Made by a program: the position numbers and the translations under genes
Notes under the pieces: model-generated
What the model was told of the DNA's origin: nothing
The model's input: only the letters and a program-made list of their open reading frames with translations
The model's database searches: none
Shown here: positions 1-64,000 of the stretch, in pieces
Layout of the letters: every line of letters begins with the position of its first letter
How positions within the stretch are numbered: the first letter of the stretch is position 1
NCBI GenBank assembly: GCA_024741835.1
Contig: JAENRP010000015.1
Coordinates: forward strand, 62,001 to 126,000
Direction: 5' to 3'
Length of the DNA stretch: 64,000 nucleotides
From: Diplocarpon mali
Taxonomy: Eukaryota > Ascomycota > Leotiomycetes > Helotiales > Drepanopezizaceae

Positions 1-193
1 AAGTATTATCTAAACTAGAGCTAGAGCACCTCATTTAGACTCTTCCATCCCTTGCGCTTTAATAGGCCGATATTATAAAAGTATATTGCAGCTAGTACGG
101 CTTTAGGCTATAGGTGCTCTAAGAGGTTAGCAGAGATTAGCATAGTAAGTGCCTTTTCAATAATCTCTGCTCCTGCTCTCTTAGAAGCTCTAT

Positions 194-391
194 TGTAGTG
201 CGGTCGGCTGGAGGGCCTTCATTGGGTCGCTTAGGAGGCTCGCTGATATGGATAAAGATGATTGATTATATTATTATCTAGTGTATATATGGTAAGGAGA
301 CTTCGGAAAGAAAAGGGAGAGTCTATGACTTAGTAGGAGTTACGTAAAGGGTCTTTAAAATAAGTAGAGACTTCGCCTATTCTATATAATA
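194..391 (-). repeat. CopA-1 3' LTR
   Basis: 198-bp LTR. The plus strand starts TGTAGTGCGGTCGGC and ends TCTATATAATA, the RIP-altered form of TCTGCACGACA seen in the partner. The next bases (TACCCCTTAATTG) give, on the minus strand, a polypurine-like AATTAAGGGGTA just before the LTR, as expected for plus-strand priming. Confidence 0.93.
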
Positions 392-695
392 TACCCCTTA
401 ATTGGGCAATGCTCTTAGAATCGCTTAGCTATATAGATAAAACAAAAGAAAGAATAGCAATTGTAAAGAAAAGAGGCTCTATCTTATATGCCGCCTTTCT
501 AAAGGTCGTTCCTTTTAGAATGAGAAGGGTCACTATAAGCAATAAGCGCGCTTAGGAATCTTTGCGATTTTACGCTAGTGCTCTATTAGGCTTCCTATAG
601 AGTATTTCTATTGCAGAGGTTCTCCTTTCCTTCTTTTAAAAATAACCCTCCTTTATTATTTAAAAATATCGTCTTTATATTAATAATTTTTAAAT

Positions 696-1671
696 ATAAA
701 AGGAACTCCCGCTTGTTATAGCCCTAGCCGCCCTTGTAAAGTAAGACCCTTGGAGTCCCTATACCCTGCGTTATATTGACTTTGCGCTAAGTCGCTGGCG
801 CTCTTACAGGAGCTATAACCCTAGCGCGCTTATCCTAGCGTTTGCTAAGCAACGAGCCGCCGCCGCCGTCGCCGCCGCTCCTGCCGCTGCCGCCACCGCC
901 GCCGCCGCTAGAAAGCCCTGCCCCTACTGCGCGCTATATGCCTAAGCCTATAATAGAGCGCGATAACGCATACGTATATTGCATCGTACGCAGGAGCACT
1001 AGCAATCTCGATTGTTAGTGCTTTAATAGTACCTTTGGTGCGCGTTGCATTTGTTATATAGTATTAAGCAACGGCTGCTAGCAGGCTAGCAGACCTCTCC
1101 TCGCCTCCTAGGAGGCTATTGTATCGGCCCGCGCCTGCGGCGCCTCTAAGAAGGAGGTGGCACTACTGCTTAATATAGTAAAGGGTGCGCTTTAGAGCTT
1201 TTATAATACGTTTATTAAGTCTTATTAAGTTCTAGGCTGATTTTAAAAGATGGGAGCGATTGGACCCTAGTGCTAGGAGGGCCTGCCACTCCTGCGAGTA
1301 GTAGTGCTGCTGCCTCCCCCGCTCCTAGCGTACCGTTCCCGTTCGCTCCTAGCCCCTCCGGTTTGGACCCGTTCGCCCCTATCGCTGCCGCCGCCGCTTC
1401 TGTTCCCTTTGCCTCTGCCGTTGCAGCTGCTGCCATAGTCTCCCCGTTCATCTCCCCGGCCCCTGCCGTCGCCGCGCCCGTCCTCGCCCCCGCCGCCCTT
1501 GCCCCTACCGCCCCCGTCGCCGTACCCCCCGCCTTCGCTCCTGCCGTCGCTAGTATATTCGCCGGCGGGCCTCTGGCCGAGGGAATGCCGGTAGGCCTTT
1601 CTTAAGAGGAGATCTATGCGAAGCTCTTGGCTATAGCGTCCTAGCTCCTGGCCCTAGCTAGGAGAATCTAA
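696..1671 (+). pseudogene. CopA-1 antisense ORF, decayed copy
   Basis: RIP-degraded partner of the antisense reading frame at 52162-53112, on the strand opposite pol. The start codon is ATA here (ATG in CopA-2) and the 5' splice site is ATACGT (GTACGT in CopA-2). The Ala/Pro-rich part at 1270-1671 stays largely open because its GCC/GCG/CCG codons offer few CpA targets; one Gln codon is now TAA at 1603-1605, and the final stop is TAA at 1669-1671. The GC-rich run near 850-910 is the counterpart of a Pro/Ala/Arg-rich stretch. No function is recognised. The minus-strand Ala-rich ORF at 1215-1451 is a mirror of this composition. Confidence 0.55.
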
Positions 1672-1734
1672 GAGAGGGTCGCGCCTTGTAATAATAGCTT
1701 AAGAACGTTACCCATTCTATATTTTTAAAAAAGG

Positions 1735-4700
1735 AGAAGCTTTTGCAGTGCGCTTTGCAAAAGAAAATAAATAAACGTAACTATAAGAGAGTAGGAGCTT
1801 GTAAGTATAAGTCTCTTAGTAATAAGTAACTACTTGCTAGCGAGTGCGAATTGTTAAACAATTATTTAAAAGCTTTAGAGGTTTAATAAACGAACGAAGC
1901 TCTTAAACTTCTAGCGGTCTAGGTTCTTAATAAGCCTATCTGCGTATATCTCCTTAATAGGGAGGTAGATTATTTGAAAGCTTCCTCTTTAATACTCCTA
2001 GCGGATCTATATATTACTGATTTTAATATATTAAAGGCTCGTTTTAATCTTCTTATTCTCTATAACAATTAGCCGAATCGTCTATTAGTTATTATAATAT
2101 ATATTCTATTTAAAGAGGGAGTCTATGCGAATCTCCTTAAAGAGGCGTTTTATAACTATCATCTCCTTCGCAGTAGAAACCATACTATAGAGTTCTGCTT
2201 TAGTAGAGGAGAGCGTGATAGTCGCTTGGCGATTTGCTTTCTAAATAATCGGTCCTTTAAATAGGAAGAAGACGTATCCCTAAGAGGATCTGCGGGTCTT
2301 TCGGTTATCTTTAAAAGAAGCATTTAAAGACGCGACCAATTGGTATTCCCTAGCCTTAAAGCTATAGGCAATTCCTAAAAAGCGCGTACTATATAGGTAT
2401 TAAAGCGTCTAGTCCGCGGCTGAGAGGTGCTTAGAGCTTGGATTAGTTAAGAAGAAAGATAGTTAAAAGGCTGCAAACGCAACGTCTAAGCGTATTATAA
2501 TCGCTATATAAAGAATAGAGCCTATTTTCTCTTAATACTCCTTTACCTTTTCTAAGGAAGCTTGCCCTAAGTTTTTAACAAACTCCTTCTTTAGTAGTAG
2601 AGTACTAGGCACTCTTCCTATATCAGCTCCGAACTTTTAAGCGATCTTCTTAATATAAGTATTATAAATTAAGAAGATCCTCTTTACCTTCCTATCCCGA
2701 ATAATCCTTACTCTAAAGAACTAGGAGATATCTCTTATAATAGTAAGCTCATACGCCCTCTTTAAGTCTTTAATTAGACGAGTCGCCTAATCTAGGTTAG
2801 AGGCCTTATATAATACTTGAATATCGTTAATATAAAATGCTATAAAGACTATGCGATCCTTTATTATGAAAATATAAGGCTCCTTACTTAGTGGCTTGAG
2901 TTGAAGGCCCTTAAGCGTTCCTGCGAAGTTCTTATACTATAGTGCCAGAGAGTCTTTTAGCCTATAAAGCGCGCAGTCCAGTTCTACTACTATACTAGGG
3001 CGCTTAAAGCCATCTGGTAGGAAGTATGTGACTAGAGTACTCCTTAGGTCTTTAGGAGCATTGACAAACGCGTTAATAACGTCGAACTGCTTTACTTCTA
3101 TATCGAAGTATGTAGCAAGCGCTATTAGTACCTTAAAAGACCTTGCTATAAGCGTAGCTGCGTAGGTTGAGAAAATTGAAGCTTCGTCTTAGAGATCCCC
3201 TTGTATAATTAGCTATAATCGGCACTTTAGAAGCTTGCCAAAGCTATTAACCTTATAGGTAAAAACCTATTTCAATAGTATTAGCAGAGGCTTTAAGTAA
3301 TCCCTTTGTATAATTCTTTAGCAACTCTGAGATTTTAAATTCCTAATCTCCTAGCGCCCTCCTTCTTTAAATTGTTTGCTAAAAGGGTGCTTCTTTAGGT
3401 CTAGCCATCCTTTTGAAGGCTTCGGCAGAGAGCCTTAGTGCTATAGGCGGTTAGGAGACTGCGCTCTGTCCTTTGCCCAACTATCAACTGCAGCTTTAAT
3501 GATTGTATAAACCGTTAAATAGTCCTTCCTGTCCTCCTTTATCTATTCGTTTACTTAAAAGGTTGATATAAACTCTTACGTATATAAGGAGTAGGATAAA
3601 TTAATATTGCTTTAAAAGAGCATATACTTTAAAGCGGTAGCATACACTTTTAAAGTCTCCTATTGCTTAACGCTTAAGCGTCTTATCCTCTTTTGCTTAA
3701 GAAGAGGGAGTTCCTCTTTGCGCTTTTCTTTATAGGTCTCCTCCTCTATTTTTATTATTACTAGAGGTTCCTTTAAGAGTCTAAGTGGCTCTATCTCTTA
3801 AGCTTATAATCTCTGAGCTAGTATTACAACTTAAGGTATTATATTATTAGGGCCTACTCCTCTTACTAGGTCGCTTCTTATAAGACTGTTAGAGCTCCTC
3901 CTAGATCTTGGCAGTAGTGCCTTTAGCTTTCTACTAGAGTTTACTAGGGCCTGCCTTTGTAATCGAAGACTCTGTCTTAAAGCCCTTAAGCCTTTTCTAT
4001 TCCTACGTAAAATGGCGGCTAAAGATCTGCCGATTGCCTTATAGAACTTATCTCTAAAGACTCCCTTAGAATCGTCTACAGTTCCTTCTTTGATAGGGCC
4101 TTTATAGGGAATTATCACCCTTAAGCTTTAGTCGCTATTTGCCTTCTTAAAGACTGGCGAAGTAGCTTCTAATTCGCTTGCTTCTACCTTTGAGTTTCTA
4201 AGTAGGTCTCTTAGAGAATTTGGATTTAAGTTAAGGCCTTCTATATCATTAGTTAAAGGCTATAGAGCAGCGTCAGTCTATAATATAAGCTCTTCCTATA
4301 CAGCGGCTTCTTTTATAGCGATTGCATTTAACCCTATAATAAGCTCCGATTCCTCGAAAATGCCTTCGAACTTAGCGTTTTAAGCTCCCTCTCCCTCTCT
4401 GATCAATTAGAGGGTTATCTTAAGTTCTTAATGCAATATAGGGTTTACGCATTTAGCTTTTGGACTATAGAAGAGAGACTTATCGAATTCGATATTATGA
4501 GTCGTTATTACTCGCTAGAGCATAAGAACCTAGATTTTATAAACATTAAAGGTAATATATCTAATTAAGTAACTTAAGTGCCTTTGTAGTTCAATTTTAA
4601 AGGTTCGGCGGTCCCTCCCTGCCTTCCTCTCTTTAATTAAAGGGTATACGCAAGCGCTATATGTATAAACGCAACTCTAGTCAGGCTTTAAGCTCGCTAT

Positions 4701-7388
4701 TATCTACTTAATAAGCAGCGGCTTATAAAATCGAAAATACTACTTAAACTAACTATAGAGAGCCTTACTTAATAAGATCATCTTCTTCTTAGTAAGTAAG
4801 GAGATATTATAAAGGTACGTAGCAGCCTTTATAACCTTTGGCCAAAGGCTTATTAGAAGCCTAGCGTAGATCCTCATTTTAATAGAGCGTTTAATCAACT
4901 CCCTTTCTACTTACTCTGCGCCGCTATTAGGTTAGTATATATAGGCAGGAGTAAGCTCTAAATCGATTCCCTCCTCTTTTACCTATCTCTAGTACTTTAT
5001 AAGAGAGTCTTCCCTTAGGGAGATTACTAAAGTATTATTATCTTGCCTAATCTTGCAAATAGAAAGCCTATATTAGCGTTTCACCTATGCTTCAAAGGCT
5101 TAAAGGACCTCTATAATTACATCTCTGCCCTTTAATCTTAGTAGGAACGTCTAGAGTATACTACTATACTCGTCCTTAATTAAAAGAACCTATAAGCAAC
5201 TATTATATAAGTTATTTAAAAAGTTAAAGAGATCCTAGGAGATCTTAAAGAAGGGCTTTAGAGATCGGTTCTTAAAGGTAGCGCAAGAAATAACTTGCCT
5301 AGCAGACGCTATTGCGCATATAGGGCACTTTAGCCTCTATATTCCTCTGATCTTCACTCCCTTAGCGCACTTGACTAGCGCTTAGAGAGCCTCTGCGCCT
5401 AAGTGGCTAGCGCAAAGGTACTAAGTGTATGCGTTATTATCCCGCACCTTAGTAGGTGTATAGCTAGACTAGAACCTATTATAAAGCGTCGTCTTAGCTA
5501 TAGGAAACGCTATTAAGGTAAAGAAGTCATATTAAAGCATATTTAGAAGATCTAAATAGTTAATAGGCTTATATTTAAAGAAAACGAGATTATAGTAATA
5601 CTCTAACTAAGCTTACTTTATAGAATCTCTAATGCTCCTAAAGCGCAAAGTGAGGTCTACCCTAGAGTATTAAAAACCCTTATCCGCAAGGAGCCTTTCT
5701 AAGATAATATTAGTAGTAAATTCCTTTATAATAGCAACGTTACAAAGCGTTATCTTTATAAAAGAGCCGTTACGCTATAAAAGAGAGTCTGCTATATATC
5801 TATTACCTCTCTTAATAATTAGAAGTCTTAAGGTACCTACTTTAACATATTACTACGAGTTGCTAGAAGGCTTAAAGGTGCCTGCAATAAGTAAATCCTT
5901 TAAATTAACAATATGAGTAGCCGCGCAATTATTAAGGAGCGTACTTAAGGAGAGCGGGTAGCGTTCTAGCTTAAAGAGGTAGTAGACGTTGAACGATTCT
6001 TTAAAAGCGTCGAAGGCAAAGGGATCTATTATTATAAAGATTAGTAAGTTCTCCCTTTTGCTACTTAAACCGTCCTCCTTAGAGGCTAAAGCCTTTCCCT
6101 TGAATTTGTCAATCGCTATTACCGCAATATCATTCTCCTTAAGCTATACTTAAAGACCCTTGAACTGGTCTCCTGCGTTTAACGCCTTTTGTATTCGTAG
6201 GACCTCTTCTCGCAAGGGGAGAACCTTTATGTTTTCCTTACGCCTATCTATAGCATATAACAGTTTCCGATAGTCCTAAGGCTTCTAATAGTGATTTTTA
6301 AAGCCTCTACAAGGGCACTTAGGCCTAATCTCCCTCTTAAAGCTTGTAGAGCGATTTCAGGAGCTACTCGCTAGAGCCTGCGAAGGGGTTTTAGCATCTA
6401 GGAGAGACTCTTGAGTAGCAAAAACTGCTAGCCCTTTATTATCGATTGCTCTATTAGATTCAATACCTGCTAAAGCGCGGCTTAACTATATTAGGTTATG
6501 CTTATATAAGGTTCCTATCTACTTATTAGTAATGATTTCCTCCTTTAAGCGAGTCGCCTAACTTAGATTGATTTTCATTGCAACTAAGTCTAAAAAGTTA
6601 ATAACTCCTAATCTCCCTTTGATCTTAAAAAGACTATGTTATTCTACTAGGCGGTATGCCTCCTGCTACTCCTAGATCTACTACTAAGTATTAGTTCTCT
6701 TAGTCTTGCCTTAGCGTAGTATATCGCGATACTAGAGCCTTATCTAAGACTGAATAGCCTTATCAGAAGGTGCAATATCACGCTTTAAAATAGATACTAG
6801 GCCTTAGAGTGAGAGTTGCTAGTTTACCAAATTGATATGCAGGTTGTTAGCAGGGGTTCTACTTATAAGAGTATCTCTATCAAGTATTAAGGAGGAGAGC
6901 TTCTCAGCTTGGATTTGTGCTTAGGCCATCGCAGAAGCTAGAAGAGTTCTATCGATGGTCTTAGAGACCTATTTGAGTAGTAGCTTATAGTATTTGCGTT
7001 AGGTCTTCCAAGTTTCCTTGCGCAGGTAGTGCTCCTTTATTAGGATTTTATATTTATCCTTAATATCCTTATATAAAGCCTATGGAGGAGGAGCCTTTGA
7101 CGGGTCTCCTAAGGGAAAGCGGGTATAAATCTGTTCGGATAGAGTCGCTATATACTCTTTATATAACCTCGCGTATACTATGCAGAGGTTAGCCGTTTCC
7201 AGTTCCTTAAGCTCCTATATAAAGGGAGCTTAAGGCTCAGTCTTTATAATTGACTTAAATAGGAGTCTTAGATCGGTAAAAATGGTGATATTATAAAGCT
7301 TAGCGAAGAATATATATTTACTAAACCACTTTACCTAAGAGGCAAAGGTATTAAAGCAAGGCTTAGAGATGCTTAAAGAGTTAGACAT
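1735..7388 (-). pseudogene. CopA-1 gag-pol remnant
   Basis: Minus-strand copia polyprotein. The start is taken at the ATG complement of 7386-7388 (MSNSLSISKPCF...), about 200 bp inside the 5' LTR. Gag carries a KCPCRGFKNHY nucleocapsid knuckle near 6295-6335. Integrase core is about 4700-5500. A basic linker (RRNRKGLRALRQSLRLQRQ) is encoded at 3831-4118. Reverse transcriptase is about 2500-3200; the catalytic YVDD box reads YIND at about 2830-2845, so one Asp is lost. RNase H is about 2000-2340. Dozens of TAA/TAG interrupt the frame. Non-functional. Confidence 0.88.
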
Positions 7389-7580
7389 ATTGAATAGAGT
7401 CTAGTGAAAAAGGTTGGATATATAAATGAAGTTTGCAAATAAGGTTCGATTGGAAATTAGAGATTTGTTAATTGAAAATAAAGGTCCTTCGAGTCATTAT
7501 AAGTACTCGAAAAGTCGGTCAGGAGCTTAAAGGGCCCTTTAGCCGGTTGTATATAAAGAGAAAGCATATTAAAGTGCTCA

Positions 7581-7593
7581 TAGGGCTTATAAC
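7581..7593 (-). promoter_or_regulatory. CopA-1 primer-binding site (half initiator tRNA-Met)
   Basis: Immediately internal to the 5' LTR the plus strand reads TAGGGCTTATAAC. The initiator tRNA-Met anticodon arm is CAGGGCTCATAAC; the two differences are C-to-T changes of RIP type. The site is therefore complementary to an internal cut of tRNAi-Met, the half-tRNA priming known for Drosophila copia. CopA-2 matches better (59023-59035). Confidence 0.65.
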
Positions 7594-7791
7594 TATAGTA
7601 CGGTCGGCTAGAGGGCCTTCATTAGGTCGCTTAAGAGGCTTGCTAATATAGATAAAGATAATTAATTATATTATTATCTAATATATATATAGTAAGGAGA
7701 CTTCGGAAAGAAAAGGGAGAGTCTATGACTCAGCAGGAGTCACGTAGAGGGTCTCCAGAATAAGTGGAGACTCCGCCCATTCTGCACGACA
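7594..7791 (-). repeat. CopA-1 5' LTR
   Basis: 198-bp partner of 194-391. The plus strand starts TATAGTACGGTCGGC and ends TCTGCACGACA. Differences from the 3' LTR are many and all those I aligned are transitions, so they reflect RIP more than age. Confidence 0.93.
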
Positions 7792-10350
7792 TCTATTTAG
7801 TTCATAAGTATAGGATAGAGTGACTTCTACCTTTATACCTTTAGCTTCGCACTACTCTCTATATTTCGATACTCCCTATAGGAGGAATACTAAAGTATTA
7901 TTATCGCTCCTTAGAATACATAGGGAGAGGCTATAATAGCGCTTTACCTATGCTTCAAAAGATTGAAGAGCTCCTAGAACTAGCGTTAGGGACTTATAAA
8001 GTAGAGTATATCTAAATAATTTCCTACTAAATTTATCCTTAATTAGGAGAAGCCAGCTTTCTAAGGAGAAGCTCGATATACTATAGTCAAATAGGTCCTA
8101 GGAGCACTTAAAGAACGGTCTTAGAGCTTTAAAATCTGACTCTCTCTTAAAAGGCTTTTGCTTAGCTTTTACCTAAGCGCAAGCTTTACAATTGATTTAT
8201 AGCTTCCCCTTGATCTTTACCCCCTTTGCGTTTAGTATAAGCTTCTTAAGTGCCTTAGCTCTTAGATAGCCTGATCGAAGGTGCTAAATATCTGCCGAAT
8301 CGTTCCTAGCTCTTAAGAATACGCTACTCCTTAGGGGTTTATATTAGCTTTGCAGACGCTATTATAAAGTAGGGAAAGCTAAGCAAGTTGGTTAAGCATA
8401 GCATAGCGAGTTGGAAGCGTTATAAAAGTTGATAGGCTTATATTTAAATACTATGACGTTCGACCTACGCTTCAGCTGCTTTACAACTACGTTATTATCT
8501 ACTATACCCCTTTGGAGCGTCGCGTCTAAGCCTATATACTATACCTTAGCCTTTTTTAAAAAAGGCTTTGAGATAATATTAATATTAAACCTATCTATAA
8601 GCGCTACGTTCCTAAGCTCTAAGTCTCCTCTATTAGTAAGAACCCCTTTTATCAAATGTATACCCCTCCCCCTTATTGGCAGACTTAAGCTCCCCGCTTC
8701 TATATAGTCCTAAGGATATGCGATTTTTAATGATCTAAGAACTAGAAGCTCCTCTCAATTAATAAGGTGCGTCGCAGCGCAGTTATTAAGTAGGGTTATA
8801 TTCGAAAGAGCATAGGGAGCTTTAAGGGTGGAGTATATTCCTAGGGTAAAGTCTTTAAAGAGAGCTAGATCTAGGAAGGCGGCGATGATCTTAGATTTGC
8901 CGCTTCTTAAAGCTTTAGCAGATGTTCTTTCCTTAAATTGATCTATAGGAGCTTGTTTAATATAGGAGAGCTTAGCTCAAAGCTCTTTCTATTCTGAGGA
9001 AGCAAGGTTTTCATGCGTTCTTTTGACCTTATCATAGCTAGGGAAGTTTTAAAGCGTACCTTCCTTAGCGCTAGTTAAGGCGTATTTCAGCCTATTATAC
9101 TCCTTTAAGTTCTAGAAGTGATTTTTGACCTAGGGGTAAGGGCACTTTTTAACGCTTCCCTTAAGAGCCTTCTTCGCCTTGCCTTTACTTAGTGCTCTTA
9201 GATTAGTATAATCGCTTACTCCTTTAAGCGAGGCGTATACTCTAAGGGTTGCCTTTGATAAGGAGCTTGCAAGGCTTTACTCTATTAAGCTTAAGAACTA
9301 ATTAATATAGTAGACTATATCTTTTCCATACTCCAGACCTAGCTTATTATCTCTAATAAGCTTTGCCTAGGTCTGCTAAGACCAAGTGGGAGCTTAGCGG
9401 TAAACCGATTGTAGAAACTTTGTAATTGCAAAGGAGCTTTAAACCTCTGGGATTCTATACGTTCGTACTTCCTAGTAGATCTCTCTAAAGCTAGTAAGCT
9501 AGGTCTTCGGGTCTACTTTACTACTTCTTATTTTAAAGAGCTTGTTATTATAGTCTTCCTGAATTGACTTTATTATACTAACCTCAAAGGGGGCTAGTTC
9601 CTTGCGCAGGTACTCTACAATCTATTGAATTGACAGTTTCCCCGCTTCCTTGCAGTTATATTACACTACTCAAAGTAATATAAGGTATACTATCTTAGTA
9701 ATCCAATAGTATAACTAAGTGTAAGAGCTCCTATTCCTTTTCTACGTTTCTACTAAGAGATTATATTGCATTACTGCTATTTTATACTCTAGCTCTATAT
9801 CTTTAGCTATTATCTTCGCAGGTAGTAGTAGAGCTGGCGTTTATTAATCAGTAGCTTCCTACTATTAGTACAACTTGTAGTAGCTTTGCAATACTCTTTG
9901 GTCCTATCCTTCTATAATTTTTTCAAGCTGCGGCGGTTCTATTTCTAGATTTAGCAGATATAAAGCTTCGTTCTTATAAAGCAGAGCTTGGTTTCCCGTC
10001 TCTATAGCATACAGTTTAGGGTTATTAACCTATCTTAGCTTCTCTATATGCTTCTGGAGGCGTAGAAATTCGGCTTGAAACTCTAGCTTAGCGTACTAAA
10101 TACGCTATGACTTCCTATCTTAAAGTATAACTCCACTAGAGCTAAGCTCCTAAGCTTCTTTTTACTAGTATTTGCTTATATTGACTAGGATGGTAAGGAG
10201 TATGGTATTAGTTAGCTAAGAGCGTTAGAACGTTGAGTTAGGTTGTATAACGCGTATAAGCGAGGGAGAATAGATGAAAAATAATAGTAAAACCTCTTTA
10301 AGAAGTCTTTAAATATAGTAGATTTTTAATCGTTTGCTCCTTAGGAGTTG
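7792..10350 (-). pseudogene. CopC-1 gag-protease-integrase remnant
   Basis: Minus-strand remnant of a copia polyprotein. Gag is rightmost (about 9000-10330) and holds a Gln/Leu/Lys-rich, coiled-coil-like N-terminal part. The nucleocapsid-type knuckle follows near 9120-9160; its frame in CopC-2 reads KCPCPxxKNHF. Protease and the start of integrase lie at 7800-8900. The integrase core continues in bases 1-193, where the minus frame reads like the copia YLYN...KGWKSPNEVL region. CopA-1 is inserted between these parts. Stops are almost all TAA/TAG, as expected from RIP of CAA/CAG. The plus-strand ORF at 8429-8707 is a shadow of this region. Confidence 0.8.
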
Positions 10351-10357
10351 CGAATAG

Positions 10358-10367
10358 TGCTAATAAC
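10358..10367 (-). promoter_or_regulatory. CopC-1 primer-binding site
   Basis: The ten bases next to the 5' LTR read TGCTAATAAC on the plus strand. That is the anticodon arm of the fungal tRNA-Ile(AAU) gene, as far as I remember it (GTGCTAATAACGC in yeast). Copia elements of insects and fungi are known to prime from cleaved half-tRNAs at this kind of internal site. The tRNA assignment is inference. Confidence 0.5.
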
Positions 10368-10539
10368 TATTGTGCTATATTTAAAGGTAGATTCTTAGTA
10401 GTGGCAGAAGCTTGTAAAATTCTACTTTAACTATATACCTAAGCTCCCTTTATAGAAGTGCTCCGTGGCCACTTCAGGGGTATATTATATAAGCCAGTCC
10501 TCAGATGCCTCAGTGCCTGAGGCTCCTTATGGCGCAACA
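10368..10539 (-). repeat. CopC-1 5' LTR
   Basis: 172-bp LTR, TG...CA on its own strand: the plus strand starts TATTGTGC (RIP of TGTTGTGC or TGTCGTGC) and ends GGCGCAACA. It aligns end to end with 16546-16717, 23565-23736 and 61841-62011. It contains two clear stem-loops: GAAGTG/CACTTC and the palindrome CCTCAGTGCCTGAGG at 10508-10522. Confidence 0.92.
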
Positions 10540-11000
10540 AATCTACTTATAGGTTTGGCTTAAGAGTCAATTTTTATAATATTACCTTTAAGATAATATA
10601 AAGTCCATCTTTGATTTTAGCCTTAAAGATTACTTTATAATTATTATTTATAAACTATATAAATTGATTATTAAAAACTCTTATATAATTTAACTCTATA
10701 TAGATCTTATAGCTAGATAAAAGATTAATATCTAAGCTAGGTATAAGAAGAATATTTTACAAAAGGAAAGAAACGCTAGTAATATTTATCTCTATTATAC
10801 CTATTAAGTCTATATATAACCTTCTACTACTAACCTTAATAAAGCGCCTTTTTATTTTAATAAGTAGGCCTCTAAATAGGTAGGATTTATCAATTATATA
10901 TGCTATATAATTAATATCATTATACTAATCGGATTCAAAGATCTTATAAAGATCGGCTTTTAAGATATAGGCATTTTCATTATAATTATTATCTGAATTA
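10540..11000 (-). mobile_element. CopB-1 segment A (protease region)
   Basis: This stretch is the reverse complement of CopB-2 around 44765-45235, covering the end of gag and the protease. Its left end is cut by CopC-1 (TSD AATCT at 10540-10544) and its right end by GypA-1 (TSD AATTA at 10996-11000, repeated at 50584-50588). It continues in 50584-51661. It also carries one copy of the 23-bp motif at 10545-10567, right next to the CopC-1 insertion point. Confidence 0.88.
10545..10567 (-). repeat. 23-bp palindromic motif in CopB-1
   Basis: The minus strand reads ACTCTTAAGCC then AAACCTATAAGT, the RIP-altered form of the dispersed palindrome. It is the counterpart of the copy at 45211 in CopB-2 and abuts the CopC-1 target duplication. 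Confidence 0.7.
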
Positions 11001-11254
11001 TATTACGGCCGTATCACGTGCATATCATATTAACAGTTATATCACATATCGAAGTCAGGTATACGCTAGGGTAGTAGGGTGGCTAGATCATATGCACGCT
11101 AATAAAGCACCTATACTTATTTTAAAGGAGCTCTATAAGAGACTTTCTCTTCTTCTTTATCTTTTCTTCTTAATTATATAGCGTACCTCTTAAGGTAATA
11201 CAGTCAGCGTCATTCAATTCTCGCCTTCTATACGCTTAAGAGTAAGTTGTAATA
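11001..11254 (+). repeat. GypA-1 5' LTR
   Basis: 254-bp LTR starting TATTACGGCCG and ending AGTTGTAATA, RIP forms of TGTTACGG...CGTAACA, a good terminal inverted repeat. Same length as its 3' partner. It holds a pyrimidine tract (TCTTCTTCTTTATCTTTTC) whose ATCTTTTCTT is complementary to AAGAAAAGAT just after the LTR. Confidence 0.93.
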
Positions 11255-11586
11255 TAAGAAAAGATCAACTCAACCTCTGCTAAGAAGCTTAATATCGACC
11301 CCCTTTAGAATCGTCATTTCGAACTGCCTTAAGTAACTCGATCTCTTGATCTCGACTTCTATTATAAACTGCCTTAAGCAACTCGTATATAGCGCCTAGA
11401 TCTTACTGATTTAGTTTTTAAAGAAAGCTGAAAAACGACCTTTAAATATAAGATTAGCTCGTTTTTTCGACCCCTTACTTCTTCTATTTAGCAAACGGAA
11501 TTTCACCTTCAATTTCCATTTAGAAAAAATTATTTACTATACCCTCGCTTTGCTAGCGTAGGCTGCTACCTAAAGCAGTATAATAA
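11255..11586 (+). other. GypA-1 leader, part 1
   Basis: Non-coding 5' leader of GypA-1, aligning to 36837-37170 of GypA-2. It starts TAAGAAAAGATCAAC. No reading frame is recognised. It is cut at 11586 by GypB-1 (duplicated ATAA or AATAA) and resumes at 30572. Confidence 0.85.
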
Positions 11587-11834
11587 TGTGGAGACCTGAG
11601 ATGGATAGGTCTTATGACATATATTATATAATTGGCGCAGGCCGGTAGGAGGATAAAAGGGCCACCTTCTATATATAGAGATAGCGCGTGTCGCCATAGT
11701 ACTGAATATATCCTATACTTAGGACTTATCCTTAATATCTTATTTAAAAGAGCCCGCTTATAGTGCTTCCTCCTTTTGTTTTTAAGTCTTCCCTTAGGCC
11801 TATTCTTATATTGTCTCCTCTTTAAAGTTTTATA
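11587..11834 (+). repeat. GypB-1 5' LTR
   Basis: About 248 bp, starting TGTGGAGACCTGAGATGG and ending GTTTTATA. It contains GGATAAAAGGG (11652-11662), a possible TATA element. The next bases, TTAGTGACCTACGCAGGG, could be a primer site in which RIP changed TTGG to TTAG; the tRNA is not identified. The 3' end is certain only to one base. Confidence 0.88.
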
Positions 11835-12599
11835 TTAGTGACCTACGCAGGGACCGATTTCTTAAGATTTCTATCCTTATATAACCTTATCGATCTCTTG
11901 GTTCGCAGATAAGAGACCGGCCTTTAAAATATATCTTTAAAACACTTATAGCATTTTAATTAACTTTAAAACCCTTATCCTTAATCGCCTAGTTATTTAG
12001 AACTATCGATTTTCATTTAGCAACTATTAATAACCTTAGACTTTCCCTTTTCGGCTTTGCTTCGAAAACCCTTATTCTCTTTCTTAATTCCGAGATTTTC
12101 GGAATTTTCGGCTTCTTAGTATGAAAAGTTTAGCAAACCTTATAATAGCAATCTTAAATAGCAGTGGTTTTAAGTACTTAAGTAATACTAAGCGCAAACT
12201 CCAATCGGAAGTGCCTCTTTAAAATCCTTAGAAATCCGAATCTGATAATTCAATCGCTTTAGCTTGATAAAACTCTAAAAATTGCCTTAGAATCGTCTTT
12301 AGAGACCCCTTTATTCTAAAGACTAATAGGAATTGGCCTAAAGGCTAAGAAGAATCTTAGATATAAACCTTATCTTAGAAATTAGTTTTAGATTAGGTAA
12401 ACCTTATCTTATTGCAATTAGTTATAATACTCCTATTAGTTATTTAATACCTACTTAGAATCTCTTAGCAAACTTAGATTAAACTTTTAGCAGAATCCGG
12501 AATTCCACTCTTAGGCTTAGCTTATAAGTAAGAGGATAAAAAGACGTCTTTAAATAACTTAGGACTGCTACCTACTTTTTTAATATTAACGCTTGAAAA
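11835..12599 (+). other. GypB-1 leader
   Basis: About 765 bp between the 5' LTR and the first gag-like sequence. It is AT-rich, with many TTAG/CTTA words typical of RIP. I see no conserved reading frame; a short N-terminal gag part rich in Ser, Asn and Leu may begin near its end. Confidence 0.6.
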
Positions 12600-14300
12600 T
12601 ACTAATAATAATAATAATTTTGAACTTTTCACTAACCCTTTATTTGAATCTTTTTAAACTCGTCTTAATCACTCTAAGATTGACTCGGATTCTAAATGCT
12701 CTTTAAGCCCTTTTGAATCTCGAAGTACTCCTCTTAGCAATCAATCTTATAATATTAAAGCTTCCCCTTTGCCTCTTATAGATTCTATTAACTTAAACGG
12801 TTAGTATAAAATGATAATGGCCGCATTTAAGGCTATTATTAGTCACTTTCCCCTCCTTAATTCCCCTAGCGCTCCTTACTTTATAAGCGCTAATATTACT
12901 GATTTCCTTAAGTAATATAAGGAAACTTATTACGATTTTAATATTATGTAAAAGGATATGATTTCTCGACTTCCTTACTACTATAATTATATAAGCAAAG
13001 ATATTATCAAATCCCTCCCCGAATAGAAAACGCATAGTTTATAGGAACTCCTTATTAAGGCTCTTAAGTCTGAATTCTAAGAATTTGATAGATAGCAGAT
13101 TCGCGATACCTTGGCTTTCTTAAAGGAATTTGTTCTAGTCACTTATACTTTTAAAGAACTTAAAAACTACTATCAGACTTTTACTTATATATTAAATACC
13201 TTAATTAGCTAGAAAATACTTAGCGAAGTTGAAAGAGGCCGCCTTTTCTTGCTTAGATTACTTATTGGCCTTTAAAATAAGATTATTAAGCATTTTAGGA
13301 TCAATAAGCAAGACCTTATAACCTTCGCCTTATTTAAGGAATTCTCGGCCTTTGCTTTGAAATCAGATCTTAGTAAGAGAACTATTAATGCTATAAAGTA
13401 GGAAAAAGCCCCTACTCCCTCCTATACTAAAGACCTTAAGAGCCTGGTTTAAGAACACTTAAAGGCTTTGGAAGTTATAAAGGAGGCAAAGAAGAACCTA
13501 GTGGTTATACCTTTTACTCGCAGTCCTAACCTAGGAGTAAGATCTAACCTTAGAATTGAGGAACTTAAGACCTAATTTGCAGAACTTCGAATCTAAAGCT
13601 TAGAAACTAGGATTAATAATCTCTTATAGGAAAAATAGTATATTCCCTAATTTAGTAATAGGTAAAACTCGGCCACTATAAGCTAATATAGTAGTTCCTA
13701 TTACTAGACTCTTGCTTCTTATCATTCGGAATAACCAGCTAATATAAGAACTTAATAGTTGATTAAAGAAGGAGAAATTAATCCTAACTAGCACTCTGCT
13801 AATATTAATACTATAAGGTATTAAGGGAATAGTAATAGAAGACGACTAACTTGCAACTTTTGTAATAATAAAGAACCTAACTGCGCTCTATATAAGTATT
13901 ACAACGATTGCCCTCTTTTCTATTGTTTTATTAACACTAGGGTTATATATATTAATAAGTATAGGATGCTTTGCATTAGAGATCCTAGGCTAGAAGCTAT
14001 CCTTATTAAAAAGCACTAGAATCGCTTATAATTACAGACTATTCAAATGATAATATATAGTATAAAATAGGACGAGAATTTAGTCGAACGATAGCGTATT
14101 ATAGATATAAACGCTAAAATTCCAACTTATATATATACTAGTCCAATTAATAACCTACCTAAGGGAGTTCTTAAGGACCTAGCTTCTGATTAAATAGCTA
14201 CGGAAGTTAAAGGCATTTCTATCTTAAGATAGGTTAATAATAATGTATCTACTAATATTAATGCTACTTCTGTATTTAGAAACCCTTAGAATACTTAGCG
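12600..14300 (+). pseudogene. GypB-1 gag remnant
   Basis: Plus-strand Gag with RIP stops. The capsid part near 12870-13330 reads APYFISANITDFLKxYKETY followed by RLPYYYNYI, the typical opening of this fungal gypsy Gag. A Cys-rich knuckle is encoded at about 13852-13930 (CNFCNNKEPNC, then Cys at two later sites). A motif-derived TRSPNLGVRS lies at 13515-13545, between capsid and knuckle. The exact start is unclear because the N-terminus has several RIP stops. The minus-strand ORF at 12793-13035 is a shadow. Confidence 0.75.
13516..13538 (-). repeat. 23-bp palindromic motif in GypB-1 gag
   Basis: The plus strand reads ACTCGCAGTCC then TAACCTAGGAGT, the reverse orientation of the consensus. It encodes T-R-S-P-N-L-G-V in the gag frame, in the linker before the knuckle. 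Confidence 0.75.
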
Positions 14301-16545
14301 TCCTTCTAGATCTACTACTCTTTTAATACTAATAAAACTAGCCAAAGTCCAGAAATCAATGCGTGCAACTTAGGAATCTTAATATAGAGTCCAAATGCTA
14401 AAAGACACTTAACAATTTAGAACTGCAGTAGATAAGGATGAAGCCGATATAGTAGACGAATTGATTAAAGATATAATAGATAAAGATGGCTTTAAGCTTA
14501 AAGATTAAGAAGTTGAAGTTATTGCGCGGACCCCTGACCCTAAGCGAAAGAGATAGATATTAAAATAAGAGAAATTCGTTAATAAATACGCTAGTTCAAT
14601 TGCAATAGAGAAAGCTATAGAGAATATTATAGCTTAGCAAATTAACCTTACGTTTAAAGACCTATTTAGTTTGATTAGACGCTTTGATAAAGTGCTAGGA
14701 AAGCATATCCCAGTTGCTTCTAAAGATTTGAATAATAATAAGGAAATGGAAATTGTAATATAAAAGAACTTTAAGAAGCACTTAGCCTTAATCAAATGTC
14801 TTTAGATTATAAAAGACAAAGGAACCCAAAGGTATTACGATATTATAGCAATAGCTTTAATATCTTAGAATATCAATTGAAATTATTTAGCAATTGCGAT
14901 AAAAAGCCCTATTGTTATTTGTTTTATAGAAGAATCAGTTAAAGCAAAGGCTTTGATCGATTATAGTTTAAAAGTTAATGCAATAATTAGAAAAGTGGCA
15001 GAAATGGCTCAATTAATAATCGTTAGCGATCGACTCCTTATTTATTTAACTATCTTTAAATTGAAATACAATTTTAATAGATAGGTGAAAAACGTAAAGG
15101 TTAGAGTCAGAGGAATTATTAATTATACTAACTTTTTAATAATAGAGAATTCTTTAAATGATATTCTTTTAAGAATACCCTTTATTTTAGAATCTCAGCT
15201 AATATTTAACTATCCTAAAGATAGGCTTATAAAAGCTAGCCTTTAAAATACGGATCGATCCTTAAAAGGATAAATAGTTATCGCAAGAGATATAGCCGAA
15301 TTCTAAAATAAGGTTTTAAGAAATGATTAGCTAATATAAGGGCTAGGCTTAATGCTAGTAAAGGAAGGCACTTAGCGAGGAGTTATAGCGAAAGAAAGGT
15401 AAGTTTGCCGATTTTGAATAATAGCGATTTGACTTATAGTCCTAGACTAGGAGTCAAATCTGGAATTTTGAAAATTGGTGCAATTGGAGTTTTATTAGCT
15501 TAACAATTAAGAAAAAAGAAAAATAAGGTAGAGAAGAGAGTTTGTTTTACAAATTTCGATAATTTACTAATCATTTTGAAAAACTTAAAAACTATTTATA
15601 AGCTAGACCCGCAAGTGAAAAATAATAAAATTACTAATAATATTTCCATCTATGCACTTTAAATTAACGACTTAGAAAATCTTTTATTTATTTTTAAAAA
15701 GGAAAATTCGGATCGTTTTATAGGATTTGATAAAAAAGGAAAGAAGTAGAGAAGTATAGTACTAGCTAATATTCGAACTATATATAAAAGCAAGGCCGAT
15801 AAAGTATAACTGGTAGATTAGAGAATCTTTAATAGCTTAAAGCCTAAAGGACTAGATGATTAATTTGAATAAGATAAGAAGCTTCAACCTTTAAAGCTAA
15901 GTAGCAAATTCGACAAGTTTATTATAGGTAGATTTTCTAATAAACTTATCGGATATCGATTAATAAAAGAACGTTTCGATATGCTAAAAATTAGAGAAGA
16001 CTTAATAGAGTAAGAATGCGAACTACTTTATAAAACCTTAATAAATCGAAAGGACGCCTTAGCTTTTAACTAGATAGAACTTGGCCAGATTCGAGAAGAG
16101 GTTACGCCTTATATTAAGATTAAGATAATACCTTACGAAGCCTAGCAAGAGAAAACATTCGAGGTCCCTAAAGCTCTTTAAGAAAAGGTAATCGAAATAT
16201 TAAAGGATAGGCTAAAGTAAAGTGTTCTTAAGTTTTATAATAGCCCTTATAAGAATAAATAGTTCCTAGTTGCTAAAAAGGAGAAGGGAACTTATAGACT
16301 AATAATAGTAGTAGTAGAGATGAACCAAGTAACTATTAAAGATGCTAATATTCCTTCGAATATAGATAAGTTCTTAAATGAATTCGCAGGATTAACCCGC
16401 AGCTCTCTTATTAACTTCTTCTTTAGATATAACCAATTCATTCTTAATGTTAAATCGAGAGATATAATAGCAATTCAAACCCCTCTTAAGCTACTTCAGA
16501 TAATAAGATTACCTTAAGGGGCTATAAATTCGATCGCTTAATTTG
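14300..16545 (+). pseudogene. GypB-1 pol remnant, part 1 (protease to RT)
   Basis: Protease region near 14940-15230: the frame reads KAKALIDYSLKVNAI, matching the shape of a retropepsin ALIDSGAxVN site, so the Asp may be kept. The palindromic motif follows at 15432. The RT N-terminus is at 16050-16545, with the segment EMNQVTIKDANIPSNIDKF at about 16318-16374, and ends in LPxGAINSIAxFV. CopC-2 interrupts right after this Phe-Val; its duplication ATTTG lies on both sides and pol resumes at 23742. Many TAA/TAG stops. Confidence 0.8.
15432..15454 (-). repeat. 23-bp palindromic motif in GypB-1 pol
   Basis: The plus strand reads ACTTATAGTCC then TAGACTAGGAGT, reverse orientation. It encodes T-Y-S-P-R-L-G-V in the linker between protease and reverse transcriptase. 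Confidence 0.75.
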
Positions 16546-16717
16546 TGTCGTGCTATATTTAGAGGTGGATTCTCAGTAGTGGCAGAAGCTTGTAAATTTC
16601 TACTCTAATTGTATATCTGAGCTCCCTTTATAGAAGTGCTCCGTGGCCACTTTAGGGGTATATTACATAAGCCAGTCCTTAGATGCCTTAGTGCCTAAGG
16701 CTCCTTATGGCGCAATA
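16546..16717 (-). repeat. CopC-2 3' LTR
   Basis: 172 bp; the plus strand starts TGTCGTGCTATATTTAGAGG and ends GGCGCAATA. The internal palindrome at 16686-16700 reads CCTTAGTGCCTAAGG: both arms changed together relative to the other copies, so the stem survives. Confidence 0.94.
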
Positions 16718-17002
16718 CACCCCCTAGGTGAGAAGCAGCTCCTAGCTAGGCTCAGCTATAACTAGCGCCAGATCTAGTATATAAGACTCCTTTTTATACT
16801 CCTTAGCTTTTAAAATAATGAAAATTGCTTAACAAAGCTGTAATAAATGAAAGAGGGAGCGCGTTCCAGGTGCTTCCTCTATGGAATGGAAGCTAAATCA
16901 GGTGATAAAGGAAAGTCAACAAAGGCAGCGCGCTTATAAAAGTATGCGTTTTTCCCTTATAAAGCTTTCCTTCCTTATACTTCTTCAAATAATCACTTTA
17001 AA

Positions 17003-17900
17003 ATGGAGAATAGCAATAATAACTCTAAGGAGCGCCCTATTAGGGCTACTATTATAAGCTTCCTAATCGTGCTCCCTTACTCTTACTAAAGACTTATAGC
17101 GAAGTCGTTATACTTAAATATAGCTTAGAGCTTCTTAGCGCGGTAGATAGTAGGAGGATGATAACGCGCCTAAGACGTTCGATGTAGTAATACCCCTAAG
17201 AGGGAGCGCGCCTCCTCCCCTCCCCGCCACCCCTTAGGCTATAGTTCTTAAAACACCGGCGGTCCCTTCTATAGCTCCCTCCTTCTATCGCAAGCCAGAG
17301 CAGGGGCTAATAAGGAATATACCATATAAGGGGTGCGTTTAGAGCTTCCTAGCTAGGAAGTCGGCTGGCGTATGCTTTAATAGCACAGTAGGAGTATGCT
17401 GCTTTTGTTATACAAAAGGAGGCCACGCGTGCTAGGAGCTTCCTATTAGCGCCTTAAAGGCGTAGGAAGATTATATATTCTTATTAGAAGAGAATAATAG
17501 TAACTCCGCAGTACATTCTCAAGCTCCCTCTAAGTGGTTTGCCACTAATAAGCAGTTTAAGGCCTCGCCACCACTAAGAGGAAGGTAAAAGAGGAGCTTC
17601 AAAAGGCGCGCCAGAGAGAGATAGAAGAGGTAGTATTATTAGAGGGTATATTAATTATAAGCTTTCTCATACTATAGCTAATAGCTTCCTAGAACCAGTT
17701 GGTCAAAAGCTCCTGCCGCCGCCGATTATAGCACCTCTTAGCCTTGCCGCCTGCCTTGCAAAGGCTTTTAAGGCTCCTGCGGCTGCTCCTATTATTACTC
17801 CCGGCGTTGCTCCCTAAGCGGCTCCTAGGGCTATGCTACTAAAGGAGTCGGTTGCTTCTCAATAGGGACGCGCCCTTATATTATTCGCAAAGCTATTAGA
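17003..17900 (+). pseudogene. CopC-2 antisense Cys- and Ala/Pro-rich ORF
   Basis: Plus-strand reading matter between the 3' LTR and the end of pol, opposite in sense to pol. At 17373 the frame reads CFNSTVGVCCFCYTKGGHAC, closely like CRCFNSTFGAHC in CopA (52479 onward). An Ala/Pro-rich part follows at about 17690-17900 (LLPPPIIAPLSLAACLAKAF), as in CopA. An ATG at 17003 (MENSNNNSKERPIRAT) is a possible start but in another frame, so introns or RIP-era indels must intervene. The region 16718-17002 before it looks like untranslated 3' sequence. Function unknown; a Cys-rich nucleic-acid-binding role would be a guess. Confidence 0.5.
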
Positions 17901-17959
17901 GGTTCTGATTATCTAAGGGAGTTAGTTTTAAGCCTTCCTATATATTAGTATAAGGAAAA

Positions 17960-20900
17960 TTGAACCCTATCTTACGCTTCCTTCTTACTTGCTATTATAA
18001 AGGAGATATAAAAGGATTATAAAGCATTTAAAATACTAGCTTCTCGACTAGACCTCTTGCGTCTTAAAGGTTCAAAAGCTTAATAAAGCTCTCGAACTTT
18101 TATCAAGGAAGGTTTTTAGTAAGGCCATTAGCGTGCATATCCTTAATAGGGAGATAGGCCACTTGAAAGCTCCCTTTTTAGTACTCCTATCGTAGCTATA
18201 TATTATATATATTAACGTATTAGAGCTTCGTAGAAATCCTTTAAGAGTCTCCTATAATAAGCCGTATTATCTATTGATTATCGCAAAATATAGACTATAG
18301 AGCTTCTACCTTAAGCTATATTTCCTTAAAGAACCGTCTTAAAGCCATTATCTCCTTCGCTATATATACTACTCCTAGGAGCTCAGCCTCTATAGTAGAA
18401 GTAGTAACTGTCGGTTGCTTTAAGGCCTTTTAAACGATTGCTCCTTTAAATAGGAATATAATAAAACCGTAGAAGGAGCGCCTTATCTCTAGATCATCTG
18501 CAAAGGAAGCATCTAACGATACTATTAGGTTATTTGATCTGCTAAATCGATTATAAGTAATTCCTAAGAAGCGTATATTAAAAAGGTAGCATATTATTTA
18601 ATTAATAGCTTTAAGGTATTTAGAGCTTAGGTTTATATAGAAATGAGATAGCTAAGCGATTGCAAAAGCTATATCTAAGCATAGTATAATAGCTATATAT
18701 AAGGCGGAGCCTACTTTTTCCTAGAACTCCTTAATTCTCAAGTAAGGAGCTATTTCGTAGTTCTTTTTAAGTTCGAAGTAGGGGAGCGGCGTACTAGGGA
18801 AACGCCTTATATTAAGGCTAAACCTCTTTGCTATCTTCTCGATATAAGCGTTATAGAGCAGAGTAATTATACCTTGCTTCCTATCTTAAGAGACTCTTAC
18901 CCTTAAGAACCACTTAATATCTCCTATAGCTGTTAATTCGTATGCTTCGCGCAGTCCCTCTATAGTCTTCTAAGCTTCTTTTGCATAAGAGGAGTAGTAT
19001 ATTACTTATATATCGTCAACGTAGAAGGCTATAAACACAGTCCTCTTTTTATTAACGAATATACAAGGCTCCTTACTAAGAGGGGTAAGCTTTAGAGACT
19101 TAAGAGTACTAGTAAAATCCCTATACTAGAGCGCTAGGGAGTCTCGAAGGCCGTATAAGGCGCGATCGAGCTCTACTACCTTATCTTTCTACTTCTAACC
19201 ATCTGGTAAGAAGCAAACAACTAGCGCGCTCTAAGGGTCTCTTTTAGCATTTATAAAGGCATTAATAATATCGAACTATTAGAGCTCTATATCAAATTTA
19301 GCAGCTATTACTATTATAATCCTGAAAGATCTTAATGCGAGCATTACAGCATAGGTAGAGAAAATAGAAGCTTCTTCTTAAAGATCTCCCCTTATTACAA
19401 TTCTTGACCTAAAGCGGCTAATCTCCCTAGAGGAGCTTAGCTTATAGGTAAAGACCCACTTTAGTAGTATAGGCCTTATTATAGCCTCGCTTCTATCGAT
19501 CACTCTTTAGCAATTGCGCGCTTCTAAGTTCCTAATCTTAGTTCTAGCTCCCTCTTTAAATTGCTCTCTAAAAGGATGATTTGCAAGCTCCTTCTAATAA
19601 GTTAGCGCTTTAGGAAACTTGTCTTAAGGTGGAATTAAAAGGGTAGAGTTTCCTCTAGAGCTTCTAGATTGAATCGCCGCGGCAACGACGCAGTATACCG
19701 CTTTATACTCTTCTCTATTAATTCTCGCAGGCTCCTAACTTAGTTAAAAAGTCGATATAAAGCTATTTACCTACTTTAACTAATATGTTTTAAGTTCTTC
19801 GAGGGCTAATAGGAGATCCTTGATATACGTTATATATATAGCATTCCCGCTTCCTCTTCTCCTTTTTAACCTACGGAGCGGTATAGGTACTATTTCCTAC
19901 TCCTTATCAGGCTTCTTACGTTTTTAAAAGGCCCTTATATCAAGTACTTTAAGCTAAGCTTCTATTAGTTTTAAAGAGCTCCCTCTTTTAGTATTACCCT
20001 TAAGAGCTTCTATATCCTAGCATAGCTTCTGATCGATCGGTGCTTCTAATAAGAGCTAGCGTGCTTTTTCACCAGTTGCCTATAGTAGAGCTTCTAATAA
20101 TTAAGGGGCCTGCTCCTGCCCTTGCGATTGCTTAGTCCGTATAGTAACTAGAGGCCTGGTATTGCACTTCCTAGCAGAACTAGCATTTATAATATCGCTT
20201 TCGACGCTCCTTCCAACTATTGATAGTTGTCTTAGAGCGTTTAACCCTTTGCTATTAGGCAGCTGCTCCTAAGTAGCTAGGGTAGAAACGCTATAAGTAG
20301 CCTTATAGGGAACGACCGCCCTTAATAGATCTGAGCTTAAAACTTCTATCAGTAATAAATTAATAGGCTTACCTCCTACTAGGTTATCCGCAGGCTACTT
20401 ATCTAAAGCTCCCTTTATATTCTTAATAATTAACTTAGCGTCTTAAGCTTCTTCCTCCTCCTCCTTAATCATTTATATAATCTCTTTAATAATTAAGAGC
20501 AGATGGCTAGCCACCTTTTCATACTCTTTAAAGTAGAATTTAGACTTATCGAACTCGACGTTTTAAGAGATTATAACCTTTCGAAGCTTAAGCACCTAGA
20601 TCCTATATATATTAGTAGCGCAGTAACCAACTAAGTATCTAATATACCCTTATAGCATAGTCTTAAAAGCTCTCTTATTCTTTAAAGCTTCCTATTCCTT
20701 CGCTAATAGGTACGCGCGCGCTTTATATGCCTTTATATTCTTTTATTCTAGTCTTAAATCGGTAGTAAGCTTTATAATAATCTATAGATTATACCACCTA
20801 AAGTATTGTCTAAACTAAAGCTAAAGCACCTCATTTGGACTCTTCCATCCCTTGCGCTTTAATAGGCCGATATTATAAAGGTATATTACAGCTAGTATAG

Positions 20901-23480
20901 CTTTAGGCCATAGGTACTCCAAGAGGTTAGTAGAGATTAGTATAGTAAGTGCCTTTTTAATAATCTCTACTCCTACTCTCTTAGAAGCTCTATTTAGTTT
21001 ATAAGTATAGGATAGAGTGACTTCTACCTCTATACCTTTAGCTTTATACTACTCTTTATATTTCGATACTCCTTATAAGAGGAATACTAAGGTATTATTA
21101 TCGCTCCTTAGAATACATAGGAAAAGGCTATAATAGCGCTTCACCTATGCTTTAAAAGATTAAAGAGCTCTTAGAATTAGCATTAGGGACTTATAGAGCA
21201 GAGTATATCTAAATAATTTCCTATTAAATTTATCCTTAATTAGGAGAAGCTAGCTTTCTAAGGAGAGGCTCGACGTACTATAGTTAAATAGGTCTTAAGA
21301 GCACTTAAAGAACGGTCTTAGAGCCTTAAAATCTGACTTTCTCTTAAAAGGCTTTTGCTTAGCTTTTGCCTAAGCGTAAGCTTTATAATTGATTTATAGC
21401 TTCCCTTTGATCTTTACCCCCCTTGCGTTTAGCATAAGCTTTTCGAGCGCCTTAGCTCTTAGATGGCCTGATTAAAGGTGCTAAATATCTGTTGAATCGT
21501 TCTTAGCTCTTAAGAATACGCTGCTCTTTAGGGGTTTATATTAGCTTCGCAGACGCCGTTATAAAGTAGGAAAAGCTAGGCAAGTTGGTTAAGTATAGTA
21601 TAGCGAGTTAGGAGCGTTATAAAAGTTGATAGGCTTATATTCAAATACTATAATATTCGACCTACGCTTTAGCTGCTTTACAACTATATTATTATCTATT
21701 ATACCTCTTTAGAGCGTCGCGTCTAGGCCTATATACTATATCCTAGCCTTCTTTAAAAGAGGCTTTAAGATAATATTAATATTAAACCTATCTATAAGCG
21801 CTATATTCCTAAGCTTCAAATCTCCTTTATTAGCAAGAACCCCTTTTATCAGATGTATATCCTTCTCCCTTATTAGTAGACTTGAGCTCCCTGCCTTTAT
21901 ATAGTCCTAGGGATATGCAATTTTTAATGATTTAGGAATTAGAAGCTCCTCTCGATTAATAAGGTGCGTTGCAGCGCAATTATTAAGTAGGGTTATATTT
22001 AAAAGAGCGTAAGGAGCTCTAAGGGTAGAGTATATTCCTAGGGTAAAGTCTTTAAAGAGAGTTGGATCTAAGAGGGCGGCTATAATCTTGGATTTGCTGC
22101 TTCTTAAAGCTTTAGTAGATATTCTTTCCTTAAATTGATCTATAAGAGCTTGTTTAATATAAGAGAGCTTAGCTCGGAGCTCTTTCTATTCCAAGGAAGT
22201 AAGGTTTTTACGTATTCTTTTAACCTTATTATAGCTAGGGAGGTTTTAAAGCGTACCTTCCTTAGCGCTAGTTAAGGTATATTTCAGCCTATTATACTCC
22301 TCTAGGTTCTAGAAGTGATTTTTGACCTAAGGGCAAGGGCACTTTTTAACGCTCCCCTTGAGAGTCTTCTTCGCCTTGCCTTTACTTAATGCTCTTAGAT
22401 TAGTATAATCGCCTACTCCTCTAAGTGAGGCGTATACTTTAAGGGTTGCCTTTAATAAGGAGCTTGCAAGGCTTCGCTCTATTAAGCTTAAGAACTAATT
22501 AATATAGTAGACTATATCTTTTCTATACTTTAGACTTAGCTTATTATCTTTAATAAGCTTTGCCTAGGTCTGCTAGGACTAGGTAGGAGCTTAGTAATAA
22601 ACTGACTATAGAAACTTTATAATCGCAAGGGAGCTTTAAACCTTTAGGATTCTATATGTTTATACTTCCTGGTAGATCTCCTTAAAGCTAGTAAGCTAGG
22701 TCTTCGGGTCCACTTTACTGCTCTTTGTTTTAAAGAGCTTAGTGTTATAGTCTTCTTAAATTGACTCTATTATACTAACCTTAAAGGGGGCTAGTTCCTT
22801 GCGCAAGTACTCCACAATCTATTGAATTGATAGTTTCCCCGCTTCCTTGCAGTTATATTGCACTGCTTAAAGCAATATAAGGTATACTATCTTAGTAATC
22901 CAACGGTATAACTAAGTATAGGAGCTCCTATTCCTTTTCTACGTTTCTACTATAAGATTATATTACATTACTGCCATTTTATACTTTAGCTCTACGTCTT
23001 TAGCTATTGTCTTCGCGGGTAGTAGTAGAGCTGGCGTTTATTAATTGGTAGCTTCCTACTATTAGTATAACTCGTAGTAGCTTTGCAATACTCTTTAGTC
23101 CTATCCTTCTATAATTTTTTCAAGCTATAGCGGTTTTATTTCTAGATCTAGCAGATATAGAGCTTTATTCTTATAAAGCAGAGCTTGGTTTCCCGTCTCT
23201 ATAGTATACAGTTTAAGGTTATTAACCTATCTTAGCTTTTCTATATGCTTCTGAAGGCGTAGAAATTCGGCCTAAAACTCTAGCTTAGCGTACTAAATGC
23301 GCTATAACTTCCTATCCTAGAGTATAACTCTACTAGAGCTAAGCTCTTAAGCTTCTTTTTGCTAGTATTCGCTTATATTGACTAAGATGGTAGGAAGTAT
23401 AGTATTAGTTGGCTAGGAGCGTTGGAACGTTGAGTCAGGTCGTATAATGCGTATAAGCGAGGGAGAATAGATGAAAAATA
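17960..23480 (-). pseudogene. CopC-2 gag-pol remnant
   Basis: Minus-strand copia polyprotein. Gag is at about 22200-23480, with the segment LRLQKHIEKLR and the knuckle KCPCPQVKNHF near 22318-22350. Integrase is about 20810-21700 and ends in YLYNIGLLKRKGWKSPNEV near 20830-20890. Reverse transcriptase is about 18750-19450, where the box reads FYVDDI at about 19010-19025, so both catalytic Asp are kept. RNase H is about 18330-18560, with TVTTSTIEAELLGVVYIAKE. There are many RIP stops and it is non-functional. The start of gag cannot be fixed; no clean ATG is seen. Confidence 0.87.
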
Positions 23481-23554
23481 GTAGTAAAACCTCTTTAAGA
23501 AGTCTTTAAATATAGTAGATTTTTGATCGTTTGCTCCTTAGGAGTTGCGAATGA

Positions 23555-23564
23555 TGCTGATAAC
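23555..23564 (-). promoter_or_regulatory. CopC-2 primer-binding site
   Basis: The plus strand reads TGCTGATAAC next to the 5' LTR, so the element's own strand has GTTATCAGCA. CopC-1 and CopC-3 have TGCTAATAA here. The core resembles the anticodon arm of tRNA-Ile with GAU or AAU at the anticodon. Because RIP turns G into A, the G form is more likely ancestral. Confidence 0.5.
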
Positions 23565-23736
23565 TATTGTATTATATTTAAAGGTAGATTCTCAATAGTG
23601 GCAGAAGCTTGTAAATTTCTACTCTAACTGTATATCTGAGCTCCTTTTATAAAAGTGCTCCGTGGCCACTTCAGGGGTATATTACATAAGCCAGTCCTCA
23701 GATGCCTCAGTGCCTGAGGCTCCTCATGGCGCAACA
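23565..23736 (-). repeat. CopC-2 5' LTR
   Basis: 172-bp partner of 16546-16717; starts TATTGTATTATATTT and ends CATGGCGCAACA. The palindrome CCTCAGTGCCTGAGG at 23705-23719 is intact. Confidence 0.94.
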
Positions 23737-23741
23737 ATTTG

Positions 23742-26400
23742 TCTAAGTAATCTATAAGATACTAGTGGATTATATACCTAATATTGCGCTCCCTTATATA
23801 GATGATATAGGAGTAAAAGGATCAAGATCATTCTATAACTATAAAGAAGTTCTCCTTAGTATACGACAATTTATAATAGAATATATTCAGAACCTAGACT
23901 AGGTACTTATACAATTCGAAAGGGTAAGAGCAACGGTTAGTCCGAAGTTATAATACTATCTCCTATTGATGGAAATTATTAGTTTTATTACTGATTCTAA
24001 TAGCCGAAGTCCTTAAAGGGCTAAAGTACTCAAAATCGACAAATAGAAGAGGTATAACGACGTGGCAGAAGCTCGCGCGTTTATTAGAGTTATAGTATAC
24101 TATCGCATTTAGATCAAGGATTTCGCTAAAAAGGCAGCACCTATTTACTCCTTGTTTTGGAAAGGGGCTGAGTTTCAATAGGAGAAACCCTAAATAGAGG
24201 CTATAAAACAACTGAAGCAAGCGTTGCTTAAGGCGCCTTATTTGATCAAAATAGACTATAGAGCCGACGCTAGGCCAATTATACTAATAATTGACGCAAG
24301 CTTAATCGGATAGGGTGCTATCCTTTAATAAGCTGATAGCTAATAGAAAAGACATCTAGCTTACTTTGAAAGTAGTCTTTAGAATCTAGCGGAGATAAAG
24401 TATAATACTATTAAACGGGAATGCAAAGGCGCTTTAAAGGTAATAAAAAAGATAAGAAGCAACCTTTATAGCACTTACTTTATTCTTGAAACTAATGCTA
24501 AAGTGCTAGTAGAATAATTGAATAGAGCTGCAAGCGACCTACTAAGAGCCTTACTAATAAAATGGATTGCTTAAATAAGACTAATAGACTTTGAAGTCAA
24601 ACATATTTTAAGAATGAAAAACACCGCTACTAATAGCCTTTTAAGAAGAACTTAGCCCTACCCCTTTGATTTGATTAAAGAAGATAAAATAGATATTAAT
24701 AAGTAGGTAGAAAACGAAGTTGGTTATCTATTAATATATCGCCTTAAAGGGACTCGACTCGTAAGCTTAGCCCGTAAGTTAAATAAGAGAATTTTATCAC
24801 CTAACTACTTAAGTGACTTTAAAGAAATCGCAAAGTTTTTAATTACGCTTAAATAACTAAAGACAGTTGCTCTTAAGGATTTTCAGAAATTTAAAGCTAA
24901 AGCTTTGATTTATCTAATATAAAGAAGACGATTATTTAAAAGAAGCAATAACTCATTCTTTATACGACTCTACTTAGATAATGAAAAACTAAGGGCTAAA
25001 GCTATCTAGGATATTTATAAGGAAACTAGCTACTAAGGAGCTAAGTCCACTTACTACTAACTCTTAAGAAAATTCTTTTAGAAAGGCTCTTTTAAAGATT
25101 GCAAAGCTTTTATAAAGAGTTGCGTCCCTTATTAGAAACGAAAACCTAGTCGTAAGGAAAATCCCTTATTCTTAACCTAGCTATTAGGCCTTTTTTATAA
25201 AGTCAGCCTTGATATTATATAAGTACTAACTACTAAGAATAGGATAATATATTTTACTTTAGCAAAGGAAGACCTATTAGAATGGCTTAAAGGATAACCT
25301 TTAAGATCTACTAACTTTAAATCTATTGCAAAGTTCCTTTAGGAAGACGTAGTCTATTGCTATAGACTTTTTAGCAGATTAACTATTAATAGAGGCCTTG
25401 AAAACAAAGGAGTAGTTAAAGCTTTCTTACGAAAATATAGTATCAAACGGGTTCAAATCTCAGCGTATAACTCAAAAGCTAATAGAGTGGTAGAACGAGG
25501 ACACTATAATATTCTTAATAGTCTATCCAAAGTTACTTATAAAGGATTTAAGGATTAGATAAAATACTTTTATAGAATACTCTTTGCTTATCAAACGATA
25601 ATCTATAAACCAATTGGAGTTATACTATTCTTCCTTATCTATAGCAAAGAGGCATAGCTCCCTCTTAAATCCTAATAGCTTATTTGGAGATTGTTCAACT
25701 ATAGTTAAATTCGGAACCGTTCTAATTTACTTATAATAAAATGCTAACAACTTAAGCTCTAAGATATAAATATAAAGGAAATCATTTTGCAAAAGAAATA
25801 ATATTAGGAAAAAGCTAAGGAAGCGTAGGCTGCTTCCAAAGTACTTAAAACGCACCCTATTTGAAAAGATAATCTTATCCTAATCTACAATATTACAAAA
25901 AGTATTAATATATTAGTAAATACTAAACTTGACTATCGATAGCTTAGTCTATTTAAGGTTAAATCTGAGTAGAAAGATAAGGGATACTATTCTCTTTAGG
26001 AACTTGATAGAGTTGATATTAAGGGAACCTTTGCAGCTAACTGACTAAAGCGCTTTTATTAATGCGACTAGACCTTGTTCCCTTTAGAAAACGAATTAGA
26101 AATTAATATAACCTCCGAATCCTCTATAGGAACCGACGGCGATATAAGCAATTTTAAACCCTTAGATAAAGACTAAGATTTTTCCAATTTGACTTATAAG
26201 CCGGTCTTACGAATAAAGAATATTAAAATACCTAACTAATCGCAACCTTAAGTTATTATTCCTAAAATATCTAAAGAACGTAGATAGGAATATTAAACGA
26301 TTTCCTAGCCTATCAATTGTCCTACCTTCTTCTAATCCTTATTTTTACATTTTCGGCGAGGTCGCCTCCTTTATTATTTAAAATATAGATCTTTTAAGAT
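23742..26400 (+). pseudogene. GypB-1 pol remnant, part 2 (RT, RNase H, integrase)
   Basis: Continues the GypB reverse transcriptase directly after the CopC-2 duplication. The catalytic box reads LPYIDDIGVKG at about 23787-23820, with both Asp present. Connection and RNase H: KIDYRADARPIILIIDAS near 24250-24300, then FILETNAKVLVEQL. Integrase: a zinc-region KSCVPY near 25120, with a second Cys lost, and VSLDII near 25205 holding the first catalytic Asp. The tail is acidic (ENELEINITSESSIGTDG, about 26090-26140) and I see no chromodomain. Stops are mostly TAA/TAG. The minus ORF at 23963-24220 is a shadow. Confidence 0.8.
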
Positions 26401-27454
26401 CACCTTAAATTCTTGCCTACTTTAACTTATTTTGCATTCTTAATATTAGCCTTTAATTATAGCATTCTTATTACTTTCCTTAAATAATAAATAAAAAGTC
26501 CAATTTCCTTAATATATATATAGCAAACCTATTGCAGCTTATATGCCCTTTTAATTCTTATACCCTATTAAACTTTCTTATTTATACTCCTTATCTTTTA
26601 TAAGCAATATGCCTTTAAAGAACTCATAAATGGTTTTATCTACTACGATAAGGGATAAATAAGCATTAGTTATAAACTTCTTTTAGGATAGCAGAGCCAT
26701 TGCATTATTAGAGAACTTTAAATCGACCTACGTAGCCTTAGGAGATATAGAGTAATAAAAACTCCTTTTAGCTTATGCGAATGCTATTAATAACCTTTTA
26801 ACCTAAGTGGCCCTTGGAATTCTCCAATTTGATGACTTCCTAATTAAAGAATTAAGACTGAAGGAAATCTCTAAAGAGGAATTCTTAGCCGACGTAGATT
26901 AATATATAACCTTGGCCGACACTTTTAAAATAGACTGAAATAAAAGGGAAAAATCTATTCGACAATTGGATAATTTAGCTACTAATAAGAGAGGACTCCT
27001 ATTTCATTTGCGCTTTTTAATAAATATTGATTCTAATAATAGAAGGCGAGTGTTATTAAAAATTCTTAAGGAAAATACTCCTATAGCTAAAGCTATATAG
27101 ATTCTCAATTTCTTTATCATTTAAGAAGGAGTAGTAAAATTCTAAGGCAATCGAATTCGCAGTCGCAAATTTGTAGGCTTATCTAATATAGTACTTATAA
27201 TAGCTGATAGGGCTATAAAAAGATCAAATTAGGCTATAGATATTACCCTACTTAATAGTACTATTATTAATATATTAAGGCTCTGCGCTTCTGCTTATAG
27301 TTTGCTTATTTTAAAAGAGAACTGGACTCTTATACTAAGGTTTGAATAAGATTTCTTTAATAATAAAGAAGGGAATTGGTTATTTATAATTAAGCCTGCC
27401 TTGAAATTCGCTTCTTAACTTAAAGATATAATAAGTGCTAAATTACGTAATTTG

Positions 27455-27477
27455 ACTTGCGGTCCTGGACTAGGAGT
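27455..27477 (-). repeat. 23-bp palindromic motif in GypB-1 extra ORF
   Basis: The plus strand reads ACTTGCGGTCC then TGGACTAGGAGT, reverse orientation. It encodes T-C-G-P-G-L-G-V in frame with the upstream part of the ORF. Confidence 0.78.
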
Positions 27478-28842
27478 TAGAAACGAGAATTTTAGAACTA
27501 GACCTAACCTGCCTTTTATTAAAATGATTCTAAAAACCGCTGCTAAACAAACTGCCTAAATGCTTAGTGTAGCCTCTTTAGAATTTTCAAAATCTTTAAA
27601 GGACTTTCCTTTAGCTAAACGACCTATTTTAACTTAACCTTTAAAAAGGATGGATCATTTAATAGCTACCTTAGCTGATTTGCAATTTAAAACCAAAGGA
27701 TTGCGCGCTCGCTTAGACTCCTTCCTTAACAACTTAAAGGAGCTAGTTCTTAACTTCTTTATATTTATATACAACCGTTTTAGAAATAATAATATAAGGG
27801 AAGACCCTATTCCTACTGCTTTAAAGACAATTGGAAGAGCTATTAAATAGATTTAATAGCTTATCTTAGATGAGTTCGCCCTTATAGATATTATTTAATT
27901 CTTTAATAATTATAGAAGTTAAGAACCTAGTCTCTCGGATGCTAAGCGAGACTATTTTATCTTATAAGAAAGAGAATGCAAAGAGGAATCTATTGATTAG
28001 GATATTTGTAATTATAGCAATGTGCTTCAATCGGTCATTCTTAACCTTAAGCTTAGAGAATGATATAATATTTAAGTGTCCTTTATAATAAAGACTCGCT
28101 TTCGATAGTATCTTCCTAGCGTAGAAATCGAAGGGAGAAGACTTTGCGACCTTTATATTCGCTCTCTTTCGATTTACTATAGTCTTAATTATAAAGGATT
28201 TGATATTAACGAAACTATTAAATACCTCAAACTTCTCTATATAGTAGAAGATATCGATCTTTTTCTAATCCACTTTAATAATCAGTTCTTTATCTCTTTA
28301 AGGATATGCAAATCCAACCTATTAATAATAAAGGCATCTCTAGGTGCTGTAAAATTCAAGGCTAATCCCGAAGCCTTAAAGGTATTAGAGCTAATTGAAT
28401 GGAACAATTCTTTCTTTTCGATATTATTAAGTAATAAATAGTAAGAGGAAATAGAGGAAGAAGGGTCAATTGTAATGCCTGAACCCTTCGGATGCCGCTT
28501 CTTAATTGACAATTTTACTACTAATAATAGTGCTTTTATAAGTACATTCCTCTCTATTATAAGATAAAAAGTAGAGATATACCTTTATCACTTCTGCCCT
28601 ATAGATAACGCAACCTTTATACCTTCTTATTTTCTCTATAATATAATATTCAATCTCACTTAATAAGTCCTTCGGATGCATTATAGACTCTACCTCTTAG
28701 CTATAATAGTGAAAAGTAAAGGAGCCTATTAGCTTATAGCCTACCCTGAACCTCCCTAATTAATTGGCCTTAGTCTTTACAATCAAGTTGTTTCGATAAA
28801 GAGGGATGCAAGTGCTGCTAATAAAGAAATTCCGATTTTCTG

Positions 28843-28865
28843 ACTCTTAGGCCCGGCTCGCGGGT
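28843..28865 (+). repeat. 23-bp palindromic motif at a frame change
   Basis: ACTCTTAGGCC then CGGCTCGCGGGT. The GypB extra ORF is coherent in one frame before this point and in another frame after it. Confidence 0.65.
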
Positions 28866-30089
28866 CAACTCCCTTAACAATAGAACCATTGACTATTATA
28901 TGATTCCTATTGTAAAACAATCGATTAGAGAATTTGCTATATAGGAAAAGTCTTATAAGTCATTTATACTTATACCCTATTATCCTAAGAACTCTTAATA
29001 GATCTTATTAAATCTAGCGCAGAGCGCCATATAACGAAAAGAGCTAAATACTAAGGAGAAAATTATCTTAAAGGAATACGTTTCAAACGATACTACTCCA
29101 TTCTTAGTGTTTACAAGACAAGGTACATTTGTTAATCTCAATTCGGAACGGGAACCTAGAAAGGGCGGCTTTTTAACTATTAGCAACAACTATATAGAAG
29201 TTATTAGCAATAATTCACTTAAGAACAGTACCAACCTAGAAGATTTTCTCATTGACTTACTTAGTATAAAGAGACTAAGTATAGTAAGATAAGGTGCGGC
29301 CGGAGAATCTTCTGCAAAGTTCTATATAACCCTTAGGATAATAAAAGGCGGTCTATTATCAGAGGCCCTTGTAGGTAGAAGATTATAAAATAACCTATTA
29401 GTAGTAATAGCTATAAAGGAGTTGTTCTTAAAGGATGTGGCACAATTGATAATATATCTAAAGAAATATAAGCAAGAACTTTTTAACGATTTTACTAATA
29501 CTTAAAAGCTGGTGCAATAACTGGAACTATAGTTATATAGCGACAAATCCTAGGCTAAGACGAAAGGCACTAACGATAATATTAAGGCTAATAATATGAT
29601 TGACGAGATAATTCTTCTTAAGAAGTATAGCATTAAAAAGCCTTATGCAAAAACCCCTGATACGACTCCTAGGCCTAGCCTGCGATTCAATCTAGAGAAA
29701 GGTAAGGCTAAGGAAGTCGTGGCTATAGAATCTCCTACTGCGTCCCCTTTAATAGTAGATGACTCTCTAAAGAATGATAATAATAATAAAGAGGATAATA
29801 ATAATAACGCTGCAATATAAGTCTCCCTCCTTATTAGTAGAAGCTATCAAACTATACTAGCATCTTTACAAAATACTAAAGCTCTTATAATACTAAGACC
29901 AGACTCTTCCAATACTAATAGCGAACTATTAAGAAGAAGTAGGCGCTTTATAAAGAGAGTATTGTCTGGTAATAGTTCTTCCTATCCCTTAAAGAGAACT
30001 AAGGAAAATTAACATCTAGGTTAGTACTATTTTTGATTATTTTTACAACTCTATAGCTTATTTGTTTATTTTGTTAGTTTCGTTTTCTG

Positions 30090-30112
30090 ACTCCTGGGCC
30101 TGGCCTATAGGT
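30090..30112 (+). repeat. 23-bp palindromic motif in GypB-1 3' UTR
   Basis: ACTCCTGGGCC then TGGCCTATAGGT, about 60 bp after the last ORF stop. A low-complexity A-run then T-run follows at 30123-30160. No other feature lies between it and the 3' LTR. Confidence 0.8.
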
Positions 30113-30323
30113 GAAAAGTGTATAAAAAAAAATAAAAAAAAAAAACTCTTTTTTTTTCCTTTTACCTTTAATAATAATATAGCCCTAGTTTAGGCCTTTT
30201 GATATATTAGTTTTCTCGCACTTAAGGTTTGCTAGTAATTGACATGCTATTGCCTTAACCTATATTGTTTTGTATTCTTTGCTAATAGTAGTAGGAGCTA
30301 CTACTTTTGTTATTTGGGATATA

Positions 30324-30571
30324 TATAAAGACCTAAGATAGATAGGTCTTATAATATATATTATATAATTGGCGCAGGCTAGTAGGAGGATAAAAGGGCC
30401 ACCTTCTGTATATAGAGACAGCGCGTATCGCTATAGTACTAAATATACCTTATACTTAGGACTTGTCCCCAACATCTTGTCTAAGAGAGCCCGCTTGTGA
30501 TGCTTCCTCCTCTTGTTTTTAGGTCTTCCCTTAGGCCTATTCTTGTGTTGTCTCCTCCTTAAAGTTTTATA
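30324..30571 (+). repeat. GypB-1 3' LTR
   Basis: Partner of 11587-11834, starting TATAAAGACCTAAGATAG (RIP form of TGTGGAGACCTGAGATGG) and ending GTTTTATA. It is preceded by TATTTGGGATA, a weak polypurine tract. Confidence 0.88.
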
Positions 30572-31237
30572 ATAACTTTTCTCTTCTTAACTCTCTCCCT
30601 CCTTTATAAATACTCTATAATATATTAATCTATACTTATTAATAACTCTCCTTTTACTCTTCGAAGCTCCTTACTCCTTCCTTCCCTCGAATATAACTCG
30701 ACTCTTCGAAGAACCCTCCTTGCGAATAAGTCATCGACCTTCTTTATACTTCCTATCGACCTATACTTATCGACAACTCTTCTTACACTCCTTAAAGCTC
30801 CTCACCTCTTCGAAGCTCCTTACTCCTTCCTTCGAATACTTAGGTACGAAACTAAGGGACTTATACCTATATATATATATAGAGACTTAGTCAGCCTTAG
30901 TAGGTTATACTATACCATTAGAGACTAGGTCAACTTTAGTAGAATAATAAGCTTTAGATCCCTGGACCCTACTTCCCCAGATTTGCACTACACCCTTAGG
31001 TAACCTTATTGCAACTCTTAATTAGTAAAGAGATATAATCCTAAAGTAAAACCTTCTTTCTTAAGATCTATAAACCTATAATACCTTAATATATACTCTA
31101 TTAAAAGGCTTTAAGAATATATATAGCTCCGCTTATACTAATCTTCCCCCTTCTAAATAAGTCACTATTTAATATTAAGTCCCTTTAAACTAAACTAGAT
31201 AATATAAAGAGAGTTAGTACTTAAGACCTCTAATCTT
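30572..31237 (+). other. GypA-1 leader, part 2
   Basis: Resumes the GypA-1 leader at ATAACTTTTCTC, matching GypA-2 from about 37166. It is rich in pyrimidines (CTCTCTCCCTCC) and in TCGAC-containing words, with no reading frame recognised. It leads directly to the gag start. Confidence 0.82.
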
Positions 31238-31396
31238 ATACCACTTAAAAGAAGCGAAAGGTTAACCGCACCTCTACTACTAGGCCTTACTGCTACTAGT
31301 TCTACCAGTTCTATAGGCCTTACTGCCAACCCTAGTCCTAGAGATATTCCCCCTCCTAAGCCTACTTAAGAAGAAACCTCCCTTAGTACCGATTTT

Positions 31397-31419
31397 ACTC
31401 TTAGGCCTAGACCGCAAGT
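31397..31419 (+). repeat. 23-bp palindromic motif in GypA-1 gag
   Basis: ACTCTTAGGCC then TAGACCGCAAGT; encodes T-L-R-P-R-P-Q-V. The counterpart in GypA-2 is 38017-38039. Confidence 0.75.
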
Positions 31420-32170
31420 GGATTCTCGAAATACCCTATTGCTATCGATTAAAGTTAAGGAAGAAGTTATACTCTCCTTAAAGACGTTTACCCTTACTAT
31501 ATTAGCTCCTCTCTTTTCAGCTGCTTAGCAGGCCGAAATCGCGAACCTTATTAGCGCTGCTATAGCCGCCGCTCTTTAAAATAATATAGCTGCCCCTTCT
31601 TCCTTAAGTGCTAGCCCTTAGAATACTCGGTCCTTTACCGCCGACTTGCTGCCTCCCTTAGACTACTACCTCTTAATTATCCAACCTTTAGTCTTAGCTG
31701 TCGACCCCTATCAAATCAAGTACCCTTAAACCCATTTTAGCAACCACTAAGGCAAAATCACTTATAACGCTTAAAAGATAGCTATAAAGGTATTTATTCA
31801 AAAGTACTTAAGTAACTTTACTTTAAGAGAGGACTAGATCACTGCCTACTTTAAGTATATAATAGGTAAAGCTTAAAACCTAATCCTATAATATATAGAT
31901 CCTATCTTTACTAATAAGTTTATATACGCTACTAACGTCCTTAAGGTCTTAAATTAAAGGTTCTTTAACTACAATTATATTTAATCTGCTAAGCTCAAAT
32001 ATAGTAGACTAATTATAGGTTTATTATTATATAATAAGTTCCGATCTAAGTTCGTTACCCTTACTATAGCTAAAAAGATCGATTAGTCTCGCTAGTTCGA
32101 TAATATCTATAAAAAGGTCTCCTTAGCCTTAAAGAACAACCTTCAAGTAGAGAAGTATAAAATAAATAAT

Positions 32171-32477
32171 TGTAACGACACAGAACCGCCGAAGTGCGAG
32201 ATCAAGTATAGGAGCAAGAAGTGGTGCAAAAGGCGTATTCTATAGGTCTAATACGAAGGAAACGAAGAAGTTAGAGAGCCCTCCCGATAGGAGAGCCCTT
32301 CTCCCTTATATACATTAGCAGCTTAAGGCTCTTTGCCCGTTCACGTGATATTATGCAAGAATACCCTTTTGTACCTTCAGGGTCGATTCGAAATAACCCT
32401 GCATCAAATCGAGATTGCAAAACCTTAAAACGCTATACTCCCAGGTAATTGCACTAAGTGGAGGTGCAGCCGTTACA
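32171..32477. repeat. Solo LTR of a sixth family inside GypA-1 gag
   Basis: 307-bp insert absent from GypA-2, flanked by a perfect ATAAT duplication (32166-32170, 32478-32482). Its ends are TGTAACGACACAG...GCAGCCGTTACA, a TG...CA terminus with TGTAACG/CGTTACA as inverted repeat. No coding part is present and no second LTR is in the window, so it is probably a solo LTR left by recombination. It is visibly richer in GC and CpA than its surroundings, so it has escaped most RIP. Confidence 0.85.
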
Positions 32478-33498
32478 ATAATAATTATACTACTTTAAAT
32501 AAGTTCTTAGCTATTGCGGACTATAAGGCTTATAATATTAAGCAAAAAGAGGCCTATAACGCTTGATGAGTCGCCCTTGCTATTGCGTTCTCCCCCTTAA
32601 AGGACCGCGTCCCTAGTATACTAAAAAGGGAGTCATAAAGACCTACTGCTATAGCCACCTCCTTAGCTCCCTGCACTCATTCTCCCTTGCTAGCAACTCA
32701 TTAAGAAAGGTCTGCCAGCCCGAAACCGTCGTCTAGTCTTTGCTACAATTGCAAAGCCCTTAATCACTATATAATAAACTGCTTAAAGCTAAAGAAGCAG
32801 GGCAAGTTTATAATAGCTAAAGTTAAGATAGAAAACGACCTACTATTAGGAAACTGCTAAGCTATAGCAAAGACTCCTACTATAGTATAGGTTATAATTT
32901 GTAAAAAGACTTGGATTTTAATTCCTACTTATTAATAGGCGGCCGCCAGTTCTTAATTCCTATAGAACTAGCTTAAAATAGATCATTTATTAAAATAGTT
33001 GCCTATATTAATAGCAGAGCTAATATTTTCAATATTATTAAGACGTCTTTAGCATACTAGCTCTCCTAAAGACTTAGGGTAAAGTTTATTAAACTGCTTA
33101 AACCGATTACCCCTACTGGCTATAATAGCCTTAAGGGAGAAACCATTCGATTCGCTGTCTTATTTACCCTTATAATCGATAAGCGATAAATAAACTTCCC
33201 TTTCCTAATTATAAGCTTAAGAGCAACCGACGTTTTAATCAGCAGGAAGTTCCTAAAGCACTATAACCTTAAACAATCCTATAGAAAGGGGAAAAATAGT
33301 ATCTCTTAGCCTAAGGATATACCTATCGTCTCCTACTTTGATTAATGCATACTAATCGATCTCTTATAGCTAACAAAACCCCTAATAGCCTAATAAGACA
33401 TCGATTGTTAAGCAGCTATAATAGATGCTAAGGACGAAGACTTAAGAATGGCCTAAGCCCAGCTCTTGGTGCTAGCAAGCAATAACGCCTTGAATCCT

Positions 33499-33521
33499 AC
33501 TCCCAGTCCTAGCCTGCAAGT
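33499..33521 (+). repeat. 23-bp palindromic motif in GypA-1 pol (single copy)
   Basis: ACTCCCAGTCC then TAGCCTGCAAGT, encoding T-P-S-P-S-L-Q-V. The same place in GypA-2 has two copies 45 bp apart. Confidence 0.8.
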
Positions 33522-35385
33522 GGCCTCTTATAGACCTAAGGATAGCAGTTTCTTTAAAGACTTAAAAAGAGATCTGAATTATATAAAGAAGGCCTTGCTA
33601 AGAGTACTAGACTCCCTGCTCCCTCTTCTAGTAAAGAGAAACACTCCGCCTAAGACAGCTTACTAGATCAGCTTAATCTCAGCCTTAGTAATCAGCGCCC
33701 TCTACTACTACTTTATAACTAAGGTAAGATAAGCTATATAAACTTAAGAACTGGCGCCTAAAGAGTTTATATTCGTAAGCTCTATTTACAATCTAAACTA
33801 AGAAATCAATCGCCAAGAATTGGTTAGGTAGGCTAAAATTAGCTCCCTTGGCCTTAGTTCGGCGCTGCAAGCTAAGTATAAGAGTAACAATAAGCTAATA
33901 GACTAAAAGCTCCTGCCTTAGTACGCTAAGTTTAAAAACGTCTTTAGTCGCTAGGCCTCTGATTAGCTGCCGAAACCTAGGCTAAGGGTAGATTATAAAA
34001 TCAAGCTAATAGGCGAGAATAACTTAATAATCGAACCCCTTTATCGCCTTACCGATAAATAGCTCTTAGAGGTTAAGAGCTATATTCTTAAGAACCTATA
34101 TAAAGGATTTATTAAAGCTTCGAGTTCCCCTTAAGTAGCCCTAATCCTCTTTATTAAGAAAGCTAATAGCTCCTTATATCTATACGTTAACTACTAAAAA
34201 CTAAACGCCTTAATAAAGAAAGACCCCTATCCGATTCCCTTTATCGATAAGATAATAGCACGCATATTAAAAGCTTATATTTTTATAAAAATCGATATAT
34301 AATAAGCCTTCTACCATATCCGCATATTAGCTGACGCTGAAGACCTAACTACCTTTCGCACGTATTATAGGACTTACAAATATAAGGTTTTACCATTCAA
34401 GCTAATAAATAGGCCTACTACCTTTTAAAGGTTTATTAATAATATTCTCCTTAACTACCTCGACGATTTTTACTCTACCTACTTAAATAATATTCTAATC
34501 TATTTAAAAAACTCCCTTAACTATAAGATTTATATTAAAAAGATCTTAGGAATTCTCTAACGCTATAGCCTTTAAGCAAATATTAAGAAAAGCGAGTTTG
34601 GGATTACTAAGACTAAGTTCCTAGGGTTTATTATCAAAGTTTACGAAATTAAGGTAAATCCTAATAAGGTCTTAATCATTTAAGAGTAGAAATACGCTAA
34701 GAATATACGCAGTATATAAAGCTTCTTAAGGTTCTATAACTTCTACTAAAGGTTTATTAAAGGCTATAGTTATATCTACCGACCTTTAATAGCTCTTATA
34801 GGAAACGTTCCTTTTAATTTTAATAACGCTTATAAAGAAGCTTAGGAAGCTCTGCGCTCAAGCCTTTAAACGACCCCGATTTTATACTACTATTACCCTT
34901 AGAAGTAGATAAGGCTTAAGACCGACGCCTCCGACGGCATAATCGCTAGTATACTCTCCTAACTCTAGGAAGATAATAACTACTACCTAATTGGGTACTT
35001 CTTAAAGACAATGAATGACGCCGAGCTGAATTACCCTATTTACAATAAGGAGCTCCTAGCGATTTTTAAATTGTTCTACTAGTATAAGGCAAAGCTACTT
35101 AAGGCCTAGAAAACAGTATACGTATATATAGATCATAAAGCCCTTAAGTACTTTATAATAATTAAGGACTTAATAGCCCAGTAGGCTCGCTAAGTAGAGT
35201 TCTTCACTAATTTCAACTTCCTTATTATATACCAAATAGGCATAACAAATACGCTAGCTAATATACTCTTACATTAAGACCAGAAGCTAACCCCTCTTAA
35301 GGCTAGGAAACGAGCTTTACGCCACTAGCAGCTCTTACCTAATAATAAGCTCTTTACAAAAGTACTTGCTACTAAAAGCGATTCT

Positions 35386-35453
35386 ACTCCCGGGCCTGGC
35401 CTACGAGTAACTTCAGCGCAAATCAATTCCACTCCCAGGCCCGGCCTATAAGT
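35386..35453 (+). repeat. Two 23-bp palindromic motifs, 45 bp apart, in GypA-1 pol
   Basis: Copies at 35386-35408 (ACTCCCGGGCC, TGGCCTACGAGT) and 35431-35453 (ACTCCCAGGCC, CGGCCTATAAGT), between RNase H and integrase. GypA-2 has only one at this site (41754). Confidence 0.82.
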
Positions 35454-35975
35454 GATAACTATACCAATCGCGCTAATAGAGGCACCTGTCGACCCAACGT
35501 CTAAGGTTGAGTATAATATAGCAAGCTACTATATTATCGATAAGGTCATTTAAGCTAATAAGACCTCCCTTAAGCTATAGAAGTTCTAAGATAAGGCGCA
35601 GAGCTATAGCCTTAATTATAAACTCAGCTAAGGCAAACTCTTCTTTTAAGGTAGACTCGTTATACTATCCTAACCTCCTGAACTGCAAATAGCCCTAATT
35701 CGTCATATGCATAAGCAACCTTACGTCGCATATATTAGAATTAGGAAAACAAGGCTTCTAGTAGGAAGAAAATATTATTAGAAAAGCCTTAGCAGCGATA
35801 TTAGCTCTTATATTTAGAACTATCGTTATTTGAGAATAAAAGCTTATTATAATAAGACCCCCGGTTTCCTATAACCCTTGCCAATTCCTGAACAAGCTTA
35901 CTAACATTTAATAATAGATTTTATAGAGCTTCCGCTTGATAAACTCAGCTACGACTTTGCACTAATAATAATAGA

Positions 35976-36170
35976 TGTTGAGATAGGTGATACAGCTATC
36001 ACTCCGATGTATTATTATATGACCCTACTGCTTAGTTAGTAGGATATTAATACGTATATAGCTATAGGTAAGAAAGGGGTAACCTTCCTTCCTTAACTCT
36101 TATTAATATATCGACTATCGACCTTTAGAAGTTTCTATTACCTACTGCGCTAACTCACTTAAGCTTAATA
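35976..36170 (+). repeat. CopB-2 5' LTR
   Basis: 195 bp, starting TGTTGAGATAGGTGATA and ending AAGCTTAATA (RIP form of CTCAACA), giving the inverted repeat TGTTGAG/CTCAACA. Same length as 48995-49189 and 59661-59855. Confidence 0.95.
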
Positions 36171-36184
36171 GGTTATAAGCCTTA
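36171..36184 (+). promoter_or_regulatory. CopB-2 primer-binding site (half initiator tRNA-Met)
   Basis: GGTTATAAGCCTTA directly after the LTR. The complement of the tRNAi-Met anticodon arm is GGTTATGAGCCCTG; the three differences are all transitions. CopB-1 has the same site at 59647-59660. Confidence 0.6.
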
Positions 36185-36285
36185 GATAGACTGATAATAG
36201 ATTATTGACTTCCTTTAGAAAGCACTTGCGCTGCAACTATTAATAGGAAGTTGAACGAGACTTATAGTAAGAGGCGAGCAATCGG

Positions 36286-36421
36286 CAAATAGGAGGTATG
36301 ATTCCTTATTTAGCTAACCTATATTGCAAGAGGTATGATTCCTTGCTCTATAACCCCTTTAGTATTGCAAGAGGTATGATTCCTTGCTTTACTATATTTC
36401 GTAAGAGGTGTGATTCCCTGC
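36286..36421 (+). repeat. Hairpin repeat array in CopB-2 leader
   Basis: Four imperfect units sharing AAGAGGTATGATTCC: about 36286-36309, 36326-36346, 36367-36387 and 36401-36421. Units two and three read GCAAG-AGGTATGATTC-CTTGC, a 5-bp stem with a 10- or 11-base loop. The same array is found in CopB-1 at about 59405-59545. It lies upstream of the likely gag start (ATG at 36572). Confidence 0.8.
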
Positions 36422-36581
36422 GTTATAGCTTAAAAAACCCTTTTCGATAAGAGGACTTCCTTCCTATTTAATACTTCTATAATACCTGCTATTTAATCAT
36501 TTCAACTTTTCGATAGGAGGAGTGCCTTTAACTATTTAATTTATTTGATTTTAAACGCAATCTTATTCGAAATGGCAATAG

Positions 36582-36836
36582 TGTTACGGCCGCATTATGT
36601 ATACAGTTATATCACGTATTGGTCAGGTGTACAAAGTCAGGTGCCTGCTAAGGTAGTAAGGTGGCTGGATTATGTGCGCGCTAGTGATGCACTTGTACTT
36701 ATTCTAGAGGAGCTCTACTAGAGACTCTCTCTTCTTCTTTATCTTTTCTTTTTAATTATATAGCGTACCTCTTAGGGTAATACAGTTAGCGTTATTCGAT
36801 TCTCGCCTTTTGTACGCTTGAGAGCGAGTTGTAATA
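36582..36836 (+). repeat. GypA-2 5' LTR
   Basis: 255 bp, starting TGTTACGGCCGC and ending GAGTTGTAATA. It contains ATCTTTTCTT at 36741-36750, complementary to AAGAAAAGAT in the first bases after the LTR. Confidence 0.95.
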
Positions 36837-37839
36837 TAAGAAAAGATCAACTCAACCTCCGCTGAGAAGCTTGATATCTACTACCTTTAGAATTGTCATT
36901 TCGAACTGCCTTAAGCAACTCGATCTCTCGATTTCGACTTCTACTACAAACTGCCCTAAGCAACTCGTACGTAGCGCTTAGATCATCTTACTAATCTAGT
37001 TTTCAAAGAAAGCTAAACAACCTTCGAATACGAGATTAGCTCGTTTTTTCGACCCCTTACCTTTTCCTCTATTTTGCAAACGGAGATTCACCTTTAAGTT
37101 CAATTCGAAAAAAATTATTCACTATGCCCTTGCTTCGCTAGCGTAAGCTACTGCCTAGAGCAGTATAATAACTTTTCTCTTTCTAACTCTCTCCCTCCCT
37201 TACAAATACTCTATACTACTCTTTTTATCGACCTCATACTTGTCGATAATATACTTATCGATAACTCTCCTTATACTCTTTAATACTCCCCCTCTTTTGC
37301 AAAAGCCTTAAATATAACTCGACTTCTTAAAGACCCCTCCTTGCGAATAAGTCATCGACCTTCTCTATACTTCCTATCGACTATACTCGTCGACAACTCT
37401 CCTTACACTCTTCAAAGCCCTTTACTCCTTCCTTCGAAACATTCGGGTACAAACTAGGGAACCTATACCTATATATATATGTAGAGACTTGGTTAGCCTT
37501 AATAGGTTATACTATACTATTGGAGACTAGGTCAACTTTAGTAGAGTGATAAGCTTTAGATCCTCAGACCCTACTTCCTTAGATTTGCATTGCACTCCTA
37601 AGCAACCTTATTGCAACTCCTAATTGGTAAAAAGACGTGATCCTAAAGTAAAACCTTCTTTCTTAAGATCTATGAACCTATAATACCTTAATATATACTC
37701 TATTAGAAGGCTTTAAGAACGTATATAGCTCCGCTTATATTAATCTTCCCCTTTTTAAATAGGTTACTGTTTAGCATTAGGTCCCTTTAAACTAAACTAG
37801 ATAATATAGAGAGAGTTAATACTTAAGACCTTTAATCTT
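36837..37839 (+). other. GypA-2 leader
   Basis: About 1 kb without a recognisable reading frame. It begins TAAGAAAAGATCAAC, a candidate self-priming site. Later parts are pyrimidine-rich with repeated short TCGA-containing words. It ends at the gag ATG. The minus ORF at 37797-37985 is a shadow of leader and gag. Confidence 0.8.
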
Positions 37840-39235
37840 ATGCCACTTAGGAGGAGTGAAAGGTTAACCGCACCTCCATTAGGCCTTACTGCTACTAGTT
37901 CTCTAGGCCTTATTGCTACTAGTTCTAGTTCTATAGGCCTTACTGCCAACCCTGGTCCTAGAGATATTCCCCCTCTTAAGCCCACTTAGGAAGCTACCTC
38001 CCTTAGTATAGATTTTACTCTTAGTCCCAGACCGCGAGTAGATTCTCGAAATACTCCCCTTCTATCGATTAAAGTCAAGGAAGAACCGACGTCTACCCTT
38101 ACTATATCGGCCCCTCTCTTTTCAGCTGCCTAGCAGGCCGAAATCGCGAACCTCGTCGGCGCCGCTATAGCCGCCGCTTTCTAAAATAATGCTATTGCCC
38201 CTTTTTCCCTAAGTGCTAGCCCTTAGAATACTTGGTCCCTTACCGCCGATTTGCTGCCTCCCCTAGACTACTACCTCCCGATTATTAGACCTTTAGTCCT
38301 AGCCGTCGACCCTTATCGAATCAAGTACCCTTAAACCCATTTTAGCAACCACTAAGGCGAAATCACCTATAACGCTTAGAAGATGGCTATAAAGGTATTT
38401 ATTTAAGAGTACTTAGGTAACTTCACTTTAAGAGAGGACTAGATCACTGCCTACTTCAAGTGTACAATAGGTGAAGCTTAGAACCTGATCCTATAATATA
38501 TAGATCCTATCTTTACTAGTAAGTTTATATGTACTACCAACGTCCTTAAGGTCTTGGATCAGAGGTTCTTTAACTACAACTACGTTTAGTCCGCTAAGCT
38601 TAAATACAGCAGGCTAACTATAGGTTTATTATCATATAATGAGTTCCGATCTAAGTTCGTTACCCTTACTATAGCTGGAAAGATCGATTAGTCTCGCTAG
38701 TTTGATAATATCTATGAAAAGGTCTCCCTAGCCTTAAAGAACGACCTTCGAGTAGAGAAGTACAAAATGAATAATGATTATACTACTTTAGATGAGTTCT
38801 TAGCTATTGCAGACTGCGAGGCCTATAATATCAAGTAAGAAGAGGCCTATAACGCTTGACGAGTCGCCTCTGCTATCGCATTCTCTCTTATAAAGGACCG
38901 CGTCCTTAGCATATTAAAAAGGGAGTCATAGAGACCTACTGCTATAGCTACCTCCCTAGCTCCTTGCACTTATTCTTCCTTGCTAGCGACTTACTAAGAA
39001 AGGTCTGCTAGCCTAAAGCTGTCATCTGGTCTCTATTACAACTGCGGAGCCCTTGGTCACTATGCAATAGACTGCCCAAAGCTAAAGAAGCAAGGCGAGT
39101 TTATAGTAGCTGAAGTTGAGATGGAAAACGACTTGCTATTAGGAAACTGCTAAGCTATGGTAAAGACTCCTACTATAGTATAGGTCACAATTTGTAGAAA
39201 GACTTGGATTTTGATTCCCGCCTATTAATAGGCGG
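37840..39235 (+). pseudogene. GypA-2 gag remnant
   Basis: Starts at ATG 37840 (MPLRRSERLTAPP). The N-terminus is Ser/Thr/Leu/Pro-rich with short internal repeats (GLTATSS) and one 23-bp motif at 38017. The capsid-like central part includes FSLSASP and LPPLDYYLPIIRPL. The knuckle near 39037-39080 reads YYNCGALGHYAIDC: the first Cys is now Tyr (TGC to TAC), so the CCHC finger is broken. It ends near 39235 in frame 1, while pol runs in frame 3, compatible with a -1 shift. Numerous RIP stops. Confidence 0.85.
38017..38039 (+). repeat. 23-bp palindromic motif in GypA-2 gag
   Basis: ACTCTTAGTCC then CAGACCGCGAGT; encodes T-L-S-P-R-P-R-V in the Pro/Ser-rich N-terminus. Confidence 0.78.
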
Positions 39236-39791
39236 CCGCCAATTCTTAGTTCCTATAGAACTAGCTTGAAATGGATCATTTATTAAAACAGTTGCCTATA
39301 TTAATAGCAGAGCTAATATTTTTAGTATTATTAAAACGTCTCTAGTATACCAGCTCTCTTAAAGACTTGAGGTGAAGTTTATTAAACTGCTTAAACCGAT
39401 TACCCCTATTGGTTATAATAGAGTCGAGGGAGAAACTATTCGATTCGCTGTCTTACTTACCTTTACAATCAATAGGCGACGAATAAACTTCCCTTTCTTA
39501 ATCATAAGCTTAAGAGCAACCGACGTTTTAATTAGTAGGAAGTTCTTAAAGCACTATGACCTTAAATAATCCTATAGAAAAGGGAAAAACAGTATCTCCT
39601 AGCCTAAGGATATGCCTATTGTCCCCTACTTTAATCGACGCGTACTAATCGATCTCTTATAGCTAATAAAACCCCTAATGGCCTAGCAAGACGTCGATCG
39701 TTAAGTAGCTATAATAGACGCTGAGGACGAAGACCTGAGAATGGCTCGAGCCTAGCTCTTGGTACTAGCAAGCAATAGCGCCTTGAATCCC

Positions 39792-39859
39792 ACTCCTAGT
39801 CCTGGCCTGCGAGTGAAATCTGCAAACTCGAATCCTACTCCTAGTCCTGGCCCGCGAGT
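39792..39859 (+). repeat. Two 23-bp palindromic motifs, 45 bp apart, in GypA-2 pol
   Basis: Copies at 39792-39814 (ACTCCTAGTCC, TGGCCTGCGAGT) and 39837-39859 (ACTCCTAGTCC, TGGCCCGCGAGT), with a degenerate third start near 39880. The 15-residue unit reads NPTPSPGLRVKSANS then NPTPSPGPRVKYANS. GypA-1 has one copy here. Confidence 0.88.
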
Positions 39860-41753
39860 GAAATATGCTAATTCGATTCCTACTCTTATGGCCTTTTGCA
39901 GACCTAGGGATAGCAGTTTCTTTAGAGACTTGAAAAGAGATCTGAACTATATAAAGAAGGCCTTGCTAGGAGTACTAGACCCCCTGCTCCCTCTTTTAGT
40001 AAAGAGGAATACTACTCTAAAGCCGGCTTGCCAGATCAGCCTGATCTTAGCCTTAGCAATCAGCGCCCTCTACTACCGCTTTACAACTAGGGCAAGACGA
40101 GCTATATAGACTTAAGAACCGGCGCCTAAAGAGTTCACATTCGTAAGCTCTATTTATGATCTAGACCGAGAAATCAATTGCCGAGAATCGGTTAGGCAAG
40201 CTGAAATTAGCTCCCTTGGCCTTAGTTCGGCGCTGCAAGCCAAGTATAAGAGCAACAACGAGCTAATAGACTAGAAGCTCCTGCTTTAGTACGCTAAGTT
40301 TAAGAACGTCTTTAGTCGCCAGGCCTCTGATCAGCTGCTAAAACCCAGACTAGGGGTAGATTATAAAATCGAGCTGATAGGCGAGAACAACTTGATAATC
40401 GAACCCCTCTGCCGCTTTACTGACAAATAGCTCTTAGAGGTCAAGAGCTATATTCTCAAGAACCTGCATAAAGGATTCATTAAAGCTTCGAGTTCCCCCT
40501 AGGCAGCCCCAATCCTCTTTATTAGAAAAGCTGATAGCTCCCTACGTCTATATATCGATTATTAGAAACTAAACGCTCTGACGAAGAAAGACCCTTACCC
40601 GATTCCCCTTATCGATAAGATGATGGCACGTATATCGAAAGCTCGTGTTTTTATAAAAATCGATATATAACAAGCCTTTTACCGTATCTGTATGTTAGCT
40701 GACGCCGAAGACCTGACTACCTTTCGCACGCATTATAGGACCTACAAATATAAGGTTTTGCCATTTAGGCTGACAAATGGGCCTGCCACCTTTTAAAGGT
40801 TCATTAATAATATTCTCCTTAACTACCTCGACGATTTCTACTCTGCCTACTTAAATAATATTCTAATCTATTTAGAAAACTCCCTTGACTATAAGATTTA
40901 CGTTAAGAAGATCTTAGGAATTCTCTAACGCCATAGCCTTTAAGCAGATATTAAGAAAAGCAAGTTCGGGGTTACTAAGACTAGGTTCCTAGGGTTTATT
41001 ATTAGAGTTTATAGAATTGAGGTAGACTCTGATAAGGTCTTAGTCATTTAAGAGTAGAAATACGCTAAGAATGTATACGGCGTATAAAGCTTCCTCGGGT
41101 TCTGTAACTTCTACCGAAGGTTTATTTAAGGCTATAGTTATATCTGCCGACCCTTAATAGCTCTTATAGGAAACGTTCCTTTTGACTTTAATAACACTTG
41201 TAAGGAAGCTTAGAAAGCTCTGCGCTTAAGCTTCCAAACAACCCCGATTTTGTGCTACTATTACCCTTAAAAGCAGATAAGGCTTGAGACTGACGCCTCT
41301 GATGGCGTAGTTGCCGGCGTACTTTCCTAACTCTAGGAAGACGATAACTACCACCCAATCAGGTACTTCTTGAAGACGATGAATAATGCTGAGCTGAATT
41401 ACCCCATTTATGATAAGGAGCTCCTAGCGATTTTTAGATCGTTCTACTAGTATAAGGCAGAGCTACTCAGGGCCTAGAAAATAGTATACGTATATATAGA
41501 TTATAAGGCCCTTAAGTACTTTATGACAACTAAGGACTTAATAGCCCAGCAGGCTCGCTAGGCAGAGTTCTTCGCTGATTTCAACTTCCTTATCATATAC
41601 TAAATAGGCATAATAAATACGCTAGCTAATATACTCTTACATTAAGACTAGGAGCTGACCCCTCTTAAGGCTAGGAAACGAGCTTTATGCCACTAGCAGC
41701 TTTTACCTAACGATAAGCTCTTTATAGAAGTGCTTGCTACTAGAGGCGATTCC

Positions 41754-41776
41754 ACTCCTAGGCCTGGCCTACGAGT
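41754..41776 (+). repeat. 23-bp palindromic motif in GypA-2 pol (RNase H-integrase linker)
   Basis: ACTCCTAGGCC then TGGCCTACGAGT, encoding T-P-R-P-G-L-R-V. One of the least RIP-altered copies. Confidence 0.85.
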
Positions 41777-43433
41777 AACGACTGTGCTAATCGCGCTAAT
41801 AGAGGCACCTGCTAACCTAACGTCTAGGGTCGAGTACGATATAGCGAGCTACCATATTATTAATAAGGTCATTCAAGCTAATAAGACCTCCCTTAAGCTA
41901 TAGAAATTCCGAGATAAGGCGCAGAAGCATAGCCTCGACTATGAACTTAGCTAAGGCAAACTCTTCTTCTAAGGTAGACTTATTATACCATCCTAACCTT
42001 CCGAACTGCGAATAGCCCTAATTCGTTATATGCATAAGCAACCTTGCGTCGCATATGCTAGAATTGGGAAAATAAGACTTCTAGTAGGAAGAAAATACTA
42101 TTAGAAAAGTCTTAGTAGCAATATTAGCACTTATATCTAGAACTATCATTATTCGAGAATGAAAGCTTATTATAATAAGACCCCAGGTTTCCTATAACCC
42201 TTGCCAATTCCTAAACGAGCTTACTAACACTTGATAATGGATTTTACAAAGCTTCTGCTTAACGAACTCGGTTATAATTTTGCCTTTGTAATTATCGATA
42301 GGTTGTTAAAGAAGGCAGTTTCAGTTCTATACTATAATTCGATTAATATAAAAGGCCTTGTAGAGTTGTTTTTAATTCATTAGATATATTATTTTAGCAT
42401 GCCCGACTCAATTCTATCAGATAGAGGCGCCTAATTCGTCTCTTCCTTTTAGAAAGAACTCTATCAGATACTAGGTATAAAGGTCAAGCTAACTATAGCC
42501 TATAACCCTAATGTTAACAGCTAAACTGAGATTATGAACTAGTACTTAAAATAATACTTCAAACCGTTCTACTTATACTACTAAGACAATTGGAGTCGTC
42601 TCTTGCCTTTAATAGATATTGCCTAATTGACTTTGCCTTACAAATCCCTAGGGCAAATTTCCCCTTTCTAAGTGCTAAACGGCTATAAAGCTCGCTCTTT
42701 ATGGAATTTAATTAACTTAGAGCCTTTATAGATAGTAATCGAGAGAGTAAATCGTAAAACGGCGCTTTGCATAGCTATTAGAGCTTAAAAAGTAGTCTAA
42801 TTCGCTTAGTTGTCTTTGCAAGCATAATAAGCTAAAATGAAACAGCTTGCAGATCTCTACCGCCGGCCAGTTGATTGGACTATAGGAGATAATATGCTAA
42901 TTAGTATTAAGAATTGGAAACTGGACCGGCCGAGCCGAAAGCTCTCCGACAAGTGGTATGGCCTAGTAAAAGTACTAGAAAAGCTGAGAGAAAGCTAGAA
43001 GGTACAATTGCCTGATTCGCTCTATTCGATCTACCTTATATTCCACTCCCACTCATTGCAAAAGTATATTCCTAACCCTTTGCCAGGCTAAGCTTAGGAA
43101 CCTCTTGCTCTAATTAAAGTACTACTAGAATAAGAGGAATAGGAGATAGAAGAAATAATTGGATCTTATATTCGAGCTAGGAAGCTCGAATATCAGATTA
43201 AGTGGAAAGGAGCTAATAAAGACCTTGAATAGTACCTATACTCTAACGCTATAATAGCGCCGTATGCTATTCGAGACTTCTATTTAAAAAACCCTTAGGC
43301 TAAGGGGCCACTAAGGGCGCTATTAAGCTGGCTTAGGTCATATAACAAGGGAGTTGACGATTATAGGGACCTAGAGGACAATACGCCTATAGATATAACT
43401 GCGTAGGCGCAGTTTTTCAAAGGGGAGGGGTAG

Positions 43434-43688
43434 TATTACGGCCGCATTATATATACGGTTATATTACGTATTAGTTAGGTGCACGAAGTTAGGTGCCTGC
43501 TAAAGTAGCAAGGTAGCTGGATCACGTGCGCGCTAGTGATGCACCTATACTTATTCTAAAGGAGCTCTACTAGAGACTCTCTCTTCTTCTTCATCTTTTC
43601 TTCTCAATTATATAGCGTACCTCTTAGGGTAATACAGTTAGCGTCATTCGATTCTCGCCTTCTGCACGCTTGAGAGCGAGTCGTAACA
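43434..43688 (+). repeat. GypA-2 3' LTR
   Basis: 255 bp, starting TATTACGGCCGC and ending GAGTCGTAACA. It is preceded by the polypurine tract at 43418-43430. The pol stop codon ends one base before it. Confidence 0.95.
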
Positions 43689-43693
43689 AATAG

Positions 43694-46600
43694 CTTCCGA
43701 TTCCGATCGAAATACTAGGCCTAAAGACCTCTAACTCTCTCGAAAGAACTGGTAATAATAGTTCGACGATTTAGAGCTTTACTTTAAGAGCAAAGGCATT
43801 GAAATAGCGATTTAAAAGATACTTATTAAATATGCGAGAATAGCCCTTTATACTCCTTCTACCGATTTATCCACTTCTACTTTAATAGCTAATATAACTG
43901 CTAAAGATTTGCTAAATATATTAAATAAGCTTAGCCTAAGAGCTTTAGTAGATAATAACTGAGATTCTTAAAGGCAGATTTTAAATATAGAAAAGGAGAA
44001 GGAGTATAAGCTGGCCTTAGCTAAATGTAAGCTTAAGATTAATAGAGGTTTAAGCGATAAAGATAGAGATTTTATTTGAATTTATAATAATATAAAGATA
44101 AGATAAGATACTTTGAAAGTAAAATACTTTTAAACAACTGCCTTTAATACTTAGTATCTACTATAGTAGATTACTTTATTTTAATATAGAAAAGATAAAG
44201 ATAGTAAGGATATAGATATAAATATAGACTTTGCTTAATTTATATTATATAAAGTAAGAAGGAGAGTAAGAGCCGTAGATCCTAAGATAGCTATAACTTT
44301 TAAAGAAACTCAGCTTTTTAGTTTCCTATTTAATAGCCTCTCTCTTAAGTTTGCTATTGCGAAATAATCTCTTCTTATTTAACCTAACCTTAAGATCTAT
44401 AAGAAGATCGATCTCCTTTAAACTATCGAGCAAGACCTCGAAGGACGCTTTAAATCGGCAAATGCCGCGTTATAGGGCAATAATAAGCCTAAGAAAAGGA
44501 AGGAGCGCAGGACAAGCCCTTAAGCTCATCAGGGATACTATTTCTATAATAGTACTTATAATATTATTAATTATAAAGTTAAAAGGCAATTGATCGATAT
44601 AGTCGCTAGCTTTAATATTAAGAAGTAATTGAAGCAGAAGTTAAGAAGCAAACTACCCTTATCCTACTAAAGGCCGCAACTACTAAGGAAAGGTAAAGGA
44701 AAAGGCTATTTAGCCAAAACTTTAGCAGATACCTCTAATAATAATAGTAGGTTATCTAAATCTAAATCCACTTTTAATAATTCAAATGATAATTATAATA
44801 AAGATGCTTATATCTTAAAAGCCGATCTTTATAAGATCCTTGAATCCAACTGGTATAGTGATACTAGTTGTATAGTATATATAACTAATAAACCCTACCT
44901 ATTTAAAGGCCCGTTTATTAAAATAAAAAGGCGCTTTATTAAGGTTAGCAATAGAAGGTTATATATAGACTTAATAGGTATAGTAAAGATGAATATTATT
45001 AGCATTTCTTTCCTTTTATAAAATGTTCTCCTTATACCTAGCTTAAGCATTAATCTTTTATCTAGTTGCAAGATCTATATAGAGTTGAATTATATAGGAG
45101 TTTTTAATAATTAATTTATATAGTTTATAAATAATAATTATAAAGTGATCTTTAAGGTTAAAATTAAAGATAGACTTTATATTATCTTAAAGGTGATATT
45201 ATAGAAATTGACTCTTAGGCTAAACTTATAAGTGGATTCCTTTAAAGAAAGTACACTCTTTACCTTAATATAATTAAGTAAGGATAGGAAGAATAGATGG
45301 ACTCTTAAGCTAGGATTGCAAGTAAAATTCGCGAAAATGACTCTTAAGCTAGGACTATAAGTAGAGTGTAAGGTATCTTTAAAGATGACTCTTAAGCTAG
45401 GATCATAAGTGAATTTAGTAGAAATAACTCCTAGGCTAGGACTGCAAGTAGATTTTATAAATTTGCTAATAATAACTCTTAGGCTAAGACTGCGAGTGAA
45501 ATTCGCAAATTTGTTAGAGACAACTCCTAAGCTAAGACTGCGAGTAGATCTTACGGTTTTATTAAAAACGACTCTTAAGCTAAGCTTGCAATTGGAAAAT
45601 GGCAAAACCTCGAACTGCTATTACTAGTCCTTTTTAGCTATTAATAATAAAGTATCGACTGATAATAGGCTATTAAAGCTATTAGAAGCCGAAAGCCTAT
45701 TAAGGTATTAGCTAATATATAAAAGATTCGCATATTTAAGGCTAGAGAAATTAAGGGGCCTATATAAGGTTTTAATTTTAAAACGGAAGATCTAAGTACT
45801 AAAGGATCGCTTAGTATATCGAATTTGCAAACTGATAAAACTTTAAAATCAAACGCAAATTAAGCTTAGTCTATAGAAAGATTCGATACTAGCGCTAATA
45901 TCTATTAATACTATTAGACTATTTATAACTTTAATTAAAGGAAATAATTGGTTTTTTCAAATAGTAGATAATTCTACTTAGCAAATATAGACTATTTGCG
46001 CTAGGACCAAATTTGAGCTTATAAAAAAGCTAGAAACTTAGAAAGTGATAGAGGAACGCTGGACCTAGTTAAAGCTAATAGCTATTAGGTCTAATAACGC
46101 ATTAGAGATTAGAGTAAAGCTTAATAAATAGGTAAAATAAGGAGTTTGCTATAAACTAACTATAATATATAAAGGTTCCTATTAGAATAGCATCGCTAAG
46201 CGAAGCATCTAGCAAATAGAGATTGATTATTGCGCTCTATTATAAGATGTTAACCTACTATTAGAATTCTAAGACCTTGCGATTAAGGCAGACGTATACT
46301 TGCGAAATAAAATAGGTAGTAGACTAATAGTTAATAGCACTTGAATATTGCTATATAAGGTATATTTCAAATAGAAACTAAGCCTAGACTATATCTGCGT
46401 CTTTAGAAGCATCTACTACTCTTATATTAGCCTAAAGTCCTAGCCTATAGGTATAAAGAGTAAGAAGCTAATAGACTGAGGTAGAGAGTATATATTTATT
46501 AGGTATATTAAATAAATAATAAAGCAATAGATAGTATACGCATTAGACCTAAGGCAAGTAATTATATCCTTAATAGTTAAGTTTGATAAATCTTAAAATA

Positions 46601-48680
46601 GAGGGGAGCTATCCTTAAAGCTTTATATACCTAAAGATTTGTAAGGTATACTATTTAATAGTAATACTATTAAGCCGAACTAATAACCCTTCTCTTTAAG
46701 CTTAGGTATATTAAGCGCACCTGCTAATCGACGACCTGCTAATCGCCTAAAGGCCGAATAGACTATTCCTATCGTTTGCGAACTACTTAAAGTATAGAAT
46801 AACTTCGATATTATTATCCCTTTAATTAAAGCACCTATAATAAAGGATATTCCTAAAATAGGTATAAGTAATAATAAGCCTCTACTATTAGAAAGTAGTT
46901 CCTTAGATAATAAGCCTATAGAACCTATAGCCGAACCTACGCCTTTAAAGAGGAATAGAGACTTAGAATCGGAAGATACCTTAGATAAACGCGAGTTTAA
47001 GCGTATCTAGGTTATAATAGCGCATAAGATCTATAAGCTCAAACTCTAATAGAGCTTTGATAAAGATAATGCGTTCCTAACCGCTAAGGAGATAATGAAA
47101 ATCTCTCTTCTAAAGATGTATAATAAAGCTGTTAACGACTTAGAGAATAGAGCAATATAGAATAAGGCAATTTAAGAGGAGATAAGCTCTCTTATTACAA
47201 ATGGTATATAGATAGAGGAACCGATGCTAAAGGATATAAACCTAGTATTAATAAAGTAGGTCTTTATAATTAAGATATATATAGATAGGACCTTAGAATA
47301 TTATAAGGCAAGGCTTATAGCTAAAGGCTTCTCTTAATAGTATAGAGAAGACTACTTCGATACATTTGTGCTAATAGTTCGTATAAATACCCTTTGCATA
47401 TTTATAGCAATAGTAGCCGCTAAGGACCTTAAATGCAGATAGTACGATATTAAAAATACATTTACTAAAGCGATTATAAAGGAACGGATTTTTCTCTCTT
47501 GATCTAATAGTATTCCTATATGCGCTAGCTACTCCCTTTATATACTCTGCAGTATCTATAGGCTTAAACAATTAGCCTATAATTAAAACCTTTTATATAG
47601 CTTTACTCTAGTAGAAATAGGATTCGTTTAAAGCTTAGCTAACCCTTATCTATTTACCTATGCTAAGCGTAGAATCAAGTTGCTACTATATATTAATAAT
47701 ATTACTATAGCTATGAAAATAACTACTTAATTAGATTAGTTCTTTATAATAATTCGGAAATGTTTTAATACTAAGGATCTAAGGGGAATTTATAAGATCT
47801 TTAGCATCTGCGTCATAAGGAACCGCTCTATTTAAGAACTTTGGTTAAATCAAAAGTAGTATATTAAGAAGATCCTAAACCGAATGGGACTTTCTACTTA
47901 TACTTCTAACTTTAAGCCAAAGCGTATTCCAATCGAAGGAAAGTATAATAAGTTAGAGCCTACTAATGAAAATAAGTAGAGAGGAGATTTGAAAAAGTAC
48001 TAATAGGATATTAGAGTGATTATATATACTATAGTATATATAAGACCAGATATTGCCTTTATTATTAGGCAACTTAGTCAGAACTTAAAGGATCTAATGA
48101 TTTAATATAAGAATGCAGTTAAGTGACTTAGAAGGTACCTTTGATTGATAATCATATAGAAGGTAAGATATAGACTAATAAAATATATAAGCGCAAAGCT
48201 TAAGGTATATACTGATTCCGACTAGGCAAATATGAAAGGTTAGAAAAGTATATCTGGAAGTGTAGTAATACTATATAGTGGACCTATATTATAAAGAAGT
48301 AGGAAGTAGAAATCAATAGCTACTATAAGCATTAAGGCTAAATATATATTGATATTATTAAATTGTAAGCAAGGATTATAAATCGCCTAAGTTCTAAAAG
48401 ATATAGGTTTTATTAAGTATATTAGATAAGATAGGAACTGTATTAATCTTTAAGTAGATAATATAAGGGCGATTGCATTTGTAAAGAATCTATATTTGCA
48501 TAAGCGATTGAAATATATTAATATTACTTACTACTTTATTTATAACCTTATTATAAAGAATAAGTTATTAATCACCTATATCCTAATCGATCAAATAGTA
48601 GCAGATGGATTTATAAAGCTACTAAAGATAGTTATAAAGTTTAAAGCGTTTAAAGATATACTAAGGTTGTAAAAGATAGT
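43694..48680 (+). pseudogene. CopB-2 gag-pol remnant
   Basis: Continues from a likely ATG at 36572 across the GypA-2 insert: MAI then ASDSDRNTRPKDL. Gag is about 43694-44780, with a helical, Lys-rich segment. The protease region near 44850 reads WYSDTSCIVYITN, close to a copia DTGA-type site. A motif array follows (45211-45593). The pre-integrase zinc region is near 45690-45760 and the catalytic LISIDT near 45890. RT is about 47000-47900, with ARLIAKGFS and YxEDYFDTF; the box reads YINN near 47690, so both Asp are lost. RNase H is about 48200-48640, with YTDSDxANMKG. Open pieces at 44351-44593 are in other frames. Confidence 0.87.
45211..45593 (+). repeat. In-frame array of eight 23-bp palindromic motifs in CopB-2
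   Basis: Copies start at 45211, 45301, 45340, 45388, 45427, 45475, 45523 and 45571. Intervals are 90, 39, 48, 39, 48, 48 and 48, all multiples of three. In the pol frame the units read like M-T-L-K-L-G-L-Q-V or T-P-R-L-G-L-Q-V joined by short hydrophobic linkers. The array lies between protease and integrase. The long minus-strand ORF at 45177-45605 is the mirror of the palindromic array, not a separate gene. Confidence 0.9.
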
Positions 48681-48704
48681 AGGGGCTTAGCAGGCTTAAG
48701 GATA

Positions 48705-48856
48705 ACTCCTGGGCCTGCCCTGCGAGTTAGGTTATATAGTCTTATAAAGTAAAGTTTTTTTTTAGATCGACTCTTAGGCCTAGACTGCGAGTTAAGTTAC
48801 GTAGTCTTATAAAGGAATGCTTTTAGAAATTTGACTCCCGGTCCTACCTTATAAGT
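48705..48856 (+). repeat. Three 23-bp palindromic motifs in CopB-2 3' UTR
   Basis: Copies at 48705-48727 (ACTCCTGGGCC, TGCCCTGCGAGT), 48770-48792 and 48834-48856, spaced 65 and 64 bp. A larger unit of about 65 bp including GTTATATAGTCTTATAAAG seems to be duplicated. They lie after pol and before the 3' LTR, so here spacing need not keep a frame. Confidence 0.85.
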
Positions 48857-48994
48857 AGGATTAGTGATTTTAATAGAGGTTGCTATTGATTAATTATTTT
48901 TAATTTAAAGAGATACTTAAAAGTTGGATTAGCGCAAAAGGATAGTTGTTATTTTCCTAACTATAAGTCAATTAGAGTAAGGTCTAAGTAAGGG

Positions 48995-49189
48995 TATTAA
49001 GATAGGTAATATAGCTATTACTCTAATATATTATCATATAACCCTACTGCTTAATCAGTAGGATATTAATACGTATATAGCTATAAGTAAGAAAGGGGTA
49101 ACCTTCCTTTCCTAACTCTTACTAATATATCGACCATCGACCTCTAGAAGTTTCCGTTACCTATTGCGCCGACTCACTTAAGCTCAATA
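48995..49189 (+). repeat. CopB-2 3' LTR
   Basis: 195 bp, starting TATTAAGATAGGTAATA and ending AGCTCAATA; partner of 35976-36170. The upstream GTAAGGTCTAAGTAAGGG is the likely polypurine tract. Confidence 0.94.
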
Positions 49190-49194
49190 ATAGA

Positions 49195-50329
49195 CCAATT
49201 ATTAAAGAAGGTAATATTAATCCTATACTATAAGATAGTTGACGCAAAAGGCCTTGCAAAGTTGTTTTTAATTTATTAGATATGCCATTTCGGTATACCT
49301 GACTCAATTCTATTAGATAGAAGCGCCTAATTCGTCTCTACCTTTTAAAAGGAGCTCTATTAGATACTAGGTATAAAGGTCAAGCTAATTATAGCTTATA
49401 ACCCTAATATTAATAGGCAAACTAAGATTATAAACCAATATTTAAAATAATGCCTTTAACTGTTCTACTTATACTACTAAGATAATTAGAGTCGTCTCTT
49501 ACCTTTAATAGATATTACCTAATTGACCTTACTTTATAAATCCCTAAGGCAAATTTCCCCTTTCCAAGTGCTAAACAGCTATAAAGCTCGCTCCTCTTAG
49601 AATTTAATTAACCTAAAGCCTTTATAGATAGTAACTAAGAGATTAAATTATAAAATAGCGCTCTGCGTAGCTATTAAAGCTTAAAAAGTAGTCTAATTCG
49701 CTTAATTATCTCTCTAAGTACAATAGGCTAAAATGAAATAGCTTGCAGATCTCTACTGCCGGCCAGTTGATTAAACTATAAGAGATAATATGCTAATTAG
49801 TATTAAAAACTGGAAACTGGACCGGCCGAGCCGAAAGCTCTCCGATAAGTGGTATAGCCTAGTAAAAGTATTAAAAAAGGTAAGAGAAAGCTAAAAGTTA
49901 CAATTGCCCGATTCGCTCTATTCGATCTACCCTATTTTCCACTCGCACTCACTGCGTAAATACCTTCCCAACCCCTTATTAAGATAAGTTCGGGAACCTC
50001 CTGCCTTAATTAAAGTGCTATTAGAATAGGAGGAGTAGGAGATAGAAGAAATAATTAGATCTTATATTTAAGCTAAGAAGCTTAAATATTAGATTAAGTG
50101 AAAAGGAGCTAATAAAGACCTTAAATAGTACCTATGCTCTAATGCTATAATAGCGCTATATACTATTTAAGATTTCCATTTAAAAAACCCTTAAGCTAAA
50201 GGGCTACCAAAGGCGCTATTAAGCTAGCTTAAGTCATATAATAATAGAGTTGACGATTATAAGGAACTAGAGGACAATATGCCTATAGATGCAACTGCGC
50301 AAGCGCAGTTTTTCAAAGGGGGGAGGTAG
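49195..50329 (+). pseudogene. GypA-1 pol remnant, part 2 (integrase, chromodomain)
   Basis: Resumes exactly where CopB-2 interrupted, aligning with GypA-2 42300-43433. It includes the rest of the integrase core, the GPY-like region near 49800-49900 and the chromodomain near 50040-50190, where the Trp of KWKG is now a stop (TGA/TAG context). The TAG at 50327-50329 adjoins the 3' LTR, as in GypA-2. Confidence 0.87.
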
Positions 50330-50583
50330 TATTACAGCCGCATTATATATATATTATATTAATAGTTATATTATATATCGAAGTCAGGTATACGCTAAGG
50401 TAGTAGGGTGGCTAAATCATATGCACGCTAGTGAAGCACTTATACTTATTCTAGAGGAGCTCTATAAGAGATTCTCTCTTCTTCTTCATCTTTTCTTCTT
50501 AATTATATAGCGTACCTCTTGAGGTGATACAGTCAGCGTCATTCAATTCTCGCCTTCTGTACGCTCGAGAGCAAGTCGTAACA
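50330..50583 (+). repeat. GypA-1 3' LTR
   Basis: 254 bp, starting TATTACAGCCGC and ending AAGTCGTAACA, partner of 11001-11254. It is followed by the duplicated AATTA. The open frame at 50289-50510 is chance. Confidence 0.94.
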
Positions 50584-51661
50584 AATTATCAGAAGTGGAT
50601 TTAGGTTTAAATGACCTACTATTATTATTAGAGGTATTTGCTAAAGTTCTGGCTAAATAGCCTTTTCCTTTGCCTTTCCTTAGTAATTGCGGCCTTTAGT
50701 AGGATAAGGGCATTTTGCTTCTTAACTTTTACTTCAATTGCTTCTTAATATTAAAGCTAGCGACTATATCGATCAGTTGCCTTTTAACTTTATAATTAGT
50801 AATATTATAAGTACTATTATAAAAGTAGTATCCCCGATGAGCTTAAGGGCTCGTCCTGCGCTCCTTCCTCTTCTCAGGCTTATTATTACCCTATAACGCG
50901 GCATTTGCCGATTCAGAGCGTCCTTTAAGGTCTTGCTTAATAATTCAAAGGAGGTCGATCTTCTTATAAATCTTAAGGTTAGGTTAGATAAGAAAAGATT
51001 GTTTTACAATAGCGAACTTAAAAGGAAGGCTATTAAGTAGGAAATTAAAAAGCTAAGTTTCCTTAAAAGTCATAGCTATCTTAAGATCTGCGGCTCTTAC
51101 TCTCCTCCTCGCTTTATATAGTATAAATTAAGTAGAGTCTATATTTATATCTATATCCTTGCTATCTTTATCTTTTCTATACTAAAATAAAGTGATCTAC
51201 TATAGTAGATACTAAGTATTAAAGGCAGTTATTTAAAAGTATTTTACCTTTAAAGTATCCTATCTTATTTTCGCATTATTATAAACTTAAATAAAATCTC
51301 AATCTTTATCGCTTAAACCTCTATTGATCTTAAGCTTGCATTTAGCTAAGGCTAGCCTATACTCCTTCTCCTTTTCTATATTTAAAATCTGCCTTTGGGA
51401 TTCTCGGTTATTATCTATTAAAGCTCCTAAGCTAAGCTTATTTAATATATCTAGCAAATCCTTAGCAGTTATATTAGCTATTAAAGTGGAAGTAGACGAA
51501 TTGGTAGAGGGAGTATAGAAGGCTATTCTCGCGTATTTAATAAGTATCTTTTGAATCGCTATTTCGATGCCTTTGCTTTTAAAGTAAAGCTCTAAATCGT
51601 CGAACTATTATTGCCAGTTCTTTCGAAAGAGTTAGAGGTCTCTAGGTCTAGTATTTCAATT
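50584..51661 (-). pseudogene. CopB-1 segment B (gag remnant)
   Basis: Reverse complement of CopB-2 43700-44770, that is nearly all of gag. On its left it joins segment A (10540-10995) across GypA-1; on its right it joins 59239-59855 across CopA-2 (duplication CAATT at 51657-51661 and 59234-59238). The plus ORF at 51324-51518 is a shadow. RIP stops throughout. Confidence 0.9.
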
Positions 51662-51859
51662 TGTGGTACGGTCGGCTGGAGGGCCTTCATTGGGTCGCTT
51701 AGGAGGCTTGCTGATATAGATGAAGATGATTGATTGTATTATTATCTAGTATATATCTGGTAAGGAGACTTTGGAAAGAAAAGGGAGAGTCTATGACTCA
51801 GCAGGAGTCACGTGGAGGGTCTTTAGAATAAGTGGAGACTCCGCCTATTCTGCACAATA
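51662..51859 (-). repeat. CopA-2 3' LTR
   Basis: 198 bp; the plus strand starts TGTGGTACGGTCGGC and ends TCTGCACAATA. It is followed by ACCCCTTAG, the polypurine tract of the minus strand. Between here and the antisense ORF (51860-52161) I see only untranslated sequence. Confidence 0.95.
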
Positions 51860-52161
51860 TACCCCTTAGTTAGGCGATGCTCCTAGAATCACTCAGCTAT
51901 ATAGATAAAACAAAAGAAAGAATAGCAGTTGTAAAGAAAAGAGGCTCTATCTTATGTATTGCCCCTCTAGAGGTCGTTCCTTCTAGAACAAGAAGGGTCG
52001 CTATAGGTAATAAGCGCGCTTAAGAATCTTCGCGATTTTACGCTAGTGCTCTATTGGGCTTCCTATAGAGTATTTCCATCGCGGAGGTTCTCCTTCCCTT
52101 CTTTTAAAAATAACCCTCCTTTATCATTCAAAATATCGTCTTTATACTAATAATTTTGAAT

Positions 52162-53112
52162 ATGGAAGGAACTCCTGCTTATCGTAGCCCCGGCCGCCCT
52201 TGTAAAGTAAGACCCTTGGAGTCCCTGTACCCTGCGTTATACTGACTTTGCGCTAAGTCGCTGGCGCTCCTACGGGAGCTAGAACCCTGTCCTAGTCCTC
52301 CTAGTGCCTGCTGGGTAACGAGCCGCCGCTGCTGTCCCTACTGCCGCCGCCGCCCCTGCCGCTGCCGCCGCCACCTAAGAGCCCTGCCCCTACTGCGCGC
52401 TGTATGCCTGAGCCTACAATAGAGCGCGACGACGCGTGCGTGCGTTACATCGCACGCGGGAGCACTAGCAATCTCGATTGTCGGTGCTTTAATAGCACCT
52501 TCGGTGCGCATTGCATTCGTTATGCGGTACTAAGCAACGGCTGCTAGTAGGCTAGCGGACCTCTCCTCGCCTCCTGGGAGGCTATCATATCGGCCCGCGC
52601 CCGCGGTGCCTCTAAGGAGGAGGTGGCGCCACTGCTAAATGCAGTAAAGGGTGCGCTTTAGAGCTTCTGTAGTACGTCTTATCGAGTCTCGTTAAGTTCT
52701 AGGCTGATTTTTAAAAGATGGGAGCGATCGGACCCTAGTGCTAGGAGGGCCCGCTACTCTTACGAGTGGTGGTGCTACTGCTTCCCCTGCTCCTAGCATC
52801 CTATTTGCGTTCGCCGCTGGCCCGTCCTCCGCTGCCCTGTTTCCCCCGCTCGCCGCCGCCGCCACTCCTGTCCTTACCGCCGCCGCCGCCGACCCCTTTG
52901 TATCTCCCTTCGTCTCCCCGGCCCCTGCTGTCGCCGCTCCCGCCTTCGCCGCCGCCCCCGCCGCACCCCCCGCCTTCGCCCCTGCTGTCGCTGGTGTATT
53001 CGCCGGCAGGCCTCTGGCTAAGGGAGTGCCTCCGGGCCTCTCTCAGGAGGAGATCCGTGCGGAGCTTATAGCTATGGCTTCGCGGCTCCTGGCCCTAGCT
53101 AAGAGGATCTGA
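52162..53112 (+). CDS. CopA-2 antisense, probably spliced ORF: Cys-rich plus Ala/Pro-rich
   Basis: On the strand opposite pol, between pol and the 3' LTR. ATG at 52162 opens MEGTPAYRSPGRPCKVRPLE. A Pro/Arg/Cys-rich part follows, then, in another frame, DCRCFNSTFGAHC with later Cys (52476 onward). A 46-base intron is likely at 52672-52717: GTACGT donor, CTGAT branch-like site at 52704-52708, AAG acceptor. Splicing joins the Cys-rich frame exactly to the Ala/Pro-rich frame (LGGPATLTSGGATASPAPS), which ends QEEIRAELIAMASRLLALAK and stops at TGA 53110-53112. A few internal TAG/TGA remain, and the first frame change near 52300 is unexplained. Function unknown; the Cys cluster may bind metal. CopA-1 (696-1671) and CopC-2 (17003-17900) have relatives. 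Confidence 0.5.
52672..52717 (+). other. Candidate intron in the CopA antisense ORF
   Basis: 46 bases with GTACGT at the 5' end, CTGAT (fungal CTRAY branch consensus) ten bases before the 3' AAG. Removal links codon phase from the Cys-rich frame to the Ala/Pro-rich frame. In CopA-1 the donor is ATACGT, a G-to-A change. The length is typical for fungal introns. Confidence 0.5.
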
Positions 53113-53199
53113 GGAAGGGTCGCGCCTTGTAATAGCGGCTTAGGAACGTTACCTATTCTTATATTTTTAGAAAAGGAGAAGCTTCTGCAATGCGCTTTA

Positions 53200-56100
53200 T
53201 AAGAGAAAACAAATGAATATGACTATAAAAGAGTAGAAGCTTATAAGTACAAGTCTCCTGGTAATAAGTGACTACTTGCTAGCGAGTGCGAGTTGTTGAA
53301 CGATTGTTTGAAAGCTCTAGAGGTTTAATAAACGAACGAAGCTCTTAAACTTCTAGTGGTCTAGGTTCTTAGTAAGCCTATCTGCATGCATCTCCCTAGT
53401 AGGGAGGTAGATTATCTAAAAGCTTCCTTTCTAGTACTTCTGGCGGATCTATATATTGCTGATTTCGATATATCAGAGGCTTGTCTTGATCTTCTTATTC
53501 TCTATGATAATTAGCCGAATCGTCTATTGGTTGTCGCAATATATATTCTATTTAAAGAGGGAGTTTATGCAAATCTCCTTAAAGAGGCGTTTTATAGCTA
53601 TTATCTCCTTTGTAGTAGAAACCATGCTATAGAGTTCTGCTTTAGTAGAAGAGAGCGTGACAGTCGCTTGGCGATTCGCTTTCCAAATAATCGGTCCTCC
53701 AAATAGGAAGAAGACATATCCCTAGGAGGATCTGCGGGTCTCTCGGTCATCTCCGAAAGAAGCATTTAAAGATGCGACTAGTTGGTGTTCCCTGGCCTCG
53801 AAGCTATAGGCAATTCCTAAGAAGCGCGTGCCGTATAGGTATCGAAGCGTCTAGTCCGCGGCTGAGAGGTGCTTAGAGCTTGGATTAGTCAGGAAGAAAG
53901 ATAGTTGGGAGGCTGCGAATGCAACGTCCAGGCGTATTATAATCGCTATATAAAGAATAGAGCCTATTTTTTCTTAGTACTCCTTTACCTTTTCTAAGGA
54001 AGCTTGCCCTAAGTTCTTGATAAACTCCTTCTTTAGCAGTAGAGTACTAGGCACTTTCCTTATATTAGCTTTGAACTTTTGAGCGATCTTCTTAATATAG
54101 GTATTATAGACTAAGGAGATCCTCTTTACCTTCCTATCTTGAATAATCCTTACTCTAAGGAACTAGGAGATATCTCCTATGATAGTAAGCTCGTACGCCT
54201 TCTTTAGGTCTTTAATCAGACGAGTCGCCCGATCTAGGTTAGAGGCCTTATATAACACTTGAATATCATTAATATAAAACGCTATAAAGACTATGCGATC
54301 CTTTGTTGTAAAAATATAAGGCTCCTTACCTAGTAGCTTGAGTTAAAGGCCCTTAAGCGTTTCTACGAAGTTCCTATACTATAGCGCTAGAGAGTCTTTT
54401 AGCCTATAGAGCGCGCGGTCCAGTTCTACTACTATACTAGGGCGCTTGAAGCCATCTGGTAGGAAGCATATGACTAGAGCACTCCTTAGGTCTTTAGGAG
54501 TGTTAATAAACGCGTTAATGATATCGAACTGCTTTACTTCTATATTAAAATATATAGCAAGCGCTATTAGTACTTTAAAAGACCTTGCTGCGAGCGTGGC
54601 TGCGTAGGTTGAGAAAATTGAAGCTTCGTCTTGGAGATCCCCTTGCATAACTAGCTATAATCGGCACTTTAGAAGCTTGCTAGAGCTATTGACCTTATAG
54701 GTAAAAACCCATTTCAATAGTATCGGCAGGGGCTTCGAGTAATCCCTTCGCACGATTCTCTAGCAACTCCGAGATTCCAAATTCCTAATCTCCTAGCGCC
54801 CTCCTTCCTTAAATCGTTTGCTAAAAGGGTACTTCTCTAGGTCCAGCCATCCTTTCGGAGGCTTCGGCAGAGAGCCTTAGTGCTATAGGCGGTTGGGAGA
54901 CTGCGCTCTATCCTTTGCCCGACTATTAACTGCAGCTTTAACGATTATATAAACTGTTAAATAGTCCTTCCTATCCTCCCTTGTCTGTTCATTCGCTTAG
55001 AAGGTTGATACAAACTCTTGCGCATATAGGGAGTAGGGTAAATCAATATTGCTTTAGGAGAGCATATGCTTTAAAGCGGTAGTATACACTTTTAAAGTCT
55101 CCTATTGCTTAACGCTTAAGTGTCTTATCCTCTTTTGCTTAAGAAGAGGGAGTTCCTCCTTGCGCTTTTCTCTATAGGTCTCCTCCTCTATTTTTATTAT
55201 TGCTAGAGGTTCCTTTAGGAGTCTAGGTAGCTCTATCTCTTAAGCCTATAGTCTTCGAGCTGGTATTACAACTTGAGGTGTTATATTATTAGGGCCTACT
55301 CCTCTTACTAGGTCGCTTCTTATAAGACTGTTAGAGCTCCTCCCGGATCTCGGCAGCAGTGCCTCTAGCCTTCTACTAGAGTTCACTAAGGCCTGCCTTT
55401 GTAATCGAAGACTCCGTCTTAAAGCCCTTAAGCCTTCTTTATTCTTACGCAGAATAGCGGCTAGAGATCTGCCGATCGCCCTATAGAACTCGTCTCTAGA
55501 GACTCCCTTAGAGTCGTCTACGGTTCCTTCTTTAGTAGGGCCTCTGTAGGGAATCATTACCCCTAAGCTCTAGTCGCTATTTGCCTTCTTAAAGACTGGC
55601 GCAGTGGCTTCTAGTTCGCTTGCTTCTACCCCTGAGTTTCTAAGCGGGTCTCTTAGAGAATTTGGATTTAAGTTAAGGCCTTCTATATCATTGGTTAGAG
55701 GCTGTAGAGCAGCGTCGGTCTATGATGCAGGCTCTTCTTATACGGCGGCTTCTTCTGCAGCGATTGCGTTCGGCCTTGCGATAAGCTCTGATTCTTCGAA
55801 AATGCCTTCGAACTCAGCGTCCTAAGCTCCCTCTCCCTCTCCGATCAATTGGAGGGTCGTCTTAAGTTCCTGGTGCGATATAGGGTTTGCGCGCTTAGCT
55901 TCTGGACTATAAAAGAGAGACTTGTCGAATTCGATATTACAAGTTGTTATTACTCGCTAGAGCATAGGAACCCAGATTCTATAAATATTAAAGGTAATAT
56001 ATCCAACTAAGTAACCTAGGTGCCCTTATAGTTCAATTTTAAAGGTTCGGCGGTCCCTCCCCGCCTCCCTCTCCCTAATTAAAGGGTATGCGCAAGCGCT

Positions 56101-58830
56101 ATACATATAAACGCGACTCTAGTTAGGCTTTAAGCTCGCTATTATCTACTTAATAAGCAGCGGCTTATAAAATCGAAAATACTGCTTAAACCAACTATAG
56201 AGAGCCTCGCTTAGTAAGATCATCTTCTTCCTAGCGAGTAAGGAGATATTATAAAGGTATATAGCAGCCTCTACAACCTTTGGCCAAAGGCTCGCTAGAA
56301 GCCTAGCGTAGATCCTCATTTTAATAGAGCATTTAATCAACTCTCTTCCTACTCGCTCTACGCCTATATTTGGTTGGTGTGTATAGGCAGAAGTAAGCTC
56401 CAAATCGATTCTCTCCTCTTTTACCTATCTCTAGTACTTTATAAGAGAGTCTTCCCTTAGGGAGATCACTGAAGTATCGTTGTCTTGCCTGATTTTGCAA
56501 ATGGAAAGCCTGTATTAGCGTTTTACCTGTGCTTTAAAGGCCTAGAGGACCTCTATAACTACGTCTCCGCCCTTTGATCTTAGTAGGAACGTCTAGAGTA
56601 TACTGCTGTACTTATCTTTAATTAAAAGAACCTATAAGCAACTGTTGTACGAGTTGTTTAAAAAGTTAAAGAGATCCTAAGAGATCTTGAAGAAGGGCCT
56701 CAGAGATCGGTTCTTAGAGGTAGCGCAAGAAATAACTTGCCTAGTAGACGCTACTGCGCATGCAGGGCACTCTAGCCTTTGTATTCCCCTGATTTTTACT
56801 CCCCTGGCGCACTTGACTAGCGCTTAGAGAGCCTTTGCACCTAGGTGGCTAGCGCAAAGGTGCTAAGTGTATATATTATTATCCTACACCCTAGTAGGTG
56901 TATAGCTAGACTGGAACCTATTATAGAGCGTTGTCTTAGCTATAGGGAACGCTATTAAGGTAGAGAAGTCATATTAAAGCATATTTAGGAGATTCAAATA
57001 GTTGATAGGCTTATATTTAAAGAAAACGAGATTATAGCAACGCTTTAATTGAGCTTGCTTTACAGAATCTCTAATGCTCTTAGAGCGTAAAGTAAGGTCT
57101 ACTCTAGAGTACTAAAAACCCTTGTCCGCGAGGAGCCTCTTTGAGATAATATTAGTAGTAAACTCCTTTATAATAGCAACGTTGCGCAGCGTTATCCCTA
57201 TAGGAGAGCTGTTATGCTATAGAAGAGAGTCCGCCATATATCTATTACCTCTCCTAATGATTAGGAGTCTTGAGGTACCTGCTTCAATATATTGCTATGA
57301 GTCGCCAGAAGGCTTGAAGGTGCTTGCAATAAGTAAATCCTTTAAATTAACGATATGAGTAGCCGCGCAATTGTTAAGGAGCGTACTTAAGGAGAGCGGG
57401 TGGCGTTCCAGCTTAGAGAGGTGGTAGACGTTGAACGATTCTTTAAAAGTGTCGAAGGCAGAGGGATCCATTATTATAAAGACTGGTGAGTTCTCCCTTT
57501 TACTACCTGAACCGTCCTCCTTAGAGGCTGAAGCCTTTCCCTTGAATTTGTCAATCGCTATTACTGTAATATCATTCTCCTTAAGCTATGCTCGGAGACC
57601 CTTGAACTGGTCTCCTGCGTTTAAAGCCTTTTGTATTCATAGGACCTCCTCTTGCGAGGGGAGAACCTTTATATTTTCCTTACGCCCGTCTATAGCATAT
57701 AACAGTTTCTAATAGTCCTAGGGCTTCTAATAGTGATTTTTAAAGCCTCCACAAGGGCACTTAGGCCTGATCTCCCTCCTGGAGCTTGTGGAGCGATTTC
57801 GGGAGCTGCTTGCTGGAGCTTGCGAAGGGGTTTCGGCATCTAGGAGAGACTCTTAAGTAGTAAAAACTGCTAGCCCTTTATTATCGATCGCTCTATTGGA
57901 TTCAATGCCCGCTAGGGCGCGGCTTAGCTGCATTAGGTTATGCTTGTATAGGGTTCTTATCTGCTTGTTAGTGATGATTTCCTCCTTTAGGTGAGTCGCC
58001 CAACTCGGATTGATCTTTACTATAACTGAGTCTAAAAAGTTAGTAACTCCCAGTCTCCCTTTGATCTTAAGAAGATTGTATTGCTCTGCTAGGTAGTACG
58101 CCTCCTGCTACTCCTGGATCTACTGCTAAGTATTAGTTCTCCTAGTTTTGCCTTAGCGTAGTATATCGCGGTATTGAAGCCTTGTCTGAGACTGAATAGC
58201 CTTGTTGGAAGGCGTAATATCACGCTTTAAGATAGATACTAGGCCTTAGAGTGAGAGTTGCTAGTTAACCAAATTGGTATGCGGGTCGTTAGCAGTGGTT
58301 CCACTTATAGGAGTGTCTCTATTAGGTATTAAGGAGGAGAGCTTCTTAGCTTGGATTTATGCTTAAGCTATTGCAGAAGCTAGGAGCGTTCTATCGACGG
58401 TCTTGGAGACCTATTCTAGGAGTAGCTTATAGTGTTTGCATTAGGTCTTCTAAGTTTCCTTACGTAGGTGGTGCTCCTTTATTAGGATTTTATATTTATC
58501 CTTAATATCCTTATAAGAAGCCTATGGAGGAGGAGCCTTTGACGGATCTCCTAAGGGAAAGCGGGCGTAAATCTATTTAGATGGAGTTGCCGCATACTCT
58601 TTATATAACCTTGCGTGTGCTATGTAGAGGTTAGCCGTTTCCAGTTCCTTAAGCTCCTGTATGGAGGGAGCTTGAGGCTCAGTCTCTATGATTGACTTGA
58701 ATGGGAGTCTTAGATTAGCAAAAATAGTGATATTATAGAGCTTAGCGAAGAATATATATTTACTAAACTACTTTACTTAAGAGGCAGAGGTGTTAAGGCG
58801 AGGCTTGGAGATGCTTAAAGAGTTAGACAT
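53200..58830 (-). pseudogene. CopA-2 gag-pol remnant
   Basis: Start at the ATG complement of 58828-58830 (MSNSLSISKP). The Gag knuckle is near 57735-57775, with a CPC...KNHY pattern. Integrase core: the open stretch 56146-56403 reads ELTSAYTHQPNIGVERV and ends in YLYNISLLARKK. A basic linker is at 55246-55557. RT: 54379-54648 is open and reads VKQFDIINAFINTPKDLRSA; the box near 54260-54275 reads YIND. RNase H at about 53540-53800 has GDDRETRRSSxGYVF and TLSSTKAELYSMVS. The C-terminus HADRLTKNLDHQKFKSFVRLL is at about 53300-53390. TAA/TAG stops make it inactive. Plus ORFs at 55604, 57122 and 57431 are shadows. Confidence 0.9.
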
Positions 58831-59022
58831 TTTAAATAGAGTCTAGTGAAAAAGGTTAGGTATATAAATGAGGTTTGCAAATGAGGTTCGATTGGAAAAT
58901 GGAGATTTATTAATTGAAAATGAAGGTCCTTCGAGTCATTATAAGTACTCGAAAAGTCGGTCAGGAGCTCGAAGGGCCCTCTAGCCAGTTGCATGCGAAG
59001 AGAAAGCATATTAAAGTGCTTA

Positions 59023-59035
59023 CAGGGCTTATAAC
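59023..59035 (-). promoter_or_regulatory. CopA-2 primer-binding site (half initiator tRNA-Met)
   Basis: The plus strand reads CAGGGCTTATAAC, one C-to-T away from the anticodon arm of initiator tRNA-Met (CAGGGCTCATAAC). It directly borders the 5' LTR, the right place for minus-strand priming from a half tRNA. Confidence 0.7.
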
Positions 59036-59233
59036 TATGGTGCGGTCGGCTGGAGGGCCTTTATTGGGTCGCTTAGGAGGCTCGCTGATATAGATGAAGA
59101 TGATTGATTGTATTATTATCTAGTATATATCTAGTAAGGAGACTTCAGAAAGAAAAGGGAGAGTCTATGACTCAGCAGGAGTCACGTGGAGGGTCTTCAG
59201 AATAAGTGGAGACTCCGCCCATTCTGCACGACA
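59036..59233 (-). repeat. CopA-2 5' LTR
   Basis: 198 bp; the plus strand starts TATGGTGCGGTCGGC and ends TCTGCACGACA, followed by the duplication CAATT. Confidence 0.95.
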
Positions 59234-59660
59234 CAATTAGAATCGGAAGCTATTACCGTTTTAAATAGAATCGCATTTAAAATCAAATAAATTAAATAGT
59301 TAAAGGCACTCCTCCTATTAAAAAGTTAAAATGATTAAATAGCAGGTATTATAAAAGTATTAAATAGGGAGGAAGTCCTCTTATCGAAAAGGGTTTTTTA
59401 AGCTATAACGCAGGGAATTATACCTCTTATGAAATATAGTAAAGTAAGGAATTATACCTCTTATAGTACTAAAGGGGTTATAAAGCAAGGAATCATACCT
59501 CTTATAATATAGGTTAGCTGAATAAGGAATCATACCTCCTATTCGCCGATTGCTCGCCTCTTACTATAAGTCTCGTTCAACTTCCTATTAATAGTTATAG
59601 CGCAAGTGCTTTCTAAGGGAAGTTAATAATCTATTATCGGTCTATCTAAGGCTTATAATC
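59234..59660 (-). other. CopB-1 leader with hairpin repeats
   Basis: Minus-strand 5' leader of CopB-1, matching CopB-2 36171-36581 and the first gag bases. It holds the same repeated GGAATCATACCTCTTA units (reverse complement) at about 59405-59545 and the primer site at 59647-59660. At the place of the CopB-2 gag ATG this copy reads ACG, so which form is ancestral is open. Confidence 0.85.
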
Positions 59661-59855
59661 TATTAAGCTTAAGTAAGTCGGCGCAGTAGGTAAAGGAGGC
59701 TTCTAAAGGTCGATGGTTAATATATTAGTAAGAGTTAAGGAAGGAAGGTTACCCCTTTCTTCCCTACAGCTATATACGTATCAACATCCTACTGACTAAG
59801 CAGTAGGGTCATATGATAATATATCAGAGTGATGGCTATATCACCTATCTCAACA
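59661..59855 (-). repeat. CopB-1 5' LTR
   Basis: 195 bp; the plus strand starts TATTAAGCTTAAG and ends CACCTATCTCAACA. Same length and ends as the CopB-2 LTRs. The bases to the right (AGTAG...) are CopC-3, so CopB-1 sits in CopC-3. Its 3' LTR lies left of the window. Confidence 0.93.
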
Positions 59856-61750
59856 AGTAGGTTGGTTAAGTATAGTATAGCGAGTTAGGAGCGTTATAAA
59901 AGTTGATAGGCTTATATTTAAATACTATAATATTTAACTTATGCTTTAGCTGCTTTATAACTATATTATTATCTACTATACCCCTTCGGAGCGTTACGTT
60001 TAGGCCTATATATTATACTTTAGCCTTCTTTAAAAGAGGCTTTAAGATAATATTAATATTAAACCTATCTATAAGCGCTATATTCTTAAGCTTTAAGTCT
60101 CCTCTATTAGCGAGAACCCCTTTTATTAGACGTATACCCCTCCCTCTTATTAGTAGACTCGAGCTCCTTGCTTCTATATAGTCTTAGGAATATGCGATTT
60201 TCAATAATCTAGGAATTAGAAGCTCCTCTTAATTAATAAGGTGCGTCGCAGCGCAGTTATTGAATAGGGTTATATTCGAGAGAGCGTAGGGAGCTTTAAG
60301 AGTGGAGTATATTCTTAAGGTAAAGTCTTTAAAGAGAGCTAGATCTAAGAGGGCGGCGATAATCTTGGATTTGCTACTCTTTAAAGCTTTAGTAGATATT
60401 CTTTCTTTAAATTAATTTATAAAAGCTTATTTAATATAAGAGAGCTTAGCTTAAAGCTTTCTCTATTCTAAGGAAGTAAGGTTTTTATATATTCTTTTAA
60501 CCTTATTATAGCTAAGGAGGTTTTAAAGCGTACCTTCCTTAGCGCTAGTTAAGGCGTATTTCAGCCTATTATACTCCTTTAGGTTTTAAAAGTGATTTTT
60601 GACCTAAGGGCAAGGGCACTTTTTAATACTCCCTTTAAGAGTCTTCTTCGCCTTACCTTTACTTAGTGCTCTTAGATTAGTATAATCGCCTACTCCTTCG
60701 AGCAAGGCGTATACTCTAAGGGTTGCCTTTAATAAAAAGCTTGCGAGGCTTTGCTCTATTAAGCTTAAGAACTAATTGATATAGTGGACCATATCTTTTC
60801 TATACTTTAAACCTAGCTTATTATCTCTAATAAGCTTTGCCTAAGTCTGCTAAGACCAAGTAAGAGCCTAATAGTAAACCGATTATAGAAACTTCGTAAT
60901 CGCAAAGGAGCCTTAAACCTTTGGGATTCTATACGTTCGTACTTCTTAGTAGATCTTCCTAAAGCTAGCAAGCTAGGTCTTTAGTTCTACTTTACTACTC
61001 CTTATTTTAAAGAGCTTATTATTATAGTCTTTCCGAATTGACTCTATTATACTAACCTTAAAAGGGGCTAGTTCCTTGCGCAAGTGCTTTATAATCCATT
61101 GAATTAACAGTTTCCCCGCTTCCTTACAGTTATATTATACTGCTTAAAGCAACGTAGGGTATACTATCTTAGTAATCCAATAGTATAATTAAGTATAAGA
61201 GCTCCTATTCCTTTTCTACATTTCTACTATAAGATTGTATTATATTACCGCCATTTTATACTCTAGCTCTACATCTTTAGCTATTATCTTCGCGGGTAGT
61301 AATAGAGCTAGCGTTTGCTAATCAGTAGCTTCCTACTATTAGTACAACTTGTAGTAGCTTTGCAATACTCTCTAGTCCCGTCCTTCTACAATTTTTTCAA
61401 GCTGCGGCAGTTCTATTTCTAAATCTAGTAGGTATAAAGCTTTATTCTTATAAAGCAGAGCTTAGTTTCCTATCTCTATAGTATACAGTTTAAGGTTATT
61501 AACCTATCTTAGCTTTTCTATATACTTCTAAAGGCGTAGAAATTCGGCCTAAAACTCTAGCTTAGCGTACCAAATTCGCTATGACTTCCTATCCTAGAGT
61601 ATAACTCTACTAGAGCTAAGCTCTTAAGCTTCTTTTTACTAATATTCGCTCATATTAACTAAGATAGTAGAAAGTATAGTATTAGTTAGCTAAGAGCGTT
61701 AGAACGTCGAGTCAAGTCGTATAACGCATATAAGTAAGAGAGAATAGATG
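59856..61750 (-). pseudogene. CopC-3 gag-protease remnant
   Basis: Minus-strand gag with N-terminus near 61740, knuckle (CPC...KNHF pattern) near 60595-60625 and protease at the left end. It aligns base for base with CopC-1 8390-10340 and CopC-2 21590-23480, with more RIP stops. The plus ORF 59903-60181 is a shadow found in all three copies. Confidence 0.82.
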
Positions 61751-61840
61751 AAAAATAGTAGTAAAACCTCTTTAAGAAGTCTTTAAACACAGTAGATTTT
61801 TAATCATTTGCTCCTAAGAGTCGCAAATAGTGCTAATAAT

Positions 61841-62011
61841 TATCGTGCTATATTTAAAGGTAGATTCTCAGTAATAGCAAAAGCTTATAAAATTCTACTC
61901 TAACTGTATATCTAAGCTCCCTTTATAGAAGTGCTCCGTGGCCACTTCAGGGGTACATTACATAATCCAGTCCTCAGAGCCTCAGCGCCTGAGGCTCCTC
62001 ATGGCGCAACA
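61841..62011 (-). repeat. CopC-3 5' LTR
   Basis: 171 bp; the plus strand starts TATCGTGCTATATTT and ends CATGGCGCAACA. It is one base shorter than its relatives (CAGAGCC for CAGATGCC near 61977). The primer site TGCTAATAAT precedes it at 61831-61840. Confidence 0.92.
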
Positions 62012-64000
62012 AATATCCAAAATGAGTTTCAAGGCAACATACGACTGAGCTGGAATAAAGTGAATCTGTAATATGGAGATGCAGGAAACGAAGGGGTGAG
62101 AAATCATCCAAGACGCATTTCAAAATCAAGCGCGGAAAATCAAGAGCAACAGCAGCTTGACTTGAAGCTCAGAAAGGGGGGCAACATTAGCATTGAGAGA
62201 ATTTCAAGATGCAGCTGAATTCTATACTTCTTATGAGGTCGCAGCCACCATGCTGTCCTAGGAATTAAGGGAGAATCATCGGAATAATGTGTCGAATAAC
62301 CCCCACTTTCTATGAACAGCATCTGGAAGTCAAGCTTCAGGAACATATATCCATGTATGCCCAAGGTAGGTATACACCAGGCGGCATGTGTTTGAAAGAA
62401 GCTTAGACTGACAGCAGACGAGGAGGAGATAAGGAACCTGGACGACTTGGGGTTGATACGGTACAGCTTCACGTGATATGGTGCCTGGGCCGTGGCCTGT
62501 GGTGTGACGTCACAACAAGTCTTGCCTTCAACAACGCGACTTGGTCAACAGCCATCTAAGCATACATCCAAGAACAAGGCTGCAATTCAACGCTGATAAG
62601 ACATATCCAGGCGCCTCGTGTGTCTACAAGTTTGCAACGCAAATCCTGGTGTCTTCAATGTAGCCCGACGAGCCGGGCCCTCTTCTCGACCCTGTTTCTG
62701 GCTGTAGGTTCCGTACTAGTGTCGATATTCACGTGAATGAAGTCGAGTACTTGATCAAAAATGCATGTATTGGAAGGTCTATAAAGTGTGTCTTCTTATA
62801 TAGGGCTGAGATAGTACTTTTATACCTTTGAATTACCTCCCCTTCTATATTCCTCTAAGCCTAGTACAAATAAATTACCGAGGTCCTTAGGCTATACAGC
62901 CCTCCGAAGTCTCTTGAAAACCCTTCCGATCGCATATGATATATCACTATAGGATGATCCTAGGAATAAAGGGAACGAGCGCTATATAGGAATCTGCGTA
63001 CGATTACTGGCTAGACGTCGTCGTCGTGCGGACTGGTCAAGACTCGCGGAGCATTATGTGGTTACAAGCGTTGGAGTCGAGCTGCCGAGCTGGTACGGCT
63101 TAACGAGAACTTGGAGAGAATGCCGGACAAGAAGAACCGCGTAGAATAGGAACATCCGCCTATCACACCTCCTGCGACTCCCGCTATCCAACCCAATATC
63201 CTCCTTTATCCTCCTCGAAACGGAGCAGGCACTTTACAAACCTACTGCAAACTATTGCATGACCCATTCTACCCATACCAAGTCCGCCCAAGTATCTCGT
63301 GTCTTGGACCCCGTCTATGCTATGAGTCCTCAACATTTTTAGTATCGCCAATACTGAGAATCATAGTGTCCAGCATACTCATAAGCCTGCTCCAACGCAG
63401 ATGGATTCGGCCACCTCAATTTCTGCAAATCTGCCGCCAGTTCCAGTATTTGTACCTCAGGTCGATATTGTTGACGCTAACAGTCCTCAACACCTTAACT
63501 ATCCTTGTAGACGTATTGGCGAATCCCTATGTAGTGTATTTCGCCGACAAAACAAGTTTCCTTGATAACTTGTGCAACATAGCTCAAAGCAAGGAGGTGA
63601 CCGAACTATTCTCTCAGATAGTGGAGGTTGTCTTGGGGCCTGCCATTCGACACTCATATCAAGCCGCTAATCCAGACAGCTAAGCAAATAATCAACATGG
63701 AATTTGTCTGGTTTCTTGGGATAAAGCATTTCATCATCCATGTCATACTTTCTGACGATCTTGAGAAACCATCAAAGAATATTCCGTCATGCTGTGTCCG
63801 GAAGACTTCCTTCGACACAGTGAGTTTTCTTGCAGCATATATTTTCAGGGATACGGAACTATCATATTCCGAAAACAGGCGAGTCTAGGTACTTGATGAG
63901 CATTCTCGTGCCTGGATTTTCTGGTGGCGGCCAACGCTTAGGAATTACCGAGAAGCAACTTACAATATTCTAAATCCCTTTCATATGGATATACTTCTCT
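62012..64000. other. Host flank, not repeat-like
   Basis: Base use changes abruptly at 62012: CpA, CpG and TGG words reappear, and the TAA/TAG-rich texture ends. Nothing here aligns with the elements. Part of it (about 62770-62920) is again AT-rich and could be an old relic. No tRNA and no clear gene structure; weak open frames are listed separately or rejected. The element block therefore ends here. Confidence 0.75.
63255..63683 (+). CDS. Weak open reading frame in host flank
   Basis: 142 codons from ATG, no recognised family. It has a hydrophobic stretch (LILISLL-like and ILLTLTVLNTLTILVDVLA) that could be a membrane segment, and many Ser, Leu and Ile. There is no Kozak-like context I can rely on, no neighbour and no splice evidence. 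It could be chance, or an exon of a gene reaching past the window. The overlapping frames at 63628-63888 and 62140-62472 (minus) are no more convincing. Confidence 0.15.
   Translation: MHDPFYPYQVRPSISCLGPRLCYESSTFLVSPILRIIVSSILISLLQRRWIRPPQFLQICRQFQYLYLRSILLTLTVLNTLTILVDVLANPYVVYFADKTSFLDNLCNIAQSKEVTELFSQIVEVVLGPAIRHSYQAANPDS

Follow-up and report, generated by a model that had tools for sequence, protein, structure and literature searches.

A putative protein-binding dyad shared by unrelated Gypsy and Copia retrotransposons of Diplocarpon mali

The dyad and its carriers

The window (the whole 64,000-nucleotide stretch of Diplocarpon mali DNA that was analysed) contains many copies of a short degenerate palindrome, listed in Table 1. 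Its carriers are several unrelated LTR retrotransposon families, both Gypsy and Copia, with 1 to ~11 internal sites each, which are found in gag, upstream of RT, downstream of RNase H, Pol_BBD or the SH3 domain, or past RT. Inheritance with a single domain family is ruled out, since the sites stand beside different domains in Gypsy and Copia elements. Two further Copia families in the window carry no sites; the first-pass annotation had noticed none in CopA or CopC.

That annotation reported about 25 copies. All 25 coordinates carry the motif with at most two departures from the degenerate consensus, and the strict IUPAC dyad is exact in 20 of them, the exceptions being 28843, 30090, 45571, 48705 and 48834. 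Four sites had been overlooked, namely 12507 and 24757, which are exact dyads, 29665, and 15594, which is decayed here and exact in its counterparts in two copies on contig C1. Chance matches also arise at two departures (16440 and 27678), so that 30090 and 48834 owe part of their support to where they lie in the elements. The sites attributed to GypB are real, but GypB is a single element split by a nested insertion, its sites being spaced as in two copies on C1. The proposed location in linkers and 3′ regions is borne out for GypA, GypB, CopB and CopD, whereas other sites fall in gag or in stretches without a Pfam domain; nine open pieces near motifs gave no Pfam match.

Table 1. Positions and element context of the dyad sites in the window.
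Position	Element	Context	Remark
10545..10567	CopB-1 fragment		nested-element similarity stops at 10540
12507..12529	GypB	5′ (gag-like) part	frame 1 in a relative
13516..13538	GypB (s2)		
15432..15454	GypB (s3)		
15594..15616	GypB (s3b)		decayed
24757..24779	GypB	between RNase H (~24206-24568) and integrase zinc-binding match (~24980-25150, scoring just under cut-off)	not frame 0
27455..27477	GypB (s5)		
28843..28865	GypB (s6)	~3.9-kb internal deletion junction	
29665..29687	GypB		
30090..30112	GypB	close to element end	partly decayed
31397..31419	GypA-1	N-terminal gag region	
33499..33521	GypA-1	pre-RT linker	single unit
35386..35408	GypA-1	post-RNase H linker	unit 1
35431..35453	GypA-1	post-RNase H linker	unit 2, 45 bp on
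38017..38039	GypA-2	N-terminal gag region	frame 0 with zinc knuckle
39792..39814	GypA-2	pre-RT linker	unit 1, frame 0
39837..39859	GypA-2	pre-RT linker	unit 2 of 45-bp tandem
41754..41776	GypA-2	post-RNase H linker	frame 0
45211..45233	CopB-2	array, past Pol_BBD match (~44851-45072)	unit 1
45301..45323	CopB-2	array	
45340..45362	CopB-2	array	
45388..45410	CopB-2	array	
45427..45449	CopB-2	array	
45475..45497	CopB-2	array	
45523..45545	CopB-2	array	
45571..45593	CopB-2	array	final unit, decayed
48705..48727	CopB-2	3′ of RT match (47254-47907)	nearest to form quoted in first-pass annotation
48770..48792	CopB-2	3′ region	second unit
48834..48856	CopB-2	3′ region	third unit, decayed

Occurrence relative to chance

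The excess of TA suggests that the window has been RIP-mutated, and the motif might then be no more frequent than in shuffled sequence of that kind. The 23-mer with up to three mismatches has 6 matches in the window and none in 100 dinucleotide shuffles, while the dyad ACTYNYRRKYYNRRMYYRNRAGT has 22 matches, compared to none in 100 shuffles and none in 60 sequences of 64 kb generated by a third-order Markov model. RIP-like composition alone is insufficient, since the two site-free Copia elements are equally TA-rich. Together with the shuffles and Markov controls, this rules out chance.

The genome-wide scan that had been proposed with the degenerate 23-bp dyad found 7,877 copies in 49.4 Mb, as against 0 for the reversed control. 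As background, twenty 10-kb genome stretches (192,202 readable bases) contained a single dyad, in a TA-rich part of one of them (L015). The dyads are concentrated in certain elements.

Architecture of the dyad

The palindrome is real, but the conserved unit is not 23 bp as first described: conservation extends symmetrically beyond the 23-mer to ~35 bp in a set of 31 sites, whose members are not fully independent. The consensus is RATTYN-ACTCSYRGKCC-N-GGMCYRSGAGT-NRAWTY, that is, two facing half-sites with one base between them. Two positions outside the 23-mer, the base is a pyrimidine on the left and a purine on the right in 31/31 sites each, and these bases played no part in site finding. 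Complementary pairs in the outer flanks number 78/186, compared to 54.9 for position-shuffled flanks, and at 15432 the flanks GATTTG/CAAATC lengthen the palindrome.

The one-base spacer is rigid. A version with a two-base spacer occurs only 3 times in the genome (control 2) as against the 7,877, and when facing half-sites were scanned in 357 kb with spacers from -5 to 30, the spacer was 1 in 134/134. Back-to-back pairs of half-sites at 16, 22 and 25 and direct pairs at 28 were also seen in the 357 kb, as tandem units would give.

Half-sites are of two types. A C-type is combined with a G-type in 23 of the 31 sites and the other eight are G/G; C/C is absent, partly as a result of site picking, and one C/C site exists at C1:520859. 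The arms of the quoted form do make 8 of 11 Watson-Crick pairs, and two of the other three would be G.U in RNA. No pair of positions showed within-site covariation above across-site shuffles at p < 0.05 in the 31 sites, a comparison with little power at near-invariant positions. Independent variation of the arms is what separate reading of the two halves would predict.

Constraint on the motif

At an orthologous gag site (17 divergent pairs from 7 copies), the flanks differ by 16.5% transversions (n = 4,002), as compared to 4.6% (n = 391) for the motif, where transversions are confined to positions 9, 12 and 15. These are second codon positions at the gag site and third positions in frame-0 sites. 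Four of the seven copies were retrieved through that very site; the window, L003 and L038 were not, and these three alone, which form one independent contrast, have transversions at 0/23 motif positions compared to 12.8% in the flanks, expected by chance in ~4% of cases. For transitions the motif shows no such deficit (90/391, 23%, compared to 20.5-29% in the flanks). In recent copies the motif is kept no better than its flanks (transversions 1.4% and 1.0%, transitions 11.2% and 9.9%), and motif conversion between recent copies is not supported. The figures indicate, without going further, that the DNA may have been constrained across subfamilies; because most sites were located via the motif itself, evidence for past selection is weaker than the other evidence.

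A deletion junction in GypB

The GypB element in the window has lost ~3.9 kb between two dyad sites, with the junction at 28843. Up to this motif it is 76-96% identical to the C1 copies, falling to 36-58% past it, whereas identity to the copy on C7 is 38-50% before the motif and 60-78% after it. Among the matches listed, nine contigs combine the left flank with a right flank of the window type, on the same strand and in the same order. In the window and in C470 the two flanks adjoin (24 bp); C483, C461, C614 and C182 have 3.93-3.98 kb between them, and C78, C286 and C355 have 9.9-19.1 kb. This is a single deletion junction at a dyad, present in two copies. A comparison of one-sided homology over 171 sites gave 119 pairs, and the ~90 between-locus pairs listed are mainly tandem-array pairs. 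Outside the arrays, those listed comprise 28843 and a pair formed by L003 and L038 next to masked bases.

Alternative explanations

The sites of GypA, CopB and CopD are in frame 0, and their close spacings (39, 45, 48, 54, 60, 66, 78 and 90 bp) are without exception divisible by 3, as would suit a short linear peptide (TPxPGLRV) in polyprotein linkers, used for example in processing or in docking of a host protein. However, a different frame is used at the GypB linker site and at the gag site (in a 190-aa open frame), CopD has sites in both orientations, the CopB 3′ sites lie past RT at spacings of 65 and 64 bp, and the CopE sites are close to the 3′ end. Since frame and strand vary, a peptide motif is ruled out as the general cause, and we find this explanation hardly credible. 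A hairpin in element transcripts (or a DNA cruciform) that would serve, for instance, packaging, export or translation is unlikely. Those sites that have a domain context are located within gag-pol or immediately past it and are thus probably transcribed, and the folding that had been proposed does give hairpins: the folding energies of five short sequences range from -9.7 to -14.6 kcal/mol, and z is -2.1 to -4.6 for four of them and -0.2 for the fifth. With G.U allowed, positions 6/18 pair in 30/31 sites and 7/17 in 24/31. On the other hand, 9/15 is mismatched in 10/31 and 5/19 pairs in just 6/31, both orientations are found, and the independent variation of the arms described above weakens the RNA reading. 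A search of the window against Rfam gave no hit that reached the gathering score.

The first-pass annotation also suggested a tiny mobile or copied module. An old hairpin element of 23-35 bp, copied into retrotransposons long ago and now fixed, would explain why one short palindrome lies at many unrelated positions, in both orientations and often in tolerant linkers, with many site groups having unrelated flanks. We nevertheless consider it rather unlikely. The proposed search for target-site marks at 31 sites (element length 23-37, repeat length 3-7) gave no convincing duplication: over 40 combinations the lowest p values were 0.011, 0.016 and 0.024, about what 40 tests yield. No empty site was found among 80 copies scored at two sites in this same genome, of which 74 are occupied and 6 undecided (GypA, 35/40 occupied and 5/40 one-sided, 40 scored of 175 candidates; CopD, 39/40 and 1/40, 40 scored of 173). 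The outer flanks are symmetric and have no direct repeat, site positions and spacings recur within each family, and unit number changes by tandem units together with their spacer. That unit number ranges from 1 to 4 per array among copies would also suit a recombination site, at which modules are exchanged or lost at the shared block through template switching by reverse transcriptase between repeats or through a site-specific recombinase, as would the switch in identity from C1 to C7 copies at 28843 and the separation by kilobases, in seven other listed contigs, of flanks that adjoin in the window and C470. We regard this as improbable, given that only one deletion junction was found among the sites compared and that ordinary repeat-mediated deletion accounts for it. 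A bolder version is very unlikely: the superfamilies would have arrived by convergence at one shared 35-bp dyad, or passed it between them, as a cassette boundary, where a site-pairing protein lets elements lose, gain or swap modules between domains. One and the same site for recombination or pairing would then mark Gypsy and Copia domain linkers.

A putative site for a dimeric protein

The best-fitting explanation is a shared functional site for protein binding, which the first-pass annotation had offered as an option. The rigid one-base spacer, the symmetric ~35-bp footprint without arm covariation, and the variety of frames and strands are all consistent with a dyad recognized by a dimeric sequence-specific protein and multiplied by in-frame tandem duplication, which we put forward tentatively as quite possible, a little short of probable. 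We infer from the sequence that a host protein may dock on the ~35-bp dyad as a dimer, and that the elements may gain from its binding, the dyad being an internal site of the enhancer, insulator or chromatin-anchor type. Sites have multiplied as tandem units in frame, and they often lie in linkers, which tolerate additional residues. Against a protein site, two Copia families manage without the dyad, transitions are not reduced in the gag-site motif and recent copies are no better kept. The halves are also not equivalent, and a plain homodimer would not predict such pairing of unequal halves.

Almost 8,000 rigid dyads, in elements that show no shared ancestry at these places, suggest that something in the genome reads the sequence. 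If the reader is a host protein, several retrotransposon families would depend on it, and a single 35-bp probe could catch it. Unrelated mobile elements would then have an internal control site in common, located within coding DNA.

Comparison with known systems

Short palindromes in many places, also in frame within genes, are known as Rickettsia palindromic elements, mitochondrial GC clusters and Allomyces double-hairpin elements. These are bacterial or mitochondrial and are regarded as mobile, whereas the dyad occurs in a 49-Mb assembly with retrotransposon islands, and the copies scored showed no empty sites and no convincing target duplications. Sap1 and the CENP-B homologue of fission yeast bind the Tf1 and Tf2 retrotransposons. 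There too host DNA-binding proteins target fungal retrotransposons (here putatively), but their sites are in or near the LTRs, while the dyad is in internal DNA and common to superfamilies; we know of no similar dyad that superfamilies have in common. The Drosophila gypsy retrotransposon carries Su(Hw) insulator sites, which likewise repeat a degenerate protein-binding DNA site several times within one LTR retrotransposon. They belong to one family and one untranslated region, whereas the sites described here, at which binding is only putative, occur in unrelated Gypsy and Copia families, are symmetric over ~35 bp and often lie in coding linkers.

Abundance and geometry of the dyad

The dyad is a degenerate 23-bp palindrome, with two facing half-sites separated by one base. 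All 25 positions listed in the first-pass annotation carry it, with at most two departures from the degenerate consensus. A scan with this consensus adds the copies at 12507, 15594, 24757 and 29665, and at two departures also yields chance matches at 16440 and 27678. The stricter IUPAC form ACTYNYRRKYYNRRMYYRNRAGT is matched by 20 of the 25 positions and has 22 matches in the window, with none in 100 shuffles or 60 third-order Markov sequences. The exact 23-mer with up to three mismatches occurs six times and never in 100 shuffles; the motif thus exceeds chance.

The window corresponds to C15:62001-126000 in an assembly of 49.4 Mb. Across this assembly the dyad pattern, which is its own complement so that forward and reverse counts describe the same sites, has 7,877 sites and its reversed control none. 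The 18-base core with up to two mismatches has 321 matches (162 + 159; reversed control 1), and a stricter 35-base pattern 1,517 (control 0). A two-base spacer gives a genome count of only 3 (control 2), and when facing half-sites were tested in 357 kb at spacers from -5 to 30, the spacer was one base in 134 of 134. Sixty-eight loci were fetched around places listed by the core scan: 66 contain a motif row (none in L048 and L086), and two of these (L082 and L087) are apparent chance matches in ordinary sequence, so that 64 look like element sites. Twenty 10-kb stretches picked regardless of the motif (192,202 readable bases) contain a single dyad, which lies in a TA-rich stretch of L015. The dyad is a real, abundant and rigid DNA motif, common to unrelated retrotransposons.

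Host elements and placement of the sites

Features of the dyad-bearing and dyad-free elements (window coordinates unless a contig is named)
Element	Feature	Position	Basis
GypA-2 (Gypsy)	zinc knuckle	from 39037	domain match
GypA-2	RT	40521-41003	domain match
GypA-2	RNase H	41265-41582	domain match
GypB (Gypsy)	two parts of window copy	11838-16547; 23738-30340	
GypB	RNase H	~24206-24568	
GypB	integrase zinc-binding	~24980-25150	25.1 bits, cut-off 25.5
GypB	deleted form	28843; C470:10465-10887	flank searches
CopB-2 (Copia)	Pol_BBD	~44851-45072	match below cut-off
CopB-2	RT	47254-47907	
Copia, two families	dyad-free	193-7791; 51661-59233; 16548-23737	

In GypA-2 the dyads lie N-terminally in gag, upstream of RT and downstream of RNase H, and in GypB the dyad at 24757 falls between RNase H and the sub-cut-off integrase match. 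CopB-2 has eight dyads between Pol_BBD and RT and three past RT. CopD (L006), another Copia family, has two between its gag_2 and SH3 domains and two immediately past SH3. CopE (L001 and 12 relatives), which we read as probably Copia from its pol end, without a Pfam match, has a single dyad close to its 3' end.

GypB is long, its dyads spanning nearly 12 kb in the C1 relatives, and Pfam finds no domain in several kb past the integrase match. The window copy is interrupted by a nested 7.2-kb Copia element. Site intervals in the two C1 copies are +1009, +1916, +162, +1967, +2697/2698, +1386, +885/876 and +1644/1648; those of the window copy are +1009, +1916 and +162 upstream of the nested insertion and +2698 and +1388 downstream. 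The spacings recur between GypB copies.

Two other Copia elements in the window (RVT_2 matches, minus strand) have no dyad in 27.9 kb including fragments. These families, each longer than 7 kb, share the island with families rich in dyads. Similarity to a nested Copia element stops at 10540, adjoining the dyad at 10545 in the CopB-1 fragment, possibly by chance.

DNA or peptide

In GypA, CopB and CopD the dyads are in frame 0 (offsets from Pfam domain frames) and encode TPxPGLRV or the partner peptide from the reverse strand. The frame of the GypB linker dyad differs, and the gag dyad is read in frame 1 within a 190-residue open frame of L003. These differences in frame and strand argue for DNA rather than peptide.

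The gag site was aligned in seven copies from about four lineages (17 of 21 pairs divergent). In divergent pairs transversions amount to 4.6% in the motif (n = 391) and 16.5% in the flanks (n = 4,002), those in the motif being confined to positions 9, 12 and 15 (read from printed motifs), but C1a, L057, L077 and L091 entered the set through the gag site itself, which masks transversions elsewhere in the motif. In the gag reading frame these three positions fall on the second base of a codon, and in frame-0 sites on the third. The contrast free of ascertainment, window against L003/L038, gives 0/23 transversions in the motif and 12.8% in the flanks, a difference with a chance probability of about 4%. 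In transitions the motif (90/391) matches the flanks. Given this and the ascertainment, past selection on the motif DNA is only indicated.

Mobility, recombination and RNA structure

The first-pass annotation offered a tiny mobile module as one reading. A target-duplication test that paired different element lengths with different repeat lengths (40 combinations) gave best identity sums at p = 0.011 and 0.016, and 2 perfect repeats against 0.31 (p = 0.024); three such values are roughly expected from 40 tests, leaving target duplication unsupported. Joined-flank searches of the same genome, which judge occupancy from extra length and not from reading the sequence, found no empty GypA site after RNase H among 40 copies scored of 175 candidates (printed coordinates): 12 have one unit (+23 bp over the joined flanks), 20 two (+68), single copies +77, +113 and +158, and 5 left-flank matches only. 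For CopD, 39 of 40 scored (173 candidates) have about 71 to 90 extra bases, one is one-sided and none empty. Between recent copies (151 pairs, 100 sites) the motif changes as its flanks do (1.4% transversions in the motif and 1.0% in the flanks; 11.2% and 9.9% transitions, respectively); of the 49 transversions in the motif, 32 fall at positions 2/22 and represent a CopD variant. A CopD subgroup (L033, L036, L043, L046, L052, L073, L080) shares the transversion at position 2, AGTC for ACTC, possibly a lineage marker or a weakened half-site. Close spacings of exact dyads are multiples of three (39, 45, 48, 54, 60, 66, 78 and 90 bp), except 107 and 124 in L003/L038; in the 3' region of CopB successive units follow at 65 and 64 bp. 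There is no sign of recent movement in the three comparisons. Old mobility is considered less probable than protein binding, and so is a role in recombination, on which a rearrangement in GypB bears. To the left of 28843 the window copy shares 76-96% identity with two C1 copies and 38-50% with a C7 copy; to the right the corresponding values are 36-58% and 60-78%. Flanks were searched separately, with 40 scored each (left of 240 candidates, C1-type right of 239, window-type right of 205). Among scored copies, nine contigs have the left and window-type right flanks in shared strand and order, separated end to start by 24 bp in the window and C470, 3,932, 3,931, 3,931 and 3,982 bp in C483, C461, C614 and C182, and 9.9, 11.1 and 19.1 kb in C78, C286 and C355. 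The C1-type module directly follows the left flank in C90, C150, C100, C178, C155, C76, C301 and C149. The plain reading is that about 3.9 kb was lost from inside the element, between two dyads, and that two copies have this deleted form.

The shape of the dyad was examined in 31 sites chosen for maximal difference, still including tandem neighbours and related families. Beyond the 23-mer by which the sites were found, all 31 have a pyrimidine at position -1 and a purine at position 25. Over six outer positions 78/186 pairs are complementary, more than in position-shuffled flanks (54.9, sd 5.9) and close to flanks exchanged between sites (81.4), which indicates a symmetric consensus, not within-site pairing. 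No arm pair covaries above across-site shuffles at p < 0.05 in these sites (pair 9/15 is complementary in 21/31 against 18.2, p ~0.2), although choosing sites by consensus likeness may damp the signal. Hairpins do fold from the site sequences, and an RNA role thus keeps some probability, again lower than that of protein binding.

The reading we place first, at a little short of an even chance, is a putative dimeric protein-binding site. Of the two earlier readings the functional site leads, and the mobile module falls behind it. Half-sites are unequal in 23 of the 31 sites; the protein could then be a heterodimer, or the site could have an orientation.
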